Source: Tragulus kanchil
Lineage: Eukaryota > Chordata > Mammalia > Artiodactyla > Tragulidae
Reading direction: 5' to 3'
Length of the DNA: 64,000 nt
Assembly (NCBI GenBank): GCA_022376925.1
Contig: JAIOJX010000025.1
Span: forward strand, 138,219,301 to 138,283,300
Shown: in pieces, positions 1 through 64,000 of the stretch
Layout: the number at the start of each line of letters is the position of its first letter
Position numbering within the stretch: the first letter of the stretch is position 1
Notes under the pieces: generated by a model
Told to the model about the DNA's origin: nothing
What the model saw: the letters and a program-made list of their open reading frames with translations, nothing else
The model's database searches: none
Position numbers and translations under genes: made by a program

Positions 1-1521
1 CTTCTGTTTCCATGTGATAATTGACTCAAAGAGGTTTCATGAATTTGCTGAAGGTCATAATATTAGTGAGAGTTGTAAGAATTCAGAGTTCTTCTTGACC
101 CCAAAGCTCTCTGCTTTTTCAACCCCAGCCCTCTGTTCTCAGGTTCGCTTAGTGATTTCTGAAGACAGAATTATGCCTTCTCTTAGATACATTTGAATGG
201 CAACCTTGGGAATTTACCGGCTGTGGTACATCTTTTGTAGTTTTCTTTGAAAGGACTCATTTGGAGAAAGGTTTCAAGTTAATAAGGAAGCATACTGCAT
301 AGACTAGTTTTTATTTGGCTGATCTTTGATGTAAACATTTTGGAATAGCATCTCAGGTTTTTATGATACCGTCGATTAATTGGTCAGTTTTATTGAGCAC
401 CCACAGGTTTAACATATCTTCAGAAGAGAGAAGAGATAGCTGTGTAACTATAAAAAGACTTCATTACAAATGAATGCCGGCTTTTGTTAAGGCACGAAAG
501 GAAGACTTAAGAGCTACAAAGAGTACTTTATAGTGTATTGATTTGCTTCAAACTCACCAGGCAGTTGAAGTATTTACTTTGTAAGGTACTTGTGAAAAAC
601 CAGCACTAACTATACAATTAATTTTCTGTTTTTGTATTTTAGTTCATTGCAAATCTTTCTTAAATTTTGAGTAGTATTTGAATTTTCTTTTTTTTTTGAC
701 AGTCCTGGGACTTTTCTCCTCTTTTAAAAAATATTCTGAGAAGGAATTAAGGAAATATATTTTATGAATAGTACTTAGAAACACAAATAGATAATTTACA
801 TGACAGTGGGAAGGCAGATTTCACTGTTTCTTTCACACTTGTGTCTGACAGATTAAAATTCTTTCAGTTGGATGGATAGGATTGTATCTTATAAATAAGA
901 TAATTACCAGGTCCTTAAAAATACATAAATACACTCCTGCTTTTGCATGATAGTTTCCTTGTGCATGGAGCTTTAAACTTTCACTGGTATGTTTAACTAG
1001 TTTATTTGTTGAATTAAGGTTGGTGTTTTCAAAACTGACAGTTTTTTAAATTCAGAGTTTGTGTAGATCATGATGCTGCTTTAGACAAAGAACAGCGGTT
1101 TCATGGTTTTTGTGAAAATTAAAGCTAGTATATTGTTTCAGTTATCTTTGGACATCAGATTTTTTTATCTCTAGACGAGCCTTAAGGTAACTCATTTTGC
1201 CCCTAATGAAATTGTAGATAATTGTCATTTAAGCTTATGTTTTGTGTTTATTTTATTGATTGACTCCTTTTGTCTAGCACTTGACCCTTAGTGGTGTGGT
1301 ATAGTTTTTGTGCGCATCAAGAAACATTTCAGCTAGTGAATGGTCACTAATGTTTCTATGTTCAGGTACGTAAACTGGGTTCTCATGACATTTTGTACTA
1401 CTTTTATTCTTGATGTGGAAATTCTTATAAAAAAAGAGGAAAATCAATTTAGATGTGTACTTGCACTAGTGTTTTTGAATTAGATACACACACAAATTCT
1501 GGGTCTACGTATATGTACAAT
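1..1521. other. Non-repetitive AT-rich DNA, no gene seen
   Basis: This stretch is AT-rich single-copy DNA with frequent stop codons in all frames. I see no splice-flanked conserved reading frame, no SINE head or tail and no LINE 3' end. It could be intronic or intergenic. Diverged old repeats cannot be excluded by eye. Confidence 0.5.
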
Positions 1522-1647
1522 TTCCATAGTTACATGAGAAGCATAAGGCTACAAGCTCTTAATCCATAAATATAAACATTAAGTGATTTTGTGGAAATGA
1601 AAAAACTGAGTAGTAACACCCTTTGAGCTGTTGGATGCCTTGTATGT

Positions 1648-1850
1648 TTGTGTGCTCAGTGGCTCATTTGTGTTCGACCCTTCATGACCCCGTGGACTGT
1701 AGCCTGTCAGGCTCCTCTGGCCATGGGGTTTCCCAGGCAAGAATACTGGAGTGGCTGCCATTTCTTTCTTAGCCAGGGATTCAACATGCGCCTCCTGCCT
1801 CTTCTGCATTGGCAGGTGGATTCTTGACCACCGAACTACCTGGGAAGCCC
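1648..1850 (-). mobile_element. Bov-tA/Bov-A type SINE
   Basis: Read on the minus strand, this has the ruminant tRNA-derived head (ending cctgggaagccc on the plus strand) and a Bov-A body with the family signatures caggcaagaatactggagtg and ccaggctcctct-like spacing. It is moderately diverged from the family pattern, so it is not a recent insertion. A second copy at 2792-2994 exists only because of duplication 1. Confidence 0.85.
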
Positions 1851-2791
1851 ATTGAGTGCGTTAGTCACACGTTATCAGAAAGAAGCCAAAAAGAGCAAGG
1901 ATATGTAACAGCTTCTATACTGAATTTGCATGTGGAAAGGTGATTCAATATAGAATGTCAAAAATGAAACACAGGAATAGCTTCAATCTGATTTTAAAAT
2001 CTTCACCAACTCTTCCAGATGTTTGTAGAATTTCTCAAATTGTATACTTTGAAACTTGTGTGGAAGTTTTAATAAAATTACTAAAGAAACAGGTACTATT
2101 TTTAAAATGTGTCTTTGATGAAAAGATACAGAAGCTGCATCTCTGAAACACTTTGGGAAGTATTTAAATTGGAAATAAGTACTCAGCTCACTAGGGACCG
2201 GTTGTTAGAACAGAATTTAGAGCAGATACCAGCTGCTAAGAAAAAGTATTCTCAGTAACAAGAAAAGCGAGAAAAGTTGGGGGGTGGGGAAAGAGGCTTT
2301 TTACCAAGGAGGGTAGGAATGCCCCACCCAGAGGTCTGCTGGCCTGTCCACTCCCCTGGGGAGGGATTGGCTGGCCCTAGTGGGAGAGAAGGGGAGCAGG
2401 TAGGGGTGAGGGTGGGCAATGGAAAAACTCAGGTATTGTTTAAATCTGAGATAAGCCCGGATTCAATACATAATCTGTGAAAAGTCTTAGATTAAATTGT
2501 TAACCCACAGTTTCTCCCCTTGGGAGACAAAAAGGAAAGCCCATGGCCCCAAGACCACTGTTGCTGGAAGAGGAAGCATGAGGACCCCATTGTCCAGGCC
2601 GTTTGTGGTTTCAGGCCAGGGCACAGCTGATGTACTTAGGGAAGCCTGTGCTGAATTCTAAATAATTCCATAGTTACATGAGAAGCATAAGGCTACAAGC
2701 TCTTAATCCATAAATATAAACATTAAGTGATTTTGTGGAAATGAAAAAACTGAGTAGTAACACCCTTTGAGCTGTTGGATGCCTTGTATGT

Positions 2792-2994
2792 TTGTGTGCT
2801 CAGTGGCTCATTTGTGTTCGACCCTTCATGACCCCGTGGACTGTAGCCTGTCAGGCTCCTCTGGCCATGGGGTTTCCCAGGCAAGAATACTGGAGTGGCT
2901 GCCATTTCTTTCTTAGCCAGGGATTCAACATGCGCCTCCTGCCTCTTCTGCATTGGCAGGTGGATTCTTGACCACCGAACTACCTGGGAAGCCC
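2792..2994 (-). mobile_element. Bov-tA/Bov-A type SINE (duplicate copy)
   Basis: Same element as 1648-1850, displaced by 1144 bases with no difference noticed. The flanks are duplicated too, so this is not an independent insertion. Confidence 0.85.
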
Positions 2995-3666
2995 ATTGAG
3001 TGCGTTAGTCACACGTTATCAGAAAGAAGCCAAAAAGAGCAAGGATATGTAACAGCTTCTATACTGAATTTGCATGTGGAAAGGTGATTCAATATAGAAT
3101 GTCAAAAATGAAACACAGGAATAGCTTCAATCTGATTTTAAAATCTTCACCAACTCTTCCAGATGTTTGTAGAATTTCTCAAATTGTATACTTTGAAACT
3201 TGTGTGGAAGTTTTAATAAAATTACTAAAGAAACAGGTACTATTTTTAAAATGTGTCTTTGATGAAAAGATACAGAAGCTGCATCTCTGAAACACTTTGG
3301 GAAGTATTTAAATTGGAAATAAGTACTCAGCTCACTAGGGACCGGTTGTTAGAACAGAATTTAGAGCAGATACCAGCTGCTAAGAAAAAGTATTCTCAGT
3401 AACAAGAAAAGCGAGAAAAGTTGGGGGGTGGGGAAAGAGGCTTTTTACCAAGGAGGGTAGGAATGCCCCACCCAGAGGTCTGCTGGCCTGTCCACTCCCC
3501 TGGGGAGGGATTGGCTGGCCCTAGTGGGAGAGAAGGGGAGCAGGTAGGGGTGAGGGTGGGCAATGGAAAAACTCAGGTATTGTTTAAATCTGAGATAAGC
3601 CGGATTCAATACATAATCTGTGAAAAGTCTTATATTAAATTGTTAACCCACAGTTTCTCCCCTTGG

Positions 3667-5861
3667 GAGACAAAAAGGAAAGCCCATGGCCCCAAGACCA
3701 CTGTTGCTGGAAGAGGAAGCATGAGGACCCCATTGTCCAGGCCGTTTGTGGTTTCAGGCCAGGGCACAGCTGATGTACTTAGGGAAGCCTGTGCTGAATT
3801 CAGCCGAGGTGGTCAGACACCACTGATGAGTTCCAGCTGCCCTCAATGACTGCATTCCGGCTTTTCTTCATTCTGAAGAAAATAAACGCAGAGTGACTTT
3901 TTCTCTACCATAGTCTCACTGTGACAGATGTCGTGGGCTTTCTTGGCAGTCTTTAGGATGCAGCTGCCTGGGCATGTGTGCGATGGGTTAACTGTTTTCT
4001 AGAGTTAATGAGGTCAGGGTCACAGGTTCATTTCCTGGGAAGCCCAGTTCATTTTGCTTTGTTCTCTGATCTCATATTGTGCTCTTAACCCAACCCAGCC
4101 ATCTGGCAAAGGCAGATCATTGATCACAAAGGGACTCCTAAGCAGGACGGTGTAGGAGGAGCAGCACGCATCTTCCTCAGTGGATGCTGCGTAATTAGAG
4201 ACAATGCCACAAACGCACATTTGTGTTTCCTGGCCTTGTCTGAATATGTGGTCGCTAGCATGGTGGTCACGTGATTTTCTTTGTCATATCAGTTAACTGC
4301 CATTTTAACAGTTGTTTTTTCTAGTTCTGAGGTTTTAGAAGTCTCATGTTCAGCATTTATATCTTGTCTCGAATGTTCTTAGCTTCCTTGTAGGTTTGTA
4401 GGACGTTGGCTCTGTTAGTGAGAAAAGGGTAAAGCTGGTGGAGAACCTACTCAGTTGTTGACAGATGCAACCCCATTTGAGTTAAAAAATAAAAATAGTT
4501 AAAAAAAGCAAAGCACCATTCTGAACGAGAATGAATAGAGTGAGAATATCCAGGGAAGCGCTTTGTAGTATTTCTAAGCACATTTCGTCTATGAATCTCT
4601 TATTCCCTTTATTAAAGTTACTTCTGGTGTCTAGTGAAATACCTGAGCTCATCTAGACCAGTGCTGTCTGGCACAGTCCCTGGTCCCGTGGGCTAGTGAA
4701 GCATTTGAGACGTGGCCTGTCCAGACTGGGAGCAGCCCTCAGGATCAGATATGCACCAGGTTTGCGAGACAAAAAGGAAAGCCCACGGCCCCAAGACCAC
4801 TGTTGCTGGAAGAGGAAGCATGAGGACCCCATTGTCCAGGCCGTTTGTGGTTTCAGGCCAGGGCACAGCTGATGTACTTAGGGAAGCCTGTGCTGAATTC
4901 AGCCGAGGTGGTCAGACACCACTGATGAGTTCCAGCTGCCCTCAATGACTGCATTCCGGCTTTTCTTCATTCTGAAGAAAATAAACGCAGAGTGACTTTT
5001 CTCTACCATAGTCTCACTGTGACAGATGTCGTGGGCTTTCTTGGCAGTCTTTAGGATGCAGCTGCCTGGGCATGTGTGCGATGGGTTAACTGTTTTCTAG
5101 AGTTAATGAGGTCAGGGTCACAGGTTCATTTCCTGGGAAGCCCAGTTCATTTTGCTTTGTTCTCTGATCTCATATTGTGCTCTTAACCCAACCCAGCCAT
5201 CTGGCAAAGGCAGATCATTGATCACAAAGGGACTCCTAAGCAGGACGGTGTAGGAGGAGCAGCACGCATCTTCCTCAGTGGATGCTGCGTAATTAGAGAC
5301 AATGCCACAAACGCACATTTGTGTTTCCTGGCCTTGTCTGAATATGTGGTCGCTAGCATGGTGGTCACGTGATTTTCTTTGTCATATCAGTTAACTGCCA
5401 TTTTAACAGTTGTTTTTTCTAGTTCTGAGGTTTTAGAAGTCTCATGTTCAGCATTTATATCTTGTCTCGAATGTTCTTAGCTTCCTTGTAGGTTTGTAGG
5501 ACGTTGGCTCTGTTAGTGAGAAAAGGGTAAAGCTGGTGGAGAACCTACTCAGTTGTTGACAGATGCAACCCCATTTGAGTTAAAAAATAAAAATAGTTAA
5601 AAAAAGCAAAGCACCATTCTGAACGAGAATGAATAGAGTGAGAATATCCAGGGAAGCGCTTTGTAGTATTTCTAAGCACATTTCGTCTATGAATCTCTTA
5701 TTCCCTTTATTAAAGTTACTTCTGGTGTCTAGTGAAATACCTGAGCTCATCTAGACCAGTGCTGTCTGGCACAGTCCCTGGTCCCGTGGGCTAGTGAAGC
5801 ATTTGAGACGTGGCCTGTCCAGACTGGGAGCAGCCCTCAGGATCAGATATGCACCAGGTTT
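3667..5861 (+). repeat. Direct tandem duplication 2 (offset 1099)
   Basis: The upstream copy is 3667-4763 and the downstream copy 4766-5861, with a 2-base linker. The downstream copy has one substitution near 4786 and one base missing from a T run near 4998. Its first 135 bases also occur at 2524-2658 because duplication 1 overlaps it, so that piece is present three times (2524, 3667, 4766). Confidence 0.95.
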
Positions 5862-5990
5862 CAAACATGTGATATGAAAAAGTACAATACGTCATTCATA
5901 ATTTAATAAAATGGATCATATGTTGAAAGAATGTTTTACCTATATTAGATTCACGTAAACATTATTAGAGTTAATTTTATCTTTTAACTT
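5740..5990. repeat. Possible old DNA-transposon-type repeat
   Basis: The stretch starting at the gaccagtgctgtctggcac-like motif and running into AT-rich sequence resembles a common mammalian interspersed repeat that begins with a gtgctgtccaatag-like end. Divergence is high, and the class is assigned only by general resemblance. Part of it is also present at 4642-4763 through duplication 2. Confidence 0.3.
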
Positions 5991-6800
5991 TTAAAAAATG
6001 TGTTTACTAGGAGATTTTGTGTTTTCTACAAAAGCACATAGGTGCCTTGCATTATATTTCTGTCGGGTGGTGGTGGTCTAGACCAGCCCTTCATTTTTCA
6101 GATGAGAAGCACAATTCAGAGGTTAAGTAACTGAGCTGCATTCTTTCCATTGCCTGTAACCTCTCCCTGCTAATAGGTTCGGTGCTCAGGAAGATGGGGA
6201 CTCTTTGAACCATTAAAAGTCCATTTAGTGCCTGGCAGTTATCATTCTGTTGCCAGATCTGTGCCTGAGTTATTGCATATTACGTATTACGCCAGGTGTG
6301 TGGGGAAAGGGAGGTGAGGAGGGAGGCAGGAGGCTTAGTTTTGTTTGTAATGTTGATGCTTAGGCTGTGTTTTACCTTCCTATATAGGTCAGAGGCCATA
6401 TAGCTTTATTGAGTTCTGAGAAAAAGCTCGTTAAGTTATTAGACACTAACAGTTGTAACTCTGGGATAAAGGAGATATGGTGTTCATATAAAGTGGATAC
6501 TTTATTGTGAAGATTTCAGCTAGTTCTGAATGACTCTTGAGGACCAAGCAGCAAGCTTTTCAGGCTGTATTCCTTTTGAAAGGAGGAGGGCTGAAGTGAA
6601 TGGAGAAGACTCCTTAGTCTGTGCTCCAAAGAAGCTCACAGGCTGTTAACTTTCCCTCTCTGAATGGTGGCTGTGCCTGATGTTCCAGTGGAATAGGAAA
6701 TACCCAGGATTGGGTGGTGTGAAGGCCACGGCCTCCCACCGGGGCTTCCTGTCAGTTTTATGACATCCTAGTCTTTAGTTGACAAAGATAGAAAGGAAGA
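5991..6800. other. Intergenic or intronic DNA with a possible MIR remnant
   Basis: No gene is visible. Around 6095-6145 the sequence cagatgagaagcacaattc followed by aggttaagtaactgagc resembles the conserved MIR core on the minus strand. The rest shows no recognisable element. Confidence 0.4.
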
Positions 6801-6809
6801 AAACTGGGG

Positions 6810-7036
6810 GAAAACTTGAAGAAATTGACATATGCCCACCACTGTATATAAAATAGATAACTAGTAAGGACCTACTGTATAACACAGGAAGCTCTACTCA
6901 ATACTCTGTAATGGCCTCTAGGGGAAAAGAATCTTAAAAGAGTGGATGTATGTATTTGTCTAATAGAGTCACTTTGCTGGTACACCTGAAACTCATGAAA
7001 CATTATGAATCAGTATACTCCAATAAGATTTTTTTA
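6810..7036 (+). mobile_element. L1 LINE 3' end fragment
   Basis: The sequence follows the artiodactyl L1 3' untranslated pattern in order: gacctactgtataacacagg, then a tctactcaatactctgtaat block, then tcactttgctggtacacctg, and finally tactccaataagattttttt with an A-rich end. It is a 5'-truncated, non-coding fragment. Its last third is repeated at 7975-8093 by duplication 3. Confidence 0.8.
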
Positions 7037-7487
7037 AAAAGGAAGAAAACCTCGGGACCAAATTTGTTAGTTTTAGTTGAGATTTTTATTTTCCTAATCA
7101 ACCTAGGCAGCTCAGGTTAACATCTTAAAGATGTTTACATTCTGAGGCTTCAGATCTATCCCCACCCCCAGCCCACTTGAGTTGTAGGTCGCTGTCGGTT
7201 ATCAGTGATGACTTGTGAACAGCAGCTTGGTCAGGCTCTGAAACACTTCAGTTACTCCCGTCGTCCATCTGAGCTGGTGCAACGAGCTGACTCTCTCGTA
7301 AGGCTGGAGTTTGCAAGAAGAGGGGCAGTTATTTCCAGAAGGAGGGTTTATAATAGTAATTCCAGATTATTATTTTTCTCTGTTTTTTGTCTATTGCAAA
7401 CAACCCAAGATTGGGGGAGGTACCGAGAATCAAATCTAGACAGTGATCTTTGAATGGTTACCTTGGTGGAGGACAAAAATAAATAGC

Positions 7488-7802
7488 GGGCTTCCCTGGT
7501 GGTCCAGTGGGTAGGGACACCACCTTGCAGTGCAAGGGGCGCCGGTTCGATCCCTGGCCTGGGAAGGTCCCACGTGCCGCGGAACGGCTGGACCGATGTG
7601 TCCAATTACCGAGCCAGAGCTCTGGAGCGCATGCACCCAGAGCCGGTGCTCTGTGACAACAGAGGCCACCGCGATGGGAGGCTCACACGGGCCAAAGAAC
7701 AAAGATGGATGAAAACTAGACAAATGAAAGACTAATAGTAGTGGCCCGCCCGCCCCTCTCCCTCCCCATCCCACTCCCCCCCAAAACAACAAAAAAATAA
7801 AT
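7488..7802 (+). mobile_element. CHR-2-like tRNA-derived SINE, long-tail form
   Basis: It begins gggcttccctgg and contains a polymerase III A box (tggtccagtgg) and B box (ggttcgatccc) in the tRNA-derived head. The body has the cacgtgccgcgga motif shared with CHR-2 elements, and the tail contains aatagtagtggcccgcccg, a C-rich stretch and (aaat)n. An 11-base target-site duplication, aaataaatagc, is seen at 7477-7487 and 7803-7813. It is a non-coding retroposon that depends on a LINE for mobility. Confidence 0.9.
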
Positions 7803-8541
7803 AAATAAATAGCTCTGTCCTTCAGGATGACATGTAATGAAAAGTACCATGACCATCCACATTCTGAGCAGCCTGAGTCATGGTAAACTCAGCTTATCTC
7901 ATGGCAGCAGATGCATGCCAAGTGCTGTGCACCATGGGCTGGCCACCGCAGACTAACCGCCGTGAACCTAGCATGAAAAGAATCTTAAAAGGGGGTTGGA
8001 TGTATGTATTTGTCTAATAGAGTCACTTTGCTGGTACACCTGAAACTCATGAAACATTATGAATCAGTATACTCCAATAAGATTTTTTTAAAAAGGAAGA
8101 AAACCTCGGGACCAAATTTGTTAGTTTTAGTTGAGATTTTTATTTTCCTAATCAACCTAGGCAGCTCAGGTTAACATCTTAAAGATGTTTACATTCTGAG
8201 GCTTCAGATCTATCCCCACCCCCAGCCCACTTGAGTTGTAGGTCGCTGTCGGTTATCAGTGATGACTTGTGAACAGCAGCTTGGTCAGGCTCTGAAACAC
8301 TTCAGTTACTCCCGTCGTCCATCTGAGCTGGTGCAACGAGCTGACTCTCTTCGTAAGGCTGGAGTTTGCAAGAAGAGGGGCAGTTATTTCCAGAAGGAGG
8401 GTTTATAATAGTAATTCCAGATTATTATTTTTCTCTGTTTTTTGTCTATTGCAAACAACCCAAGATTGGGGGAGGTACCGAGAATCAAATCTAGACAGTG
8501 ATCTTTGAATGGTTACCTTGGTGGAGGACAAAAATAAATAG

Positions 8542-8856
8542 CGGGCTTCCCTGGTGGTCCAGTGGGTAAGGACACCGCCTTGCAGTGCAAGGGGCGCCGG
8601 TTCGTTTCCTGGCCTGGGAAGGTCCCACGTGCCGCGGAACGGCTGGACCGATGTGTCCAATGACCGAGCCAGAGCTCTGGAGCGCATGCGCCCAGAGCCG
8701 GTGCTCTGTGACAACAGAGGCCACCTTGATGGGAGGCCCACACGGGCCAAAGAACAAAGATGGATGAAAACTAGACAAATGAAAGACCAATAGAAGTGGC
8801 CCGCCCGCCCCTCTCCCTCCCCATCCCACTCCCCCCCAAAACAACAAAAAAATAAA
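8542..8856 (+). mobile_element. CHR-2-like SINE (duplicate copy with substitutions)
   Basis: Positional duplicate of 7488-7802 within duplication 3. It differs at about ten positions, for example gttcgtttcc instead of the normal B box, aatgaccgag for aattaccgag, and ccttgat for ccgcgat. Several differences move toward other family members and others away. The flanks are nearly identical, so the excess inside the SINE suggests consensus errors from reads of other copies. Confidence 0.85.
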
Positions 8857-9280
8857 TAAATAAATAGCTCTGTCCTTCAGGATGACATGTAATGAAAAGT
8901 ACCATGACCATCCACATTCTGAGCAGCCTGAGTCATGGTAAACTCAGCTTATCTCATGGCAGCAGATGCATGCCAAGTGCTGTGCACCATGGGCTGGCCA
9001 CCGCAGACTAACCGCCGTGAACCTAGCATGAAAAGACCAAAGGCTGGGGGAGTACAGGTCACTTGAATGAGAACCTCTGTTGCAGTTTCTAGATTGAGAG
9101 AAGAGTGTAGCATTTTTACATTGCCACAGATGAATGAACGCATTATGATTTATGTTCTACAAGTCACTTGTTGACTTCATGTGTCATATTTGATGTGTCA
9201 TGTCCCATTTCTAGCAGTAATGGAGTTTTAAAAATTTGGGTCAATGGGACAGGCATTTGGGCTGCCAGGAGGCTTGTTGT

Positions 9281-11461
9281 CGTGTTGGGAGTCATACTGG
9301 ACGTGGAAGGGTAGCACGTGGCCCCTGTATTCCTCCTCCTTTCCCTGACCCAGCTGTTCATACCACGCACTGTGGAGATGCTAGTGAATATAAAAATGAA
9401 GCATTCGGTCTAGGGAAGAAGAAAGACAAGAATTTAAAATGTGCCATGAGAGGAGATCCCAGCTCTGTGGGGACTCAGGAAGGGTGACTCTTCTGGTGAA
9501 GGAGGATAGAATGACGAAAAATAAGGGGGTGGCTTCCAGCAGAAGTGATAGTGGAGTGGGGTGCTGAAAGAGGGGCGGAATTTTGACAGGTGCAGAGCGG
9601 GTGGAAGGGTGTTGCAGGGATCGGGAATGGAATGAGCAAAGACATGGCAAGCATGAGGCCATGCCATGGAGATGGTGGGAATATTCAGGCATGGACGGAA
9701 TGTCAGGAGACAAGAGGAGAGGAGGGCGAGAGGAGTGAATCAGGCAACATTTGGAGAGATTTGAAAAGCCAAAGCGCGCTGACATTTTGTAGGCCATGGG
9801 AGCTATCAGAACAGGGAGTGGCATAATTGCATCTACTTTGGAAGAATGACTCGGAGTTAAGCTTGGTTCTAAGGCCAACTTTCCTCTAATTAGCCTAGTG
9901 ACCACTGGCGAGCCACTTGACTCCTCTGGGCCTCAGATTATATCATGTATAAAACAAAAGGGTGGAGCAGGAGTTATCCCGTCAAAGAGTAAACAAAGGC
10001 AGTGCTTCCAAGGGCCTGGTCTGTGCCAGGTGCTGCTGCTGCGGCTGGAACATGAGAGCAAACATACAGCCAGGGCCCCTGCACTGCGGACGATCTTCAG
10101 GTGCGAGAGGGGGACAAGAAACAGTACACAAATGTGGATAGAACACAGTGTCAGGTTGTGATAAGTGTGAAAAGGAAGGTTGTGCTGAGTGAGTGGAGTG
10201 AGAAGTTTCTAGACAGAGAAACCTAGAGAACTTTGAATGAAGTGGAAGAGGCCATGGGACTATGTGGGATCTCTTCCAGAGCTCAAATCATAAGTATAAT
10301 TAAATGAAAAGCTATAGCTCTTTTTGTAAAGAGTTTCTAAATAGATAGTTCGTTCTTACCAGAGCTTCAAATGCTCGTGTTGGGAGTCATACTGGACGTG
10401 GGGAAGGGTAGCACGTGGCCCCTGTATTCCTCCTCCTTTCCCTGACCCAGCTGTTCATACCACGCACTGTGGAGATGCTAGTGAATATAAAAATGAAGCA
10501 TTCGGTCTAGGGAAGAAGAAAGACAAGAATTTAAAATGTGCCATGAGAGGAGATCCCAGCTCTGTGGGGACTCAGGAAGGGTGACTCTTCTGGTGAAGGA
10601 GGATAGAATGACGAAAAATAAGGGGGTGGCTTCCAGCAGAAGTGATAGTGGAGTGGGGTGCTGAAAGAGGGGCGGAATTTTGACAGGTGCAGAGCGGGTG
10701 GAAGGGTGTTGCAGGGATCGGGAATGGAATGAGCAAAGACATGGCAAGCATGAGGCCATGCCATGGAGATGGTGGGAATATTCAGGCATGGACGGAATGT
10801 CAGGAGACAAGAGGAGAGGAGGGCGAGAGGAGTGAATCAGGCAACATTTGGAGAGATTTGAAAAGCCAAAGCGCGCTGACATTTTGTAGGCCATGGGGAG
10901 CTATCAGAACAGGGAGTGGCATAATTGCATCTACTTTGGAAGAATGACTCGGAGTTAAGCTTGGTTCTAAGGCCAACTTTCCTCTAATTAGCCTAGTGAC
11001 CACTGGCGAGCCACTTGACTCCTCTGGGCCTCAGATTATATCATGTATAAAACAAAAGGGTGGAGCAGGAGTTATCCCGTCAAAGAGTAAACAAAGGCAG
11101 TGCTTCCAAGGGCCTGGTCTGTGCCAGGTGCTGCTGCTGCGGCTGGAACATGAGAGCAAACATACAGCCAGGGCCCCTGCACTGCGGACGATCTTCAGGT
11201 GCGAGAGGGGGACAAGAAACAGTACACAAATGTGGATAGAACACAGTGTCAGGTTGTGATAAGTGTGAAAAGGAAGGTTGTGCTGAGTGAGTGGAGTGAG
11301 AAGTTTCTAGACAGAGAAACCTAGAGAACTTTGAATGAAGTGGAAGAGGCCATGGGACTATGTGGGATCTCTTCCAGAGCTCAAATCATAAGTATAATTA
11401 AATGAAAAGCTATAGCTCTTTAATATTGATTAAAGAGTTTCTAAATAGATAGTGTTCTTAC
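9281..11461 (+). repeat. Direct tandem duplication 4 (offset 1095-1098)
   Basis: The upstream copy is 9281-10359 and the downstream copy 10376-11461. The downstream copy has two extra g near 10401 and one extra g near 10900. The 3' end of the upstream copy is degraded: 10321-10359 lacks a block of about nine bases present at 11422-11430, and the last bases are scrambled before the junction. Confidence 0.95.
9893..9962 (+). repeat. MIR SINE fragment
   Basis: The order gtgaccactggcgagccactt, then gactcctctgggcctcag, then atgtataaaac matches the middle of the MIR consensus (the ggcaagtcactt, cctcagttt and tgtaaaa blocks). MIR is an ancient mammalian SINE. The same fragment is at 10991-11060 through duplication 4. 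Confidence 0.65.
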
Positions 11462-11602
11462 AGTTTCGATTAGGTCTACCAGTATAGCTCTTGATGGACA
11501 ATCTCTTTTTAGTGCTGCATCTTTGAAATCGCTGGACTACATACAGCACAATCTCATTTTAGGAAACAATTTTCTTCATGTTCTGAAAAAATGGCCCTTG
11601 TT

Positions 11603-11925
11603 GGGCTTCCCCTGGTGGTCCAGTGGGTAAGGACACCGCCTTGCAGTGCAAGGGGCGCCGGTTCGATCCCTGGCCTGGGAAGATCCCACGTGCCGCGGAG
11701 CGGCTGGACCGATGTGTCCAATTACCGAGCCGGAGCTCTGGAGCGCATGCGCCCAGAGCCGGCGCTCTGCAGCGACAGACGCCACCGCGATGGGAGGCCC
11801 ACAGGAGCCAAAGAACAAAGACGGATGAACATAGAGAAATGAAAGACCAATAGAAGTGGCCCGCCCACTCCCCTCCCTCCCCAACCCGACCCCCACCCAA
11901 AATAAATAAATAAATCTTTAAAAAA
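11603..11925 (+). mobile_element. CHR-2-like tRNA-derived SINE, long-tail form
   Basis: Full-length element with gggcttcccctgg, A box, intact B box ggttcgatccc, the cacgtgccgcgga motif, accaatagaagtggcccgcc, a C-rich stretch, (aaat)n and poly-A. The flanking repeat aaaaaatggccct appears before the element (from 11585) and after its tail (near 11929-11942), consistent with a target-site duplication. It is close to the family consensus, suggesting fairly recent insertion. Confidence 0.9.
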
Positions 11926-11944
11926 AAAAAAAAAATGGCCCTGT

Positions 11945-12465
11945 TTGGGTAATCCTGCATGTTATCCCTCAGCCGGTCATCCATCTCCAAGCTTGTGGCT
12001 TATGGAAAGGGAAGATGCTTGGCGTTTAAACCATTAGACTTAGGATGGTTGTTCAATACATTGAATGGCTCTTCTATTTTAATATAAATTAAAATTAAGG
12101 GAGAGCCCTGGGAAAGCTCTGTTTTAATTAGAGTTGGAATGCATCTTAGGAGACCATTTCTGCCAGTTATAATCATAACAGTGGCATTATGACTTTTTTT
12201 TTAAAGAATCCTTACTTAATAAGCTGGATCTTTCCTGAGGTCTTCAAGTTTATTTTATGGATGATTTTTGTCGAATTAAGTGAAAGGCAGAAGAATGCAA
12301 GCATTCTTCTTTGGCCCTAAATCCTTCTCTTGGGGATATGAAACAGCTGAGCAGTAATCTTCAGGCAAGGGTGCTTAAGACTGGCTAGCTCTTGAACAGG
12401 AGCCATGAGGTTGGGAAATCTGGACTTACCCTTCCTTTATTGAGGACCATTCACATAGAGGTTTG
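11945..12465. other. No recognisable feature
   Basis: AT-rich single-copy DNA between the SINE at 11.6 kb and the L1 fragments at 12.5 kb. I see no exon-like reading frame or repeat that I can name. Confidence 0.4.
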
Positions 12466-12469
12466 TTTG

Positions 12470-12970
12470 TTTTTTAAAATTTTTATTGGAGTAATATAGT
12501 TATATAGGGCTTCCCAGGTGGTGCTAATGGTACGAAACCCACTGGCCAATGCAGGAGACATGAGACTGGGTTTGATCCCTGGGACGGGAAGATCCCCTAG
12601 AGGAGGAAATGGCAACCAGCTTCAGTATTCTTGCCTGGAGAATTCCACGAACAGAGGATCCTGGCAGGCCACAGTCCATGGGGTCTCACAGAGTCAGGCA
12701 CGACTGAGGCAGCTTAGCGCACAGCACCCAGAGTTGCTTTACTGTACTCTGTTAGTTTCTGCTGTGCAGCAGAGTGAGTCAGCTGAGCATATACATATAT
12801 CCTGTCTTTTTTTGGATTTCCCTTCCGTTTAGGTCCCCACAGAGTATTAGTAGAGTTCCTGGGAGTGCTGTGTGGTAGGTTCTCATTAGTTACCTATTTT
12901 ATACACACTATCAATAGTCTAGTTTCAGTCCCCGAATTCATCCCACCCCACTCTCTTTCCCCTTTGGTCA
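12470..12970 (-). mobile_element. L1 LINE 3' end, interrupted by a Bov SINE
   Basis: In plus-strand reading this starts tttttattggagtaatatag and, after the SINE at 12507-12727, continues with tgttagtttctgctgtgcag, catatacatatatcctgtct and cagagtattagtagagttcc. This is the reverse complement of an artiodactyl L1 3' untranslated region. It is truncated and non-coding. Confidence 0.75.
12507..12727 (+). mobile_element. Bov-tA/Bov-A composite SINE
   Basis: The head is gggcttcccaggtggtgcta, with a weak B box gtttgatccc. The body is gaagatcccctagaggagga, agtattcttgcctggagaat, catggggtctcacagagtca and gcacgactga. Divergence is clear, so the element is older than the CHR-2-like SINEs here. It sits inside the L1 3' end at 12470-12970. 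Confidence 0.85.
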
Positions 12971-13559
12971 CGGAAAGTTTTAACTTGATTGCCCACAAAT
13001 TGTATACCGTGTTGGGAAGCTGGGTGATAAACTGTACTTCAGCGATGGTGTAAGTTGTGATCTCTGGCCTTCTGTTAGAATGCAGTCCAGGGCATTGCCT
13101 TGCCTCCTTGCCTCAGAGTTCACAGCCAGGGAGACTGGCCCAGCCTGAATTATTTAACTCATCTTATCCTTTAAGATAATTACAAGTAGTCCTTGAACTA
13201 AACGACATACAAATTTGGGCCTTGCACAGGTATCTTTGTCTTTTCTTCATTTTCTCTTTTACTGAACATAGAGCTGTCTCCTGGTCTTTGGTTCTGCTTG
13301 AGGGTTGTTTATAATCCCTGCTCTGGATTACCTCATTCTGCTAGTCTCTTGCAGTATGATTTATCTTTTTAAAATTAAATTCCCTTCCCTTAAATGATCT
13401 TTCCTTATGAATCTTCCTTCCTAAGAATGTTTAGTTATTTGGTATAGCTGAAGAAAGAGGGAGGAAAGAAGGGAAAGAAGAAAGAAAATTCTGTTTGGCC
13501 CTGTATTAATAATAGGTCATGTCAGTATTTGATTTGGTCACTAATTTCCAATATTCCGG

Positions 13560-14369
13560 GGTTTTCTCTCAAATGTTAAAAATATTTTTATTATGGAAAA
13601 ATATTTAAAATAGAATTTACCATTTTGAAATGTACAGTTTATTAGCATTAAATACATTCAAAATATTATACAGGCATTACATTATCCATGTCCAGAACTT
13701 TCTCACATTCCAAACAGAAACACTGTATCTGTTAAACAATAACTCCTCATTCCCCCTGTCCTCTGAAACTTCTATTATACTTTCTGTCTCTGAATTCTCT
13801 ATGAATTCTGGGTACCTCATAGAAATGGGATCATACAGTGTTTATCCTTCTGGCTGACTCGTTTCACTTAGAATAATGTTTTCAACATAATAAGGTTCAT
13901 TATGTTGTAGCTTATGTTAGGTCTTTATTCTGTTTTATGGCTGAAGAAGATTCCACTGTGTATGTGTGTGTGTTCGTGTGTGTGTGTGCGTATGTTACTT
14001 GCTTAGTCATGTCCAACTCTTTGTGACCCTATGAACTGTATCCTGCCAGGCTCCTCTGTCCATGGGATTTTCCCAGGCAAGAAGCCTGGAGTGTGTTATC
14101 ATTCCCTTCTCTAGGGGATCTTCCCAACCCATATCATGGACGTAAAATTTATTCATCTGTTGATGGACATTTGGGTTGTTTTCACCTTTTGCATTCCAGA
14201 ACAATGCTTCTATGAACATTGTTACGTAAGTATCTCCTTGAGTCCCTGTTATCTATTCTTTTGGATATATAGGTAGGAGTGGAATTGTTGGATTGTTAGT
14301 TAACTAATTAATTCTTTCTTTAACTTTCCGAGGACCTGCCAAATTGCTTTTCGTGGTGACTATACCATT
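13560..14369 (-). mobile_element. Old L1 LINE fragment, lower part
   Basis: Minus-strand L1 sequence: tgtacagtttattagcatta, catagaaatgggatcataca, ctgttgatggacatttgggt, gcttctatgaacattgttac and gtaggagtggaattgttgga are reverse-strand marks of the L1 ORF2 end and 3' region. A Bov-A fragment interrupts it near 13985-14135 and a younger L1 tail at 14370-14745. Stops and indels throughout; inactive. Confidence 0.7.
13985..14135 (-). mobile_element. Bov-A/Bov-tA SINE fragment
   Basis: On the plus strand the marks are cttagtcatgtccaactctt, tgtgaccctatgaactgtat, ccaggctcctctgtccatgg and cttctctaggggatcttccc. The tRNA head is missing after about 14130, so the copy is truncated. A short GT repeat abuts it at 13957-13990. 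Confidence 0.75.
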
Positions 14370-14745
14370 GTTTTTAATTAATTTTTATTGGACTATAGCT
14401 GATCTATAATGTTGTATTAGTTTCCGCTGTATAACAAAACAAATTAGTTATACATATACGTATATCCAGTCTTTTCAAGATTCTCTTCCCACATAGGTCA
14501 TTGCAGAGTATGGAGTAGAGTTCCCTGTGCTATACTAGGTTCTTATTAGTTATCTATTTTATATATAGTAGTGTGTGCACGTCAGCCTGAATCTCCCAAT
14601 TTATCCCTGCCCCCACTTCCCTCTTGGTAACCCTAGGTTGGTTTTCTCCATCTGTGACTCTGTTTCTGTTTTGTAAATAGGTTCATTTGTACTATCTTTT
14701 GGATTCCACATATAAACAATATCATATGATGTTTTTCTTTCTCTA
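14370..14745 (-). mobile_element. L1 LINE 3' end inserted in older L1
   Basis: In plus-strand reading it starts with tttttaattaatttttattg and continues ttgtattagtttccgctgta, cagagtatggagtagagttc and ttatctattttatatatagt, the reverse complement of an artiodactyl L1 3' end. Flanking 11-base repeats actataccatt (14359-14369) and actatgccatt (14746-14756) form a one-mismatch target-site duplication, and older L1 sequence resumes after it. This dates it as a nested insertion. Confidence 0.8.
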
Positions 14746-15310
14746 ACTATGCCATTTTATGTTCCTGCCACCAATGTACAGGGGTTTCAGTTTCCCCACA
14801 GCTTCACTCATGATTGATTGTTATAACAATTAATATTTCATTGTATTTATATGCCACATTTTGTTTATTTGTTCATTTGTCAGTGAAAACTTGGGTTGCT
14901 TCCATGTTTTAGCTATTATAAATGATGCTGCTATGAGCATGGATGTATAAATATCTCTTTTGAGAACCTGCTTCCAATTCTTTTGGCTATATACTCAGAA
15001 ATTATCCATTGGATCATATGGTAATTGTATTTTTAACTTTTTTGAGGAACAACCATATTGTTTTCCACTGTGGCTATACCATTTTACATTCCTACCTACA
15101 GAGAACAAGGGTTCCAATTTCCCTACATGGACGCCAGCACTTTGTCTTTTATTTCTGCATAATTGTTGTCCTGACAGGTGTAAAGTGATATTTCACTGTG
15201 GTTTTGACTTGCATTCTGCTAATGATTAGTTATGTTTAGCATCTTATTAAGTGCTTCTTGACCATTCCGTATGTTGTTTATTCGAGTCCTTTGCCCGCTT
15301 TTGAATCAGA
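14746..15310 (-). mobile_element. Old L1 LINE fragments
   Basis: Reverse-strand L1 marks include aacttgggttgcttccatgt, tataaatgatgctgctatga, ccattggatcatatggtaat and cactgtggctataccatttt, then ttgacttgcattctgctaat. The part that repeats the logic of 14150-14370 suggests two separate old fragments side by side. From 14858 on it is copied to 15943-16395 by duplication 5. Confidence 0.7.
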
Positions 15311-17012
15311 TTGTAAAAAAATTTGTAATACAGATTTTCAGGAAATTGTCCTTACAGTATGATAGATGGAAAAACAAGATGAGGAGATAATAGAAGTTTT
15401 CAGTATGTGATCCCGTGTCTTTAAGTCTAGTAAGTAAAATCAAAACAAATATTTCTCTAGGAAATTGAAGGTCATGAAGAAGTTTAGAATTAGTTGATGT
15501 TTCCTTACATAGAGATGCAAAGATGCTAATCACTAGAGTCCCATCTTTAATTGATATGAGGGGTACATGAAATCAACTCACGTGTAGAATTAGCATTGAC
15601 GAATAGCTTAATATCAAACAAAGTAGGACTGGAACTGTTAATCCTGCCCGCTTTCCGCTCCCAAGGTGCCATCTAAGTTCTCAAAAATCTCATGTCCCCA
15701 CTTATGCACAAATAGTTTCACTAGCATAGACTTTTTGAGGGCAGGCATTTTTGTCTTTTATAAGATAACAGGGGGGTTCCCTGGTGGCTTAGATGGTCAA
15801 GAATCTGCTTGCACTGCAGGAGATGTGGGTTTAATCCTAAGTAGGAAGATCCCTAGAGAAGGGAATGGGGAATGGCAACCCACTCCATTATTCTTGCTGG
15901 AAAAAGCCATGGAAAAAAAGAGGAGCCTTTTTGGTTTTAAAAATTTTGTTTATTTGTTCATTTGTCAGTGAAAACTTGGGTTGCTTCCATGTTTTAGCTA
16001 TTATAAATGATGCTGCTATGAGCATGGATGTATAAATATCTCTTTTGAGAACCTGCTTCCAATTCTTTTGGCTATATACTCAGAAATTATCCATTGGATC
16101 ATATGGTAATTGTATTTTTAACTTTTTTGAGGAACAACCATATTGTTTTCCACTGTGGCTATACCATTTTACATTCCTACCTACAGAGAACAAGGGTTCC
16201 AATTTCCCTACATGGACGCCAGCACTTTGTCTTTTATTTCTGCATAATTGTTGTCCTGACAGGTGTAAAGTGATATTTCACTGTGGTTTTGACTTGCATT
16301 CTGCTAATGATTAGTTATGTTTAGCATCTTATTAAGTGCTTCTTGACCATTCCGTATGTTGTTTATTCGAGTCCTTTGCCCGCTTTTGAATCAGATTGTA
16401 AAAAAATTTGTAATACAGATTTTCAGGAAATTGTCCTTACAGTATGATAGATGGAAAAACAAGATGAGGAGATAATAGAAGTTTTCAGTATGTGATCCCG
16501 TGTCTTTAAGTCTAGTAAGTAAAATCAAAACAAATATTTCTCTAGGAAATTGAAGGTCATGAAGAAGTTTAGAATTAGTTGATGTTTCCTTACATAGAGA
16601 TGCAAAGATGCTAATCACTAGAGTCCCATCTTTAATTGATATGGGGGGTACATGAAATCAACTCACGTGTAGAATTAGCATTGACGAATAGCTTAATATC
16701 AAACAAAGTAGGACTGGAACTGTTAATCCTGCCCGCTTTCCGCTCCCAAGGTGCCATCTAAGTTCTCAAAAATCTCATGTCCCCACTTATGCACAAATAG
16801 TTTCACTAGCATAGACTTTTTGAGGGCAGGCATTTTTGTCTTTTATAAGATAACAGGGGGGTTCCCTGGTGGCTTAGATGGTCAAGAATCTGCTTGCACT
16901 GCAGGAGATGTGGGTTTAATCCCTAAGTAGGGAAGATCCCCTAGAGAAGGGAATGGGGAATGGCAACCCACTCCATTATTCTTGCTGGAAAAAGCCATGG
17001 ATAGAGGAGCCT
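14858..17012 (+). repeat. Direct tandem duplication 5 (offset 1085-1088)
   Basis: The upstream copy is 14858-15927 and the downstream copy 15943-17012. The upstream copy loses single bases near its end (taatcctaagtaggaag versus the longer run at 16919-16935, and gatccct versus gatcccct) and turns into an A-rich scramble at 15914-15942. This is typical of a low-quality contig end. It is the first step of a chain that runs to 26.8 kb. Confidence 0.95.
15774..15927 (+). mobile_element. Bov-tA SINE, truncated by junction
   Basis: Starts ggttccctggtggcttagat; the B box region reads gggtttaatcc. The body has caacccactccattattctt and is cut off at the duplication junction near 15927. The same locus is complete at 16857-17077 and again at 17914-18134. 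The three are one insertion, not three. Confidence 0.85.
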
Positions 17013-17077
17013 GGCTGGCTATAGGTCATGGGATCACAAAACATCTGAGACAACTGAGTGACTAACATGACCACAAC
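16857..17077 (+). mobile_element. Bov-tA/Bov-A SINE
   Basis: Complete version of the element also seen truncated at 15774 and again at 17914. It has head, body caacccactccattattctt, gatagaggagcctggctggc and an end with gagacaactgagtgactaac. Moderately diverged. Confidence 0.85.
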
Positions 17078-17119
17078 AAAATAAGAAGAGTTGTTCTTAG
17101 ATGCAGTTGAACCTTTATG

Positions 17120-17273
17120 TTTTTTGGTTTTTTTAAAAAAATCATTTATTTATTTGGCTCCACTGGATCTTAGTTGCAGCCTGTGGGATCTAGTTCCCCG
17201 ACTAGGAATCTAACTAAGGCCCCCTGCATTGGAAACACAGAGTCTTAACCACTGGACCACCAGGGAAGTCCCC
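17120..17273 (-). mobile_element. CHR-1-type SINE
   Basis: On the plus strand it ends accactggaccaccagggaa followed by gtcc, the reverse complement of a tRNA-derived CHR head. Upstream are gatctagttccccgactagg and an A/T-rich tttatttattt tail. It is a short 5' part only. Duplicated at 18178-18330. Confidence 0.8.
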
Positions 17274-17913
17274 CTTTATGTCTTTTAAAAAGAGTTTTAT
17301 GTAACACCATAAACTGCGTTGCTAGAATAATTTTAAGGCGATTAAATTTTTTTTGTGTATAAATGTGTGTCTACTTATGTATGTATGACTTTGTTTTTAT
17401 GCAATCCTATTTATGAATAGTTTCTCCAAATAGAGTATTTGTTTTGGGTTGGTGAGAGAACCAGTATCTTTAAAAAGGTAAAAGGAAACAAGTATTTCCT
17501 TAGAGGATATTTTGGAGTTTTACTGCACCAAGTAATGTTTCAATGCAAAAGAAACGAGCAATTTCTGTTCCTAGCCTCAGGTTATAGAGTCTCGCAGCAC
17601 TTTTTGGCCTCCTTCCTTAGGCTGCAGTGAATGTGTTTGCATCTGTCCCAGAGCTAAGAATAATTTAATATAAATTCCAAACCACCCACCCACCTTGCAA
17701 GAAGAAAAGAAGTAAATAAGGACTTTCTGAGTAGAATGAAACTTTTGGACCTCAGCCTTAGCGGATCTTATTTTGTCCAGCATCTACAGACCTCTGTGCC
17801 CTTTCAAGGTGCCATCTAAGTTCTCAAAAATCTCATGTCCCCACTTATGCACAAATAGTTTCACTAGCATAGACTTTTTGAGGGCAGGCATTTTTGTCTT
17901 TTATACGATAACA

Positions 17914-18134
17914 GGGGGGTTCCCTGGTGGCTTAGATGGTCAAGAATCTGCTGGCACTGCAGGAGATGTGGGTTTAATCCCTAAGTAGGAAGATCCCCTA
18001 GAGAAGGGAATGGGGAATGGCAACCCACTCCATTATTCTTGCTGGAAAAAGCCATGGATAGAGGAGCCTGGCTGGCTATAGGTCATGGGATCACAAAACA
18101 TCTGAGACAACTGAGTGACTAACATGACCACAAC
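17914..18134 (+). mobile_element. Bov-tA/Bov-A SINE (duplicate copy)
   Basis: Same insertion as 16857-17077, displaced by about 1057 bases, with a few single-base differences near its head. Confidence 0.8.
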
Positions 18135-18177
18135 AAAATAAGAAGAGTTGTTCTTAGATGCAGTTGAACCTTTATGT

Positions 18178-18330
18178 TTTTTGGTTTTTTTAAAAAAATC
18201 ATTTATTTATTTGGCTCCACTGGATCTTAGTTGCAGCCTGTGGGATCTAGTTCCCCGACTAGGAATCTAACTAAGGCCCCCTGCATTGGAAACACAGAGT
18301 CTTAACCACTGGACCACCAGGGAAGTCCCC
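18178..18330 (-). mobile_element. CHR-1-type SINE (duplicate copy)
   Basis: Same element as 17120-17273, repeated by duplication 6 with no difference noticed. Confidence 0.8.
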
Positions 18331-18728
18331 CTTTATGTCTTTTAAAAAGAGTTTTATGTAACACCATAAACTGCGTTGCTAGAATAATTTTAAGGCGATT
18401 AAATTTTTTTTGTGTATAAATGTGTGTCTACTTATGTATGTATGACTTTGTTTTTATGCAATCCTATTTATGAATAGTTTCTCCAAATAGAGTATTTGTT
18501 TTGGGTTGGTGAGAGAACCAGTATCTTTAAAAAGGTAAAAGGAAACAAGTATTTCCTTAGAGGATATTTTGGAGTTTTACTGCACCAAGTAATGTTTCAA
18601 TGCAAAAGAAACGAGCAATTTCTGTTCCTAGCCTCAGGTTATAGAGTCTCGCAGCACTTTTTGGCCTCCTTCCTTAGGCTGCAGTGAATGTGTTTGCATC
18701 TGTCCCAGAGCTAAGAATAATTTAATAT

Positions 18729-20864
18729 AAATTCCAAACCACCCACCCACCTTGCAAGAAGAAAAGAAGTAAATAAGGACTTTCTGAGTAGAATGAAACT
18801 TTTGGACCTCAGCCTTAGCGGATCTTATTTTGTCCAGCATCTACAGACCTCTGTGCCCTTTCAAGGGCAGAGGCACCTAGGATTCAGGACTCAACACTGA
18901 GCTCATCCTCCTCCCTTAGCATTCCGTGCACATATGCTCCAAGCCTTGTGGATGGAGCCTCTTCTCTGACCACGGTCTTCTCGCCTTTTAGTCCCACCAC
19001 TTTCCGTAGTGATGGTCTTTCTTTTTTGCTTTCACTCTGAGCTTTTCCTCTTTTTTACCCCCTCTTGATTGCCCAGTGCCTCACTCTCCTAGTCTTGCCC
19101 CCTCATGCTCAGCCTGGGCTTCGGGAGCACACATGTCAAGACACACCCAGTGCTCCCCTCCCGGCACCCTGAAAAGGCCCCCAGCCCCAGCTGTTGCACT
19201 TCTAGAGCACTTCCCTCTGCCTCCAGCCCTCTTCACTGTTCCCTTACACATTTGTATTGCCAGCCCTTGACTGACCATCATTGTTTGTCAGGACTAAAAG
19301 GTTTCAAATAAAATACTGATTAAAAGCTTCAGTCACTTATTTTATTGCCCTTGACTCCTTCACACATTTTTCAAGAAGTTATTTCAAGAAAAAGTTATTT
19401 CAAACTGTTTCCATACTTTGCAAATCTGCCTTCAATTTTAGATGACTTAGCTTCTTGCTTTACTTGGGAAATTCAGCATGAACTTGGTTTTCTTCTCTTT
19501 TTCTTAAACATTTCAGTTCCCATAACTATCTCACTAAGTTTTCCTCTAGCTCTGTTATTTTTTTTTTTACGTTGGGTCTTTGTTGTGGAACTCAGACTCT
19601 TTGTTGAGACGCGTGGATTCTCTAGAAGTGGCCTATGGACTCCAGAAAGTGTGGTCTTCAGTAGTTGCGGCTCGCAGGCTCACTAATTGCCCGGAGCCCA
19701 GGGGCTCAGAGTTGTGGTGCGTGGACTTAGTTGCCTTGAGGTGGACGTAGTTGCATTTGGGGCCTTCCGGACCAGGGATTGAATGTGTTTGCTCTCCAGC
19801 TAATATTTAAATTCCAAACCACCCACCCACCTTGCAAGAAGAAAAGAAGTAAATAAGGACTTTCTGAGTAGAATGAAACTTTTGGACCTCAGCCTTAGCG
19901 GATCTTATTTTGTCCAGCATCTACAGACCTCTGTGCCCTTTCAAGGGCAGAGGCACCTAGGATTCAGGACTCAACACTGAGCTCATCCTCCTCCCTTAGC
20001 ATTCCGTGCACATATGCTCCAAGCCTTGTGGATGGAGCCTCTTCTCTGACCACGGTCTTCTCGCCTTTTAGTCCCACCACTTTCCGTAGTGATGGTCTTT
20101 CTTTTTTGCTTTCACTCTGAGCTTTTCCTCTTTTTTACCCCCTCTTGATTGCCCAGTGCCTCACTCTCCTAGTCTTGCCCCCTCATGCTCAGCCTGGGCT
20201 TCGGGAGCACACATGTCAAGACACACCCAGTGCTCCCCTCCCGGCACCCTGAAAAGGCCCCCAGCCCCAGCTGTTGCACTTCTAGAGCACTTCCCTCTGC
20301 CTCCAGCCCTCTTCACTGTTCCCTTACACATTTGTATTGCCAGCCCTTGACTGACCATCATTGTTTGTCAGGACTAAAAGGTTTCAAATAAAATACTGAT
20401 TAAAAGCTTCAGTCACTTATTTTATTGCCCTTGACTCCTTCACACATTTTTCAAGAAGTTATTTCAAGAAAAAGTTATTTCAAACTGTTTCCATACTTTG
20501 CAAATCTGCCTTCAATTTTAGATGACTTAGCTTCTTGCTTTACTTGGGAAATTCAGCATGAACTTGGTTTTCTTCTCTTTTTCTTAAACATTTCAGTTCC
20601 CATAACTATCTCACTAAGTTTTCCTCTAGCTCTGTTATTTTTTTTTTTACGTTGAGTCTTTGTTGTGGAACTCAGACTCTTTGTTGAGACGCGTGGATTC
20701 TCTAGAAGTGGCCTATGGACTCCAGAAAGTGTGGTCTTCAGTAGTTGCGGCTCGCAGGCTCACTAATTGCCCGGAGCCCAGGGGCTCAGAGTTGTGGTGC
20801 GTGGACTTAGTTGCCTTGAGGTGGACTTAGTTGCATTTGGGGTCTTCCCGGACCAGGGATTGAA
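18729..20864 (+). repeat. Direct tandem duplication 7 (offset 1080)
   Basis: The upstream copy is 18729-19783 and the downstream copy 19809-20864. The linker of about 25 bases at 19784-19808 matches neither flank well. The upstream copy breaks inside a CHR-1 SINE, with ggccttccggacc in place of ggtcttcccggacc just before the break. The block at 17672-17809 is thus present three times. Confidence 0.95.
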
Positions 20865-20921
20865 CTCGAGACTCCTACATTGCAAGGCATATTCTTAACC
20901 ACTGGACTATCAGGGAAGTCC
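20638..20921 (-). mobile_element. CHR-1-type SINE, long copy
   Basis: In plus-strand reading: a T-rich start, agttgcggctcgcaggctca, agagttgtggtgcgtggact, gaccagggattgaactcgag, and the head end ccactggactatcagggaag then tccc. The element is about 280 bases long and moderately diverged. Other versions are 19558-19783 (cut at the junction) and 21747-22031 (complete). All three are one insertion multiplied by duplications 7 and 8. Confidence 0.85.
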
Positions 20922-20944
20922 CTATATTTCAATTATTTTAACAG

Positions 20945-20948
<4 letters not shown>

Positions 20949-20985
<37 letters not shown>
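20949..20985 (+). repeat. GT microsatellite
   Basis: An uninterrupted TG dinucleotide run of 37 bases. The duplicate at 22058-22094 has the same number of repeats. Confidence 0.95.
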
Positions 20986-20988
<3 letters not shown>

Positions 20989-21746
20989 ACAGACATGTTT
21001 TAAATGCCTGCTCTGGTGGCATTTGGTAGAAGCCACACAATAATAAGTAATGTTAGAGGGGTTGGTACACCTCACAAGGCGCTTGCATATACATCATCTC
21101 ATTTAATCATTATCCAGGCTCCTCTTTAGTATTCTGGAAGAAAAACGTCCCATTTTCCAAAGGCAGGCTTTGTGTTTGTCCTCTTGACCTTATTATGTCC
21201 CATCTTCTCAGAAACTTTGGTTTCAGATTTCTCCTTTTCCCCACTGATTCTGTTCCTTCTTAATCTAACATCCTTAGGTCTGACTTAGAGTGTAAAACAA
21301 CTTTTGGCCACAAGTATAGCTTCAAGTCTCCACCTTAACTTTAAAATTTTCCATGAATTCCTTATCTCATGCATTCTGGCTTCATACTCTCATTGTGAAT
21401 AGAAACTAGATTTTACAGATTCATCTACAATTTAAATGATAGCCAAAAAAGTGCAGTGCCCTTTTTTGCTATCTGTGTCTGGTCACAGGCATTGAAAGCG
21501 TTTCTTCACCTTTGAAGACAACTGGTCATCGAGGGCTGGTGTGGAGCCTGGACGCGGCCTGTGGTGGTTGTCGGGCAGTGGGTGGAGGGTGTGATCCAGG
21601 TGCAATAGGCTCCCGGAGCTCCGGTCGATTGCCTGGGAACCTCTTGATGAAAGCCTGTATGTCCGGGGGGTTGCCTGCTTTTTTTTAGGAACGCGGAAAT
21701 TTCAGTTCCCATAACTATCTCACTAAGTTTTCCTCTAGCTCTGTTA

Positions 21747-22031
21747 TTTTTTTTTTTACGTTGGGTCTTTGTTGTGGAACTCAGACTCTTTGTTGAGACG
21801 CGTGGATTCTCTAGAAGTGGCCTATGGACTCCAGAAAGTGTGGTCTTCAGTAGTTGCGGCTCGCAGGCTCACTAATTGCCCGGAGCCCAGGGGCTCAGAG
21901 TTGTGGTGCGTGGACTTAGTTGCCTTGAGGTGGACTTAGTTGCATTTGGGGTCTTCCCGGACCAGGGATTGAACTCGAGACTCCTACATTGCAAGGCATA
22001 TTCTTAACCACTGGACTATCAGGGAAGTCCC
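21747..22031 (-). mobile_element. CHR-1-type SINE (duplicate copy)
   Basis: Copy of 20638-20921 displaced by 1109 bases, complete to the tRNA-derived head. One g/a difference sits in the acgttgggtc block near its start. Confidence 0.85.
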
Positions 22032-22053
22032 TATATTTCAATTATTTTAACAG

Positions 22054-22057
<4 letters not shown>

Positions 22058-22094
<37 letters not shown>
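22058..22094 (+). repeat. GT microsatellite (duplicate copy)
   Basis: Same uninterrupted TG run and same length as 20949-20985. Equal length at such a mutable tract argues that the two copies come from the same piece of DNA. Confidence 0.95.
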
Positions 22095-22097
<3 letters not shown>

Positions 22098-22646
22098 ACA
22101 GACATGTTTTAAATGCCTGCTCTGGTGGCATTTGGTAGAAGCCACACAATAATAAGTAATGTTAGAGGGGTTGGTACACCTCACAAGGCGCTTGCATATA
22201 CATCATCTCATTTAATCATTATCCAGGCTCCTCTTTAGTATTCTGGAAGAAAAACGTCCCATTTTCCAAAGGCAGGCTTTGTGTTTGTCCTCTTGACCTT
22301 ATTATGTCCCATCTTCTCAGAAACTTTGGTTTCAGATTTCTCCTTTTCCCCACTGATTCTGTTCCTTCTTAATCTAACATCCTTAGGTCTGACTTAGAGT
22401 GTAAAACAACTTTTGGCCACAAGTATAGCTTCAAGTCTCCACCTTAACTTTAAAATTTTCCATGAATTCCTTATCTCATGCATTCTGGCTTCATACTCTC
22501 ATTGTGAATAGAAACTAGATTTTACAGATTCATCTACAATTTAAATGATAGCCAAAAAAGTGCAGTGCCCTTTTTTGCTATCTGTGTCTGGTCACAGGCA
22601 TTGAAAGCGTTTCTTCACCTTTGAAGACAACTGGTCATCGAGGGCT

Positions 22647-24860
22647 GGTGTGGAGCCTGGACGCGGCCTGTGGTGGTTGTCGGGCAGTGGGTGGAGGGTG
22701 TGATCCAGGTGCAATAGGCTCCCCGGAGCTCCGGTCGATTGCCTGGGAACCTCTTGATGAAAGCCTGTATGTCACACTGGTGACGGGGGGCTGTTGCTCT
22801 CTGTGGAAATGTAAGAGCAAGAGCCTGCAGTTTAGAGATGATGCTGAAACTAGTGAGCATATTGAATCCCTAGAAAGAAATTGTCAAGAGGAGAGAATGG
22901 GTCCATGGACCAAGTCCCAGGGCTCTCCCATGTGCAGAGGTTGGGTGATGTGGGAGATTTTGGATGACCAGCCTAGTGGGCTCTTTCTGGCAGAGATCTG
23001 GGAAGGAGGCCCTGAATCTTCCTTTGCTTCTGTGTATCAAGGGGGAAAATGACATGTTGGCTTTGAGACCTCCTACTTTTAGGGTGCTCATGTAGCTTTT
23101 GTTCTGTGCTAACCTCAGCTATCTTCCACCAAGGCACACTTTATATCAGAGGAGGAAGAAAGGATGGGGGACCCTTTACCCTGTTCAAGAATGAGCTTGG
23201 GTAGAAAACTGCCAGAATACAACCAGAGCGACAAAGAAGCTGTGTCTTCTGTTTTCTCCTTTCTGGCTCCAAAGAAAGAATACACCAGATCAAAGGAGGA
23301 AGTAGAATGAATTAGAGTCTTTCAAAGAGTGGTAGCAGGTTGAGACTAGAAGGGGCTTAATTAACGCGATAGTGTGTGTACAAGTGCAGCACACAGCTCT
23401 ACATATAATGGGTGAGCAAGGTATGTAATTATTATGAGTTAATAGCTGTTTTCTAATCCTGAACTGTCACTTTATAGATGAGGAAATTGAGACTCAGATG
23501 TTCAGGAACTAACAATGATTCCCTTAAGCTACACAAAGAGAGGAATCACTGAAAAGTCATTAGCTTGGCACCTGTCTCTCTGCTTTCCGGCTCCAGCTCT
23601 GTTTCCATCCCAGCTCCTCCCCCACCCTCAGCTCAGTCTCCGGTCGCCCCCCCCCGTGCCCCCGTGGGCCCGCCCCTGGTCCCCGGCCGTCCCCTGCCCT
23701 GCCTGCCGCCCCGCCTGCTCTCCTCCTTGTCCAAGTCGTGGCCCATTTTGGCAATGGTGTGGAGCCTGGACGCGCCTGTGGTGGTTGTCGGGCAGTGGGT
23801 GGAGGGTGTGATCCAGGTGCAATAGGCTCCCCGGAGCTCCGGTCGATTGCCTGGGAACCTCTTGATGAAAGCCTGTATGTCACACTGGTGACGGGGGGCT
23901 GTTGCTCTCTGTGGAAATGTAAGAGCAAGAGCCTGCAGTTTAGAGATGATGCTGAAACTAGTGAGCATATTGAATCCCTAGAAAGAAATTGTCAAGAGGA
24001 GAGAATGGGTCCATGGACCAAGTCCCAGGGCTCTCCCATGTGCAGAGGTTGGGTGATGTGGGAGATTTTGGATGACCAGCCTAGTGGGCTCTTTCTGGCA
24101 GAGATCTGGGAAGGAGGCCCTGAATCTTCCTTTGCTTCTGTGTATCAAGGGGGAAAATGACATGTTGGCTTTGAGACCTCCTACTTTTAGGGTGCTCATG
24201 TAGCTTTTGTTCTGTGCTAACCTCAGCTATCTTCCACCAAGGCACACTTTATATCAGAGGAGGAAGAAAGGATGGGGGACCCTTTACCCTGTTCAAGAAT
24301 GAGCTTGGGTAGAAAACTGCCAGAATACAACCAGAGCGACAAAGAAGCTGTGTCTTCTGTTTTCTCCTTTCTGGCTCCAAAGAAAGAATACACCAGATCA
24401 AAGGAGGAAGTAGAATGAATTAGAGTCTTTCAAAGAGTGGTAGCAGGTTGAGACTAGAAGGGGCTTAATTAACGCGATAGTGTGTGTACAAGTGCAGCAC
24501 ACAGCTCTACATATAATGGGTGAGCAAGGTATGTAATTATTATGAGTTAATAGCTGTTTTCTAATCCTGAACTGTCACTTTATAGATGAGGAAATTGAGA
24601 CTCAGATGTTCAGGAACTAACAATGATTCCCTTAAGCTACACAAAGAGAGGAATCACTGAAAAGTCATTAGCTTGGCACCTGTCTCTCTGCTTTCCGGCT
24701 CCAGCTCTGTTTCCATCCCAGCTCCTCCCCCACCCTCAGCTCAGTCTCCGGTCGCCCCGCCCTGTGCCCCCGTGGTCCCGCCCCTGGTCCCTGGCTGTCC
24801 CGTGCTCTGCCTGCAGCCCCGCCTGCTTCCTCTCTCCTTGTCCAAGTCGTGGCCCATTTT
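22647..24860 (+). repeat. Direct tandem duplication 9 (offset 1108-1109)
   Basis: The upstream copy is 22647-23749 and the downstream copy 23756-24860. The last 120 bases of the upstream copy (about 23640-23749), a GC-rich tract, differ from 24750-24860 at many positions, while the preceding kilobase is nearly identical. The downstream copy starts with one g missing. The block at 21538-21663 is present three times. Confidence 0.95.
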
Positions 24861-26760
24861 CACGTCTCTGCCACCACCTGTGAATTCCTGACCTGTCTAG
24901 CCACATTGCTCTCTTCTTTGAAATTCTCTAGCATGCTTCCCAGGATGGTATCTGGTTGCTGCAGCTACAGTGATAGTGGGGGTGGGGTCGTGGTAAAATG
25001 CTGTTCGCTTCCAGTCCCCCATCCCGCTTCTGCACACTTAACTGCCTGTGCTGCAGAGCAGAACCTACTGGGTAGATACGGAGGGGCGCAGCCTAGGGGC
25101 TGTGTGTGCATGTGAATGTACGTGTGTGTGCGTGCAAGCCACCCTCTGGGGCAGGTGCACCGTTGAGCTTCCAGGGAGAGGAGAACTGTCTCTTGCTTGG
25201 CAGCTCCCCTGATGAGCCCCTGTGTGCTGTGTCTGGCATGGCCTTTGTGACATTCGGCCAGTCTTTATGACCTTGTGAAAAGACCTCGTGAGGTTCTAAA
25301 GTTGGATCCCTCTCATGTTAGTGTCTGGGTTAAAATAGCCAGTAGAATAACCCTCTTTGTAATGACGATTTCTAAGGATCATGTAACTTCTTTTGGTAAG
25401 ACTTTAATTCCCTTAAAGTTTCTGCACTAGGATATACTTAGCACAACCCAGAAAAAGAGAAAACTGATTCTTTGTAAGATCTTGCTTCAGGGTCTGAGAA
25501 ATACCAGAACTTCCTTGGATACAGTAAAGGGTCAGTCTTCCTGTATTTACCGTTGCTCTTCTGTCTAAAATTGGATTTACCTTGTCAATAGAAGATCTGG
25601 GTTCTTTTCTCTAATTAACGCGATAGTGTGTGTACAAGTGCAGCACACAGCTCTACATATAATGGGTGAGCAAGGTATGTAATTATTATGAGTTAATAGC
25701 TGTTTTCTAATCCTGAACTGTCACTTTATAGATGAGGAAATTGAGACTCAGATGTTCAGGAACTAACAATGATTCCCTTAAGCTACACAAAGAGAGGAAT
25801 CACTGAAAAGTCATTAGCTTGGCACCTGTCTCTCTGCTTTCCGGCTCCAGCTCTGTTTCCATCCCAGCTCCTCCCCCACCCTCAGCTCAGTCTCCGGTCG
25901 CCCCGCCCTGTGCCCCCGTGGTCCCGCCCCTGGTCCCTGGCTGTCCCGTGCTCTGCCTGCAGCCCCGCCTGCTTCCTCTCTCCTTGTCCAAGTCGTGGCC
26001 CATTTTCACGTCTCTGCCACCACCTGTGAATTCCTGACCTGTCTAGCCACATTGCTCTCTTCTTTGAAATTCTCTAGCATGCTTCCCAGGATGGTATCTG
26101 GTTGCTGCAGCTACAGTGATAGTGGGGGTGGGGTCGTGGTAAAATGCTGTTCGCTTCCAGTCCCCCATCCCGCTTCTGCACACTTAACTGCCTGTGCTGC
26201 AGAGCAGAACCTACTGGGTAGATACGGAGGGGCGCAGCCTAGGGGCTGTGTGTGCATGTGAATGTACGTGTGTGTGCGTGCAAGCCACCCTCTGGGGCAG
26301 GTGCACCGTTGAGCTTCCAGGGAGAGGAGAACTGTCTCTTGCTTGGCAGCTCCCCTGATGAGCCCCTGTGTGCTGTGTCTGGCATGGCCTTTGTGACATT
26401 CGGCCAGTCTTTATGACCTTGTGAAAAGACCTCGTGAGGTTCTAAAGTTGGATCCCTCTCATGTTAGTGTCTGGGTTAAAATAGCCAGTAGAATAACCCT
26501 CTTTGTAATGACGATTTCTAAGGATCATGTAACTTCTTTTGGTAAGACTTTAATTCCCTTAAAGTTTCTGCACTAGGATATACTTAGCACAACCCAGAAA
26601 AAGAGAAAACTGATTCTTTGTAAGATCTTGCTTCAGGGTCTGAGAAATACCAGAACTTCCTTGGATACAGTAAAGGGTCAGTCTTCCTGTATTTACCGTT
26701 GCTCTTCTGTCTAAAATTGGATTTACCTTGTCAATAGAAGATCTGGGTTCTTTTTCTCTA
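24466..26760 (+). repeat. Direct tandem duplication 10 (offset 1146)
   Basis: The upstream copy is 24466-25613 and the downstream copy 25612-26760, joined without a linker. The only indel I see is one t missing from a T run at the end of the upstream copy. The block at 23358-23749 is present three times. A MIR-like piece (tagatgaggaaattgagact) is at 23477, 24585 and 25731. No gene is recognised. Confidence 0.95.
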
Positions 26761-26889
26761 CCTTAATATGTTGTGATGGTAACATTACTATTAGTGCAGG
26801 TTGTATTTATTTATTTAATTCATATAAAAGTTTCAAAATTGGAATATCTGTGTCTTGATAAAGTATGAACTCTGGCTAAAGTTCATAGT

Positions 26890-27104
26890 GTGCTGTTGCT
26901 TGTTTAATTGCTAAATTGTGTCTGACTCTTTTGCGACCCCGTGAACTGTAGCCTGCCAGGCTCCTCTGTTCATGGAGTTTCTCAGACAAGAATACTGGAA
27001 AGTATTGCCATTTTCTTCTCCAGAGGATATTCCTGACCCAGGGGTTGAACCCACATTTCTTGCATCGGAAGGCGGATTCTTTACCACTGAGCCACCTGGG
27101 AAAC
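26890..27104 (-). mobile_element. Bov-tA/Bov-A SINE
   Basis: Reverse-strand element with gtgtctgactcttttgcgac, gccaggctcctctgttcatg, acaagaatactggaaagtat, ccaggggttgaacccacatt (reverse B box region) and head end gagccacctgggaaact. Moderately diverged. Confidence 0.85.
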
Positions 27105-27754
27105 TAAGGAGATATACATTATGCTTCTGTTTATACTTTCACTCTCATAAATTATTTTTCTATCAGTTTTTCTATCTTAGTACATAATTTTATTATGTAA
27201 TGGACATTTGTGTGCAAGTTTTTGAGTGGATATATGTATTTTTAGGGGTGGAATTGGGTGTGTTTATAGGAGGGGAATTGTTGGATCATGTGATAACTCA
27301 TGTTTAATATTTTGAGGAGCCGCCAGGCTTTTCCAAAGTGGCTGCACCATTTTGTTTTCTACCAGCAGCATTTGAGGGCTCTAGTTTCTCTAGATCCTTG
27401 CAACACTTCTTGTTCTCAGTGTTTTGGATTATAACTATTCTGGTGGCTATGAAGTAGAATCTCAGTATGATTTTAATTTGCATTTCCCCAATGGCTAATG
27501 AGGTAGAGCTTCTTTGGATATGTTTATGGACCATTTGTATATCTTCTTTGGAGAAATATCTGTTGAGATTCTGTGCCAAGTTTACATTTGGTTGGTTTTC
27601 TAAAAATTATTTTGTAGGAGTTCTTTATATATTCTAGATACATGATTTGCAAATATTTTCTTTTATTCTGTGGATTGTCTCCTCGCCTTTTCTTTTTCTT
27701 CTCACTTTCTTGATCATGTCCTTTGAACCATGAAAGTTTTACATTGTGATATAA

Positions 27755-27970
27755 GGTGGTGCCAGTCGTCAAGAGCCCACCTGCTGGTGCAGGAAACACA
27801 TAAGAGACACGAGTTTGATCCCTGGGTGGGGAAGATCCCCTGGAGGAGAGCATGGCAACCCACTCCAGTATTCTTGCCTGGAGAATCCCATGGACAGAGG
27901 AACCTGGTGGGCTACAAGTCCAGAGGGTTGCCAAGAGTCAGACGTGACTGAAGTGACGTAGCGCACATGC
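27755..27970 (+). mobile_element. Bov-tA/Bov-A SINE inside L1
   Basis: Marks are ggtggtgccagtcgtcaaga, gagtttgatccctgggtggg (B box region), caacccactccagtattctt, gaggaacctggtgggctaca and gtcagacgtgactgaagtga. L1 sequence continues on both sides. Confidence 0.85.
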
Positions 27971-28242
27971 ATAGTTCAGTTTTATCTATTGTTCTTTTCT
28001 CATTTGTGCTTTTTGTGTCAAATATAAGAAGCGATTGCCTAATCAGTGGTCATGAAGATGTATGCCTATATTTTCTTCTAAGAGCTTTGTAGTTTTAGCC
28101 CTTTTAAGCATTTGATCCATTTTACTCATTTTTTTTGTATATGATGTAAGGTAGGACTGCAACTTCATTCTTTTGCAAGTATATGTGGAATTGGCCACTC
28201 TTTCCCCCTCACTGAATTGTCTTGACACTCTTGTTGAAAGTT

Positions 28243-28352
28243 TGTTGCTGTTGCTCAGGGGCTCCGTCATGTCCGACTCTTTGTGACCTCATGGACCGCA
28301 GCACTCTAAGCTTCCCTGTCCTTTGCCTTCTCCCAGAGTTTGCTCAAATTCC
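28243..28352 (-). mobile_element. BovB 3' fragment with target-site duplication
   Basis: Marks are gctcaggggctccgtcatgt, gtgacctcatggaccgcagc, and gagtttgctcaaattc near the end, the reverse of the BovB 3' end pattern. The 11-base repeat tgttgaaagtt flanks it at 28232-28242 and 28353-28363, so this is a retroposed piece in L1. Copied to 29359-29468 by duplication 11. Confidence 0.8.
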
Positions 28353-29076
28353 TGTTGAAAGTTAGTTGGTCATAAATGTGAGGATTTACTTCTGGGCTGT
28401 CGATTCTGTTCCCTTGTTCTGTGTGTCTGTCCTATGCCAGTGCCACCCTCTCTTGATTGATATGGCTGTCCTCTTCTCCTTTCAATACTCACATAATAAA
28501 AAGGGGCATTGAAGCTGTGTACAGTGGCATCATCTCTTGTTGGATTAGGTAATAAGGCCAGTGGGAACGGCACAGAACAAACACAGGAACAGTTACCTTG
28601 AAAATCCTTAGCAAGGTGCCGCGGTGGAGTTCAAGCACCAGTTTTCATTGGTTCATCACAGCCACCATTTTACTGATTGTTTCTTTAGTCGAACACCAGC
28701 AGAAGGAGTCAGCTTCCATTTAGGGGCTCTGCTATTTACAAAATTCTGACCTTTAAACACTAGAATTTCAGTGAAAATTCACATTTTCCTTGCCCAAATC
28801 CTCATAGTACAGATGCTCATTGACTGGGGGGCTGGCAGCATTGCTTACACTGTTCTTGGCAAGTGCTCCTTCCTCCCCTCTTCCTTTGTCTTCTTCCTCT
28901 TTCTGCCTGGCTCTCCTCTTGCCTCCTTTTTGCCCTTCTCCTCTCTTTCTTTCAGCATCCTGTCACCCCCCACCCAGCACACCTTGCTGAATGTCTGTCT
29001 TCATGTGTCTGTGGTATGACTTAAATGTATAAGAAATGAACCAGCCTCTGTTGCTTACAGTTTTTTGTTAGTTTTT

Positions 29077-29184
29077 AATTTTTTGGCCGCACTGCAGGGC
29101 ATGAGGAATCTTAGTTTCCTGAGCAGGGATTGCCCCCTGCAGTGGAAGCACAGAGCCTTAGCCACCGGATTGCCAGGGAAGCCT
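29077..29184 (-). mobile_element. CHR-1-type SINE fragment
   Basis: Plus-strand marks are ttttggccgcactgcagggc, gaggaatcttagtttcctga and the head end attgccagggaagcc. It is short and diverged. Duplicated at about 30193-30300. Confidence 0.7.
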
Positions 29185-30311
29185 CGGTTCACCGTAGTTT
29201 GCTTTTTTTAAGAGCTTGGCCCTTTACATTTGATCCATTTTACTCATTTTTTGTATATGAAGTAAGGTAGGACTGCAACTTCCTTCTTTTGCAAGTATAT
29301 CTCGAATTGGCCACTCTTTCCCCCTCACTGAATTGTCTTGACACTCTTGTTGAAAGTTTGTTGCTGTTGCTCAGGGGCTCCGTCATGTCCGACTCTTTGT
29401 GACCTCATGGACCGCAGCACTCTAAGCTTCCCTGTCCTTTGCCTTCTCCCAGAGTTTGCTCAAATTCCTGTTGAAAGTTAGTTGGTCATAAATGTGAGGA
29501 TTTACTTCTGGGCTGTCGATTCTGTTCCCTTGTTCTGTGTGTCTGTCCTATGCCAGTGCCACCCTCTCTTGATTGATATGGCTGTCCTCTTCTCCTTTCA
29601 ATACTCACATAATAAAAAGGGGCATTGAAGCTGTGTACAGTGGCATCATCTCTTGTTGGATTAGGTAATAAGGCCAGTGGGAACGGCACAGAACAAACAC
29701 AGGAACAGTTACCTTGAAAATCCTTAGCAAGGTGCCGCGGTGGAGTTCAAGCACCAGTTTTCATTGGTTCATCACAGCCACCATTTTACTGATTGTTTCT
29801 TTAGTCGAACACCAGCAGAAGGAGTCAGCTTCCATTTAGGGGCTCTGCTATTTACAAAATTCTGACCTTTAAACACTAGAATTTCAGTGAAAATTCACAT
29901 TTTCCTTGCCCAAATCCTCATAGTACAGATGCTCATTGACTGGGGAGCTGGCAGCATTGCTTACACTGTTCTTGGCAAGTGCTCCTTCCTCCCCTCTTCC
30001 TTTGTCTTCTTCCTCTTTCTGCCTGGCTCTCCTCTTGCCTCCTTTTTGCCCTTCTCCTCTCTTTCTTTCAGCATCCTGTCACCCCCCACCCAGCACACCT
30101 TGCTGAATGTCTGTCTTCATGTGTCTGTGGTATGACTTAAATGTATAAGAAATGAACCAGCCTCTGTTGCTTACAGTTTTTTGTTAGTTTTTAATTTTTT
30201 GGCCGCACTGCAGGGCATGAGGAATCTTAGTTTCCTGAGCAGGGATTGCCCCCTGCAGTGGAAGCACAGAGCCTTAGCCACCGGATTGCCAGGGAAGCCT
30301 CTTTTCACCGT

Positions 30312-30975
30312 TTTGATGAGAGCAGGTTAGGTTCGCCTGGTGGGGAGCAGTCAGGACGGGATATCCTAGATACTGCTGAGGGTCTCAGCTTTGGGTAGCC
30401 TAGTTGTGGAGGTGGTGCTTTAATCCTCCGATGCTGTTAAAGAAATAAAGCCTAAGACTTGTATTCATCCAGTGAACTAGTAAGGGGTTGCCGTTCTCCA
30501 ATCCTAGACCCATGTCCTCTGGTCTGCCTGTTGATGACTTCCTTCACAGTTAATGTCCTTGTTCATTTAACTTGATTTCACCCAGATGAGGATCTTTTGA
30601 GGGGTGGGAGCTGGGCAGGAAATCTTTCTCAACACAGCTGTTATGAACAACTAGTAAGCAGTTCCTATGTTTTAACAGGTTTCTATAATTTAGGTTTGTC
30701 CTGTTGACATTTATTGTACCAGCATCAGATTACTAAGATCTTCTAGAAGATCACTGGCTGAGTGGGAATGAGCAAACCAATAGATAAGAAAGATAGTTTG
30801 CCTAGTTTCCTGATCAAAGAGACTGTGACATAATTATTGTAAAAAAGAGAAAAGTATGAAACTCAGAACTAAAAATTAACCAAAAGGTAAAATCATCCTT
30901 TTAGCCACATTGAGGTCACAAGTAATTTTAGTTCAGAATTATTCACCATCTCCTGCTCTTTAGCTGGACATTGAT
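30312..30975. other. No recognisable feature
   Basis: Single-copy DNA following duplication 11. I see no exon-like frame and no named repeat. Confidence 0.4.
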
Positions 30976-31184
30976 CTGGGTGGCGCTAGTGGTAAAGAAC
31001 CCATCTGCCAATGCAGGAGATGCAGGAGACGCAGGTCCGATCCCTGAGTTGAGAAGATACCCTGGAGGAGGAAATGGCAACCATTCCAATATTCTTGCCT
31101 GGAGAATTCCATGGACAGAGGAGACTGGCAGGCTGTGGTCCATAGGATCACAGAGAGTCAGAAACGACTGAAGCAACTTAGCAG
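30976..31184 (+). mobile_element. Bov-tA/Bov-A SINE
   Basis: Marks are gtggcgctagtggtaaagaa, gccaatgcaggagatgcagg, ggtccgatccctgagttgag (B box region), tattcttgcctggagaattc and cacagagagtcagaaacgac. Moderately diverged. Confidence 0.85.
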
Positions 31185-31371
31185 TAGCGCTATGGATTCT
31201 CCACAGGGTGGATACTGCCTACAAGGGCACAAAAATTGGTTCTTGGAGAGGCTAAAATCTTAGATATAGCAATGGTACGTGGCCCTCCAAAGGGCCATCA
31301 CATATAACTAGGTATTTACATTTCATGACTGAGGGGAATGATTAGGGAAGAAAATGTCTTAAAAGGTTCCT

Positions 31372-31706
31372 TGGGGGTGCTTCTCTCTCAAATTCATATG
31401 TTGAAGTTCTAATCCCTTGTACCTCAGAATGTGACTCATTTGGAGCTGGGGCTTTATAGAGGTAATTAAGGTCATATGAGTTCATTCGGATGGACCCTAA
31501 TCGAACGTGACTGGTGTCCTTAGGAGAAGAGTGGATTAGTACAAAGTCAAGCAACGAGGAAAGACCACATGAAGACAGAGGGAGATGACGGCCATCTCCA
31601 AGCCAGGGAGAGAGGCCTCGGAAGAAAACCCTGCTGGCACCTCTTCTGGGACTTCTAGCCTCCGGAACTGTGAGAAAATAGGTTTCTGTTGTTTAAGCCA
31701 TTCACA
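31372..31706 (+). mobile_element. MLT1-type LTR of an ancient MaLR element
   Basis: The block order matches an MLT1 long terminal repeat: caaattcatatgttgaagtt, gtacctcagaatgtgactca, gaggtaattaaggtcatatg, tggaccctaatcgaacgtga, ctggtgtccttaggagaaga, agccagggagagaggcctcg and aactgtgagaaaataggttt. It is non-coding, a solitary LTR with no internal retroviral sequence nearby. MaLR elements predate the placental radiation, so this is a fossil. Confidence 0.8.
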
Positions 31707-32428
31707 AAGGAATTTACCCTAACCTCGAAATGGCTGTGTGCAGGACTTAGGTATTCAGACTCCTATTTTATGGATGCCTCTTGGCATTTATACATGTTGT
31801 TCCTGTTGCCTGGAAAGACACTTCCCAGCCCTCTGGTGCCACCACTTGCCTCTGCTGAATTCTTTTCGGACCTAGCTTCTTCCAGGAGGCTTTTCTCTGA
31901 CCTGCTAATAGGCTTCTTAGCACTATTTCCCACCATGGGGCCAACCACCTAACTGTGTTAGCCTGTTTGTTGTCTGTTTCCTGTATCAGATTGATAGCCC
32001 TGTGAAGGGGAACTCTGTCTCTCATCACTAAATTTCCAGTGTCCATCAGAGTGCCAGGATATTTTATGTATGAATGTATCAGATCACCTAGTTAATAATT
32101 TGGACTTCATTTTTAGTGTCTAAATTCAGCTCTTTCTCCACGACATCACGCAGCTTCTCTAAGAATTTGTCTGAATTATTTGTTACAGTGGGTGTGGTTT
32201 TGTCTCTGAGTACAAAAAAATGCTCGTGGGGTCTGCTCTGCATGTGCTGTGGGCCCTTTTATATCCTGCCAGTGGGGCGTGCGTGTGTGTGTGTGCAGGC
32301 ATGTTTGTGTGTGTGTTTGCATGTATGTAATGGACGCAAACTTGGCTTCTTCCCCAGAGGATTTCATGCTACCTACCACATCAAAAAAGACTCCATTTAG
32401 CCCTTTTATAGTTTCCTGGTAACTTCTT

Positions 32429-32632
32429 TGAAAAGATCCTGATGCTGGGAAAGATTGAGGGCAGGAGAAAAGGGGGGCGACAGAGGATGAGATGGTTGGA
32501 TGGCATCACTGACTCAATGGACTTGGGTTTGAGCAAACTCTGGGAAATGATGCAGGACAGGAAAGCCTAGTGTGCTGCAGTCCATGGGGCTGCAAAGAGT
32601 TGGACATGACTGAGCGACTGAAGAACAACAAA
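32429..32632 (+). mobile_element. BovB LINE 3' end fragment
   Basis: Marks are gatgctgggaaagattgagg, gagatggttggatggcatca, ctgactcaatggacttgggt, agtgtgctgcagtccatggg and ttggacatgactgagcgact. Flanking gtaacttct (about 32419) and gtagcttct (about 32633) form a plausible 9-base target-site duplication with one mismatch. 5'-truncated and non-coding. Confidence 0.85.
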
Positions 32633-32644
32633 GTAGCTTCTAAT

Positions 32645-33323
32645 TGAAGATTGTGATATAAACAGTTTCCTTCTTCCAGCTCTTGCTAGTGATGGGTCTT
32701 GGATACACAACTGAATTCTTATGTCAACACGATTGCAGTTGTTTCATTCCTTCTTTTCAGACAGCTTGCAAGTGGTAGGCTAGGTCCTGGCACATAAAGG
32801 TGACTGAGGGGGGCCTTTGTTCTCATGGAGCAATGTACTCGTGACTAGTCATGAAAGCAGATGAATTCTACAGGGTGAGATACATTCAGCAGGGTAGTGC
32901 TGGAGCAGAGATAGGAGCAGGATGCTGTGAGGCCTGATGAACCCAGCAGATCCTTTGCTTGAAGATGCTTTAGGTGCATGTCATTTATGAGCTGTATTTG
33001 CAGGGAAAAGACTGGGAATTTGCCAGACAAGAAGTGGGTAAGAATACACAAAGACACCAACCTATGGAAATGTCTGGTCCAAAAATGAATGTGCATGCGG
33101 CCAAGAAATGAAAAGGAATAGCTGGTGTTTCGTGGTTGTGGAATTATTGGTAGGTTTCTTTTTTTCTTTTTAAGAATTTCCTTTAATGTTTTTGCTCTAT
33201 TGTTTTCATAACTCAAAATAAAATGGAAAAAAAGCCTGTGATGAGTTATCAGGCCATTAAAATGAATTACATTGTCATTGCCTATATTTGTACCTAATTT
33301 AACACCCAGATTAAAAACCTAGT
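32645..33323. other. No recognisable feature
   Basis: Single-copy DNA between the BovB fragment and duplication 12. Short open frames here show no resemblance to a known protein that I can recognise. Confidence 0.4.
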
Positions 33324-35572
33324 ATTGCCCCTTTGGCTAAACTGTTATTAGGATTTTCTGTTGTTGTTGTTACTAGTGTTTTAAGGAGAGAACACAGAAA
33401 AGGGTACCATTTGGTTCCTTTTTTGATAAACAGACCCCAAGTTTCTTTTTTTCTTGAGTTTTTCACTGTCTGGCTCTCATCTGGGCCACCAGGATAGACC
33501 TGGAGGGGGTGATTTGCTGAAGTACATGAGGAAAAGGTGTGTTTTACTTTGGTTGGCAGAGAGAATTTACCCTGGATGCAGTTAATGGAATGCATTCAAC
33601 CAAGAAGGTGAGCCAGCGGGGTGGCTGGGGGAACCTGGGAGAGACTGGGTTATATTAGCTACAGGGGAAGAATCCACAGATGGAACTCTCAGGCACAGCA
33701 GGTCCAGGGAATGGAGCGAAAAACATTGGGCAGGTGAAGTCAGGCTGTGCAGGAAACGAGGTCTGCAGACACTTGGCTGGTGGGAGAAGGCTTCTTTTAT
33801 GCGGAGTCCAGCATGTCTTGCCAGGGCAGGGGAAACCATTTAAAGGCACCATGCCGGCCCAGTCACCAGGCGCTGGAGGTTTTCCCAGAACAACTTCAGA
33901 GAGGCTAAATGGACTTTTCAGTGCACTGTGTGGATGAAGGTTCCATCGACTCTTAAAGGTCTATATGCAGAGATTCGTCCTTTCTGATTTCATTTGTGGA
34001 TGGGAGATTTAAGAAAAAGATTTTAATTACTTCATATTTGAATCATCCCACTGGATTTTCCCCTCTTTCAGAGGAGGAAGGGATAGACATGGCTTATTAG
34101 GTAGGTGCTTAAGAGATATATATATATATGTATATATGTATATATTTTGTGTGGTGTGTGTCTGATAATTGTTAGTTGTATCTGGGTTCAAACCAGACTT
34201 ATTTCCCATGCCCACTAATAACTTTTTCTTTTTTTTAATAATTATTTTTATTTTACTTTTACAGAGTTTTGTTGTTTACAGATATGTATAATCCCAGATT
34301 AGCCATATGTATATCTATATCCCTGGCCCCCTGCCTCCTCCACCCTGCTCCCAGTCCCCCTCCATCCCACCTCTCCAGGCTGTTGGACCACACCCCTGCA
34401 GGATCCCCTATTCCCACAGAGCAATGACAATAGCTATCTCTTTCACATTGCCCCTTTGGCTAAACTGTTATTAGGATTTTCTGTTGTTGTTGTTACTAGT
34501 GTTTTAAGGAGAGAACACAGAAAAGGGTACCATTTGGTTCCTTTTTTGATAAACAGACCCCAAGTTTCTTTTTTTCTTGAGTTTTTCACTGTCTGGCTCT
34601 CATCTGGGCCACCAGGATAGACCTGGAGGGGGTGATTTGCTGAAGTACATGAGGAAAAGGTGTGTTTTACTTTGGTTGGCAGAGAGAATTTACCCTGGAT
34701 GCAGTTAATGGAATGCATTCAACCAAGAAGGTGAGCCAGCGGGGTGGCTGGGGGAACCTGGGAGAGACTGGGTTATATTAGCTACAGGGGAAGAATCCAC
34801 AGATGGAACTCTCAGGCACAGCAGGTCCAGGGAATGGAGCGAAAAACATTGGGCAGGTGAAGTCAGGCTGTGCAGGAAACGAGGTCTGCAGACACTTGGC
34901 TGGTGGGAGAAGGCTTCTTTTATGGGGAGTCCAGCATGTCTTGCCAGGGCAGGGGAAACCATTTAAAGGCACCATGCCGGCCCAGTCACCAGGCGCTGGA
35001 GGTTTTCCCAGAACAACTTCAGAGAGGCTAAATGGACTTTTCAGTGCACTGTGTGGATGAAGGTTCCATCGACTCTTAAAGGTCTATATGCAGAGATTCG
35101 TCCTTTCTGATTTCATTTGTGGATGGGAGATTTAAGAAAAAGATTTTAATTACTTCATATTTGAATCATCCCACTGGATTTTCCCCTCTTTCAGAGGAGG
35201 AAGGGATAGACATGGCTTATTAGGTAGGTGCTTAAGAGATATATATATATATGTATATATGTATATATTTTGTGTGGTGTGTGTCTGATAATTGTTAGTT
35301 GTATCTGGGTTCAAACCAGACTTATTTCCCATGCCCACTAATAACTTTTTCTTTTTTTTAATAATTATTTTTATTTTACTTTTACAGAGTTTTGTTGTTT
35401 ACAGATATGTATAATCCCAGATTAGCCATATGTATATCTATATCCCTGGCCCCCTGCCTCCTCCACCCTGCTCCCAGTCCCCCTCCATCCCACCTCTCCA
35501 GGCTGTTGGACCACACCCCTGCAGGATCCCCTATTCCCACAGAGCAATGACAATAGCTATCTCTTTCACATA
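33324..35572 (+). repeat. Direct tandem duplication 12 (offset 1123)
   Basis: The upstream copy is 33324-34449 and the downstream copy 34447-35572, meeting on a shared att with no linker. The only substitution noted is c to g near 34924. The AT microsatellite inside has the same length in both (34116-34146 and 35239-35269). Confidence 0.95.
34116..34146. repeat. AT/GTAT microsatellite
   Basis: Alternating AT run with interspersed gtatatat units. An identical run is at 35239-35269 through duplication 12. Confidence 0.9.
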
Positions 35573-35750
35573 TGATAATATAGGTTTCCATGTTACTCCC
35601 TCTACGCCTCCCACCCCCTGTTCATTCCCTACAATGCCCATATGTTTGTTCTCTATGTCTGTTTTTCCATCTCTTCTCTCTGTGTGTTATCATTACCATT
35701 TTACTAGATTCCATATATGTGTAACTTTTTCTTTTACCTTCTTTCTCCTC
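35345..35750 (-). mobile_element. Probable LINE 3' end, reverse strand
   Basis: Begins with a T-rich tract (ataattatttttattttact), then gttgtttacagatatgtata, ggctgttggaccacacccct, gcaggatcccctattcccac and ttccctacaatgcccatatg. The layout resembles a reverse-strand LINE 3' untranslated region of L1 type, but I cannot fix the family. Its first part is also at 34222-34449. Confidence 0.45.
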
Positions 35751-35759
35751 TTTAAAAAA

Positions 35760-36368
35760 ATGAAAAAGGCTTAACTTTGTGCAGTAGCAGATTTTTCTTT
35801 TCCCCAGTGACAGAAGGCAAGACAGAAGTCAGTTTACCATTTGAACAGTTTAATTATTTGAATGATCAGAACGTGAACACAGGAAGAGTGGGATGAGAGA
35901 GGAGGGTATAGGAGTTAGGATAAGGAAAACCGTCACTCAGAAGCCCTGCTTTCTCATGGCTAATTTGCGTTATTAGCTGAGTGTTAATTTTACATTAACT
36001 TTTGGAATGATGTTGAAATGGTGGTAGAAACAGTGGGAGAAGTTATTTCAAAATGGGTAGCATTTGCTGCATATATGATCATGGGTTCTGGCCCATAAAA
36101 TACTATGCATTTTTTCAGAGATGGCTTAAACAATTCAAAGTTTGATTTCTAGAAATCATCATGCACTATTTGTGAGCAACCATGTACGCTGGATCAGATA
36201 TCAAATTGAACCAGATTTTCCCTCATCTTCAGGGCCTGTTGTGGCATGCCTCCAGAGATCAGATGTCACCTGTGCTTAAGAAGCCCTCTATACATTTTCA
36301 GTTTTTCACAGTGATGTCACAACACACACACATGTTACTGCATGGGTGATTACAGAAGTCTTGTTTGT
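35760..36368. other. No recognisable feature
   Basis: Single-copy DNA between duplications 12 and 13 with no named repeat or exon-like frame. Confidence 0.4.
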
Positions 36369-38595
36369 CAGATAGTCCCTGATTATAAACCAAAGAGTGG
36401 CTCCCGCTCCTATGGGATCTTCTCTGAGCTGGAGTGTGGCACATGCTGTGGCAGATAGTGGTAGCTTGCCAACTCATTAGTAAGGTCAGTTTTCTAGAAG
36501 ATATAGTTACAAAATAAAGGCCCCTCTCTCATCAGCAGATAGTTTCAGTGGCAAAGTCAAGGTGACAAGACTTAAAATATTTATTACCTTTAAAGGCATC
36601 CACCCTTTTGTGACTAGCAGCCAGGACACCAGGCCTTTATTAACAAAGATAAATGATATGCTTAGAACAGCAACATCCTTCTCTCTAAAAACAAAATTCT
36701 GAAAATGTTTCCTTTCTCAAGATACATTAGATGTGTACACTTGTTTTCTCTTCGCCAGTTATCTCGTTACCATAGATCAAACACCTGCATGATGCCTTCT
36801 GTTCAAATCCTTTCCTATCAACACCACTTTATGCTCAGTATGGTTTTGCTTAAGACCCATCTGGATGGTGTATGGAGAATGTATCACATATAGTTTTATT
36901 TTTAATGATCTGAGCACCTGTATGGCATGACTGCCAGAAATCAAAAGATCTCCTTGTGGTAGAACGCTCCGGTAAAAGGACTAATTAATTTCCTGACCAA
37001 AGCATTTTTTTATCAAAGCATTTTTTGTTTCTTGTCTCTGTTCATTCAACTATAGGAGGTACATATTTAATATTTAAGTTAATTAATATCTGTGGTTGAT
37101 AATGGTGACATCATGAAAGTTAAATAATGTATTAATTGAAGACATCAGTATAAAAGATGTAGCAAGACAAAAAGAGGCAAATTAACACTCCGAAGTCATA
37201 AAGGAAAAATATCATTGTAAGCTCAAGTGTTAAGGGAAGGCTTTGGGAGAACTGTGAGAATTTTAGTTCATTCATTCAATAAGTGGTACTGGGAAAACTT
37301 TGGTCACATGATACCAAGAGATGACTCATTGGAAAAGAGCCTGGTGTTGGAAAAAATAGAAGGCAAAAGGAGAAGGGGATGACAGAGGAAGAGATGGTTG
37401 GGTGGCATCACTGAGTCAATGGACATGAATTTGATCAGGCTCTGGGAAGGACAGGGAAGCCTGGCGTGCTGCACAGTGGTCTGAGCCGGGAATGGCTCCA
37501 GATAGTCCCTGATTATAAACCAAAGAGTGGCCTATGGGATCTTCTCTGAGCTGGAGTGTGGCACATGCTGGTGCAGATAGTGGTAGCTTGCCAACTCATT
37601 AGTAAGGTCAGTTTTCTAGAAGATATAGTTACAAAATAAAGGCCCCTCTCTCATCAGCAGATAGTTTCAGTGGCAAAGTCAAGGTGACAAGACTTAAAAT
37701 ATTTATTACCTTTAAAGGCATCCACCCTTTTGTGACTAGCAGCCAGGACACCAGGCCTTTATTAACAAAGATAAATGATATGCTTAGAACAGCAACATCC
37801 TTCTCTCTAAAAACAAAATTCTGAAAATGTTTCCTTTCTCAAGATACATTAGATGTGTACACTTGTTTTCTCTTCGCCAGTTATCTCGTTACCATAGATC
37901 AAACACCTGCATGATGCCTTCTGTTCAAATCCTTTCCTATCAACACCACTTTATGCTCAGTATGGTTTTGCTTAAGACCCATCTGGATGGTGTATGGAGA
38001 ATGTATCACATATAGTTTTATTTTTAATGATCTGAGCACCTGTATGGCATGACTGCCAGAAATCAAAAGATCTCCTTGTGGTAGAACGCTCCGGTAAAAG
38101 GACTAATTAATTTCCTGACCAAAGCATTTTTTTATCAAAGCATTTTTTGTTTCTTGTCTCTGTTCATTCAACTATAGGAGGTACATATTTAATATTTAAG
38201 TTAATTAATATCTGTGGTTGATAATGGTGACATCATGAAAGTTAAATAATGTATTAATTGAAGACATCAGTATAAAAGATGTAGCAAGACAAAAAGAGGC
38301 AAATTAACACTCCGAAGTCATAAAGGAAAAATATCATTGTAAGCTCAAGTGTTAAGGGAAGGCTTTGGGAGAACTGTGAGAATTTTAGTTCATTCATTCA
38401 ATAAGTGGTACTGGGAAAACTTTGGTCACATGATACCAAGAGATGACTCATTGGAAAAGAGCCTGGTGTTGGAAAAAATAGAAGGCAAAAGGAGAAGGGG
38501 ATGACAGAGGAAGAGATGGTTGGGTGGCATCACTGAGTCAATGGACATGAATTTGATCAGGCTCTGGGAAGGACAGGGAAGCCTGGCGTGCTGCA
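36369..38595 (+). repeat. Direct tandem duplication 13 (offset 1122-1130)
   Basis: The upstream copy is 36369-37473 and the downstream copy 37499-38595, with a linker of about 25 bases. Near its start the downstream copy lacks 8 bases (gtggctcccgctcctatggg versus gtggcctatggg) and has tgctggtgcag for tgctgtggcag; the remaining kilobase is nearly identical. The upstream copy breaks inside a BovB fragment. Confidence 0.95.
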
Positions 38596-38639
38596 GTCCA
38601 TGGGGTCACAAAGAGTCAGACATGACTGAGCAACTGAAA
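38422..38639 (+). mobile_element. BovB 3' fragment inserted in L1
   Basis: Marks are gatgactcattggaaaagag, gatggttgggtggcatcact, gtgctgcagtccatggggtc and cagacatgactgagcaactg. The 12-base repeat actgggaaaact at 38410-38421 and 38640-38651 is a perfect target-site duplication taken from the L1. The first 155 bases are also at about 37318-37473 through duplication 13. Confidence 0.9.
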
Positions 38640-38728
38640 ACTGGGAAAACTGAGCAGCTACGTGTAAAAAATAAAATTAAAATATTCTCTAATACCATAC
38701 ATAAAAATAAAGTCAAAATGAGTTAAAG

Positions 38729-39038
38729 GACTTCCCCTGGTGGTCCAGTGGGTAAGGACACCACCTTGCAGTGCAAGGGGCGCTGGTTCGATCCCTGGCC
38801 TGGGAAGATCCCACGTGCCGCGGAGCGGCTGGACTGATGTGTCCAATCACCCAGCCGGAGCTCTGGGGCACATGCGCCCAGAGCCAGTGCTCTGTGACAA
38901 CAGAGGCCGCTGCAATGGGAAGCCCACAGGGGCCAAAGAACAAAGACGGATGAAAATAGAGAAATGAAAGACCAATACAAGTGGCCCTCCCGCTCCCAAC
39001 CCGACCCCCGCCCAAAATAAATAAATCTTTAAAAAAAG
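38729..39038 (+). mobile_element. CHR-2-like SINE, long-tail form, inserted in L1
   Basis: The head is gacttcccctggtggtccag, with A and B boxes intact (ggttcgatccc), then cacgtgccgcgga and a tail with accaatacaagtggccct, a C-rich stretch and aaataaataaatc. The 13-base target-site duplication aaatgagttaaag is perfect at 38716-38728 and 39039-39051. The host L1 reads through once the element is removed. Confidence 0.95.
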
Positions 39039-39213
39039 AAATGAGTTAAAGACCTAAATGTAAATTGGATGCTATGCAACTCTAGATGAAAACAAGAGCA
39101 GGGCACACTTTGTCATGAATGCAGCGATGTTTTTTTTTTTGGAGTCGTCTCCCAAAGTAAAGGGAATGAGAGCAAAAATAAACAAATGGGACCTAATTAA
39201 ACTTAAAAGCTTT

Positions 39214-39480
39214 GGGCTTCCCTGGTGGTCCAGTGGTTAAAGAGTTCACCTTGCGGTACAAGGGGCACCAGTTTGATCCCTGGCCGGGGAAGATCCCTCG
39301 TGCCGTGGAGCAGCTGGACCGGTGTGTCCAATAATGAGCCAGCACTCTGGAGCACATTTGCTCAGAGCTGACGCTCTGTAGTGAGAGAGGCCACTGCAAT
39401 GGGAGGTCCACACATGCCAAAAAATAAAAGATGGATGAAAATAAGTATAAACAAAAGAGGCATGATGGGGAAAAGGAAAA
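39214..39480 (+). mobile_element. CHR-2-like SINE, variant-tail form, inserted in L1
   Basis: The head is gggcttccctggtggtccag and the B box gtttgatccct is slightly altered. The body is similar to the other copies, but the tail differs: after gatggatgaaaat it reads aagtataaacaaaagaggca and tgatggggaaaagg, with no aatagaagtggcc block. The 14-base target-site duplication aacttaaaagcttt is perfect at 39200-39213 and 39481-39494. Confidence 0.9.
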
Positions 39481-40074
39481 AACTTAAAAGCTTTTGTACA
39501 GCAAAGGAAACCATCAATAGGATAAAAAAAAAATCTACTGAAGGGGAGAAAATATTTGCAAATGGTATGACAGATAAGGAGTTAATATCCAATATAAATA
39601 GCTCATACAACTCACCGTCAAAAAAACCCAAATAACCTGATTGAAAATAATTGGCCAAAGACCTAAGTAGACATTTTTCCCAAAGAGGAAATGCAGATGG
39701 CCAACGGGCACATGAAAAGATGCTCAACATTGCTGATTATCAGGGAGATGTAGATCAAAACCATAATGAGATGTCACTTCACACCTGTCAGAATGGTTCT
39801 CTTCAAACAGAACACAAGTAACGAATGTTAAGAGTATGTGAAGAAAGGGAAACCGTCTACATTGTTGGTGGGAATGTAAATTGGTGCAGCCACTATAGAA
39901 AACACCAGGAAGTTTTCTCAAAAAACTAAAAATAGAATTACCATATGATCCAGCAATTCCACCCTGGGCATATGTCTGAAAGAAACAAAGACACTAATTT
40001 GAAAAGATGCATGCACCCAAATGTTCATAGCAGCAGTTTACAATGTTCAAGGTATAGAAACAACCTAAGTGTCC

Positions 40075-40201
40075 ATTACTGATGCAATGGACATGAACTT
40101 GGGGAAATTTTGGGATATAGTGAGGGACAGGGGGGCCTGGCGTGCTGCAGTCTATGGCGTCGCAAAGAGTTGGACACAACTGGGCGACCTGAACAACAGC
40201 A
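40075..40201 (+). mobile_element. BovB/Bov-A 3' fragment inserted in L1
   Basis: Marks are caatggacatgaacttgggg, cctggcgtgctgcagtctat and agagttggacacaactgggc. The 8-base repeat aagtgtcc flanks it at 40067-40074 and 40202-40209, splitting an L1 sentence. Fourth insertion in the L1 at 38.4-40.6 kb. Confidence 0.8.
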
Positions 40202-40636
40202 AAGTGTCCGTCAACAGATGAGTGAATAAAGGTGTGACATACACACAGACACACACAATGAAATAGTACTGAGCCACAAAAATAAGAACAAATCTGACTA
40301 TTTGTAATAACATGGATGGACTTGGAGGGCATTATGCCAAGTGAAGAGAGTCAGACGGAGGAAGACAAATACTATATGGCAGCACTTATACGTGGAATCT
40401 AAAAAGTGCCAGTGAATATAACCAAAAAGTGAACTGACAGATATAGAGAACACACAAGTGGGTTCAGGTTGAGGGGGTCACGTAGGGGTTGGGGTGGGAG
40501 ACACACACTGTTGGGTCTATCATAGACTTAAGGGTGTATTATGCAACATGGGGAATATACCAATATTTTGTAATAACTGTTAATGAAGAGTAATCTTTAA
40601 AAATTGTTAGAAATATTTTTTAAAATTTAAAAAAAG

Positions 40637-40944
40637 GGCTTCCCCTGGTGGTCCAGTGGGTAAGGACACCGCCTTGCAGTGCAAGGGGCGCCAGTTCGAT
40701 CCCTGGCCTGGGAAGATCCCACGTGCCGCGGAGCAGCTGGACTGATGTGTCCAATTACCGAGCTGGAGCTCTGGAGCGCATGTGCCCAGAGCCGGCACTC
40801 TGCAACGACAGACGCCACCGCGATGGGAAGCCCACAGGAGCCAAAGAACAAAGACGGACAAACATAGAGAAATGAAAGACCAATAGAAGTGGCCCGCCTG
40901 CTCCCTTCCCTCCCCAACCCGACCCCTGCCCCCCCCCCAAAAAA
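40637..40944 (+). mobile_element. CHR-2-like SINE, long-tail form
   Basis: Full-length element: gggcttcccctggtggtcca, B box agttcgatccc, cacgtgccgcgga, accaatagaagtggcccgcc and a C-rich tail. The 14-base target-site duplication aaatttaaaaaaag is perfect at 40623-40636 and 40945-40958. Its 3' two-thirds are repeated at 41870-42084 through duplication 14. Confidence 0.95.
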
Positions 40945-41367
40945 AAATTTAAAAAAAGTTTTATTGAGATCTTACTAAGTTCATGAAACCTCTCTAGGTA
41001 TGAGGCATACCGAAGTGGATGAGATTTACTATTTTCTGCTCTTAAAATGTTTAAGCTCTGGTGGAAGAACACGACAAAAATATCTATTTAACAAGAAATA
41101 TTTGATAATGCATTTGCAGAACTTTAAGGTGGTATGATAGAACGTCTTGGGAGATTGCTTTAGATTGTCGTCCTCAGAAGCTGCTTTGAAGTGGGGGTTG
41201 TAGCTGAGACCTGAAGAGTAAGAAGGAAGCAGTCAGGTGACTTCTGGGACCCCCAGGCATAGGGCCTGGCCCTCAGGCAGGAAGGAGATTGATCTGTTTG
41301 AGGAACAAGACAATGAGATCAGAAGAGTTGGTTGGGATCCCAGATCATGTGGATCTATGAGGCTTTT

Positions 41368-41690
41368 TTTTTTTTAAAGATTTATTTATTTATTTTTGGG
41401 GGGGGTGGGCTGGGCAGGGAGGGGAGCAGGCGGGCTACTTCTATTGGTCTTTCATTTGTCTATTTTCATCCATCTTTGTTCCTTGGCCCGTGTGGGCCTC
41501 CCATCGCAATGGCCTCTATTGTCGCAGAGCACCGGCTCTGGGCTCATGCGCTCCAGAGCTTCGGCTCGGTAACTGGACACATCAGTCCAGCCGCTCCGCG
41601 GCACATGGGATTTTCCCAGGCCAGGGATAGAACCGGCACCCCTTGCACTGCAAGGCGGTGTCCTTACCCACTGGACCACCAGGGAAGCCC
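41368..41690 (-). mobile_element. CHR-2-like SINE, long-tail form
   Basis: Reverse-strand element ending at the head ggaccaccagggaagccc. The reverse B box ggatagaacc carries a change. Its body has cgctccgcggcacatgggat, and its tail cttctattggtctttcattt followed by the tttatttatt tract. The 14-base target-site duplication tctatgaggctttt is perfect at 41354-41367 and 41691-41704. Copied to 42508-42826. Confidence 0.95.
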
Positions 41691-41869
41691 TCTATGAGGC
41701 TTTTAATACATTTGGATTAGATGCTAATTGCAGTGGTAAAACCTAGACAGCATATTAAAAATCAGTCAATCTAAAGGAAATCAACCCTGAATATTCATTG
41801 GAAGGACTGATGCGAAGCTACAGTACCTTGGCTACCTGAGTCCAAGAGACAACTCAACCTATGGCTGAA

Positions 41870-42084
41870 GGAGCAGCTGGACTGATGTGTCCAATTACCG
41901 AGCTGGAGCTCTGGAGCGCATGTGCCCAGAGCCGGCACTCTGCAACGACAGACGCCACCGCGATGGGAAGCCCACAGGAGCCAAAGAACAAAGACGGACA
42001 AACATAGAGAAATGAAAGACCAATAGAAGTGGCCCGCCTGCTCCCTTCCCTCCCCAACCCGACCCCTGCCCCCCCCCCAAAAAA
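41870..42084 (+). mobile_element. CHR-2-like SINE 3' part (duplicate copy)
   Basis: Positional duplicate of 40730-40944. It lacks the tRNA-derived head because the duplication breakpoint falls inside the SINE, not because of 5' truncation during insertion. Confidence 0.85.
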
Positions 42085-42507
42085 AAATTTAAAAAAAGTT
42101 TTATTGAGATCTTACTAAGTTCATGAAACCTCTCTAGGTATGAGGCATACCGAAGTGGATGAGATTTACTATTTTCTGCTCTTAAAATGTTTAAGCTCTG
42201 GTGGAAGAACACGACAAAAATATCTATTTAACAAGAAATATTTGATAATGCATTTGCAGAACTTTAAGGTGGTATGATAGAACGTCTTGGGAGATTGCTT
42301 TAGATTGTCGTCCTCAGAAGCTGCTTTGAAGTGGGGGTTGTAGCTGAGACCTGAAGAGTAAGAAGGAAGCAGTCAGGTGACTTCTGGGACCCCCAGGCAT
42401 AGGGCCTGGCCCTCAGGCAGGAAGGAGATTGATCTGTTTGAGGAACAAGACAATGAGATCAGAAGAGTTGGTTGGGATCCCAGATCATGTGGATCTATGA
42501 GGCTTTT

Positions 42508-42826
42508 TTTTTTTTAAAGATTTATTTATTTATTTATTGGGTGGGCTGGGCAGGGAGGGGAGCAGGCGGGCTACTTCTATTGGTCTTTCATTTGTCTATT
42601 TTCATCCATCTTTGTTCCTTGGCCCGTGTGGGCCTCCCATCGCAATGGCCTCTATTGTCGCAGAGCACCGGCTCTGGGCTCATGCGCTCCAGAGCTTCGG
42701 CTCGGTAACTGGACACATCAGTCCAGCCGCTCCGCGGCACATGGGATTTTCCCAGGCCAGGGATAGAACCGGCACCCCTTGCACTGCAAGGCGGTGTCCT
42801 TACCCACTGGACCACCAGGGAAGCCC
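42508..42826 (-). mobile_element. CHR-2-like SINE (duplicate copy)
   Basis: Copy of 41368-41690 shifted by 1136-1140 bases. It differs only in the simple tail tract (tttattgggtggg here). Confidence 0.85.
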
Positions 42827-42916
42827 TCTATGAGGCTTTTAATACATTTGGATTAGATGCTAATTGCAGTGGTAAAACCTAGACAGCATATTAAAAATCA
42901 GTCAATCTAAAGGAAA

Positions 42917-43201
42917 TCAACCCTGAATATTCATTGGAAGGACTGATGCGGAAGCTACAGTACCTTGGCTACCTGAGTCCAAGAGACAACTCATTGGAAA
43001 AAACCCTGATGCTGGGAAGACTAGAAGGCAGAAGGAGAAGGGGATGACAGAGGGTGAGATGGTTGGATGGCATCACTGAATCAGTGGACGTGAGTTTGAG
43101 CAAACTGAGATGATGAGATGGTGAAGGACAGGAAAGGCTAGCAAGCTGCAGTCCGTGGGGTCATGAAGAGTCAGACACGACTCAGAGACTGAACTGAACT
43201 G
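42917..43201 (+). mobile_element. BovB LINE 3' end
   Basis: The longest BovB tail seen by itself here: gaatattcattggaaggact, agctacagtaccttggctac, gatgctgggaagactagaag, gagatggttggatggcatca, gcaagctgcagtccgtgggg and gactcagagactgaactgaa. 5'-truncated and non-coding. The first part is also at 41787-41856 via duplication 14. Confidence 0.85.
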
Positions 43202-45503
43202 CAATGGTGAACCAAGGGAGGCCGAGCGGGCCACAAGCTGGTTTCTGTTGTAGAATTTCATTGTGGACACTGTAAAGAATAGATTTGAGGAAGGCAAGAA
43301 CAGAAAGAGAGATCTTGAGTAAGGGACGACTCTAGAATCCTAGTGAGAGACTGGTGTCTTCTACTGGAGAATAGTGGGGGTTTGGAGCAAGGTGATAGGT
43401 TTGGGATGTGTTTGGGTATAGAGCCTACAGAATCTGCTAATGAATTTAAAATGGGATGTGAGGCACTACTGTATATAAAGTAGAACAAGGACCTACTGTA
43501 TAGCATAGGGAACTCTCCTTCATATTTTATAATAACCTATATGGGAAAAGACTCTGAAAAAATATTATATATGTGTGTGTATATATATACATATAGTGAA
43601 TCACTTTGCTATATATGTGAAACTAATACAACATTGTAAACCAACTGTATATCAACTTAAAAAATGAAATTAGGAAAATAGAAAATAGAAATCAAAGATG
43701 ACTTGACTTCAAGGATTCTGGCTGAAGCAACTGGATAAATGATGGTGAGCTGTGAAGAAAGGATGGAGTTTGGAGAAAAGGAGCCAAGAATTTCAAATAT
43801 GGAGATAGGAATAGATAGGGCTTATGGGGTATGCTGTTATGATTTGATAAAACCCAGAAGTTTTTCTCAGTGCTTCCAAGAACAGAGACAGCATATTCTA
43901 TTCAGTACATTTGGGGGAAAAATTATAAATGTATTGTTTTTTCCTACCTGATGGTCTGTCAACAGAAGTGGAACAGGACGTTTAGGGGAAAGAAGAAAGA
44001 ATAGAAAATAGTAGCAAGAGAAATAAGCAAGTCAGAGAAAGACAAAGAGATGGAAAGATACAGAAAGGAAAATTACAGACAGAAGAGACAGATGCTCAAA
44101 ATTAGAGACACAAAGGACGCACATTCCCACACAGATGCTGCATTCTCCTGCTTTCTACACTTAGAGCCAAAGACGGATACTGGAGACAGTTATAAGGAGG
44201 TCAAAACATTCCTTCTTTCTTGTAATTAACTGTGGAAGTGGTACCAAGTTACCGAACAAAGGCAGATGAGACCAGATCTTTTTCAGAAGTAGGAAATTGC
44301 CTTTCTTCCATTCTTTGTTATTAGAAAGTCTATTAAGGAATCTTTATTACAGAGTCCGTCAGAGACTGAACTGAACTGCAATGGTGAACCAAGGAGGCCG
44401 AGCGGGCCACAAGCTGGTTTCTGTTGTAGAATTTCATTGTGGACACTGTAAAGAATAGATTTGAGGAAGGCAAGAACAGAAGAGAGATCTTGAGTAAGGG
44501 ACGACTCTAGAATCCTAGTGAGAGACTGGTGTCTTCTACTGGAGAATAGTGGGGGTTTGGAGCAAGGTGATAGGTTTGGGATGTGTTTGGGTATAGAGCC
44601 TACAGAATCTGCTAATGAATTTAAAATGGGATGTGAGGCACTACTGTATATAAAGTAGAACAAGGACCTACTGTATAGCATAGGGAACTCTCCTTCATAT
44701 TTTATAATAACCTATATGGGAAAAGACTCTGAAAAAATATTATATATGTGTGTGTATATATATACATATAGTGAATCACTTTGCTATATATGTGAAACTA
44801 ATACAACATTGTAAACCAACTGTATATCAACTTAAAAAATGAAATTAGGAAAATAGAAAATAGAAATCAAAGATGACTTGACTTCAAGGATTCTGGCTGA
44901 AGCAACTGGATAAATGATGGTGAGCTGTGAAGAAAGGATGGAGTTTGGAGAAAAGGAGCCAAGAATTTCAAATATGGAGATAGGAATAGATAGGGCTTAT
45001 GGGGTATGCTGTTATGATTTGATAAAACCCAGAAGTTTTTCTCAGTGCTTCCAAGAACAGAGACAGCATATTCTATTCAGTACATTTGGGGGAAAAATTA
45101 TAAATGTATTGTTTTTTCCTACCTGATGGTCTGTCAACAGAAGTGGAACAGGACGTTTAGGGGAAAGAAGAAAGAATAGAAAATAGTAGCAAGAGAAATA
45201 AGCAAGTCAGAGAAAGACAAAGAGATGGAAAGATACAGAAAGGAAAATTACAGACAGAAGAGACAGATGCTCAAAATTAGAGACACAAAGGACGCACATT
45301 CCCACACAGATGCTGCATTCTCCTGCTTTCTACACTTAGAGCCAAAGACGGATACTGGAGACAGTTATAAGGAGGTCAAAACATTCCTTCTTTCTTGTAA
45401 TTAACTGTGGAAGTGGTACCAAGTTACCGAACAAAGGCAGATGAGACCAGATCTTTTTCAGAAGTAGGAAATTGCCTTTCTTCCATTCTTTGTTATTAGA
45501 AAG
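43182..45503 (+). repeat. Direct tandem duplication 15 (offset 1175-1177)
   Basis: The upstream copy is 43182-44328 and the downstream copy 44359-45503. It begins in the last bases of the BovB fragment. The downstream copy lacks single bases near 44392 (aaggaggcc for aagggaggcc) and near 44480 (gaacagaagag for gaacagaaagag). The linker at 44329-44358 does not match either flank. Confidence 0.95.
43455..43672 (+). mobile_element. L1 LINE 3' end fragment
   Basis: Marks are aggacctactgtatagcata, gggaactctccttcatattt, a tatatatgtgtgtgtatata tract, gtgaatcactttgctatata and acattgtaaaccaactgtat, an artiodactyl L1 3' untranslated region. Duplicated at about 44631-44847. Confidence 0.8.
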
Positions 45504-46035
45504 GATCTTATATCCTGAAATGTTTCCAGGATGAAAATGCTTTTTACAGTTTGTTATTAACTAAGCAGTAGGTTGAATATGACCTGAAAGATATATCTGT
45601 AGCAATGCACAATTATTCATTTTGTAAAGAAAAGAGTCTCCTGAAAGGAGTTCTTTGTCCTTAGTAGAAAAAGTGGGAAATTAACTATCCATTAACAGTA
45701 ATTGATAAACATATAAACAATTATATAGTAAACACATGCATAATTGTTTACTATGCCATACCATACTCTAAACGTACCTGCATTTCTTGATATAATAAAT
45801 AGACTCCATTTAGAGTAGTAAAACAATTTGAGATTGTTTTGTTTGATTCTTGTAAGTTGGATCTGTAGCTACCCTAGACTCATTAATAATTTTCTTAAAA
45901 ATCAATTAAAATGAAAAAAAAGTCAGTTAAAACATGCTTGCTAGAATCCACAAGGACATACAAATGAATCGATTCAACAGGGGGATAAGAGGAACAGAGT
46001 TTTAGATAAATGTGTAATTAGAAAACCAAGAAACA
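45504..46035. other. No recognisable feature
   Basis: AT-rich single-copy DNA between duplications 15 and 16. No exon-like frame or named repeat. Confidence 0.4.
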
Positions 46036-46192
46036 TGCTGTATGTACTACAGGAGATGTTTTTGGGACCTCGGGTCTGCTTCATCCCAAAAGTCCAGTGA
46101 AACTATCAAAATCATAAAACCGGTTGAGAATTTAAAAGCCATAGAATTACATTGGGCTGAAAAGTCAGGAGCTACAATTGGGCTGAAGATTT

Positions 46193-46336
46193 TTTAAAAA
46201 ATATATTTATTTATTTATTTGATTGCACCAGGTCTTAGTTGCAGCACATGGGATCTAGTTCCCTGACCAGGGTTTGAACCCCAGACCTCTGCACTGGGGG
46301 CACAGAGTCTTAGCCACTGGACCACCAGGGAAGCAC
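46193..46336 (-). mobile_element. CHR-1-type SINE
   Basis: Plus-strand marks are tatttatttatttatttgat, caggtcttagttgcagcaca, gaccagggtttgaaccccag (reverse B box region) and the head end ggaccaccagggaagcaccc. Duplicated at 47333-47476. Confidence 0.8.
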
Positions 46337-47332
46337 CCTGGGCTGAAGATGTTTCTTTGTATAACACCCCTCCCTTTCCTTATTTCTTCCCTCTATCTGT
46401 CTTATTTTCTGAATATTTAATATTTTCTTAATTGGACATGGAAAGAACTCTCAGGTAAGGTACAATATAATACTTGGGTTCTTATTTGTGATTATGACCT
46501 AGTATCTTTGTGAAAAACTGGACCAGATTTCTACAATCTCCTGTTACTTTGAAAACAGTACTCAGTATGACATTGGCACTTGTCCTCTTGTTCTGACTTC
46601 TTGCCTTGTGGGATATTTATGATGATGTTTATAATATTGTCACCATCAGGGTCAGTTGTGCTCGGCTCCAGGACAGAATGAGGCCCTGGGCACTGAGAAA
46701 TGTCTGATGAGATGACTAGAGAGGTACTATGATTTAGAAAGACAGATAAATTATCACCATTCATTCTTAGTTGTTCATGAGTGGCCATATAGGACAGAGA
46801 GAGGTGGACCAGCAAAATAGTCTGATTGGAATGGAAAGATTTACACAGGGGTTATTACCATGTGAATTTTCCTTGGCCATTTCAAGGTGACTTTTGATCA
46901 TTACCCATAACTTCATCAAAGGTTAGGAAAATGGATTACATAGGACACTGTTTTATATATTAGAAGAGAGACGTATTGACCTGGATTACCACTTAAGCCA
47001 TGTGAAAATCTCTCGGAGCCCAGCCTCCGCTGCACGTGGTGTGACTGTCACAAAGCTTAACAGTTTGGTTTTCTGGTCACGTGTAGGTGGGTCTGAGTGG
47101 AGAGCGGCCTTGGCCAAAAGCAAATCCCACTTCTTGGCATGGCATCTCTACAGACTTTCTCATCCTAGTGAAAAACTGCTGTATGTACTACAGGAGATGT
47201 TTTGGGACCTCGGGTCTGCTTCATCCCAAAAGTCCAGTGAAACTATCAAAATCATAAAACCGGTTGAGAATTTAAAAGCCATAGAATTACATTGGGCTGA
47301 AAAGTCAGGAGCTACAATTGGGCTGAAGATTT

Positions 47333-47476
47333 TTTAAAAAATATATTTATTTATTTATTTGATTGCACCAGGTCTTAGTTGCAGCACATGGGATCTAGTT
47401 CCCTGACCAGGGTTTGAACCCCAGACCTCTGCACTGGGGGCACAGAGTCTTAGCCACTGGACCACCAGGGAAGCAC
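47333..47476 (-). mobile_element. CHR-1-type SINE (duplicate copy)
   Basis: Same as 46193-46336, displaced by 1140 bases with no difference seen. Confidence 0.8.
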
Positions 47477-48311
47477 CCTGGGCTGAAGATGTTTCTTTGT
47501 ATAACACCCCTCCCTTTCCTTATTTCTTCCCTCTATCTGTCTTATTTTCTGAATATTTAATATTTTCTTAATTGGACATGGAAAGAACTCTCAGGTAAGG
47601 TACAATATAATACTTGGGTTCTTATTTGTGATTATGACCTAGTATCTTTGTGAAAAACTGGACCAGATTTCTACAATCTCCTGTTACTTTGAAAACAGTA
47701 CTCAGTATGACATTGGCACTTGTCCTCTTGTTCTGACTTCTTGCCTTGTGGGATATTTATGATGATGTTTATAATATTGTCACCATCAGGGTCAGTTGTG
47801 CTCGGCTCCAGGACAGAATGAGGCCCTGGGCACTGAGAAATGTCTGATGAGATGACTAGAGAGGTACTATGATTTAGAAAGACAGATAAATTATCACCAT
47901 TCATTCTTAGTTGTTCATGAGTGGCCATATAGGACAGAGAGAGGTGGACCAGCAAAATAGTCTGATTGGAATGGAAAGATTTACACAGGGGTTATTACCA
48001 TGTGAATTTTCCTTGGCCATTTCAAGGTGACTTTTGATCATTACCCATAACTTCATCAAAGGTTAGGAAAATGGATTACATAGGACACTGTTTTATATAT
48101 TAGAAGAGAGACGTATTGACCTGGATTACCACTTAAGCCATGTGAAAATCTCTCGGAGCCCAGCCTCCGCTGCACGTGGTGTGACTGTCACAAAGCTTAA
48201 CAGTTTGGTTTTCTGGTCACGTGTAGGTGGGTCTGAGTGGAGAGCGGCCTTGGCCAAAAGCAAATCCCACTTCTTGGCATGGCATCTCTACAGACTTTCT
48301 CATCCTAGTGA

Positions 48312-49366
48312 CAGAGATTAGATTTCAGAAGGAAAAGGCGAATGTAGAAAGGGGGAGTCTGAGGGCTGTGTATTGGCCCCTCACTAAATATTTCCCTGCA
48401 CTTTCACATCACTCAGCCAAGAGCTCTTAATAAATATCAGAATCTTTATTTAAGTGTGTATTTATGTGGCTCTTGAAAGCCTTCATGTTTCCCCTTTTTT
48501 AAGTGGGAATTAGCTGCAAGTCTGTGTTTGGCTGATGGTCTGTCAGCTCCGGTGTGTGGTGCCTCGGGGGGCAGTGCCTGGGACGTGGAGCCAGGGTTTC
48601 TTGTGGAAATTCTCCTACCAAAGACCCCTCCAAGAATGTCTCTGTCCTGCTGAGCACCAGAGTCTACGTCTTGTATCTGAGGGACAACTTTTCTCCTGGG
48701 CTGGATTGGAAAGTAAATATTTTAGGTTTCTCAGGCCACATGTGGTCTCTTTTGAACATTCTACTTTGGTTTGGTTTGTTAGAACCCTTTAAAAAAATAC
48801 GAAAACCATTCTTAGCTCCTGGGCCACACATAAGCAGGCTGTGGGCTGAAGTTGGCTCCCTTGATTTAGTTTGCCCACCTCCATGTAAATAGAATAGAAA
48901 AGGAGTGGGGAGAAGTGACAAGGAGGAGGTTAAATTGGCAGTTTTTAGGCTCTGAGGAATACCAGGCTAAAGCCTAGGTTCTGGAGGCAAAGGTTTTTGT
49001 TTGTTTGTTTTCTTTTATTTTAAATACTATGTATTTATTTCACGAGATAGTTTCTTTTTTGTAATTTTTCCCATTTTAAACGTGATTTCACTCCTAAGTC
49101 CTGTTCTTCAGCTTTCTGAAGCATAGTACTGTTTACCCTTTGTTGCTCTCTGTAAATTTCTTATTTGCCCGGAGAGCAAACTATGTAGAGGAATGGTTTT
49201 CTTTGTAGAGGAATGGTTTTCTTTGTAGATGTAGATGTGACCTTTCCCTTACAAAAGGCGAGCAGCCATTTTATTGCCCCTGGAAGCCTAAGAAAAGAAA
49301 TAAGTATTAAATAGACCTGAATCCAGCAGTTCTGAACTTTGGGAGGGAGCGGCTGGGAGCGAGGAC
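48312..49366. other. Intergenic or intronic DNA with a possible DNA-transposon fossil
   Basis: No gene is recognised. At about 48700-48885 the blocks gtaaatattttaggtttctc, aggccacatgtggtctcttt and gggctgaagttggctccctt resemble a mammalian interspersed repeat, probably a DNA transposon. The family assignment is uncertain. A local 21-base tandem (gtagaggaatggttttcttt) occurs at about 49185-49226. Confidence 0.4.
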
Positions 49367-51568
49367 GAGACACAGAAGAGGGCACCATGGGTCACACCCC
49401 AGACCCTCGGAGCCCTGGTCCAGCGCCGCCTCGCCTTTCCTCCTCTTCTCACTCCTGTACCTGATTTCCATGGTGATCAGGCACCGTCTGGCCACAGCAC
49501 TGTCCTGTCACAGCCCTGTGGGTTACTTCCAACTCTCTCCACGGCTGCTGGTGGTGGCAAGGTTAGTGAATTGGCCCAGCCCCCACGAATGCCATGGAGC
49601 CTGATGATGATCTTGGGGTCAGATTATGACCTTGGGGTCAGTTTGATTCCAGAACCACTCTGAACACTTCCCTTCTGCGCTCAGGTAGGCACATTTGATA
49701 AAGAAGCCTGTCCTCTGCTTTTTTCCTTCCTGTTCTCTCCGCTGCCTGGGTAATTTGCTAATAGCTCCCCCTCCTCCACAGAAATGCATGTCTCATTTTT
49801 GTTTTCTTTTGGAAGAATGACTAGTGATTTGGGGATTGATCCTTTTCATGGACTTCAGCTCTGATTTGATCCCTCTCATCATTATTATTGAAATTAGTTG
49901 TGGGTATCCGCGTCTTCCTTATGGTCTGTGCACTCTTCCAAGAGAGAGGAGTGTTTGTTCCTCGTTGAATCTCAGAGCCTCCCTCTCAGTGAACACTGAT
50001 GATAACCCTCTGTAGCTGACATTATTATACACATTCTGTGGATGAGGAAACTAAAGCTCAAAAGAAGCTAAATAAATGTCTTGCTCAGCGTCACACAGCC
50101 AGTGTAGCAGGAGAGTTGGGATTTTGTTAGTATTTATACATGCTAGTTATACATCCAGAATGAATAATTTGCAGTTGTAAATTTAAGAAATACTCACTTT
50201 GCCAAAATTTACCTGCGTTTTTGAAGCATTAGAAGGAACAGAAGGAGCAGGGGGAAGGGGAAATAGGATGAAGGCAGATAAAAAGTACCAACTGACAGTT
50301 ATAAGATAGTACATGCTAGGGGTATACTGTGTGTGTATGTTAGTCACTCAGTTGTGTCTGACTCTTTGTGATCCCGTGGATTGTAGCCTACAAGGCTCCT
50401 CTGTCCGTAGGATTCTCCAGGCAAGAATACCGGAGTGAGGTGTCGCCTTCTCCAGGGATCTTCTGGAGGGAGACACAGAAGAGGGCACCATGGGTCACAC
50501 CCCAGACCCTCGGAGCCCTGGTCCAGCGCCGTCGCCTTTCCTCCTCTTCTCACTCCTGTACCTGATTTCCATGGTGATCAGGCACCGTCTGGCCACAGCA
50601 CTGTCCTGTCACAGCCCTGTGGGTTACTTCCAACTCTCTCCACGGCTGCTGGTGGTGGCAAGGTTAGTGAATTGGCCCAGCCCCCACGAATGCCATGGAG
50701 CCTGATGATGATCTTGGGGTCAGATTATGACCTTGGGGTCAGTTTGATTCCAGAACCACTCTGAACACTTCCCTTCTGCGCTCAGGTAGGCACATTTGAT
50801 AAAGAAGCCTGTCCTCTGCTTTTTTCCTTCCTGTTCTCTCCGCTGCCTGGGTAATTTGCTAATAGCTCCCCCTCCTCCACAGAAATGCATGTCTCATTTT
50901 TGTTTTCTTTTGGAAGAATGACTAGTGATTTGGGGATTGATCCTTTTCATGGACTTCAGCTCTGATTTGATCCCTCTCATCATTATTATTGAAATTAGTT
51001 GTGGGTATCCGCGTCTTCCTTATGGTCTGTGCACTCTTCCAAGAGAGAGGAGTGTTTGTTCCTCGTTGAATCTCAGAGCCTCCCTCTCAGTGAACACTGA
51101 TGATAACCCTCTGTAGCTGACATTATTATACACATTCTGTGGATGAGGAAACTAAAGCTCAAAAGAAGCTAAATAAATGTCTTGCTCAGCGTCACACAGC
51201 CAGTGTAGCAGGAGAGTTGGGATTTTGTTAGTATTTATACATGCTAGTTATACATCCAGAATGAATAATTTGCAGTTGTAAATTTAAGAAATACTCACTT
51301 TGCCAAAATTTACCTGCGTTTTTGAAGCATTAGAAGGAACAGAAGGAGCAGGGGGAAGGGGAAATAGGATGAAGGCAGATAAAAAGTACCAACTGACAGT
51401 TATAAGATAGTACATGCTAGGGGTATACTGTGTGTGTATGTTAGTCACTCAGTTGTGTCTGACTCTTTGTGATCCCGTGGATTGTAGCCTACAAGGCTCC
51501 TCTGTCCGTAGGATTCTCCAGGCAAGAATACCGGAGTGAGGTGTCGTTTCCTTCTCCAGGGGATCTTC
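49367..51568 (+). repeat. Direct tandem duplication 17 (offset 1101-1103)
   Basis: The upstream copy is 49367-50463 and the downstream copy 50470-51568. The upstream copy ends inside a Bov SINE with small losses (tgtcgccttctccaggg versus the longer form at 51542-51561). The downstream start has cgccgtcgcc where the upstream has two more bases. Confidence 0.95.
50016..50130 (-). repeat. MIR SINE fragment
   Basis: Marks are tgtggatgaggaaactaaag, then tcttgctcagcgtcacacag and ccagtgtagcaggagagttg, the reverse of the MIR core and 5' half. Duplicated at 51117-51231. Confidence 0.7.
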
Positions 51569-51642
51569 CTGACGCAGGGATCAAACCTGAGTCTCCCACA
51601 TTGCAGGCAGATTCTTTATCGTCAGAACCACCTGGGAAGCCC
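51430..51642 (-). mobile_element. Bov-tA/Bov-A SINE
   Basis: Marks are cagttgtgtctgactctttg, caaggctcctctgtccgtag, ggcaagaataccggagtgag, agggatcaaacctgagtctc (reverse B box region) and the head end accacctgggaagcccc. The repeat ggtatact/ggatatact on the two sides suggests its target-site duplication. Other versions are 50329-50463 (cut by the junction) and 52543-52755 (complete); all are one insertion. Confidence 0.85.
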
Positions 51643-52542
51643 CAGGGATATACTGTCCAACATGATAAATATAACTAAGACTCTGTTATATGTACAAGTT
51701 AAGAGAGTAAATCCTGAGTTCTCAACATAAGGAAAAAATACCTTTTTTCTGTTTCTTTATTGTTGTATCTATATGAAATGATGAATGTTGACTAAACTTA
51801 CTGAGGAAAATATTTCATGATGTATATAAGTGAAACGCTATGCACCTTAGACAGTGCAGTATGCCAATTATATCTCAATAAAACTGAACGGGTAAAAACG
51901 AACAATGGGTTAAGTGTCAAAGTCCTTGGCCGAAGTATTGTTTTAGCCATTTTTAACCAACCTGATTCATGCCGACTTCCTTCTCCCTCTGAGCCTTTAC
52001 TCAAACCATATACTGCATGGGGAAGTGTTTCATGAGGGTTATGCAAATAGGACTTGTTACTTAGTCAGTTTTTCATTTGAATTTACATGCATTATTTTTA
52101 TTGTCTTGTGGTATTGTCCCTTAACCTCTTTACACATTAGAGATATTTTCCTTTAGTTTTGAGGAGTTCATGAATATTCTAAAGCCCTGCAAAAGTCTGG
52201 GAATACAAGCATACATGACTTGAAATGTTCCTACCTTCACGCTGAAGTAGGATTTTGTGTGCCAGCTAAACTGGGTCATTTTCAAAGTGAAAGGAGCTTG
52301 TATTGCTCCAGATACAGGGCTGCTTATCCTTGGTTCTGGGAGGCTGTAAACACGATGCTTCCCTCTCTCTCACTGTTCTGTTGCTGCTTTTGTTACCTGA
52401 GGGTTCACTTTGCAGATTTTTTTTTTCCTGAGCCCTATCACTTTTCTTGATAGAATGTCTACTGTTGAAGTGCGGCCTATGGGCCCCCCTACCTTCTTCC
52501 AGCTGCTGGGGTTGAAGTGTCCTAGGATGCTAGGGGTATACT

Positions 52543-52755
52543 GTGTGTGTATGTTAGTCACTCAGTTGTGTCTGACTCTTTGTGATCCCGTGGATTGTAG
52601 CCTACAAGGCTCCTCTGTCCGTAGGATTCTCCAGGCAAGAATACCGGAGTGAGGTGTCGTTTCCTTCTCCAGGGGATCTTCCTGACGCAGGGATCAAACC
52701 TGAGTCTCCCACATTGCAGGCAGATTCTTTATCGTCAGAACCACCTGGGAAGCCC
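52543..52755 (-). mobile_element. Bov-tA/Bov-A SINE (duplicate copy)
   Basis: Copy of 51430-51642 displaced by 1113 bases, with no difference noticed. Confidence 0.85.
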
Positions 52756-53312
52756 CAGGGATATACTGTCCAACATGATAAATATAACTAAGACTCTGTT
52801 ATATGTACAAGTTAAGAGAGTAAATCCTGAGTTCTCAACATAAGGAAAAAATACCTTTTTTCTGTTTCTTTATTGTTGTATCTATATGAAATGATGAATG
52901 TTGACTAAACTTACTGAGGAAAATATTTCATGATGTATATAAGTGAAACGCTATGCACCTTAGACAGTGCAGTATGCCAATTATATCTCAATAAAACTGA
53001 ACGGGTAAAAACGAACAATGGGTTAAGTGTCAAAGTCCTTGGCCGAAGTATTGTTTTAGCCATTTTTAACCAACCTGATTCATGCCGACTTCCTTCCCCC
53101 TCTGAGCCTTTACTCAAACCATATACTGCATGGGAAGTGTTTCATGAGGGTTATGCAAATAGGACTTGTTACTTAGTCAGTTTTTCATTTGAATTTACAT
53201 GCATTATTTTTATTGTCTTGTGGTATTGTCCCTTAACCTCTTTACACATTAGAGATATTTTCCTTTAGTTTTGAGGAGTTCATGAATATTCTAAAGCCCT
53301 GCAAAAGTCTGG

Positions 53313-55499
53313 GAATACAAGCATACATGACTTGAAATGTTCCTACCTTCACGCTGAAGTAGGATTTTGTGTGCCAGCTAAACTGGGTCATTTTCAAAGT
53401 GAAAGGAGCTTGTATTGCTCCAGATACAGGGCTGCTTATCCTTGGTTCTGGGAGGCTGTAAACACGATGCTTCCCTCTCTCTCACTGTTCTGTTGCTGCT
53501 TTTGTTACCTGAGGGTTCACTTTGCAGATTTTTTTTTTCCTGAGCCCTATCACTTTTCTTGATAGAATGTCTACTGTTGAAGTGCGGCCTATGGGCACTC
53601 CTTCCCGTAGGGAGCCTGGCTAGGGGGTGTGCAGGAGTCATTGAGACCCAGTGCTTTTGGTGAGGGTATTATAGAATTTTATGGTCTGCAACTCTGGGAA
53701 CCCAGCTGAATTGCTCCAGGTGCCTGCTTTTAAAAGAGCAAGATTTATTTCATGGGCTGATAGAGTTTCAGTCTGTCATGAATTTGTGTCAAAAACCTCT
53801 TAATGAGGAGTTTTGCATTTACTATATGTCTTCACATTAAATTTTCCTGTTAAAATAGTTTAATTTATTTCACAGAAATATCTGGAGGGTGTCTATGTGC
53901 CAGAAACTACACCTGGTGAGAGGATAGAGACTAAGATATGTTTCACTGTTCTTGAGTGGATGGCGTAACCTGAAAGGTAACTTTAAGTTGGTAGTTACAC
54001 TTAAGGTGATGAATATAGTGAATGGAGAAATGTAGGATTTGGAGGAGCTGTGATGGCCTGCGCTGGTTTGATGCCTGGCACTCTTTTTTCTAGGAATTGC
54101 CCCTTATTCCCAGCCATCCACATGGTGACTACAAGTTGAGCCAATGCGCATGTCTCAGTTGATGGTTCCAAAGGTGAGCACCTGTCACACTGAGCCCATA
54201 ACTTTTCTTCCTCAGAAACTTTGGAAATGGAGCAGAGGCAGGAAGGCCACAGAATTTCTGGGTGTCTAAACAGGAATCTGAAAGAGTGAGAGTTTTTAGG
54301 GTCCCCATAAGACCTGGATGAGGGGAGGAAGCCACAGGAAGAGAGAACGGGAGGAAGTGAATCTGACCGTCAGAAGTGTAGAGAAAGTTCTCACAGTTGG
54401 GTTGGGTTTGTGAATACAAGCATACATAAACTTGAAATGGTTCCTAACCTTCACGCTGAAGTAGGATTTTGTGTGCCAGCTAAACTGGGTCATTTTCAAA
54501 GTGAAAGGAGCTTGTATTGCTCCAGATACAGGGCTGCTTATCCTTGGTTCTGGGAGGCTGTAAACACGATGCTTCCCTCTCTCTCACTGTTCTGTTGCTG
54601 CTTTTGTTACCTGAGGGTTCACTTTGCAGATTTTTTTTTTCCTGAGCCCTATCACTTTTCTTGATAGAATGTCTACTGTTGAAGTGCGGCCTATGGGCAC
54701 TCCTTCCCGTAGGGAGCCTGGCTAGGGGGTGTGCAGGAGTCATTGAGACCCAGTGCTTTTGGTGAGGGTATTATAGAATTTTATGGTCTGCAACTCTGGG
54801 AACCCAGCTGAATTGCTCCAGGTGCCTGCTTTTAAAAGAGCAAGATTTATTTCATGGGCTGATAGAGTTTCAGTCTGTCATGAATTTGTGTCAAAAACCT
54901 CTTAATGAGGAGTTTTGCATTTACTATATGTCTTCACATTAAATTTTCCTGTTAAAATAGTTTAATTTATTTCACAGAAATATCTGGAGGGTGTCTATGT
55001 GCCAGAAACTACACCTGGTGAGAGGATAGAGACTAAGATATGTTTCACTGTTCTTGAGTGGATGGCGTAACCTGAAAGGTAACTTTAAGTTGGTAGTTAC
55101 ACTTAAGGTGATGAATATAGTGAATGGAGAAATGTAGGATTTGGAGGAGCTGTGATGGCCTGCGCTGGTTTGATGCCTGGCACTCTTTTTTCTAGGAATT
55201 GCCCCTTATTCCCAGCCATCCACATGGTGACTACAAGTTGAGCCAATGCGCATGTCTCAGTTGATGGTTCCAAAGGTGAGCACCTGTCACACTGAGCCCA
55301 TAACTTTTCTTCCTCAGAAACTTTGGAAATGGAGCAGAGGCAGGAAGGCCACAGAATTTCTGGGTGTCTAAACAGGAATCTGAAAGAGTGAGAGTTTTTA
55401 GGGTCCCCATAAGACCTGGATGAGGGGAGGAAGCCACAGGAAGAGAGAACGGGAGGAAGTGAATCTGACCGTCAGAAGTGTAGAGAAAGTTCTCACAGT
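53313..55499 (+). repeat. Direct tandem duplication 19 (offset 1099-1102)
   Basis: The upstream copy is 53313-54397 and the downstream copy 54412-55499. The downstream start has three inserted bases within 40 (cataaacttg, atggttcc, ctaacctt), and the remaining kilobase is nearly identical. The block at 52201-52484 is present three times. Confidence 0.95.
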
Positions 55500-55777
55500 G
55501 TTTGGGTGTCTGGTTAAAGTTCTTCATGAAAATCTCTACGATACATGTCCCTACTTTGCTTAAGACAGTTAGGGTTGAATCTCTGTCCGATGACACCAGA
55601 ACTGTCTTCTCTAATACAGACATGTATAGCACGGGGACCTTATGCAAACCAAGGAATCTGAGAAAGCCACGTACAACAGATTTTTTACAGTGTTATCATT
55701 GTTGGTTAGATTCCCAGAATAACATACACATGATGATCGAACTCTTAGTGTAGCAGGGATTGATTTCTGTTTCTCCT

Positions 55778-56210
55778 TAGAATGGATTCATTCATTCAAT
55801 GTATTGAAGACCCACTGTGTCCCATGATCATACCAGGCCTGGGGAAGTAACTTCCACTTTTCAGTAAACCTATTGTCCTGTGCGCTGTTCACTTCCTCTT
55901 AGGTTTTGGTTACATTATGGGTTAAGTAGATTTTGGTGGCTAGTCGGGGAAACTGACTTCTACATGAAATTGTTTCTCTGGTAAATGCATTTCCTAGTTG
56001 GTGGAAGGGGAATTTGTACCCCTTGGCTATAGCAGTTGATTAGTGCACCAAATATTTTTTTGAATACTTTCTGTGTGTCGGGCAGTGCTCCAGGCTTTAG
56101 AAACGGCGGTGAACGATGTGGAAAAGACTCTGCTGTTGTGGAGCTTCAATTTTAGTGTGGGAAGATGGGTAATAAACAGTAACAAATAAATGAACAGACA
56201 GTTTAGTTAG
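55778..56210. repeat. Possible L2-type ancient repeat fragments
   Basis: Two blocks, ttcattcattcaatgtattg near 55786 and ctttctgtgtgtcgggcagt with gtgctccaggctttag near 56068, follow the common L2-like pattern (attcattcaa, gtgccaggca, ttctaggc). The continuation tctgctgttgtggagcttca also fits. Duplicated at about 56873-57303. Confidence 0.45.
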
Positions 56211-56475
56211 CAATATCTGCCATGAAGCAAAATAAAGAGGATGTGGTGAAGGAGAGGGACTGGGCTGGGATGGAGCATGACTTTGGGGTCAGGAAGGGAA
56301 TCGCTAAAGAGGGATGTTTTCAGGTTGAGGCACCTGACCCAGCGGAAGAAGGGAACATGGTTTCTCCAGGAATTCGCCTCTCAGGCCACCAACTGTGAGG
56401 TGGAGAGCATGTGTCAGTTCTGGCCCGTAAGGAATAGTCTCTACATACGGGGGTCAGCGCGGTGTAGACCTGGGC

Positions 56476-56720
56476 TGTCCCAGTGCCATGGCCACTAGCC
56501 GCTGTTGGCTCTTGAGCACTAAATGTAGTTAGGCTGACTGAATCTGTAAGTGTAAATATGCACTGGATTCCAGAGACTTCATACGAAAAAAAAGGGTGTA
56601 GACATTTCCAATAATTTTTACATTGATGGCACAGTGAATTGATAATACTTGACATACTGGGTGTGTAAGATATGTGGGTGTGTAGGATACGGGATTAAAA
56701 CAAATTTTACTGATTTCCTT
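56476..56720 (-). repeat. Possible DNA-transposon-type fossil
   Basis: Blocks ggccactagccgctgttggc, tcttgagcactaaatgtagt and gtgtaaatatgcactggatt resemble a widespread mammalian repeat containing a tagccacatgtggctag-like core. Class and family uncertain. Duplicated at about 57569-57813. Confidence 0.35.
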
Positions 56721-57823
56721 CTACTTTTTTTCCTGTATGCAAACCAAGGAATCTGAGAAAGCCACGTACAACAGATTTTTTACAGTGTTATCATTGTTGG
56801 TTAGATTCCCAGAATAACATACACATGATGATCGAACTCTTAGTGTAGCAGGGATTGATTTCTGTTTCTCCTTAGAATGGATTCATTCATTCAATGTATT
56901 GAAGACCCACTGTGTCCCATGATCATACCAGGCCTGGGGAAGTAACTTCCACTTTTCAGTAAACCTATTGTCCTGTGCGCTGTTCACTTCCTCTTAGGTT
57001 TTGGTTACATTATGGGTTAAGTAGATTTTGGTGGCTAGTCGGGGAAACTGACTTCTACATGAAATTGTTTCTCTGGTAAATGCATTTCCTAGTTGGTGGA
57101 AGGAATTTGTACCCCTTGGCTATAGCAGTTGATTAGTGCACCAAATATTTTTTTGAATACTTTCTGTGTGTCGGGCAGTGCTCCAGGCTTTAGAAACGGC
57201 GGTGAACGATGTGGAAAAGACTCTGCTGTTGTGGAGCTTCAATTTTAGTGTGGGAAGATGGGTAATAAACAGTAACAAATAAATGAACAGACAGTTTAGT
57301 TAGCAATATCTGCCATGAAGCAAAATAAAGAGGATGTGGTGAAGGAGAGGGACTGGGCTGGGATGGAGCATGACTTTGGGGTCAGGAAGGGAATCGCTAA
57401 AGAGGGATGTTTTCAGGTTGAGGCACCTGACCCAGCGGAAGAAGGGAACATGGTTTCTCCAGGAATTCGCCTCTCAGGCCACCAACTGTGAGGTGGAGAG
57501 CATGTGTCAGTTCTGGCCCGTAAGGAATAGTCTCTACATACGGGGGTCAGCGCGGTGTAGACCTGGGCTGTCCCAGTGCCATGGCCACTAGCCGCTGTTG
57601 GCTCTTGAGCACTAAATGTAGTTAGGCTGACTGAATCTGTAAGTGTAAATATGCACTGGATTCCAGAGACTTCATACGAAAAAAAAGGGTGTAGACATTT
57701 CCAATAATTTTTACATTGATGGCACAGTGAATTGATAATACTTGACATACTGGGTGTGTAAGATATGTGGGTGTGTAGGATACGGGATTAAAACAAATTT
57801 TACTGATTTCCTTCTACTTTTTT

Positions 57824-58159
57824 TTTTTTTTTTTAAATTTATTTTTAATCCTTTTTGGAGAGAGGTGGTGGGGCGGGTTGGGTAGGGACGGGGGTGGGCA
57901 GGCCACTTCTATTGGTCTTTCATTTATCTATTTTCATCCATCTTTGTTCTTTGGCCCATGTGGGCCTCCCATCGTGGTGGCCTCTGTTGTCGCAGAGCAC
58001 CGGCTCTGGGCACATGCCCTCCAGAGCTCTGGCTCAGTAATTGGGCACATGGGTCCAGCCGCTCCGCGGTACGTGGGATTTTCCCAGGCCAGGGATCGAA
58101 CCGGCGCCCCTTGCACTATAAGGCAGTGTCCTTACCCACTGGACCACCAGGGAAGCCCT
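57824..58159 (-). mobile_element. CHR-2-like SINE, long-tail form
   Basis: Reverse-strand element: T-rich start, C/G-rich tail segment, cttctattggtctttcattt, gcgcccc near the reverse B box ggatcgaacc, and the head ggaccaccagggaagccc. The 14-base target-site duplication ccttctactttttt is perfect at 57810-57823 and 58160-58173. Confidence 0.95.
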
Positions 58160-58431
58160 CCTTCTACTTTTTTAATGCAACTACTAGAAGATTAAAAATT
58201 GCATCTGCATATAAATGAACTTATTTGCAAGACAGAAATAGATCCACAGACATAGAAAACAAATTTAGGAGTACCAGTAGAGAAAGGGGTGGGGCAGGGA
58301 TAAATTAGGAGTTTGGGATTAACATATATATACTGCTATATAAAAAAATGAATAACCAACAAGGACGTACCGTATAGCACAGGGAACTATACTCAGTATT
58401 TTGTAATAACCTATAGAGGAAAAGAATATGT

Positions 58432-58595
58432 GTTATATATATATATAAACACAAACATATATATATGTGTATATACTTATATACACATATATATATATAC
58501 ACATATATATGTGTATATATTTATATATATATATATTTTTATATATTTATTTATATATATTTATATATACACATATATATATGTATATAACTGAA
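58432..58595. repeat. Expanded AT-rich microsatellite
   Basis: About 160 bases of nearly pure A and T with embedded cacata and gtgtat units, replacing the short tatatgtata block found at this point in other L1 3' ends of the window. The sequence is largely self-complementary, so it could fold back on itself. Confidence 0.9.
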
Positions 58596-58621
58596 TCACT
58601 GTGCTCTGTACCTGGAATTGA

Positions 58622-58697
58622 GGACAGGGAAGCCTGGCATGCTGCAGTCCATGGTTTCGCAGAGTCAGACACAACTAAGCGACTGAACTGACTGACC
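58622..58697 (+). mobile_element. Bov-A/BovB 3' fragment
   Basis: Marks are acagggaagcctggcatgct, gcagtccatggtttcgcaga and cacaactaagcgactgaact. A short fragment inserted in the L1 3' end. Confidence 0.75.
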
Positions 58698-58788
58698 TGA
58701 TACCTGAAACTTAATATGACACTGTAAATGAGCTATATCTTAATAAAAATATATATATAATTTAAAAATACATTAAAAAAAGAAAGTA

Positions 58789-59046
58789 GGGCTTCCCTGG
58801 TGATCCTGTGGATAAGAACACCACCTTGCAGTGCAAGGGGCGCCGGTTCGATCCCTGGCCTGGGAAGATCCCATGTGCCGTGGAGCGGCTGGACCGATGT
58901 GTCCAATTATCAAGCTGGAGCTCTGGAGTGTGTGCGCCCAGAGCCAGCGCTCTGCAGCGAGAGAGGCAATGCGATGGGAGGTCCACACAGGCCAAGGAAC
59001 AAAGATGGATGAAAATAGATAAATGAAAGACCAGTAGAAGTGGCTA
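58789..59046 (+). mobile_element. CHR-2-like SINE, short-tail form
   Basis: Head gggcttccctggtgatcctg (A box altered), intact B box ggttcgatccc, body catgtgccgtgga, tail accagtagaagtggct followed directly by poly-A. The C-rich tail segment found in the long form is absent. No clear target-site duplication was found. Confidence 0.85.
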
Positions 59047-60308
59047 AAAAAAAAATAATAAAGAACTTTAAAATTAAAAAAAATAAAAAAGACTGAAATA
59101 TAAAGAAATACATTTATAGCTCATGTTATGTTTCTGGTGGACAGCACTGCTGTTGATGAATTAGCCATTGCTTTGGATTCAGACTGACGGGATTTTGTTG
59201 TAGTTTCTGTTTTTCTTAATTTTTTTTACTACGTATGGACACCTTATTTGATTCTCTTTAGTCCTTTTTCGTCTTTCAGATTACTACCTTGTAGGGTTGT
59301 TCTGAGGATTAAATCAACTTTAGAGCAGTGTCTCCTGTGTACCAGGCTATGGGAGATGGTGCTAACCTCTAATTTATGAATGTTCACTCCTTCTCTCACT
59401 TTCTGATGTGACATAAGTTAATCATACCTGCCTTTGTGTATTTGGGAATATGCCTAAAACTCAGAGAGTGACTGTGTTGAGAAATTGCTGTGCAGGTTCA
59501 TGGCGCTATTTTAATTTGCATTTTTCCTTTATTCTTTTCACATGTTGTTTCTGAGGTCTTTATTGTATGATGAAAATAATTCTTCCCATTTTACAAATAA
59601 AACAGATTATGTTGTATCCAGAGTGGCCGCTAGAGTACTTTAGGCACAAGGAGACTGACCTCATGTGCCCTGCAACCAGGCCATCGTCCCTTCCCTTAAA
59701 TACCGTTTCTTTCTCCACAAGGTAGGTGAGTCCTTCCACTGGAAGCCCTGAATAGGAATTCTGATGCCAGGTTCCATGCCAAGGGGATGCCTTATCTTCT
59801 CAGTGTTTTTGATATTCTTGTTCTACCAAAGTGACAATATCTGAATCCTGTAGACCTTGTTTATGCTTTAAGGGGTTAGGTAACCAGAGGCCCTTCTGGC
59901 TCAAGGCCCCTGTAGATAGTTATTGGCTGGAGGAAAATGCTAGTGCTGCCCCCTCCCTTTCTTGGGCAAAAACACAAAGGTCTTTCCTTCCCAGGCGGTC
60001 TCTGTTTCCCTGTCAGTTATGTATGAACCTTGGCTGTCAGTTCTTTAGGCCTTAAAGTGGGACACCGGCAGTCATGATTTGTTTTGAATAAGGACACGTT
60101 GAAATGATACCACTTGGAGGACTGAATCGGATGCCTTGTGAGATGGTCACCAGGAGTTGATTGCACAGCATGGAAAGATCTGCTTAAATCTTAGTTAAGT
60201 TTGAATAGTAGTTATTGAGTCCAGTGTTGGAGAAATAACTTGCTGTTTGATTAAATATCTGAGGGATTTTGAAATTGTGTTTGAAAGAAAACTCTTTGAA
60301 ATGCATTG
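59047..60308. other. Intergenic or intronic DNA, possible MIR remnant
   Basis: No exon is recognised. Around 59283-59345 the blocks taccttgtagggttgttctg and aggattaaatcaactttaga match the MIR 3' part on the plus strand. The rest is single-copy DNA. Confidence 0.45.
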
Positions 60309-60756
60309 AAAGCTAGATTGGTTTACATACACCTTTGCTTCCAATAATTGCTTGTTTCTGTCCAGTCATTGCATCTCATGGAGCTTTCTCCTTTTTTCCT
60401 AACAAGTCATAATAATGCTTGACTCTGTTGGCTACTGCTGTCTTTTAGTTGGAAATGTTAAGCACAGAAAAATATAGAAGGAATTTATATGATGACTTTA
60501 TATATATTCATTTATGTGTATTGCACAGCTCTGTGTATATTTTTTCTATATTTAGTTAACAGAAATATCTACCAGAAACCTTGAGAATTGCATTTCTTAC
60601 ATAAAATAAATATAATTTAATTTTGTACCAATCACCAATCTATACATCCTGCGGAAAAGTAAGGAGAGTTACAGTTTATCTACATCTTTACAACCACCTA
60701 CTGTTGACAGCTCAGTTTTTGCCCATTTCATGAGTTAAAATGCTATCTCATGGGGG

Positions 60757-60866
60757 AATTCTGAGACAGTCCAGTGGTTAAGAGTTCACCTGCCAATGTA
60801 AGGGGCACAGATTTGATCCCTCGTTGCAGAGATGAGATCCCACATGCCTCTTGACCAAAAAACCAA
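60757..60866 (+). mobile_element. Old CHR-type SINE fragment
   Basis: Marks are gacagtccagtggttaagag, ggggcacagatttgatccct (altered B box) and gagatcccacatgcctcttg. Strongly diverged and truncated. Duplicated at 61915-62024. Confidence 0.65.
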
Positions 60867-61049
60867 AACATAGAAGTAATACTGTAACAAGTTCAATAAG
60901 TACTTAAAAACAAGGCTCATCTTAGAATTACTGATCTGTTGAACCTCCTTTCTGTGAATTGCTTTATCATCAGTGTTGTCCATTTTCACTTATTGTTTTT
61001 TTTCTTTACAGTTTTCAGGGACTCTGTATATTTTGGATCTTCTCTCCGT

Positions 61050-61463
61050 CTGTTCATACAGTTCATGGGGTTTTCAAGGCAAGAATACTGGAGTAGTTTG
61101 CCCTTCCCCATTCCAGTGGACCATGACTTATGTCAGAACTCTCTACCATGACCCATCGTGTATGTCTTGGCTCATAGCCTCATTGAGTTATGCAAGGCTG
61201 TGATCCATTTGATCATTTTGGTTAGCTTTCTGTGATGGTGGTTTTTGCTCTTGAAGACTGTGGGATTGTAGTCCTTGCTTCTGCTGTTTACTCTTTGATT
61301 GATGAGGATAAGAAGCTTGTGCACGCTTCCTGACTGGAGGGACTGGCTGTAGGGAAAACTGGGTCTTGCTCTTGTGGGCAGGGTCATGCAACTTTAATCC
61401 AATTATCTGCTGATGAGTAGGGCTGTGGTCCTTCCTTGTTAGTTGTTTGGCCCGAGGCGACCG
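61050..61463 (-). mobile_element. BovB LINE fragment (duplicate copy)
   Basis: Marks are ttcaaggcaagaatactgga, cagtggaccatgacttatgt, ccatgacccatcgtgtatgt, tcattgagttatgcaaggct and tttctgtgatggtggttttt, the reverse strand of a BovB region upstream of its 3' tail. Frames are broken. It is the same locus as 62209-62740, cut by the junction. Confidence 0.65.
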
Positions 61464-62208
61464 AAAAAAGCTAGATTGGTTTACATACACCTTTGCTTCC
61501 AATAATTGCTTGTTTCTGTCCAGTCATTGCATCTCATGGAGCTTTCTCCTTTTTTCCTAACAAGTCATAATAATGCTTGACTCTGTTGGCTACTGCTGTC
61601 TTTTAGTTGGAAATGTTAAGCACAGAAAAATATAGAAGGAATTTATATGATGACTTTATATATATTCATTTATGTGTATTGCACAGCTCTGTGTATATTT
61701 TTTCTATATTTAGTTAACAGAAATATCTACCAGAAACCTTGAGAATTGCATTTCTTACATAAAATAAATATAATTTAATTTTGTACCAATCACCAATCTA
61801 TACATCCTGCGGAAAAGTAAGGAGAGTTACAGTTTATCTACATCTTTACAACCACCTACTGTTGACAGCTCAGTTTTTGCCCATTTCATGAGTTAAAATG
61901 CTATCTCATGGGGGAATTCTGAGACAGTCCAGTGGTTAAGAGTTCACCTGCCAATGTAAGGGGCACAGATTTGATCCCTCGTTGCAGAGATGAGATCCCA
62001 CATGCCTCTTGACCAAAAAACCAAAACATAGAAGTAATACTGTAACAAGTTCAATAAGTACTTAAAAACAAGGCTCATCTTAGAATTACTGATCTGTTGA
62101 ACCTCCTTTCTGTGAATTGCTTTATCATCAGTGTTGTCCATTTTTCACTTATTGTTTTTTTTCTTTACAGTTTTCAGGGACTCTGTATATTTTGGATCTT
62201 CTCTCCGT

Positions 62209-62740
62209 CTGTTCATACAGTTCATGGGGTTTTCAAGGCAAGAATACTGGAGTAGTTTGCCCTTCCCCATTCCAGTGGACCATGACTTATGTCAGAACTC
62301 TCTACCATGACCCATCGTGTATGTCTTGGCTCATAGCCTCATTGAGTTATGCAAGGCTGTGATCCATTTGATCATTTTGGTTAGCTTTCTGTGATGGTGG
62401 TTTTTGCTCTTGAAGACTGTGGGATTGTAGTCCTTGCTTCTGCTGTTTACTCTTTGATTGATGAGGATAAGAAGCTTGTGCACGCTTCCTGACTGGAGGG
62501 ACTGGCTGTAGGGAAAACTGGGTCTTGCTCTTGTGGGCAGGGTCATGCAACTTTAATCCAATTATCTGCTGATGAGTAGGGCTGTGGTCCTTCCTTGTTA
62601 GTTGTTTGGCCCGAGGCGACCCAGTCCTGGAGTCTCAGGCTCTATGGTAGGGCTAACTGCGACCTCCAAAAGGATCTGTGCCAACACACACAGGACTGCA
62701 GCTGCCAGTGTCCCTGTTCGTGTCTTTTAGCTTTATTTAT
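62209..62740 (-). mobile_element. BovB LINE fragment
   Basis: The longer version of the fragment at 61050. It continues past 62621 with gagtctcaggctctatggta and gccaacacacacaggactgc, which fit the same element. Inactive, with internal stops. Confidence 0.65.
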
Positions 62741-62790
62741 TTTCTCTTTAGTTAGGAAGAAGTAAAGCAACTTACCAATTCTCTCTCTCT

Positions 62791-63047
62791 TTTTTTTTTG
62801 GCCACTTCTATTGGTCTTTCATTCATTTATCTTTGTTCTTTGGCCCGTGTGGGCCTCCTACTGCAGTGGCCTCTGTTGCTGCAGAGCACCGACTCTGGGC
62901 ACGTGTGCTCCAGAGCTTCGGCTCAGTAGTTGGACACATCAGTCCAGCCTCTCCGCGGCACGTGGGATCTTCCCAGGCCAGAGATCAAACCGGCACCCCC
63001 TGCACTGCAAGGCAGTGTCCTTACCCACTGGGCCACCAGGGAAGCCC
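62791..63047 (-). mobile_element. CHR-2-like SINE, short-tail form
   Basis: Reverse strand: T run, ggccacttctattggtcttt, body ctctccgcggcacgtgggat, reverse B box agatcaaacc (altered) and head gggccaccagggaagccc. The repeat aattctctc at 62777 and 63048 is a target-site duplication. The C-rich tail segment is absent, as at 58789. Confidence 0.9.
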
Positions 63048-63231
63048 AATTCTCTCCTTTATGGTTCATACTATTTTTTCCCTTTTAAAGAAATGGGTTA
63101 AAATTATATCTGAACTGAGAAGGATTTCAAAATAAGACATAAAATGTATAGATGATAAAGAAAAATACTGATAAATTAAACTGTCACAATTAAAGACATA
63201 ATACTGTATATAGTTAAGGTCATATAATATG

Positions 63232-63517
63232 GGGGCTTCCCTGGTTGTCCAGTGGGTGAAGAGTCCACTTTGCAGTGCAAGGGGCACCAGTTCGACCCCT
63301 GGCCCGGGAAGATCCCACATGCCGTGGAGTGACTGGACTGGTGTGTACAATTACAAGCCAGCGCTCTGGAGCGCATGCACCCAGAACTGATGCTCTGCAG
63401 TGAGAGAGGTCACTGAAATGGGAGGCCCACACATGCCAAAGAATAAAAAAAAAAAAAAAAAAAGATGGATGAAAATGAATATAAAGAAAAGAGGCATGAT
63501 GGGGAAAAGAAAAAAAA
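63232..63517 (+). mobile_element. CHR-2-like SINE, variant-tail form
   Basis: Head gggcttccctggttgtccag, B box agttcgacccc, body cacatgccgtgga. An internal A run is at 63445-63463, then gatggatgaaaatgaatata and gaggcatgatggggaaaag, the same tail as at 39214. A near-perfect flanking repeat (catataatatg and cataatatg) marks the insertion. Confidence 0.9.
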
Positions 63518-64000
63518 TCATAATATGTTCATTCATTCCTTCACTCACTCAGTAAATACTTATTGCCTGTGATGTACAATAAGGAACTCTGATATGGCAG
63601 GAACTCTGCCAGGCTCTGAGGGTATAACTGTGTACAAGAATCTCTGCTTCCCTGCACTAATGTTTTAGTGAAAGAAATAGATGATAAACTGAAAATAACT
63701 AAATAAACTGTTAAGTGATTAACTGAAAATAACTGATAAACTGAAAAGAACATGTAATTTATCAGCATATCAGTCCTGCAGTGGATATGTGACCTCCATA
63801 GAGAAAAATCAGGGAAAGGAAATAAGGGGTGTTGGTAATTATAAGTAGAATTGTTAGGGAGGCCTCACTCAGAAGGTGGCTTTTGAGTGAAAATTTTTTT
63901 CTCAAGAAATTGAGATGGTGGTGTGTGGTTATAATGGGAAAGAAGGAACCAAGCTGAAGACAGGGCATGTGGCAAGGTTCTAAGGTGGGAGTGTGCCTGC
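63518..64000. other. Intergenic or intronic DNA with L2-like remnant
   Basis: The blocks ttcattcattccttcactca, gtaaatacttattgcctgtg, ctgccaggctctgagggtat and tctctgcttccctgcactaa at 63528-63662 follow the L2-like pattern. No gene is visible to the end of the window. Confidence 0.45.

Follow-up and report, generated by a model that had tools for sequence, protein, structure and literature searches.

Adjoining direct copies in the window

The window, by which we mean the whole stretch of 64,000 nucleotides (64 kb) that was analyzed, carries 21 direct pairs of sequence with adjoining copies at positions 1522-62621 (Table 1). Self-comparison by exact 20-mers recovered all of the 21 adjacent duplications that the initial annotation had placed in this interval; 17 of the 21 offsets it gave were equal to ours and four, those of pairs 14, 15, 17 and 20, differed by 1-2 bases. 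The measured offsets range from 1054 to 1176 and the copy lengths from 985 to 1155 bp. The end of copy 1 and the start of copy 2 are at most 123 bases apart in all 21 pairs, and the matched runs overlap in pair 6 (by 5 bases) and in pair 12 (by 2 bases). There is no N in the window and all joins are gapless.

Table 1. Positions of the paired copies and of other repeated or low-complexity features in the window
Feature	Span	Strand	Copy 1	Copy 2	Join after	Remarks
Pair 1	1522..3801	.	1522-2658	2666-3801	2658	
Pair 2	3667..5861	.	3667-4763	4766-5861	4765	triple cover of about 134 bp, shared with pair 1
Pair 3	6943..9036	.	6943-7981	7997-9036	7981	15-bp spacer
Pair 4	9305..11421	.	9305-10323	10402-11421	10359	78-bp degraded spacer
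Pair 5	14858..17001	.	14858-15913	15943-17001	15928	29-bp spacer
Pair 6	16747..18866	.	16747-17809	17805-18866	17809	clean join; overlaps pair 5
Pair 7	18728..20826	.	18728-19746	19808-20826	19783	61-bp degraded spacer; overlaps pair 6
Pair 8	20590..22723	.	20590-21614	21699-22723	21668	84-bp degraded spacer; overlaps pair 7
Pair 9	22666..24758	.	22666-23650	23774-24758	23749	123-bp degraded spacer; overlaps pair 8
Pair 10	24466..26754	.	24466-25608	25612-26754	25613	nearly clean join; overlaps pair 9
Pair 11	28146..30301	.	28146-29185	29262-30301	29203	76-bp degraded spacer
Pair 12	33324..35571	.	33324-34448	34447-35571	34448	clean join
Pair 13	36409..38595	.	36409-37473	37531-38595	37498	57-bp degraded spacer
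Pair 14	40730..42950	.	40730-41814	41870-42950	41856	55-bp degraded spacer
Pair 15	43217..45503	.	43217-44328	44393-45503	44345	64-bp degraded spacer
Pair 16	46060..48311	.	46060-47171	47200-48311	47172	28-bp spacer
Pair 17	49367..51546	.	49367-50445	50470-51546	50465	24-bp spacer
Pair 18	51414..53596	.	51414-52484	52527-53596	52527	42-bp spacer; overlaps pair 17
Pair 19	53345..55499	.	53345-54397	54447-55499	54408	49-bp degraded spacer; overlaps pair 18
Pair 20	55641..57824	.	55641-56731	56736-57824	56731	nearly clean join
Pair 21	60309..62621	.	60309-61462	61467-62621	61466	nearly clean join
Interspersed repeat family	7491-7790, 11610-11905, 38735-38996, 40643-40920, 41394-41687, 57867-58155, 58792-59044, 62800-63044 and others	both				80-90% alike to the copy at 7491
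tRNA-like match, pairs 5/6			17194-17266	18251-18323		
tRNA-like match, pair 16		minus	46259-46331	47399-47471		
T/G tract, pair 14			41396-41408	about 42536-42541		eight G in the first copy and three in the second
Imperfect TA dinucleotide tract	58434-58589					about 78 copies; outside all 21 pairs

Alignment of copy against copy in the 21 pairs gave 99.79% identity over 22,577 columns, a total in which stretches common to two overlapping pairs are counted twice. The differences comprised 26 mismatches and 15 indel events totalling 21 bases, so that 47 bases differ inside the copies over these columns. Redundant DNA amounts to approximately 23.4 kb, or 36.6% of the window (about 37%), in agreement with the previous estimate of about 23 kb. 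The occurrence of 21 near-exact pairs of about 1 kb is not a matter of chance.

The self-match search covered direct matches of at least 60 bp with exact 20-mer seeds, k-mers occurring more than 6 times being excluded. No tandem direct match outside the 1.05-1.18 kb band was listed by this search of the window. The remaining direct matches either combined two pairs next to each other (offsets 2137-2254) or were dispersed, with lengths of 73-153 bp. The earlier statement that no duplication falls outside the size band holds for tandem direct matches within this scope.

The 21 pairs follow one another in strict tiling order. Copy 1 starts after the previous join in 20 of 20 cases and copy 2 ends before the next join in 20 of 20; we take the joins to be the boundaries of pieces. 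Among the 20 successive pairs, eight share 57-292 bases with their neighbour, and some stretches are therefore present three times. In none of these 8 overlapping neighbours does a pair contain its neighbour's junction. A linear tiling of overlapping pieces leads to the same arrangement, since no pair would span the join of another one; independent duplications in place would sometimes copy older junctions. The proposal that the units share no common sequence held broadly, except for these eight overlaps and for one interspersed repeat family that has members in pairs 3 and 14.

This family, which we take to resemble a ruminant or cetartiodactyl SINE, occurs on both strands. A ruminant origin of the DNA is suggested by repeat motifs of the window; an exact scan of viral_contigs with a 27-base string from one of its repeats, intended as a check on the host lineage, gave 0 matches. 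Its query was trimmed to 300 bp, and the coordinates of the members in Table 1 need not give their full length. The tRNA-like matches, identified as Rfam RF00005 and, by ARAGORN, as tRNA-Gly, were doubled along with the pairs in which they lie and do not mark joins; instead of being genes, they may belong to interspersed repeats of tRNA origin. In a search for a biological unit, no Pfam family was found at E 0.01 or better in the 10 open reading frames scanned out of the 49 listed.

Pair 3 carries 11 mismatches, all of them within the interspersed repeat at 7491-7790; only 15 mismatches were found in the other 20 pairs. At the differing sites in pair 3, the family majority is matched by copy 1 in 5 cases and by copy 2 in 6. 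In our view these mismatches are better explained by ambiguous placement of polishing reads in the repeat than by age or haplotype, either of which should distribute differences along the full kilobase. The (TG)18 tract in pair 8 is equally long in copy 1 and copy 2, an argument against great age. The T/G tract of pair 14, which differs between the copies, is perhaps an unpolished low-complexity error.

Sequence at the joins

Every join was analyzed by a two-part alignment, to the tail of the left piece and to the head of the right piece. The typical spacer was found to begin with a continuation of what comes after copy 2 and to end with a version of what comes before copy 1, both ridden with errors. 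If pieces were abutted, each join would hold the poor tail of the left piece and then the poor head of the right one. Degraded sequence of at least 8 bases on both sides was present at 10 of the 21 joins.

Spacers of at least 15 bp occur at 14 of the 21 joins, and each of them was compared with 60 random wrong flank pairs. Eleven of the 14 outscored all 60 controls; for pair 9 the score was 92.0 versus -9.0 for the best control. The spacers of pair 3 (5.0 versus 6.0), pair 5 (-0.5 versus 1.0) and pair 18 (-1.5 versus 0.0) scored below the best of their 60 controls. Sequence error is associated with the duplicated ends in 11 of the 14 spacers scored; the other seven joins (pairs 1, 2, 6, 10, 12, 20 and 21) are clean or have a spacer below 15 bp.

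Relative to the outer flanks, the joins lacked 102 bases, carried 51 extra ones and had 50 substitutions, an indel-rich pattern that would fit noisy long reads. The differing columns, counted over alignments that include 60-base anchors lying inside the copies, numbered 111 of 840 at 0-19 bases from the breakpoint, 65 of 840 at 20-39 and 21 of 830 at 40-59; further out they fell to 5 of 487 (60-79), 5 of 284 (80-99), 3 of 85 (100-119) and 0 of 56 beyond. Some mismatch just beyond the pair ends is expected by definition, since the ends were set by exact 20-mer runs; the wrong-flank control and the comparison with diverged repeat relatives described below are unaffected by this definition.

The side on which the damage lies was determined with other copies of the same sequence as referees. 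An extension of at least 8 bases was found at 24 of the 42 piece ends, and 13 of those have another copy elsewhere in the window. For all 13 evaluable ends the best referee was nearer to the outer flank than to the join. At ten ends a referee matched the outer flank with 0 edits and differed from the join by 3-19. Each of these zero-edit referees is part of the partner copy in a neighbouring pair, and these ten of the 13 results therefore cannot count as independent of the duplications; what they show is exact agreement between two pieces at a place where a third piece, at its end, is degraded.

Independent referees were provided by diverged relatives of the interspersed repeat, which could be used for five ends. 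The outer flank was nearer in 41 of 45 comparisons and the join in 3, with 1 tie; relatives within one family depend on each other, which makes the five ends, and not the 45 comparisons, the unit of evidence. The outer flank was favored by 3 of 3 referees at the right side of pair 3, by 10 of 10 at the left side of pair 5, by 13 of 13 at the left side of pair 13 and by 9 of 9 at the right side of pair 14. At the left side of pair 17 the referees were split, with 6 of 10 for the outer flank, 3 against and 1 tie. The damage is located at the piece ends.

With the degraded ends added, the overlap between neighbouring pieces has a mean of 1115 bp (SD 32, range 1051.5-1181.5). The 20 pieces between successive joins measure 1,864-5,569 bp (1.86-5.57 kb), and the steps left after removal of the overlaps 754-4,470 bp.

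Probable unmerged overlaps and other possible origins

We consider, with a probability of about 0.96, that the window consists of overlapping consensus units of a noisy long-read assembly which were abutted unmerged and later polished. The window would be a chain of such consensus pieces, in which neighbours truly overlap by about 1.1 kb of one single-copy DNA. At the 21 joins the software would have missed the overlap or left it untrimmed, and the pieces would have been written end to end, doubling the 1.1 kb; whenever the two overlaps of a piece together exceed its length, part of the shared 1.1 kb would appear three times. Later polishing may have made the two copies nearly identical in their interiors. 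No true read would cross a false join, and because of this the last tens of bases on each side could keep the raw consensus errors that persist at many joins.

The initial annotation had already proposed consecutive contigs placed end to end, their overlaps of about 1.1 kb not having been merged, a reading now supported by 11 of 14 spacers and 13 of 13 evaluable ends. A piece may be either a contig or a consensus unit of the assembler. The sequence itself displays the pairs, the degraded joins with the direction of their damage, and the tiling order; we infer a long-read source, a polishing step and a cause in software. As judged from the sequence, the 21 back-to-back copies are almost certainly absent from the animal's DNA, and about one third of the window would be false repetition. 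No new biology was seen in the duplications, which we do not regard as a real feature.

The narrow length of the overlap (1115 +/- 32 bp) suggests a fixed software unit. In wtdbg and wtdbg2 the graph nodes have 1,024 bases by default and overlap by up to 256 bases, step lengths are quantised in 256-base bins, and the consensus step stitches adjacent units. Graph nodes of this type, with adjacent layout units left unstitched, are the leading suspect, still unproven, and we put the odds somewhat below even. The overlap is approximately 9% longer than the 1,024 bp default. The four smallest steps, 754, 772, 789 and 792, are close to 1,024 minus 256, no more than a hint. No periodicity of step length was detected between 200 and 330 bp; the observed value was attained by 94% of 1,000 jittered sets, in a weak test with 20 steps in which the noise may approach one bin. 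Wtdbg-family assemblers followed by polishing with long and short reads were used for ruminants, according to PMC8289072 for buffalo and PMC9650288 for mule deer. Such use does not identify the source of the present window.

The main alternative within the unmerged-overlap explanation, and a sub-case of it, is that a gap filler or scaffolder inserted long-read sequence together with about 1.1 kb of flank that the contigs contained already. Gap fillers commonly work with fixed flank lengths. The 10 of 21 joins degraded by at least 8 bases on both sides argue against this origin, since filling against an accurate short-read contig predicts damage on the fill side only; joining to long-read-based contigs could still give two-sided degradation. 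In PMC9516828, some depth gaps between false duplications are ascribed to incorrect gap filling. We consider a gap filler possible but unlikely.

Heterotype (allelic) false duplication, in which both parental haplotypes are laid in tandem, is a class documented in PMC9516828 and might seem to be indicated by the 11 mismatches of pair 3. These are confined to one repeat element, and the 15 mismatches across the other 20 pairs complete the variants that could be haplotype-specific as judged from the assembly. With 99.79% identity and its only mismatch cluster in a repeat, the window shows no haplotype-level divergence between copies. Heterozygous divergence alone would give neither a fixed length of 1.1 kb nor degraded ends, and we regard this origin as very improbable.

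Real tandem duplications, for which a biological process would recently have duplicated some 1.1 kb in situ at each of 21 sites spread over about 40 kb, would be expected to show clean, microhomology or short-insert junctions and evenly spread decay, and although the pairs are direct, adjacent and nearly identical as young tandem duplications are, and seven joins are clean or nearly so, the probability of such an origin is close to nil given the many joins with indel-rich degradation of the outer flanks beside interiors of 99.79% identity, the absence of a copied older junction in all 8 overlapping neighbours, where one would sometimes be expected, and the very narrow spread of lengths (SD 32 bp).

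If the overlaps were left unmerged, the counts of tandem duplications, tRNA-like elements and open reading frames in this window, as well as its length, would be inflated by about one third. A fixed failure of about 1.1 kb in software may also run through much of this public vertebrate assembly, an extension that we advance tentatively. If true, it would inflate the assembly length and create thousands of false short tandem duplications, which would be taken for genuine in surveys of duplications and in the annotation of genes. Many such joins should be recognisable from their degraded spacers by sequence alone, without reads. The significance of the finding is a warning on the record rather than biology.

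Comparison with known false duplications

Duplicated overlapping contigs, described by Kelley and Salzberg as overlapping neighbours left unmerged, were examined in four genomes, a cow assembly among them (PMC2864568). In that paper they are ascribed to heterozygosity, their median identity is 98.1% and few exceed 99.5%, and they concern separate contigs only. The present pairs differ from them by their identity of 99.79%, by lying in continuous sequence and by the long-read-like error at their joins.

Homotype false duplication is a term of the Vertebrate Genomes Project for duplications that arise near contig boundaries, and one case was due to an algorithm bug in FALCON, later fixed (PMC8081667 and PMC9516828). 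The published test for a lack of haplotype-specific variants in this class uses read k-mers. Among the literature matches listed on false duplication and assembler units, no description of a fixed 1.1 kb tandem artefact was found; one may exist in print.

The pairs described here are adjacent direct copies at what we take to be piece boundaries, and in this they resemble homotype false duplication, which likewise consists of near-identical tandem sequence at boundaries between pieces where an overlap was not collapsed. In the published cases the duplicated length approximates that of a read or corrected read, and a gap usually lies between the copies, in contrast to the narrow 1.1 kb length, the gapless joins and the 21 occurrences in 64 kb found here. 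It is the density and constancy of the artefact that are unusual, not its kind.
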